In this document: one piece after another, positions 1 through 21,726 of the stretch
Numbering within the stretch: the first letter of the stretch is position 1
How the letters are laid out: each line of letters begins with the position of its first letter
IMG/VR virus record: IMGVR_UViG_3300030328_004086
Location: 1-21,726 of that record
Reading direction: 5' to 3' (one strand)
Source: a virus
DNA length: 21,726 bases
Notes under the pieces: model-generated
Database searches by the model: none
Told to the model about the DNA's origin: nothing
The model's input: only the letters and a program-made list of their open reading frames with translations
Position numbers and translations under genes: made by a program

Positions 1-3000
1 GTGCAGATGATGACAGATATTTGTTGGAAAGTAATTTCTCTCAAATAAAGGAAAAAGTTGAAAGAATTACTACTCAAGTATCAATTTCAACCTTGACACC
101 ACATAATTTAAAATCTAATGATATCATATCATTATCAGTAGAACCTAATTTAACTGTAGGTATTGGTACCTCAGTTAGTGTATCAGTTGAAAGACAATCA
201 AATACTGGGTTTATTTTAATAAATCCTATAGGATTTAGTTCTTCGGGAATTAATACTTTAACAAATGAAATAACAATAGATTCTCATGGATTAAAAACTG
301 GAGATAAAATAACATATTCTGCTGATGAAAATGCATCAGGATTAACTACAGGAAATTATTATGTATATAAAGTTGATGAAGATAATATAAAATTCTGTAA
401 TACATTAGTAGATGCACAATCTAATCCACCATTAAGTGTTGGAGTAGGTACTACTATTGGTGGAAATTCTCAATTAATATCATTAATAAATCCACAACTT
501 AACATAATTAAAACTAATAGTTTAGTATTTGATTTATCACATTCTTCTCTTGAGGATTATAAATTTAAATTATATTATGATAAAGAATTTAAGAATGAAT
601 TTGTTTCTGTTGCATCTACTACATTTAATATTGTTAGTGTAGGAACTATTGGTGTTTCTACAAATGCTACTATTACTTTAGATTATAATATCAATTTGCC
701 AGATAATTTATACTACAATCTTGAAAAGTCTGGAGGAATTAGTACTACAGATAAAGAAGTATTGAATTATTCGGAAATAAATTTAATACCAAGTTTATAT
801 AATTCAAACTATAAGATTATTGGTGTTGGAGTTGGTAATACTAATTTTGATATTTCATTATCAAGTTTACCAGAAAAATTATCCTATGACCAATCTGAAT
901 GCAATTCATTATCATATAATACAAATGCTTTGAATGAAAATGGTGGTATTGATAAAGTTAATATTATTTCTTCTGGTGTTAACTATAAAAAACTTCCAGT
1001 ATTTGTAGGATCTTCATCTACTGAAGGTAGTGGAGCTTTAATCGTTGCTCAATCTCAAAACGTTGGTAATGCAAATAAAGTAAGAATTATTAATGAAGGG
1101 TTTGAATATTCTTCAGATAAAACCTTAAAACCAAAGGCATATATATCACCACTTATTATAATTAATAATTCCAATACAATAGGAGTAGTGACTATTACTG
1201 ATGGTGGTGATGGATATTTAAATGCTCCTAATATATCTATTATTAATTCAACTACACGTGAAAAAATTAATAGTGGGTTGTTGGAAAGTAAGTTATCAGG
1301 ATCTTCAATATCTCATATTGATATTACAGTTTTACCAAAGGGTCTTCCTGATATTCCAGTAGAATTATTTACTTATAACAATAGTAATGGTATTGGAATA
1401 CAAACTGTACAATCAAATTCAACTGGAATATTTACATGTTGGATTACTACACCTTCTACAGGATTTACAATATCACCGTTTGATGTTGATGATGAGGTAT
1501 TTATTGAAGGTATTACTAGAGTCGGTACTGCAGGATCTGGATTTAATAGTGAAGATTATGGATATAAGTTTGGTAAAGTAATTGATGTAATTGCTGGTCT
1601 TTCTACAGGTATAACTATTGATCTTAGTGGTATTTCAGACAATACTGGAATAGCAGTTACAAATCAAAATTCTTTAGCTACAATTATCAATAAAAAGAAT
1701 TATCCAACATTCGACGTATCTTTAAAACCATCTAAATTTATTATTGGTGAAAAAATAATAACTAATAAGATTGAAAGAGATTTAAGTGTTACAACTTCTG
1801 AAAATGATTCAATTAAGGTTTCTGGAACTTACACTTTAAATGTTGGAGATACTATTCTTGGAAAAAATTCAGGAACTTTAGCATCTATTGTTAGTATTAC
1901 TAATAATTTGGGTGAATATGATGTAAGTTTTTCTGTTAAGAAAGATATTGGTTGGAGTGATGATATTGGTAAACTGGATTTAGATACTCAGGTAACTCCA
2001 GATAATGATTATTATCAAAATTTATCATATACAATTAAGAGTTCACAAACATTTGAACAGTTAAGAAGTCCAGTATCTTCTCTTCTTCATACAAGTGGAT
2101 TAAAGAATTTTGCAGATCTTGGAATTACATCAGTTACTTCTAATGTAGGCGTAAGTACTGATGTTGTAGATTCATTTAATACAATTATAAATCTTAGTGG
2201 AGAAAATCGTGTTGATACAATTAATAATTATGACACAGCTGTAGATTTAAGTACTGATAATATAACCTCTAAATTTGTAAAATTTGATAGTAAGGTACTT
2301 TCAAATTATCTTCAAGCTACAAGTAATCAAGTTATATCAATTGATAATATTAATAAACAGTTTTCAAATTTAGAAACATCTCCATTAGAATATTTGGATT
2401 TCTTTGAAATAGAAGATAATACTACATTTTCAAATTTATTATTGAGAGTAAGTAATATAGATTCTACTGATATTCAATCAACAGAATTGGTGATATTGAA
2501 TAATGGATCATCAATTATTTTGTTGAATAAGGATATGATGAATGATGAAAATCATGCTGGTATTGGTAGTTTTATTATTGATAGTTCTCTTGATGCTACT
2601 TACTTAAGATTTTTCCCACTACCAAATGCATATGATTATGATTATGATATTAAAGTTATCGACACTTCATTTAAACAAAATTCTGGAATAGGAACAGAAT
2701 CTATAGGATTTATTGATCTTATAGGAACAGTTGGTATAGCTACTACTTCTACAAATTCTGGAGTAACAACTACTTCAATAGTATCTTTAGATAAAGAAAA
2801 TTATTCTTCAATATATGCAGAAAATCAATTAATTAATAGATCTACTAATGAAATGAATTATGTTGAATTATATACTACTCATGATAATAGTGATACTTAT
2901 ATTTCCGAATATTTTGTAGATACGCATAATCAAGTTAGTGGATACTCTGATACTATGATGGGATCTTTTAATGGAATTATTGACGGATCTTTATTTACTC

Positions 3001-6000
3001 TAAATTATGAGAATGATTTATCTGATAAAGTAGAATTTAGATCCAACATTGTTGGTTTTGGTACTACAACTGTTGGTATACAAACTTATAGATTTAAAAC
3101 AATAGGTCAACCTGATGGGACAGAAAGATCTGCGTTATATCAATCAAATTATAATGTTGGTGTTGGAATAACTGATGTAGTTGCTTTAGATTCACAATTA
3201 TTTAATTTTGTTAAATCTACTGTAGAAGTTAGTACTGGTTCTACTAAAGCATTGTATAAGGTGTCTATGACACATAATTATTCTGATACTTTCGTACAAA
3301 TAGGACCATTTCTTTCAATTAATACAGGTATAGCACAAACTGGTATTGGAACATTTGGTGGACAATATGATGCTAATAATTTTATATTAAAATTCTATCC
3401 TGATGATGCATATAATGCTGACAGTATTCAAGTATCCTCATTAAATAAAATATTCTATACTGATATGGATGATGATAATGTTGATATAATAGAGGATTTG
3501 GAATATGGAAAGGTTACTACTAATATTGATAATTATTATTACAATGCAATCAATGGTGAAAGAATTAATAGGAAGAACTTTACTTTAACAGAAAATAATA
3601 TACCTATTTTTGCTAAACATTTTAATCCAGATTCATCTGTTGGAGTTGTTAGTTATACTACTGGATTATTTTCTATAGACGATCATTTCTTTAGAACTGG
3701 GGAAGAATTGATTTATACACCGAAGTCTACATTTGTTGGTATCGGTTCTACAGCAATGCAATATTCTGGGGGAGCTGGAACAAAATTATTACCTTCATCG
3801 GTATTTGCTATTAGGAATGATAAAGATAGTTTTTATCTCTCTACAACTAGAGCAGATGCAGATGCAGGAACATCTATTACCTTTGTCAATCCAGGAGAAG
3901 GAAATTCTCATGAATTAGCAATGAAATTAAGTAATACTAAATCTGTTATTACAATCAATAATATAATTCAACCACCTTTAGCATATGTACCTATAAGTTA
4001 TACATTAGAGAATAATGGAGATTCTATTTTAGGTAGTACAGGTATTAATACTACAAGAACATTCTTTACTTTAAGTGGTATATCTTCAATCAATCCTTCT
4101 GATATATTGAAGATAGATGATGAATATATGAATATTATTAATGTAGGATTTGGAACTACAACTACAGGTCCAATTACTGGTGCTGGTACATCAACGTTAA
4201 TTGAAGTTGAAAGAGGATTTGTTGGTACATCTGCTACTGCTCATATTAATTCATCTACAGTTAATTTGTATCGTGGTGCATTTAATATAGTTGGTGAAGA
4301 AATACATTTTACAAACGCACCTAGAGGATCTGTATCTAGAGGATTGAACGAAAGTAATCTGGAATGGGCCAGATCAGATTTTAGTGGAAGAGTATTCTTT
4401 AGAAATAATTATGATACAAACCAAATATATGATAATATCTCTGAAGAATTTACAGGAATTGGTCAAACCTTTAATATAACAGTTGGAGGTGCAAATACTG
4501 CAGGAATAGGTACTACTGGTGGAAGTGGATTGGTACTTGTTAATAGATTATATCAAAAACCATCAGCTCCAAATAATCCTTCTAATAATTATCAATTTAC
4601 TGATGATATAGATGCTGGTATAACCACTATCACATTTAGTGGTATTAGAACTGATACTGGAGATATTTTTGTCAGTGATAGTGATGTTAATCAAAATGAA
4701 TTGCCAAGAGGTGGTGTAATAGTATCTTTAGGATCTACACCAGGTTTAGGATATGCACCTTTAGTTGGAGCGATAGGTTACCTTGAACAAACTAATGGAG
4801 TTGTTGATAAGGTTGTAAGTACTGCTTCTACTGGAGCTCCCAATTCAATAACTACTGCATCTTATAATAATGAAACTGGTGTGTTAGAGATTCAAACAGA
4901 AGGTGCTCATAATTTTGAAGCAGGAATTGTAAATCAAGTTAAACTGGCAGGTCTTGAATTTACATGCAGTGGTTCATTCAATGTGTATGATGCTGCTTAT
5001 GATCAAACTACAGGTGACTTAGAATTAACTGTTGGTGATCATTATTTGGGAGCAGGTCAATATATTGAAATTAAAAATAATTCATTAAATTTCAAGTGTG
5101 AGGGGGATAATTATGTAGGACTTCATGCATATCCTCGTGCTGGAACAGATCCTATTGCAGGAATACCTACGGCAATTAATTCTACTTCTAATAGTACAAT
5201 TACTATCAATGTTGGTGTTGGTACTACAAATCCCCATGTGTTTGTTCCTGATACGGGTATCCATAAATTTGTTTCTGCTGGTATTAATTCTATTACTGCT
5301 GATACTACTGCTCAATTTACAGCAGCAACAGGCACAGAATATAATCCTATAACTGGAGATCTTGTTCTTGAAATTGGATCTCATACATTAGATACAAGTA
5401 ATACTATTACAATGACTGATGATGCTATCACCTTTACTTGTGATGCTGATAGTCATGCTACTGAACATAAGTACCCAAGAGCTACTGACCCTGCATCTGG
5501 ACAAACATTGGCAATTACCAATCCAACTTCTACAACTATTACTGTTAATGTTGGTGCCGTTCAAGGTGTTGGTGCCGTTATTGTTAGAAGTGGATATTCT
5601 GGTACCACAAATACTATCTTCCCATATGCTGTTGTTGGATTAGGAAGCACAAGTTATGATTATTCTGTTATTAGTGTTGGATCTACTAACATCTTCACAA
5701 CTAAGGTTGGAGTAAATTCTATACCACACACTTATGTTGGTGGTGGTAGTGTTATGCCTTGGTATGGTAATGCTAATTCGGGTTCTGGTTATTTAGATTC
5801 AAATGTTTCTATAGGAGTTACTGATATTGCATATGACCATAAGTTTATTAGTGCTACAAATACTTCAATTAATGGATCCATTCAACCAAATAATGTAGTA
5901 TATGATCCTTATATAGGAACCTTAACATTATCAATACCTAATCATGGATTAAGTGGAACTCTTACAATAACTGATAATTCATTAACATTTACATGTTCTA

Positions 6001-8045
6001 AAGATAATCATGCTACAGAACATACTTATCCTAGATCTGGAATTGATCCTGCTTCAGGATCTAGTTTACCAATTACAGTAATTGATGATAATACACTTTC
6101 TGTTGATGTTGGATCATCCGTGGGTACAGGTGCTATTGTAAGTGGACAAGTTGGTTTAGGTGGTACTATAACATTTTCTCTTGATAATGGAGGATCTAAT
6201 TATAATAATCCACAATTAGTAGTTTCGCAACCAGTATATGAAAATATACCAATAGTTGGTGTTTCACGTTTAAGTTCAGGACAAACTACCGATTGTGGAA
6301 CAGGTCTTTTACTCAATCTTGATGTTGGAGCAGCTTCTACAGTAGGTGTGGGATCAACATTATTTGCAATTAATGATTTTAAAATTGCTAGAAATGGTTA
6401 TGGATTTAAACGTGGTGATGTATTTAAACCAGTTGGATTAATAACAGATAAAAGTTTAAGTTCTCCATTAGAAAGTGTTGAATTTACTGTGTTAGATTCT
6501 TATTCAGATTCATTTGCTGCTTGGGAATTTGGTCAATTTGATTATATTGATTCTATTAAAAATCTTCAGGATGGACAAGAAACAAGATTTGAATTGCGGT
6601 ATAATGAGCAATTATTAAGTTTTGAAGAACCAGATTCAAATTCATATAATGTCAAACTTGAAAATTGTTTATTCATAATAATAAATGGAGTTATTCAAAT
6701 ACCAGGTAAAGATTATCAATTTAGTGGTGGTACTTCATTTGTATTTTCATCACCACCAAGAACTGTAGATGATGTAGCTATATTCTTCTATAGAGGAACA
6801 TCTGGTCTAGATACTCAATTAATAACCAATATAAGACCTTCAATAAAAACTGGGGATTTAATTAAATTAGTTAATTTAAAATCCCAACAAATTGGTATAT
6901 CATCCACTAAAAATCAGAAAAATAGAACAATTACCAGTATTAAATATTCAGATGTTGTAGAAACTGATTTATATAAAGGACCAGGAATTAGTAGTGAATC
7001 TAAAGCTTTAAATTGGACTAAACAAAAAGTGGATAAAATAATTGATGGTGATATTGTTTATAAATCTAGGGATAGTTTACAAACAATGATATTCCCAACA
7101 TCTAAGATTATTGATAGTATAACAACTACAAATAATGAAATATTTGTAGATAATGTTGATTTATTTGATTATGATAGTCCTACTAGTATTAGTGGATTGG
7201 TTATTGAAGGTAATAACCCTGTTGCTGCTGCTATAACTGCTGTAGTTTCTATTGCTGGTACCATTTCATCCCTTGATATTGTTAGTGGTGGTAGTGGTTA
7301 CGTAGGCACTACTACAGATATAATAATTGGATCTCCATATGGTGTTTCTGTTGGAGGAACATGGGGAAGAACTTATAATTCTCAATTAGGAATTTCTACT
7401 TTTGCCGAAGCAGTAGGTAATATTACTAATGGTTCAATTACTTCTGTTGATATTACAAATATAGGATTGGGATATACACAGACCTCTTCACCTAATGTCT
7501 TGGCACCTCTTCCAGAATTCAAGAAAGAATTAGTTTCTAATATAACAAATATTCAAGGTTTTTCTGGTATTGTAACAGGTATTGGTACAACTGCAGGTGT
7601 TGGTACAGATTTAGCATTAAAATTCCATTTACATGCATCAAATTATAATAATTTACTTGCAGGATATCCAATTTCTATATCTGATACTGAAATTGGAACT
7701 GGTGTAACTTCATTATATCCATCTGGAATAGGTATTGTAGGTATTGGTACAACATTCTTAAATAATGTTTATAGAATTGCCCAAATATCTCATACAGGAA
7801 ATTCTGGATTAGTGACATGTAATATTGAATCTCCATCAGATGCATTAGGAATAGGTACCAGTGGAAGTCAATTTGATCCTGTAGGAACTTTCTCTTGGGG
7901 TAGATTATCTGGTGCTTCTATTAGATCATCTTCTCCAATTTCTATTGGAGTTACAGGATTGACAATTGATGCTGGTTTAACAACTTTCCCAACAATTACA
8001 AGACGTGGGGTAGGATTGAGAGATACAGGATCTATTGATGCTTAA
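1..8045 (+). CDS. Giant mosaic virion structural protein, probable baseplate component in the gene 7 position (5' end outside window)
   Basis: The reading frame is open from the first complete codon (position 3, reading ADDDRYLLES) to TAA at 8043-8045, so the gene starts upstream; the TTG at 21 is not a credible start. At least 2680 residues are present. The protein is almost all beta-type sequence with many G(I/V)G(T/S)(T/S) motifs. Modules in order: HGLKTGDKITY lead-in (about 285); three GxGY-type strands (957-1250); SGT segment (1840-1960); a YYQNLSYTIKSS...LLHTSGL segment (2001-2126); second lead-in HFFRTGEELIY (3684); IDDEYM...ERGFVGT segment (4017-4330); FTC/HxYPR repeats (4863-6135); NGVIQIPGKDYQF segment (6684-6800); more GxGY strands (7271-7508); and a C-terminal tail ending RRGVGLRDTGSIDA, a type I recall from cyanophage virion proteins. 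It lies directly upstream of gp8, as gene 7 does in T4, but I see no clear similarity to T4 gp7 (1032 residues). Baseplate or wedge-periphery location is inferred. Confidence 0.85.
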   Translation, partial: ADDDRYLLESNFSQIKEKVERITTQVSISTLTPHNLKSNDIISLSVEPNLTVGIGTSVSVSVERQSNTGFILINPIGFSSSGINTLTNEITIDSHGLKTGDKITYSADENASGLTTGNYYVYKVDEDNIKFCNTLVDAQSNPPLSVGVGTTIGGNSQLISLINPQLNIIKTNSLVFDLSHSSLEDYKFKLYYDKEFKNEFVSVASTTFNIVSVGTIGVSTNATITLDYNINLPDNLYYNLEKSGGISTTDKEVLNYSEINLIPSLYNSNYKIIGVGVGNTNFDISLSSLPEKLSYDQSECNSLSYNTNALNENGGIDKVNIISSGVNYKKLPVFVGSSSTEGSGALIVAQSQNVGNANKVRIINEGFEYSSDKTLKPKAYISPLIIINNSNTIGVVTITDGGDGYLNAPNISIINSTTREKINSGLLESKLSGSSISHIDITVLPKGLPDIPVELFTYNNSNGIGIQTVQSNSTGIFTCWITTPSTGFTISPFDVDDEVFIEGITRVGTAGSGFNSEDYGYKFGKVIDVIAGLSTGITIDLSGISDNTGIAVTNQNSLATIINKKNYPTFDVSLKPSKFIIGEKIITNKIERDLSVTTSENDSIKVSGTYTLNVGDTILGKNSGTLASIVSITNNLGEYDVSFSVKKDIGWSDDIGKLDLDTQVTPDNDYYQNLSYTIKSSQTFEQLRSPVSSLLHTSGLKNFADLGITSVTSNVGVSTDVVDSFNTIINLSGENRVDTINNYDTAVDLSTDNITSKFVKFDSKVLSNYLQATSNQVISIDNINKQFSNLETSPLEYLDFFEIEDNTTFSNLLLRVSNIDSTDIQSTELVILNNGSSIILLNKDMMNDENHAGIGSFIIDSSLDATYLRFFPLPNAYDYDYDIKVIDTSFKQNSGIGTESIGFIDLIGTVGIATTSTNSGVTTTSIVSLDKENYSSIYAENQLINRSTNEMNYVELYTTHDNSDTYISEYFVDTHNQVSGYSDTMMGSFNGIIDGSLFTLNYENDLSDKVEFRSNIVGFGTTTVGIQTYRFKTIGQPDGTERSALYQSNYNVGVGITDVVALDSQLFNFVKSTVEVSTGSTKALYKVSMTHNYSDTFVQIGPFLSINTGIAQTGIGTFGGQYDANNFILKFYPDDAYNADSIQVSSLNKIFYTDMDDDNVDIIEDLEYGKVTTNIDNYYYNAINGERINRKNFTLTENNIPIFAKHFNPDSSVGVVSYTTGLFSIDDHFFRTGEELIYTPKSTFVGIGSTAMQYSGGAGTKLLPSSVFAIRNDKDSFYLSTTRADADAGTSITFVNPGEGNSHELAMKLSNTKSVITINNIIQPPLAYVPISYTLENNGDSILGSTGINTTRTFFTLSGISSINPSDILKIDDEYMNIINVGFGTTTTGPITGAGTSTLIEVERGFVGTSATAHINSSTVNLYRGAFNIVGEEIHFTNAPRGSVSRGLNESNLEWARSDFSGRVFFRNNYDTNQIYDNISEEFTGIGQTFNITVGGANTAGIGTTGGSGLVLVNRLYQKPSAPNNPSNNYQFTDDIDAGITTITFSGIRTDTGDIFVSDSDVNQNELPRGGVIVSLGSTPGLGYAPLVGAIGYLEQTNGVVDKVVSTASTGAPNSITTASYNNETGVLEIQTEGAHNFEAGIVNQVKLAGLEFTCSGSFNVYDAAYDQTTGDLELTVGDHYLGAGQYIEIKNNSLNFKCEGDNYVGLHAYPRAGTDPIAGIPTAINSTSNSTITINVGVGTTNPHVFVPDTGIHKFVSAGINSITADTTAQFTAATGTEYNPITGDLVLEIGSHTLDTSNTITMTDDAITFTCDADSHATEHKYPRATDPASGQTLAITNPTSTTITVNVGAVQGVGAVIVRSGYSGTTNTIFPYAVVGLGSTSYDYSVISVGSTNIFTTKVGVNSIPHTYVGGGSVMPWYGNANSGSGYLDSNVSIGVTDIAYDHKFISATNTSINGSIQPNNVVYDPYIGTLTLSIPNHGLSGTLTITDNSLTFTCSKDNHATEHTYPRSGIDPASGSSLPITVIDDNTLSVDVGSSVGTGAIVSGQVGLGGTITFSLDNGGSNYNNPQLVVSQPVYENIPIVGVSRLSSGQTTDCGTGLLLNLDVGAASTVGVGSTLFAINDFKIARNGYGFKRGDVFKPVGLITDKSLSSPLESVEFTVLDSYSDSFAAWEFGQFDYIDSIKNLQDGQETRFELRYNEQLLSFEEPDSNSYNVKLENCLFIIINGVIQIPGKDYQFSGGTSFVFSSPPRTVDDVAIFFYRGTSGLDTQLITNIRPSIKTGDLIKLVNLKSQQIGISSTKNQKNRTITSIKYSDVVETDLYKGPGISSESKALNWTKQKVDKIIDGDIVYKSRDSLQTMIFPTSKIIDSITTTNNEIFVDNVDLFDYDSPTSISGLVIEGNNPVAAAITAVVSIAGTISSLDIVSGGSGYVGTTTDIIIGSPYGVSVGGTWGRTYNSQLGISTFAEAVGNITNGSITSVDITNIGLGYTQTSSPNVLAPLPEFKKELVSNITNIQGFSGIVTGIGTTAGVGTDLALKFHLHASNYNNLLAGYPISISDTEIGTGVTSLYPSGIGIVGIGTTFLNNVYRIAQISHTGNSGLVTCNIESPSDALGIGTSGSQFDPVGTFSWGRLSGASIRSSSPISIGVTGLTIDAGLTTFPTITRRGVGLRDTGSIDA
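4863..6135 (+). repeat. Array of four diverged FTC/HxYPR protein repeats inside the giant structural gene
   Basis: Repeat units begin with Y(N/D)xxTG(D/V)L at 4863, 4998, 5340 and 5901. The last two are clearest: a short HxL lead-in, then a strand ending FTC, then HATEH(K/T)YPR, then DPASG and a closing strand TI/LxVxVG. The second unit has FKC and HAYPR; the first is degenerate and stops soon after FTC. DNA-level identity is poor with many synonymous changes, so the array is old. The unit type is familiar to me from marine phage tail proteins; its function is unknown. Confidence 0.8.
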
Positions 8046-8065
8046 TATCATTTTTCATAAACTAT

Positions 8066-8073
8066 TATAAATA
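8066..8073 (+). promoter_or_regulatory. T4-type late promoter TATAAATA upstream of gp8
   Basis: An exact TATAAATA octamer lies in the 46-base gap between the giant gene and gp8, 18 bases before the gp8 ATG. T4-like phages use this element as the whole late promoter, read by the gp55 sigma factor with the gp33/gp45 sliding-clamp system. By T4 spacing, transcription would start about 5-8 bases after the octamer, giving a very short leader. Likely transcript: gp8, the DUF4815 giant and the coiled-coil gene. Confidence 0.8.
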
Positions 8074-8091
8074 TCTAAAAAAACTATTAAT

Positions 8092-9684
8092 ATGTCTGCC
8101 GTCGTTACAGATCAATTTAGAATATTCAATGCAGGTAATTTTGTAGATTCCGTATTAGACAATAATAATTCTTATTATGTCTTTTTAGGTTTAACTAATC
8201 CTACAACACCTAATCCTGGATTTGGAAGAACTTCTGATTGGGATTCAAATACACCACTACAACCTACTGATAATTTTCAATATGAATCTCAGTATCGAAG
8301 TACTTCTCTTTTTGGTAAGAAGATTAATAGTACAAATATAAGAAGAGTTATTAGAAAGGTTGATTGGGTTGCTAATACTCCCTATGATATGTATAGGCAG
8401 GATTACAGTCTTCCAAATAATAAAGCACCCAATTCAAAAACTGGAAGATTATATGATGCAAATTATTATATTGTTAACAGTGATTATAATGTTTATATTT
8501 GTATAGATAATGGTTCTTTCGGAGCTCCTAATAGTCCAAGTGCTAAAGGTGGCAATTCCCAAAGCGAACCAACATTTACAGATTTAGAACCATCTGTTGC
8601 TGGAGATGGTGCAGATGGATACGTTTGGAAATATTTGTTTACTATATCACCTAGCGATATAGTTAAATTTGATTCGACTGAATATATTGTTGTTCCTAAT
8701 AATTGGTCTACATCTACAAATTCTCAGATTGAGAATATTAGAGAATCTGGTGATTCTGAAATAAATTTCAACCAGATTAAAAAGATATATATTGAAAATG
8801 AAGGTTCTGGATATTTAAATAATACTCTTAATTTAGATATATTAGGTGATGGTAGTGGTGGAAAGGTATCTGTAACAACTGAGGGTGGTAAAATTAAGTC
8901 TGCAATTGTTACTTCTGGTGGAAGAGGGTATACTTATGGTATTGTTGATTTGGGACCGTTACAACCCCAATCTGGCCCGACTATAGATGCAAAATTAATT
9001 CCTATTATTCCACCTTCAAGAGGTCATGGTTATGATATCTACAAGGAATTAGGTGCGGATAGAGTATTAATATATTCTAGATTTGATGATTCTACGAAAG
9101 ATTTTCCAATCAATACAAAATTTGCACAGGTTGGTATTATTAAAAATCCATCAACAGCTACTTCTATAGGATCTACATTTAATGAGAATCAGTTTTCATC
9201 ATTAAACTCTATTAAGTTTAATGCTAGTGATGTTAGTACATGGGCAGCTAAACCTTCTTTAGGATCTAAAATAGAGCAAACAAATTCTAACGGAGATGTT
9301 GCAAAAGGATATGTGGCATCATATGATGAAAATACAGCAGTCTTAAAGTTTTATCAAGATAGATCTTTATATTTTGGAAATAATGTAGATCAGACTGATT
9401 ATGTTGGTGTAACTACTAATAGTAATGTTGTTGCATTTTCTGGAAGTGGTAGTGTTAAATTTGCAGGAGGGGTTCCAAGTGATACATCTCCAGCTATTGC
9501 ATTTACTGGTCGCACTATGTCTGATGGTGATAGAGAAATTGATTTAGGTGTGTATTTCAACAGTGGGTTCTCCAATTCAGAGATAAATAAAACTACTGGA
9601 GATATCATATACATTGATAATCGAAAGTCAGTTACTAGAGATATTCGACAGAAAGAAGACATTAAAATCATCTTGGAATTTTAA
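8092..9684 (+). CDS. gp8: Baseplate wedge protein gp8, enlarged
   Basis: This 530-residue protein matches the T4 gp8 pattern at several separated points. GDGADGYVWKYLF is at residues 171-183, EYIVVPNNW at about 197-205, a PINTKFAQVGIIKNP segment at about 339-353, and the C-terminal end has IIYIDNR followed by the closing strand IKIILEF. In T4, gp8 (334 residues) is a dimer in each baseplate wedge that binds gp7, gp10 and gp6. About 200 residues are added here. One insertion (about 225-300) carries two GxGY strands (ENEGSGYL, TSGGRGYT); the other (about 385-440) has GDVAKGYVASYDENTAVLKF. The ATG at 8092 follows TATAAATA by 18 bases and has no visible Shine-Dalgarno sequence. The next gene starts 6 bases after its stop. 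Confidence 0.88.
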   Translation: MSAVVTDQFRIFNAGNFVDSVLDNNNSYYVFLGLTNPTTPNPGFGRTSDWDSNTPLQPTDNFQYESQYRSTSLFGKKINSTNIRRVIRKVDWVANTPYDMYRQDYSLPNNKAPNSKTGRLYDANYYIVNSDYNVYICIDNGSFGAPNSPSAKGGNSQSEPTFTDLEPSVAGDGADGYVWKYLFTISPSDIVKFDSTEYIVVPNNWSTSTNSQIENIRESGDSEINFNQIKKIYIENEGSGYLNNTLNLDILGDGSGGKVSVTTEGGKIKSAIVTSGGRGYTYGIVDLGPLQPQSGPTIDAKLIPIIPPSRGHGYDIYKELGADRVLIYSRFDDSTKDFPINTKFAQVGIIKNPSTATSIGSTFNENQFSSLNSIKFNASDVSTWAAKPSLGSKIEQTNSNGDVAKGYVASYDENTAVLKFYQDRSLYFGNNVDQTDYVGVTTNSNVVAFSGSGSVKFAGGVPSDTSPAIAFTGRTMSDGDREIDLGVYFNSGFSNSEINKTTGDIIYIDNRKSVTRDIRQKEDIKIILEF

Positions 9685-9690
9685 AAAGAC

Positions 9691-12600
9691 ATGGCACAAT
9701 CAAAAGATTTAAATATAAGTCCTTACTACGACGATTTTGATCCTAATAATAATTTTTATAAGGTACTTTTTAAACCAGGTTATCCAGTACAAGCAAGGGA
9801 ACTGACCACTTTACAATCTATTCTACAAAATCAGATTGAAAATTTTGGTAGTCATATTTTTAAAGAGGGGTCAATTGTAATACCTGGAGCTCCAACATAT
9901 CAAGTATCAGATGCTGTAAAATTAAATTCGTTGCAATTTGGTGTTGATATTTCCTTATACGTAAATGATTTGAAGGGGAAGATTGTAGAAGGTGCAACAT
10001 CTGGAGTTACTGCAACGGTAGATCTTATTGTATTACCTGATGATAATGAGGTAGAATATACAACATTGTATGTTAAGTATATTAATGGTGGTTCTGAAAA
10101 TTTTTCTAGAGATAAATTTATTGATGGAGAATCATTACTTATAAAAGAAAATTTAGTTTATGGAAATACAACTATTAATGCAGGAACAGCAGTTGTAACA
10201 TTAATTTCTTCTGATGCAACTGCAGTTGGATCTTCTGCATCTGTAGCCGAAGGAGTATATTTTATTAGGGGTACTTTTGTAACTGTTGAGCAACAAACTA
10301 TAATTTTAGACTATTATAATAATCTCCCATCATATAGAGTTGGATTAACAATCTCTGAGGAAATTATAACAGCTAAGGAAGATCCTTCGTTATATGACAA
10401 TGCAAAGGGTTTTTCTAATTATGCTGCACCTGGTGCTAATAGATTAAAAATCAGTTTAATTTTATCTAAGAAATTACTTTCTGATAAAAATGATCAGAAT
10501 TTCTTTGAAATATTAAGGGTTGATAATGGAGATAAACTTAAGATTGTAACAAAAACAGATTATAATATAATTAAAGATTGGATTGCTGAGAGAACATATG
10601 AAGAATCTGGAAATTACTCAATAGATGATTTTGATATATCTGCCAATAACTCTTTAAATAATAGATTGGGTAATGGTGGAATATATTTTAGCAATCAAAA
10701 AACAGCTGAAGATAACACACCTTCAGATGATTTAATGTGTGTGAAAGTTTCTGGAGGAGAAGCTTATGTAAAAGGATATGACGTTACAACTGATACTGTA
10801 AATATTTTAGATGTTGATAAACCAAGAGATACTGAAAAAGTAACTACTACTACTGTAGATTTTGAATTGGGTAATGAATTAGTTATTAATAATGTTAAGG
10901 GTCAACCAAAATTTAGAGAAGTTGTTGATTTATACGATGCAGTTCTTAATAGTTCTCAAGCAGCAGTTGGTAATATAATTGGAAAAGCACGAATATACTC
11001 TGTAAACCCAAAAGGAAGTACATATACAGGAGCATCTAATGAATGGGATCTTCGTCTATATGATGTTCAAACTTATACGAATATTACAGTTGATGTAGCT
11101 GTTAATAGTACAGAAGTTCCTGATACTGCTTTTATAAAGGGATTGAGTAGTGGTGCTTCAGGATATGCTATAAGTGGTGGTAGTGGAACTAGTATTAGTT
11201 TAATACAAACATCAGGTTCCTTTTTACTAAATGAGCAAATTAGTGTTAATGGAATTCCTATTTCTAGATCTATTGATTCTATTACTGCTTATGGTGCTGG
11301 TGATATTTTATCTGTAAAGCAAGATCAATTAACAGTTGCATTTACTGCAGATGTTTCATTAATTGATATACCATTAGCAAATGGGATAGTAGAAGGTACA
11401 ATATCAGGAGGAAATACTCTAAAATCTGGTAGACCTTTTGCAGGTCTTAAGGCAGGAAATGTTATTTCATATTATAGTGGTCAAACTACACCAACTTATA
11501 TTAAAGTAAGTTCAATTTCTTCTGATGCATTAACAGTTACTATTGCTGGTATGGGTCAGGATGTTGATAATGTTTATGATGGTAGTGTAGTAAATGGAAC
11601 ATTTCCTATTAATTTAGCAGTTTCCAATTTTATTAGGCAAGATGGAGCTTCTTCGGGATTATATGAAGTATTACCTAGACCAAATATAGCTGCTGTTGAT
11701 TTTTCTTCTTCTAATTTATCACTTTCTGGTCAAATAATTTTATCTGGAAGTGGCACAGTATCAGGTACAGCTGCTACCGTTTCTGTTAACGATTTTAAAG
11801 ATGCTGGTGGAGTTGGTATTAGTAGTGCATTTTTTGATACATTTGATATAAGTAGATATTCTGTTCATTATGGAACCACAGGTATTGCTCCAAGTGGTAT
11901 CGGAACAGTTACTTCAGATAGTTTTACTCTTCTTGATGATGGTGGTGGTAGTGTAGGATCTAGAGCTAGATTTACTGGATTAATAGATACTGATGATAAT
12001 ACTGTTATTAATGTAACTGCTAAAAAGCAAGGAATTCAGAGTAAGATAAAGTCATATCAGAGAAGTCAAATTAGAGATATAATATATTCTAATACTGAAA
12101 GATCTGGATCTGGAATTAGTACATCTATTAATGATGGATTAACTTATAATGCTAATGCTTATGGATTAAGAGTTCAAGATGAAGAGATTTCTTTAAATGT
12201 TCCTGATGTTGTAAAGATTTTGTCTGTTTATGAATCTATTGGGGGAGGTCAACCAACTTTTGATACTCTCACATTCCCATCTACAGCAAATGTTGGTTCT
12301 GACGCAATTATAGGTGAAAATATAATTGGTCAAATTTCTAATGCTATAGCAAGAGTTGTTACTAATAATACATCAACACCTTCATCTGGAGGTTCAAATA
12401 AACTAGGAATAGTATATTTGAACGATAGAACTTTTATTAAAAATGAACAAGTTTTATTACAAGAAAGTAATATAAACACTGAAATTGAAGCAATTAATTC
12501 TGCAGAAAGTGATGGAAAATATCAAAACATTACTCAATCATTTACTTTAGATAAAGGTCAAAGGGATCAATATTATGATTATTCTAGACTTATTAGAAAT

Positions 12601-15600
12601 AATAATTCAACAGTACCTTCAAAAAGATTACTAATAGTATATGATGCTTATAGTGTTCCATCTAATGATAGTGGTGATGTCTTTAGTGTATTGAGTTATG
12701 ATAAAAATAGATATACCGACGATATACCCAATATAGGTGTATCTAATATTAGGGCATCAGATACTCTAGATTTTAGACCTAGAGTGGAAGCACATACTGA
12801 TGTTAATACATCTCCATTTGCATTTGCTTCTAGAACTACTTCATTTAATAGTGCTCCTAAATTTTTATTATCAGCTAATGAGGGATCTTTAGTTGGATAT
12901 GAGTATTATTTGGGAAGAATTGATAAACTATATTTAAGTAAGTATGGAGTTTTACAACTAGTAAAAGGACAATCATCACAATCACCTATAGCTCCCGAAA
13001 ATATCAATGATTCTATGGAGTTGGCGACAATTACTCTACCTCCATATCTTTATAATCCAAAGAACGTGAAAATTAGTTTGGTTGATAATAGAAGATATAC
13101 TATGAGAGATATTGGTGATTTAGAAGATAGAATTGAGAATTTGGAATCTATAACAACACTATCTTTGCTTGAAGTTTCTACAGAATCTTTAACAATACAA
13201 GATGCATCAGGTAATAATAGATTTAAGAGTGGATTTTTTGTTGATGATTTCAGTAACGATAGTTTTATTGATTTTAATTTAAGTTCTATAGAAGTAGATG
13301 GTCGGAATAATGAAATAAGACCAATTATTGGTAGTAATAGCATTAAACCACAATTAATGTCTTCTACAAATATTATTGATAGTGAATTTGATTCTGGTAC
13401 AAATTATGAATTATTAGATTCAAACGTACAAAAAACAGGAAATGCTGTTACATTAAAATATGAAGATAAAGATTGGCTTGAGCAAGTTTATGCAACTAGG
13501 GTGGAAAATGTTAATCCTTTCCATGTTATTTCTTATAGTGGAGTTGTTGTATTAAGTCCAAGTCGTGATACTTGGGAAAGAACTATTAGACTTCCTGAAA
13601 AAATAATAAATGAAAGTGTTTTGAATAATGTTGAAGTCAGACGAAATGTTCAGAGTAATCAAGAAAGAAGTGCTGGTAATTTAGTCGAATGGTCTACAGA
13701 AGTAGATACTGCTGTAAATACATCAGTAAGAAGTAGAGATATTATAGTTGATAGTGGTAATGAACAATATATGAGATCAAGAAATACTCAATTTTTTGGA
13801 TCTGCTTTAAAACCTGAATTTAGATATTACCAATTTTTAGATGGAAATTCGGATGTAGATTTTATTCCTAAATTAATAGAAATTGCACCTAATAATTCAT
13901 TAACACAATATGGTTCCAATGGAACATTTGAAGTTGGAGAAACCGTAAATGGGTATTACAATGGTGAGAAAATTATTGATTTTAGATTAGCAAAATCAAA
14001 TCATAAAACAGGAGCATTTAATAGTCCAGATCTTACATATAGAACAAATCCATATCTTCCTCAAGAACTTTTACAAAGTGAATATACAAGTTCTTCAAAG
14101 GTATTGAATGTTGATACTCTTGCACTTTCTAATGAAGCACAAGGGTTGTATAGTGGATATATTGTTCAAGGTACTAAGTTGGTTGGACAAAGAACTGGTG
14201 CTATTGCGTATGTTAAAGAGTTAAGATTAATTAGTGATCAATATGGAGATTTGGTAGGGAGTTTCTTTATAAGAAATCCTTATGTAGATCCTCAACCAAG
14301 TGTTTTAATTGAAACTGGAACTAAAACTTATAAATTAACTAGTAGTAGTACTGATGCAAAACCTTTAAAGGGAAGTACATTAATTTCATCTGGAATTACA
14401 GAGTATATAACTGCTGGTACATTTATTAAAAGACAAGTAAGAACAACAGTTACAGAAACCACAACAGTTACAACTACTGTTACCAGAACACAATTTAGAG
14501 AAGAAGATAATGGTGATCCTTTGGCACAATCATTTACGGTTGCTGGTAATATAGAAGCACCAGATGTTACTGGTGATTTAACAGATGATCAACATGGTGT
14601 TTTTATAACTGCTGTAGATTTATTCTTTGCTAATAAAGATAGTGGAAATGCTCCATTAACAGTTGATATTAGAACGGTTGAATTGGGAACACCAACTTTA
14701 ATTTCTGTAGGCCCATCTGTTACTTTGAGACCTCAAGATATTGTGACTTCAACTACTGGTGATCTTGCTACTAATGTAAGGTTCCCTGAACCAATTTATT
14801 TGCCACCTGGTAGAGAGTATGCAATTGTTCTTCTTTCACCTAATAGTAATGAATATGAAGTATGGGTTGCGAGAATGGGTGAAGATGTAGTGAACTTACA
14901 AAGTCTTCCTGATGTATCAGCAATACAGTACAATCAGCAATGGGCTTTAGGTAGTTTATTTAAATCACAGAATGGTTCCATATGGACCGCAAGTCAATTT
15001 GAAGATCTGAAGTTTAAATTGTATAAAGCTAATTTTACTGCTAATAGTGGTACTGCATATTTTGCAAATCCATCTTTAAGTAAGAGTAATAATTACATAG
15101 AAAACCTTCAGAGAGATTCAATTATTACTTTACCTAGAACTGGATGGGTAGGAATTAGTACTATTACTACTGGTATTAGCACATTCTCTGCTGGAAGAAG
15201 AATTTTAGGATCTACCAATAATTATGTCACTGCACATATTTCAGATACAGGTTCAAAAGCCAATCTTGTTTCAGTAAAAGCAAGTGGATCTAATTATAGT
15301 GTACAAAGTGGCACTATAGTTAATACTTATAGTATTATTGGAAATGGTGGTGATGACCTTAAACTTAATATAGATGTTGCAAGTAGTGGAGCAATAACAG
15401 TTAACTCTATTGTAACGCCTGGTAATGGATTTAAGCCAGGAGATGTGGTTGGTATTGTAACTGCAGATACTACAGGAAATTGTGGTAATGGTGCTTTAAT
15501 AAATATTGAATCTATTATTGGACTTGATAGATTATATTTAACTGATATTCAAGGCACATCTGCTACTGGTGGATTTACCGAAGATGAAGCATTTAGATAT

Positions 15601-17001
15601 TATGATGACAATGATGTCATACATACACCTGTTATAACATATAGAACTAATTTACAATTAGATGGTACTCCATTTGATGGAAAACATTTTAAAGTTAATC
15701 AATTTGATCATGGAATGTATGCTAAAAATAATCAGTTAATTTTAAGTGGTATTGAAGGTAATTATGTTCCTACTACAATTTCTAATAATGTTACTGTAAC
15801 AGAAAATTCTACAATTAGTGTTGGATCTACAAGTCAATTTATAACTTTTGAAGGAGTACCTGTAGGTGTTGGTAGTACTGGATATGTTAAGTTAGGTGAA
15901 GAAATTATTGGATATGAAAGTTATGGAGCAGGAACTCTCGAAACTCTTACAAGGGGTGTAGACAGTACTCTTCAGATATCACATGAATCTGGAGATGAAT
16001 TGCAAAAGTATGAACTTGATGGAGTATCTCTTAGAAGAATTAATACTAATCATGATATTTCTGATTATAATATAGATCTTGATAGTTATTATATTGGTAT
16101 TAGTACCTTAGTCAAAGGATCCAATAGATCTAGTGATACATCTGATGGTCCTGAATTATCATTTACTAATGGAGGATTTTATGGAGGTGATACTTCATAT
16201 GCTACCCGCAATATACAATTTGAAAATATAACACCACTGATTGATATATTTACACCATCCACAGTTACCACGACTTCTGGTTCTGTAAGAACTGTAAGTG
16301 GTACTAGTGTTGGTGGAAATGAAACTTCCTTTGTTGATAAGGGTTATCAACCAATACAATTAAATACGAAAAATCAATTAGATTCACCAAGACTTATATG
16401 TTCTAAAGTAAATGAAAATGAATATTTAGATAATATTCAAAGAAATAAATCTCTTACTTTAGGAGTGAATTTAGAAACAGAAAATAGTAATGTATCTCCT
16501 ATAATATACATAGATACTATTAATATTTTAGAGTTAGATACTAATAGGATTAATAATCCAGTTTCTAATTATAGTGATAATGCACTTACGAAATCATCTT
16601 TATATGATCCACATAGTGCAGTTTATGTTTCTAAAATTGTTTCTTTGAATAAACCTGCAGATAGTTTAAAGGTAATTTTAAGTGCTTATAGAAATTCTTC
16701 ATCTAATTTTAGGGTTCTTTATTCTTTAATAAGACCTGATTCTAGTGAAATTGATCAATCCTTTGAATTCTTCCCAGGATATGATAATTTAAATAATGGA
16801 GTTGTTAAAGATTCTACTAAAAATAGTGGATTGCCAGATGTATTTGTTCCAGCTAGTTTGGATAATCAATTCTTAGAGTATCAATTTACTGCTGATGCCT
16901 TAGGAGAATTTAGTGGATATCAAATTAAAATAGTGATGTCAGGAACAAATCAAGCATATCCAGTAAGAATAAAAGAACTTAGGACTATTGCTATTAAATG
17001 A
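9691..17001 (+). CDS. Giant DUF4815-type virion structural protein, probable baseplate or tail-fibre component
   Basis: This 2436-residue protein lies between gp8 and gp13, the place of T4 genes 9-12. The N-terminus (YYDDFDPNNNFYKVLFKPGY, then QARELTTLQSILQNQIENFG) is typical of DUF4815 phage proteins. Other recognisable parts are YFIRGTFV...LPSYRVGLTI (about residue 190-225), GGEAYVKGYDV (about 355), GQRDQYYDYSRLIR (about 956), and a short helix RRYTMRDIGDLEDRIENLE (about 1135-1155). Next come a Thr-rich linker (about 1583-1600), a DPLAQSF domain from about 1609, GxGY strands (about 1860-1920), an FDHGMYAKNN lead-in (15709), an RG-type segment (15811-16043) and a C-terminal beta domain ending IKELRTIAIK. 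SGA segments occur at 9976 and 11131. I see no similarity to T4 gp9, gp10, gp11 or gp12, so a role in joining baseplate to fibres is inferred from position. No clear Shine-Dalgarno sequence precedes the ATG. Confidence 0.88.
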   Translation: MAQSKDLNISPYYDDFDPNNNFYKVLFKPGYPVQARELTTLQSILQNQIENFGSHIFKEGSIVIPGAPTYQVSDAVKLNSLQFGVDISLYVNDLKGKIVEGATSGVTATVDLIVLPDDNEVEYTTLYVKYINGGSENFSRDKFIDGESLLIKENLVYGNTTINAGTAVVTLISSDATAVGSSASVAEGVYFIRGTFVTVEQQTIILDYYNNLPSYRVGLTISEEIITAKEDPSLYDNAKGFSNYAAPGANRLKISLILSKKLLSDKNDQNFFEILRVDNGDKLKIVTKTDYNIIKDWIAERTYEESGNYSIDDFDISANNSLNNRLGNGGIYFSNQKTAEDNTPSDDLMCVKVSGGEAYVKGYDVTTDTVNILDVDKPRDTEKVTTTTVDFELGNELVINNVKGQPKFREVVDLYDAVLNSSQAAVGNIIGKARIYSVNPKGSTYTGASNEWDLRLYDVQTYTNITVDVAVNSTEVPDTAFIKGLSSGASGYAISGGSGTSISLIQTSGSFLLNEQISVNGIPISRSIDSITAYGAGDILSVKQDQLTVAFTADVSLIDIPLANGIVEGTISGGNTLKSGRPFAGLKAGNVISYYSGQTTPTYIKVSSISSDALTVTIAGMGQDVDNVYDGSVVNGTFPINLAVSNFIRQDGASSGLYEVLPRPNIAAVDFSSSNLSLSGQIILSGSGTVSGTAATVSVNDFKDAGGVGISSAFFDTFDISRYSVHYGTTGIAPSGIGTVTSDSFTLLDDGGGSVGSRARFTGLIDTDDNTVINVTAKKQGIQSKIKSYQRSQIRDIIYSNTERSGSGISTSINDGLTYNANAYGLRVQDEEISLNVPDVVKILSVYESIGGGQPTFDTLTFPSTANVGSDAIIGENIIGQISNAIARVVTNNTSTPSSGGSNKLGIVYLNDRTFIKNEQVLLQESNINTEIEAINSAESDGKYQNITQSFTLDKGQRDQYYDYSRLIRNNNSTVPSKRLLIVYDAYSVPSNDSGDVFSVLSYDKNRYTDDIPNIGVSNIRASDTLDFRPRVEAHTDVNTSPFAFASRTTSFNSAPKFLLSANEGSLVGYEYYLGRIDKLYLSKYGVLQLVKGQSSQSPIAPENINDSMELATITLPPYLYNPKNVKISLVDNRRYTMRDIGDLEDRIENLESITTLSLLEVSTESLTIQDASGNNRFKSGFFVDDFSNDSFIDFNLSSIEVDGRNNEIRPIIGSNSIKPQLMSSTNIIDSEFDSGTNYELLDSNVQKTGNAVTLKYEDKDWLEQVYATRVENVNPFHVISYSGVVVLSPSRDTWERTIRLPEKIINESVLNNVEVRRNVQSNQERSAGNLVEWSTEVDTAVNTSVRSRDIIVDSGNEQYMRSRNTQFFGSALKPEFRYYQFLDGNSDVDFIPKLIEIAPNNSLTQYGSNGTFEVGETVNGYYNGEKIIDFRLAKSNHKTGAFNSPDLTYRTNPYLPQELLQSEYTSSSKVLNVDTLALSNEAQGLYSGYIVQGTKLVGQRTGAIAYVKELRLISDQYGDLVGSFFIRNPYVDPQPSVLIETGTKTYKLTSSSTDAKPLKGSTLISSGITEYITAGTFIKRQVRTTVTETTTVTTTVTRTQFREEDNGDPLAQSFTVAGNIEAPDVTGDLTDDQHGVFITAVDLFFANKDSGNAPLTVDIRTVELGTPTLISVGPSVTLRPQDIVTSTTGDLATNVRFPEPIYLPPGREYAIVLLSPNSNEYEVWVARMGEDVVNLQSLPDVSAIQYNQQWALGSLFKSQNGSIWTASQFEDLKFKLYKANFTANSGTAYFANPSLSKSNNYIENLQRDSIITLPRTGWVGISTITTGISTFSAGRRILGSTNNYVTAHISDTGSKANLVSVKASGSNYSVQSGTIVNTYSIIGNGGDDLKLNIDVASSGAITVNSIVTPGNGFKPGDVVGIVTADTTGNCGNGALINIESIIGLDRLYLTDIQGTSATGGFTEDEAFRYYDDNDVIHTPVITYRTNLQLDGTPFDGKHFKVNQFDHGMYAKNNQLILSGIEGNYVPTTISNNVTVTENSTISVGSTSQFITFEGVPVGVGSTGYVKLGEEIIGYESYGAGTLETLTRGVDSTLQISHESGDELQKYELDGVSLRRINTNHDISDYNIDLDSYYIGISTLVKGSNRSSDTSDGPELSFTNGGFYGGDTSYATRNIQFENITPLIDIFTPSTVTTTSGSVRTVSGTSVGGNETSFVDKGYQPIQLNTKNQLDSPRLICSKVNENEYLDNIQRNKSLTLGVNLETENSNVSPIIYIDTINILELDTNRINNPVSNYSDNALTKSSLYDPHSAVYVSKIVSLNKPADSLKVILSAYRNSSSNFRVLYSLIRPDSSEIDQSFEFFPGYDNLNNGVVKDSTKNSGLPDVFVPASLDNQFLEYQFTADALGEFSGYQIKIVMSGTNQAYPVRIKELRTIAIK
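14443..14472 (+). repeat. 12-base direct repeat encoding a Thr-rich linker
   Basis: ACAACAGTTACA occurs at 14443-14454 and again at 14461-14472, 18 bases apart, which is six codons. It encodes TTVTETTTVTTTVTRT just before the DPLAQSF domain of the DUF4815 giant. The in-frame period suggests duplication of a six-residue unit in a flexible interdomain linker. Confidence 0.7.
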
Positions 17002-17195
17002 TTAGAGTTAAAGGTTATCCTCATTTATATCGTGATGAAAATACTGGTGCTATTATAAATCATAGCCATCAGGATTACAATTCTCGTTTACAAACTATTT
17101 CAAATTCTGAAAAAGAAAAAAATGAATTGAAAAGAATGAGGGATGATATTGATGAATTGAAGGATCTTATTAAACAATTATTAGTTAATAGGTAG
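16998..17195 (+). CDS. Small coiled-coil phage protein
   Basis: This is a 65-residue protein whose ATG overlaps the stop of the giant gene (ATGA, 4 bases), which implies translational coupling. A weak AGGA lies 13 bases upstream. The N-terminal half reads IRVKGYPHLYRDENTGAIIN, a pattern I recall from small proteins in T4-like phage structural regions. The C-terminal half (EKEKNELKRM, then DDIDELKDLIKQLL) has hydrophobic residues in heptad spacing and should form a helical coiled coil. Its function is not established. It could be a minor virion or assembly component that oligomerises through the coil. It is the last gene before the second late promoter. Confidence 0.82.
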   Translation: MIRVKGYPHLYRDENTGAIINHSHQDYNSRLQTISNSEKEKNELKRMRDDIDELKDLIKQLLVNR

Positions 17196-17202
17196 GTAAG
17201 GA

Positions 17203-17210
17203 TATAAATA
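17203..17210 (+). promoter_or_regulatory. T4-type late promoter TATAAATA upstream of the neck/packaging block
   Basis: An exact TATAAATA octamer lies in the 41-base gap between the coiled-coil gene and the Ig-like gene, 26 bases before its ATG. It would give a leader of roughly 20 bases containing TAGGG and AATGAGAA but no strong Shine-Dalgarno sequence. It should drive the small structural genes and gp13 to gp17. Besides 8066, this is the only exact copy I found on the + strand by eye. Confidence 0.8.
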
Positions 17211-17236
17211 ACAAGTAGGGATTCTAATGAGAATAC

Positions 17237-17578
17237 ATGGCTGCCGTATATGTTAGTAATCTTGTAATCAATACAGGAAGTACTTTTTCCCAAACTTTCA
17301 CTTTGGAAGCAACTGATACCAATTCACCTATGAACTTAACAGGATATACTGTTGCTTCTCAGATGAGGAAATGGGCTGGTGCTTCAAAGGCGACTAATTT
17401 TCAGGCTGAGATAGGATCTCCTACCACAGACGGAAAAATAACTCTTGGACTGGGATCAACTGTGACTACAGATTTGAAACCAGGTAGATATGTATATGAT
17501 GTAGTAGTTGATATATCAGGTACAAAAGAAACAGTTGTTGAAGGAGCTGTTATCGTAAGAGAAGGAGTAACTCGATAA
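17237..17578 (+). CDS. Small beta-sandwich (Ig-like) virion protein
   Basis: This 113-residue protein has the pattern INTGSTFSQTFTL, then MNLTGYTVASQMRK, then a strand pair around GKITLGL, then LKPGRYVYDVVV and a closing strand ending VIVREGVTR. It resembles the small phage domain with 'LTGYT...A.iRk...GxYvYDv' that occurs in baseplate or tail-periphery proteins such as the N-terminal part of BppU-type proteins. It is probably an all-beta virion component, though the exact site is not visible. It is the first gene after the second late promoter, and its stop overlaps the next start by one base (TAATG). No cysteine, signal peptide or membrane segment is present. Confidence 0.82.
   Translation: MAAVYVSNLVINTGSTFSQTFTLEATDTNSPMNLTGYTVASQMRKWAGASKATNFQAEIGSPTTDGKITLGLGSTVTTDLKPGRYVYDVVVDISGTKETVVEGAVIVREGVTR
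17562..17567 (+). promoter_or_regulatory. Ribosome binding site for the fibre-like gene
   Basis: AAGGAG lies inside the end of the Ig-like gene, 10 bases before the ATG at 17578. It supports that start. Confidence 0.65.
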
Positions 17579-17955
17579 TGCCAGATATTAAAGTTAGAGT
17601 TGGTCAACAAAATGCGATAAAGGTATTATCATCTACCGCAGCTGGTAATGCACTTAAGGCAGATTATGCTACTATAGCTAAAAATGTTATTGGTGGAATA
17701 TCTTCAGTATCACAATCATATGTTTCTGGAATTACCACTTTTGTTGGAATTACCACAACTTTAACTGATTTTTATGTTGGTGGGAATCTGTATGTAAGTA
17801 ATGATTTAACATTTGATGAGTTTAATGCTAGAAATGCAAATATAACTGGTATTGCAACAGTCAATTATTTAAATATTACTGGTATTGTAACTGCCACAAC
17901 TGCTAATATTACTGGCACATTAACTGCTGGATTAATCGATGGAGGATCGTACTGA
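17578..17955 (+). CDS. Fibre-like structural protein in the wac position
   Basis: This is a 125-residue protein. The N-terminus (PDIKVRVGQQNAIKVLSS) is followed by an Ala/Ser/Gly-rich segment. A run of short fibre-type strands ends the chain: ITTFVGITTTLTDFYVGGNLYVSNDLTF is the middle part, then ANITGIATVNYLNITGIVTA, then TANITGTLTAG. The NITG(I/T) unit recurs three times at 10-14 residue spacing, as in trimeric beta-helical or triple-stranded phage fibres. It lies directly before gp13, where T4 has wac (whisker fibritin), but it lacks the long coiled coil of fibritin and is far shorter than its roughly 490 residues. A trimeric fibre or collar ornament is inferred. The start is supported by AAGGAG, and both ends overlap neighbours by one base. 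Confidence 0.82.
   Translation: MPDIKVRVGQQNAIKVLSSTAAGNALKADYATIAKNVIGGISSVSQSYVSGITTFVGITTTLTDFYVGGNLYVSNDLTFDEFNARNANITGIATVNYLNITGIVTATTANITGTLTAGLIDGGSY
17941..17945 (+). promoter_or_regulatory. Ribosome binding site for gp13
   Basis: GGAGG lies 9 bases before the gp13 ATG at 17955, within the last codons of the preceding gene. It is the best Shine-Dalgarno match in the window. Confidence 0.72.
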
Positions 17956-18797
17956 TGGCAAAACCAACAACTAGAGAGGAATTTAAGAGTTATTGTCTTA
18001 GACAGTTAGGAGCTCCTGTTTTAGAGGTTAATGTTGATGATGATCAGGTAGAAGATTTAGTTGATGATGCTTTACAACTTTTCAATGAACGTCATTTTGA
18101 TGGTGTTGAGAGAATGTATTTAAAACATAAAGTTACTCAGGATGATATTGATAGAGGAAAAGCTTCAGGAACAACAGGAGTTGGTATTGTAACTACTACA
18201 GCAACTGCTAATGTAAGTGGATTGGGTACTATAACTTCTAATTATTATGAAAATTCTAATTTTATACAAGTTCCCGATTCTGTAATTGGTGTAGAAAAGA
18301 TATTTAAGTTTGATAGTAGTACAATATCTGGTAGTATGTTTAGTATAAAATATCAGTTATTTTTAAATGATTTGTATAATTTCAATTCTATTGATTTGTT
18401 ACAATATTCTATGGTAAAGACTTATTTGGAAGATATTGATTTTCTTTTAACTACTGATAAGCAAATTAGATTTAATCAAAGACAGGATAGATTATATTTA
18501 GATATTGATTGGAAAGCAGAAACAGCAGGTACATATTTTATTATTGATTGCTATAGAGCATTAGATCCTACTTCATTTACTGGTGTATGGAATGATTCAT
18601 TTTTAAAAAGATATGCAACCGCATTGATTAAAAGACAATGGGGGATGAATCTTATTAAATTTAGAGGAGTTAAGTTACCTGGTGGAATTGAATTTAATGG
18701 TAGAGAAATATATGATGATGGGCAAAGAGAGTTAGATGAACTAAGAGAAAAAATGTTTTCCGAATATGAGTTACCTCCTCTTGATATGATAGGATAA
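17955..18797 (+). CDS. gp13: Neck protein gp13 (head completion)
   Basis: This 280-residue protein matches T4 gp13 (309 residues). The N-terminal helix set (REEFKSYCLRQLGAPVLEVN, then DDQVEDLVDDALQLFNERHF) and the C-terminal part (PGGIEFNGREIYDDGQRELD, then YELPPLDMIG) are typical. In T4, gp13 and gp14 form the neck that seals the DNA-filled head and receives the tail. A short Thr/Gly-rich stretch at about residues 72-95 (GVGIVTTTATANVSGLG) resembles the fibre-type sequence of the gene before it and probably forms a loop. The start follows GGAGG by 9 bases and overlaps the previous stop (TGATG). gp14 starts 4 bases after its stop. Confidence 0.93.
   Translation: MAKPTTREEFKSYCLRQLGAPVLEVNVDDDQVEDLVDDALQLFNERHFDGVERMYLKHKVTQDDIDRGKASGTTGVGIVTTTATANVSGLGTITSNYYENSNFIQVPDSVIGVEKIFKFDSSTISGSMFSIKYQLFLNDLYNFNSIDLLQYSMVKTYLEDIDFLLTTDKQIRFNQRQDRLYLDIDWKAETAGTYFIIDCYRALDPTSFTGVWNDSFLKRYATALIKRQWGMNLIKFRGVKLPGGIEFNGREIYDDGQRELDELREKMFSEYELPPLDMIG
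18791..18794 (+). promoter_or_regulatory. Ribosome binding site for gp14
   Basis: AGGA at the end of gp13 lies 7 bases before the gp14 ATG at 18802. Confidence 0.5.
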
Positions 18798-18801
18798 AAA
18801 T

Positions 18802-20247
18802 ATGGCATTAAATCCATTTTTCTTAAAAGGTTCTCAAGGTGAACAAAGACTCGTTCAAGACTTAATTAATGAACAATTAAGTATGTATGGTATTGAGGTA
18901 ATTTATTTACCACGTAAAATTGTTAATAAAGATAATATTTTTAGAGAAGTTGAAGCTTCTAAATTTAATGACAATTTCTCTATAGAAGCATATGTAAACA
19001 CCTATGAAGGTTATACAGGTGCTGGTGACATTATGACTAAATTTGGGATGAGTCTTAAGGATGATTTAGTAGTAACAATATCAAGAGAAAGGTGGGAAGA
19101 TTTTATAGGATCTTTTTTAGGTGCTTTACCTGCAGATGAAATTGAAGTTGCAAGTAGACCCAGTGAAGGAGATTTAATATATTTTCCATTAGGTGAAAGA
19201 ATTTTTGAAGTAAAATTTGTTGAGCATGAAAAACCATTTTATCAACTTGGTAAAAATTATGTTTATGAATTGCAGTGTGAATTATTTGAACTTGAAGATG
19301 AAGTTGGTGGATGGGATAATATTAGTACTGGAACGGAGCAAATTGATGATGCTTTGATCGATTATGGTTACATGACTTCATTGAAGTTAGTTTCAGTTGG
19401 TTCAACAGCAACTGTTGCCATCACTACAAGTACTGGATATATTAGAAATATTACATTAAATAATGATGGATATGATTATACAATTCCACCTATTGTTTCT
19501 ATATCAACTTCTCCCACTGGATTATCAGGAGATAATGCAACTGCAGTTGCAATAACAACTTCTATTGGTAATTCATATTCTGTCAAAGAGATATTATTAA
19601 CTCATGCTGGTGTTGGATATACAGTAGCACCTACTGTTACTATTGTTAGTGCTGCAACAACGGCAGTATCTGGTATCACAACATATCATGGAGTTGGAGC
19701 TGCTGCAACAGCAACAATTGTTACTGATGATGCTGGTATTAGAGTTGTTAGTATTGCAAATAGTGGTAGTGGATATACTGTTGAACCTGAAATTTATTTT
19801 AAGGCACCTCCAAGTGGAATAGGAACTGCTGTGGCTAGAACTAAGATTAATTCTGATAATAATGTTACTGATATATACATTGTTAATGCTGGTATTGGAT
19901 ACACTGTAAGTGGAATTGGACCAGGAATAGCTACAATTGCAAGTCCTCCAGTAATAGCAGGTGTGGGAACTTATCAATTTAATGAAGTAGTTATTGGTTC
20001 TGTTTCGGGTGCTAAGGGTAGAGTTAAGAGTTATGATCAAGATGATAATATCCTTAAACTTGGAACTACTGATGGTACTTTTGTGGCAGGTGATATTATT
20101 ATTGGAGCTGGATCTTCTGCACAATATGGTGTGGACTATATAATTGAAGCAGAATTTAGTGATAAATATGATCAGAGTGATGAAATAGAGAAAGAAGCAG
20201 ATGCTATTCTTGACTTCACTGAATCAAATCCATTTGGTAACTTTTAA
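18802..20247 (+). CDS. gp14: Neck protein gp14 with a large repeat insertion
   Basis: This 481-residue protein compares with 256 in T4. The first 185 or so residues are the conserved gp14 domain: MALNPFFLKGSQGEQRLVQD, IEVIYLPRKIVNKDNIFREV, then GAGDIMTKFGMSL and a stretch ending YELQCELFELEDE. The end (ILDFTESNPFGNF) is also typical. Between them, about residues 195-450 hold four GxGY-type repeats (GYDYTIPP, GVGYTVAP, GSGYTVEP, GIGYTVSG) spaced 42-52 residues apart, then an SGAKGRVKSYDQDDNILKLG segment. The protein joins gp13 at the head-tail junction. The insertion should project from the neck as a beta-rich decoration, perhaps a collar; this is inferred. The AGGA 7 bases upstream supports the start. 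The stop overlaps the gp15 start (TAATG). Confidence 0.92.
   Translation: MALNPFFLKGSQGEQRLVQDLINEQLSMYGIEVIYLPRKIVNKDNIFREVEASKFNDNFSIEAYVNTYEGYTGAGDIMTKFGMSLKDDLVVTISRERWEDFIGSFLGALPADEIEVASRPSEGDLIYFPLGERIFEVKFVEHEKPFYQLGKNYVYELQCELFELEDEVGGWDNISTGTEQIDDALIDYGYMTSLKLVSVGSTATVAITTSTGYIRNITLNNDGYDYTIPPIVSISTSPTGLSGDNATAVAITTSIGNSYSVKEILLTHAGVGYTVAPTVTIVSAATTAVSGITTYHGVGAAATATIVTDDAGIRVVSIANSGSGYTVEPEIYFKAPPSGIGTAVARTKINSDNNVTDIYIVNAGIGYTVSGIGPGIATIASPPVIAGVGTYQFNEVVIGSVSGAKGRVKSYDQDDNILKLGTTDGTFVAGDIIIGAGSSAQYGVDYIIEAEFSDKYDQSDEIEKEADAILDFTESNPFGNF
19444..19922 (+). repeat. Four GxGYT protein repeats within gp14
   Basis: Units are centred on GYDYT (about 19469), GVGYT (19609), GSGYT (19765) and GIGYT (19891). 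Each has the form hydrophobic strand, N/H-x-G, GY(T), then P-x-(V/I) strand. The DNA is diverged between units. The same unit occurs in gp8 and both giants. Confidence 0.78.
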
Positions 20248-21044
20248 TGTTAGGCACTTATTACTATCACGAAATTATTAGAAAGACTATTATATCTTTT
20301 GGTACTATTTTTAATGCAATAGAAATTAAACATAAGGATGGAAGCGGAAGTGATTATAGTGAGATGAAAGTTCCATTATCATATGGTCCTGCTCAAAAAT
20401 TTCTTGCAAGATTAGAACAACAGGCAGATTTAAACAAACCAGTTCAAACAACATTACCAAGAATGTCGTTTGAAATGAATACTATTGCATATGATCCTAC
20501 TAGAAAAGCAGGTGTTACTCAAACATTTAAAGCTTCTGATGGTACTAATCTGAAAAAAGTTTACATGCCAGTTCCTTATAATATTGGATTTGAGTTAAGT
20601 ATCTTTACAAAATTAAATGATGATGCATTACAAATTGTTGAACAGATATTACCATATTTTCAACCTTCATTTACATTAACTGTAGATTTGATATCTTCTA
20701 TTGGAGAGAAAAGAGATATTCCTGTTATTTTGGATAATGTTTCTTTCCAAGATGATTATGAAGGAGATTTTGCAACTAGAAGAGCACTTATCTATACTTT
20801 AAATTTTACTGCAAAAACTTATCTATTCGGTCCTATTGCAGATACTACAGCTGGTCTTATCAAGAAAGTTCAAACTGATATATATGCAGATACAAATACC
20901 AAGACTGCTAAACGTGAAATGAGGTATACTGTAACACCTGATCCTGCTGATGCGGGTCCTGCTGATGACTTTGGATTTAGTGAAAATTGGATGGATTTGG
21001 GTGATTCTAAAGATTTTAGTCCAACTAGAAAAGAGGATATTTAA
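20247..21044 (+). CDS. gp15: Tail terminator / sheath stabiliser gp15
   Basis: This 265-residue protein is close to the 272 of T4 gp15. The start MLGTYYYHEIIRKTIISFGT, the strand MKVPLSYGPAQKFLARL, and especially ELSIFTKLNDDALQIVEQIL followed by PYFQP match the family, as does the later GLIKKVQTDIYADT. In T4, gp15 forms the hexameric ring that caps the tail tube and sheath and binds the gp13/gp14 neck. The C-terminal 45 residues (PDPADAGPADDFGFSENW) are acidic and likely disordered. The start codon overlaps the gp14 stop by one base; no Shine-Dalgarno sequence is visible, so translation is probably coupled to gp14. Confidence 0.94.
   Translation: MLGTYYYHEIIRKTIISFGTIFNAIEIKHKDGSGSDYSEMKVPLSYGPAQKFLARLEQQADLNKPVQTTLPRMSFEMNTIAYDPTRKAGVTQTFKASDGTNLKKVYMPVPYNIGFELSIFTKLNDDALQIVEQILPYFQPSFTLTVDLISSIGEKRDIPVILDNVSFQDDYEGDFATRRALIYTLNFTAKTYLFGPIADTTAGLIKKVQTDIYADTNTKTAKREMRYTVTPDPADAGPADDFGFSENWMDLGDSKDFSPTRKEDI
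21032..21037 (+). promoter_or_regulatory. Ribosome binding site for gp16
   Basis: AGAGGA in the last codons of gp15 lies 10 bases before the gp16 ATG at 21048. Confidence 0.6.
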
Positions 21045-21047
21045 ATT

Positions 21048-21470
21048 ATGTCTAGTTATGATCCTATTGATGAAGCACTTAACACCTCCAGTAGTATTGA
21101 AGTATCCAATACTCCTGAAAATGGGTGTGTAAGAAGAAAAGATGATATAAAAGATGTTAGTGGTGAAATTCAAAAAGATTATGAATACACTCGTGCTAAT
21201 CTATACTCATTAATTGAAAAGGGGCAAGAGTCCCTTAATGGTATAATGGAACTTGCTGGTGAAAGTGCAAGTCCAAGAGCATATGAAGTTGCAGGTCAGA
21301 TTATTAAATCAGTTGCTGATACTACTGATAAGTTGATGGAACTTCAGAAGAAGGTTAAAGAGATTGATGAAGATAATCATAAAACAACTAATAATGTTAC
21401 TAACAATGCAGTATTTGTTGGTTCTACATCAGAACTATCTAAAATGTTAAAACAAGGGTTTAAAGAATAA
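21048..21470 (+). CDS. gp16: Small terminase subunit gp16
   Basis: This is a 140-residue protein (T4 gp16: 164). The central helices match the family: DYEYTRANLYSLIEKGQESL, PRAYEVAGQIIKSVAD, and TDKLMELQKKVKEIDED, which form the oligomerising helical core. The conserved tail NNAVFVGSTSELSKML follows. Small terminase forms a ring that recognises viral DNA and stimulates the ATPase and nuclease of gp17 during headful packaging. The N-terminal 35 residues are polar and variable. AGAGGA lies 10 bases upstream. gp17 begins 2 bases after its stop, the usual T4 order. Confidence 0.93.
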   Translation: MSSYDPIDEALNTSSSIEVSNTPENGCVRRKDDIKDVSGEIQKDYEYTRANLYSLIEKGQESLNGIMELAGESASPRAYEVAGQIIKSVADTTDKLMELQKKVKEIDEDNHKTTNNVTNNAVFVGSTSELSKMLKQGFKE

Positions 21471-21472
21471 TC

Positions 21473-21726
21473 ATGCCTGTTGATAATGATGTGTATTTGG
21501 GTAACCCCAACCTTAAAAAGGCAAATACACAAATTGAATATACTGAAGATCAAATTATAGAGTTCCTTAAATGTAAGGAAGACCCCGTATATTTTGCTAA
21601 CAATTATATGAAGATTGTTTCTCTTGATGAGGGACTTGTTCAATTTAAGCCATATGATTTCCAAGAGAAATTAATTACAAATTTCCACGAGAATCGATTT
21701 AACATTTGTAAGATGCCACGACAGAC
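21473..21726 (+). CDS. gp17: Large terminase subunit gp17 (N-terminal 84 codons; 3' end outside window)
   Basis: An ATG at 21473 opens a frame that stays open to the window edge. It reads MPVDNDVYLGNPNLKKANTQ, ITEDQ-type helix IEYTEDQIIEFLKC, DPVYFANNYMKIVSLD, then FKPYDFQEKLITNFHENRF and ends NICKMPRQ. This is the start of the T4 gp17 ATPase domain: the YDFQ element is the adenine-binding Q motif, and KMPRQ leads into the Walker A loop, which must lie just past the window. T4 gp17 (610 residues) has Walker A near residue 161; here it would be near 80-90, so the N-terminus is about 75 residues shorter. gp17 is the packaging motor and headful nuclease. The ATG follows the gp16 stop by 2 bases, with only a weak purine-rich AAAGAA upstream. 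Confidence 0.93.
   Translation, partial: MPVDNDVYLGNPNLKKANTQIEYTEDQIIEFLKCKEDPVYFANNYMKIVSLDEGLVQFKPYDFQEKLITNFHENRFNICKMPRQ

Follow-up and report, generated by a model that had tools for sequence, protein, structure and literature searches.

A GxGY beta-repeat unit in neck and baseplate proteins of T4-like marine phages

The GxGY unit is a small repeat of about 35-40 residues, in which a beta-hairpin of strands A and B, a tight turn at GxGY and a short third strand, C, are predicted. In a fragment of a T4-like marine phage, homologous units are carried by three virion proteins, namely gp14 of the neck and, in the baseplate, gp8 and the giant protein encoded at the gp7 position; a fourth, the DUF4815/VrlC giant, also of the baseplate, appears related to them only at the level of protein families. 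The unit is unnamed in the domain libraries scanned, and it connects neck and baseplate proteins of an abundant group of marine phages to bacterial surface proteins. The reading preferred here, with a probability of about 0.5, is that the unit serves as a portable beta-repeat scaffold, which makes virion proteins longer and whose linkers can take up other domains.

In the stretch of DNA analysed (21,726 nucleotides, here called the window), the genes are ordered as in Kyanoviridae like P-SSM2 or S-SRM01: gp7-position giant, gp8, DUF4815/VrlC giant, small ORFs, gp13, gp14, gp15 and gp16. The first giant of the original prediction is the C-terminal part (2680 aa) of the gp7-position protein, cut by the start of the window; gp7 of P-SSM2 has 5195 aa. 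Residues 3-162 of the window gp14 form its N-terminal core and belong to the T4_neck-protein family (PF11649, E 2.8e-30), and T4 neck structures are matched by this protein in a structure search. Residues 3-204 of the window gp8 belong to Phage-Gp8 (PF09215, E 3.4e-13).

The GxGY unit and its matches in the window

A unit profile was seeded with the four gp14 units of the window and refined only on 84 gp14 homologues (332 units); its consensus is GAAATATIVTSSGGISSILITNAGSGYTSAPTVTISSPP. In a second, family-level test, the gp14 units were compared by profile-profile (HH) methods with independent family alignments. The resulting map is given below in window coordinates, with scores of the gp14-only profile in bits and family-level values in per cent.

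933..998, + strand: gp7-position giant, unit 1 (aa 311-332), degenerate GVNY; 4.5 bits, within the shuffle range alone; 60.0%
1155..1250, + strand: gp7-position giant, unit 2 (aa 385-416), GDGYLNAP; 17.8 bits; 90.8%
6132..6242, + strand, approximate ends: gp7-position giant, unit 3 (about aa 2044-2080), GSNYNNP; 92.4%
6336..6416, + strand, approximate ends: gp7-position giant, possible unit 4 of the GxGYxxGD subtype (GYGFKRGD); 55%
7224..7337, + strand: gp7-position giant, C-terminal pair, first unit (aa 2408-2445), GSGY; 9.2 bits; 96.6%
7404..7496, + strand: gp7-position giant, C-terminal pair, second unit (aa 2468-2498), GLGY; 14.4 bits; 96.1%
8761..8814, + strand: gp8, unit 1 (aa 224-241), EGSGY; 11.5 bits; predicted strand-turn-strand, local pLDDT about 85-92
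8860..8934, + strand: gp8, unit 2 (aa 259-281), GGRGYT; 5.4 bits alone; 87.4%
15244..15309, + strand, approximate ends: DUF4815/VrlC giant, doubtful unit, GSNY; 9% only
15346..15432, + strand, approximate ends: DUF4815/VrlC giant, degenerate unit of the GxGYxxGD subtype (GNGFKPGD); no match in the window copy; 51.2% (E 1.5e-4)
19399..19515, + strand: gp14, unit 1; 46.4 bits (training set); predicted hairpin, turn and strand, pLDDT about 90
19540..19653, + strand: gp14, unit 2; 49.7 bits (training set); structure prediction
19696..19812, + strand: gp14, unit 3; 46.9 bits (training set); structure prediction
19822..19950, + strand: gp14, unit 4; 23.8 bits (training set); structure prediction
19969..20148, + strand: gp14, second beta module (GSVSGAKGRVKSYD...), predicted as a separate element after the array and before the C-terminal arm; modelled strands at aa 396-449
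20161..20244, + strand: gp14, conserved C-terminal arm, DFTESNPFG; common to T4-like gp14 proteins without the array

The GxGY motifs quoted in the original prediction are all present at the positions given there, and its list lacked the weak extra unit near 6336-6416. In the test that had been set beforehand, the gp14-only profile finds both the gp7-position giant and gp8 above background. The best of 100 local shuffles per protein reached 8.6 bits for the giant and 6.7 bits for gp8, and no match of at least 5 bits was obtained in the reversed window proteins. The 4.5-bit unit of the giant and the 5.4-bit unit of gp8 fall individually within the shuffle range and rest on the family-level test. 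The window copy of the DUF4815 protein was not matched by this profile (best score -2.4).

In the profile-profile comparison, 11 negative-control regions, including other parts of the same giants, gave at most 0.3%, and reversed alignments at most 1.3%. Thus, the original prediction of one module family in four virion proteins stands for gp14, the gp7-position giant and gp8, while DUF4815/VrlC joins them only at family level and is the weakest member. Some DUF4815 orthologues have clearer units at the 15346..15432 site, as in Bellamy (ITNGGSGY).

These controls also bear on convergence, according to which glycine-rich beta-turns would have come to resemble one another by chance or composition in low-complexity beta proteins. 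The motif is indeed short, and the host proteins are all rich in G, S, T, N and V; even so, this explanation is very improbable for gp14, the gp7-position protein and gp8, and less clearly so for DUF4815. No reversed match of at least 8 bits appeared in any set, shuffles remained below the main matches, and other regions of the same proteins stayed at the low level of the negative controls. Moreover, a plain BLAST search with the unit region of the window gp14 reaches gp7 of S-RIM8 (E 2e-4).

The structure models of gp14 and gp8, the two proteins modelled, show the same strand order in their units, a beta-hairpin, the GxGY turn and a short strand. The pLDDT of the units is mostly 82-95, and the overall confidence of the models is modest (pTM 0.53 and 0.56). 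In a structure search, nothing significant was found for the units beyond the T4-like gp14 and gp8 cores. In both the gp14 and the gp8 family, the G and Y residues hardly vary; G276, G277 and Y280 of gp8 unit 2 are invariant in 58 homologues. The second beta module of gp14 has weak similarity to the C-terminal half of gp8 (53.6%) and to a DUF4815 region (52.5%).

Small beta domains common to several virion proteins are a known kind of element. The Ig-like domains of tailed phages, for example, are promiscuous surface inserts in many virion proteins. Like them, the GxGY unit is a small beta element that sits as an insert in virion proteins unrelated to each other and is optional between relatives; it differs in its length of about 40 residues, its three predicted strands and its tandem use. 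No Ig-type Pfam match to the unit regions was found, and no Pfam or NCBIfam family covers the unit. Residues 200-372 of gp14 weakly match the virion and baseplate families phrog_701, 5342, 19630 and 438 of PHROGs, so that the resemblance is already implicit in that collection, although none of the four is defined as a GxGY unit. In the literature searched, no paper names the unit or describes its spread over neck, baseplate and bacterial proteins or the transfer of the LamG-like domain described below. Two further candidates were judged to be chance matches: DUF4223 on gp14 (E 0.0037), which is under the family cut-off, and GTPase-type solved structures as relatives of the tandem array (weak, E 0.013). 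Separately, a 125-aa small ORF at window 17578-17955 matches several baseplate-wedge PHROGs via a different repeat, of the TGIATV... type.

Insertion sites and order of gain in T4-like phages

The conserved cores of the window gp14 and gp8 belong to the families of T4 gp14 and gp8, whereas the T4 proteins have no GxGY units. In cyanophage gp14, the T4-like core is followed by the array and the second beta module, and these by the conserved C-terminal arm. Core and arm are found without the array in gp14 of pf16 (208 aa), phiM7 (217 aa), HTVC008M (290 aa) and T4 (256 aa), and since the arm is common to these proteins, the array is an internal insertion. For gp8, two units are inserted at a site that is a short stretch in T4. 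According to a preprint on the T4 neck, the C-terminal arm of gp14 touches gp15 (PMC12270204); in the window gp14 the array precedes this arm.

Among homologues from viral contigs and cyanophages, units were detected in all 51 gp7-type giants, in 61 of 90 gp8 proteins and in 8 of 78 DUF4815 proteins; none occurred in gp13 (0/81), in gp15 (0/82) or in reversed sequences. When 11 phage loci were scanned with the gp14-only profile (T4 included; 8 of the 11 outside profile training), the only matches were in gp14, the gp7-position protein, gp8, two DUF4815 orthologues and one tail-fibre-type ORF, with no unit in T4 or in reversed ORFs. A unit pair near the C-terminus of the gp7-position protein is present in eight of the ten cyanophages scanned. 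The gp7-position arrays can be expanded, with 16 units in syn9 and 19 in S-RIM8 (at least 8 bits each). In two gp7-position giants (L173:18784-37971 and L001:13006-28593), YHYH domains lie close to the GxGY units.

Outside the cyanophages, gp8 units are found in HTVC008M (23.0 bits), pf16 (27.5 bits) and phiM7 (9.2 bits), and gp7-position units in HTVC008M and phiM7. In a scan with the gp14 profile, gp14 of HTVC008M, pf16 and phiM7 contained no units, and neither phi-pp2 nor T4 had a unit in any protein, which bears out the original statement that the T4 homologues lack them. Units in gp14 were limited to cyanophages among the phages scanned, with two in syn9 and typically four. As the relatives outside the cyanophages, few in number, have gp8 or gp7-position units and a unit-free gp14, the array was probably gained by gp14 later than by gp8 and the gp7-position protein, within cyanophages.

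The original prediction proposed either exchange by recombination or selection for a common surface function. Units cluster by host protein, not by phage. The nearest neighbour of a unit is the same protein of another phage in 33 of 39 cases for gp14 (11.8 expected) and in 8 of 8 for gp8 (0.5 expected). If only units of other proteins are considered, the closest one belongs to the same phage in 11 of 117 cases, against 10.6 by chance. On the unit tree, which has 34 columns and from which only label counts were used, single branches being ignored, the protein label changes 21 times (44.5 when shuffled) and the phage label 96 times (87 when shuffled). Clustering by protein indicates that the spread was old and step-wise, with no sign of recent exchange within one phage.

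An ongoing recombination which exchanges units between the genes of one phage could draw on the BLAST link between the window gp14 units and S-RIM8 gp7, and on one clear recent transfer, in which a LamG-like domain passed between the gp15 of one phage and the gp14 of another. It is nevertheless highly unlikely, given that units of different proteins in the same phage are neighbours at chance level and that the phage label is unclustered on the tree. Recombination is accordingly not upheld for units between these genes, and is retained for the one domain carried between units. A common surface function of the unit-bearing proteins is plausible and remains putative.

Under the scaffold reading, gp8 and the gp7-position protein would have been the first to carry units, probably already in an ancestor common to other non-Straboviridae T4-like phages. 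In the cyanophages, gp14 would have acquired its array afterwards, at the junction of the T4-like core with the C-terminal arm, and the copies would then have descended with their host genes. If so, a testable order emerges in which T4-like phages gained extra virion parts, together with a candidate site for swaps of surface-type domains.

Bacterial copies and a LamG-like domain between units

A scan of the genome collection with the tandem array of S-RIM8 yielded 28 bacterial or archaeal loci. In 26 of them, the gp14-only profile detects one or more units in an ORF (8 bits or above), and no unit was found in the reversed ORFs of these loci. In four loci (L188:3920-4558, L198:2663-4540, L199:2684-4639 and L206:2774-4573), two GxGY units form an insert inside a SusD domain. 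SusD-like proteins are bacterial outer-membrane proteins for glycan uptake, unlike the virion proteins of phages; the unit pair is an internal insert in both. Lipoprotein-like bacterial proteins also contain units. On these matches, the GxGY unit is not phage-specific, being present in bacterial proteins that include surface proteins. At L195:3575-5062, in Brucella haematophila, a unit insert lies in an ORF that looks, on inspection of its sequence, like a prophage tail sheath protein; the name comes from that inspection, the ORF having no Pfam match.

The linkers between units can accept a further domain. The gp14 proteins of two uncultured phages, L049 and L209, have about 755 aa and six units, of which units 4 and 5 are separated by a LamG-like domain about 190 aa long (L049:11152-11719 and L209:5001-5570). 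The same domain is found in gp15 of the Pelagibacter phage Mosig EXVC030M (L207:6027-6593), also between GxGY units (10.6 and 28.7 bits). The name reflects a weak similarity to laminin LG (E 0.08), and the domain has no Pfam match.

Between the gp14 contigs and Mosig gp15, the domain has about 90% DNA identity over about 560 bases. By comparison, the proteins of L049 and Mosig are 42-48% identical for gp13, the gp14 core and gp15, and 61% identical for gp16. Between L049 and L209, nucleotide identity is 91% in the LamG-like domain and 72% in the flanking units. Because the domain is so much more alike than the neighbouring proteins and the units that flank it, the conclusion is a recent transfer of this domain between two kinds of neck protein in different phages, the boundaries of the domain falling in the linkers that join units. 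An exchange of the whole cassette between the gp14 genes of L049 and L209 is not claimed: with 86% identity between the gp13 proteins of these two, the insert they share may have been inherited vertically.

Putative role of the arrays

In the mechanism proposed here, tandem units, often in two or four copies, would form an insert that lengthens a virion protein, with tolerant linkers between the units. Any preference for these two numbers is an impression. The most likely job would be a structural one, namely to hold the array and any adjoining or inserted adhesion-type domains outside the neck and the baseplate. The outward position of the arrays, their scaffold role and their part in adhesion are what we infer from several sequence observations: the inserts in SusD-like proteins and in the Brucella ORF suggest portability, the LamG-like domain lies between units, and YHYH domains stand beside gp7-position arrays. 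Most gp14 arrays contain no extra domain, so that use as a scaffold is seen in few genomes.

A less probable possibility is that the units are themselves the binding surface, each repeat contacting a glycan or host ligand and several proteins having kept copies for avidity. This is consistent with the units in SusD-like outer-membrane and lipoprotein-like proteins and in baseplate proteins beside YHYH domains, as well as with an array of gp14 that seems to change faster than the core in one pair (48% vs 68% aa identity, L049/L209). On the other hand, the near-invariant G and Y fit a role in the fold and not a variable binding face, and gp14 is located at the neck, not at the tip. About equally improbable is an inert spacer or assembly aid, kept since the host proteins came to need the units for folding or contacts. 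The conservation of unit positions in orthologues over large divergence would be expected in that case, as would the many arrays without an adhesion-type domain; yet the LamG-like domain lies between units in three genomes, and bacterial surface proteins use the units as well.

The scaffold reading may be extended, more tentatively, to a docking scaffold common to phages and bacteria, in which adhesion-type domains would pass from protein to protein, and from phages of one host to those of another, via the inter-unit linkers. If true, this would provide a route for changing surface-binding parts without tail fibres.

The unit may also account for odd annotations. The gp7-position protein of HTVC008M (L172:33435-36485) is annotated as head closure Hc2, and the DUF4815 giant of P-TIM68 (L085:34840-42714) as putative neck protein; shared modules may have misled the annotation in both cases. 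In SynMITS9220M01, an ORF at the tail-fibre position (L089:46430-49903) contains two GxGY units of 24-25 bits.
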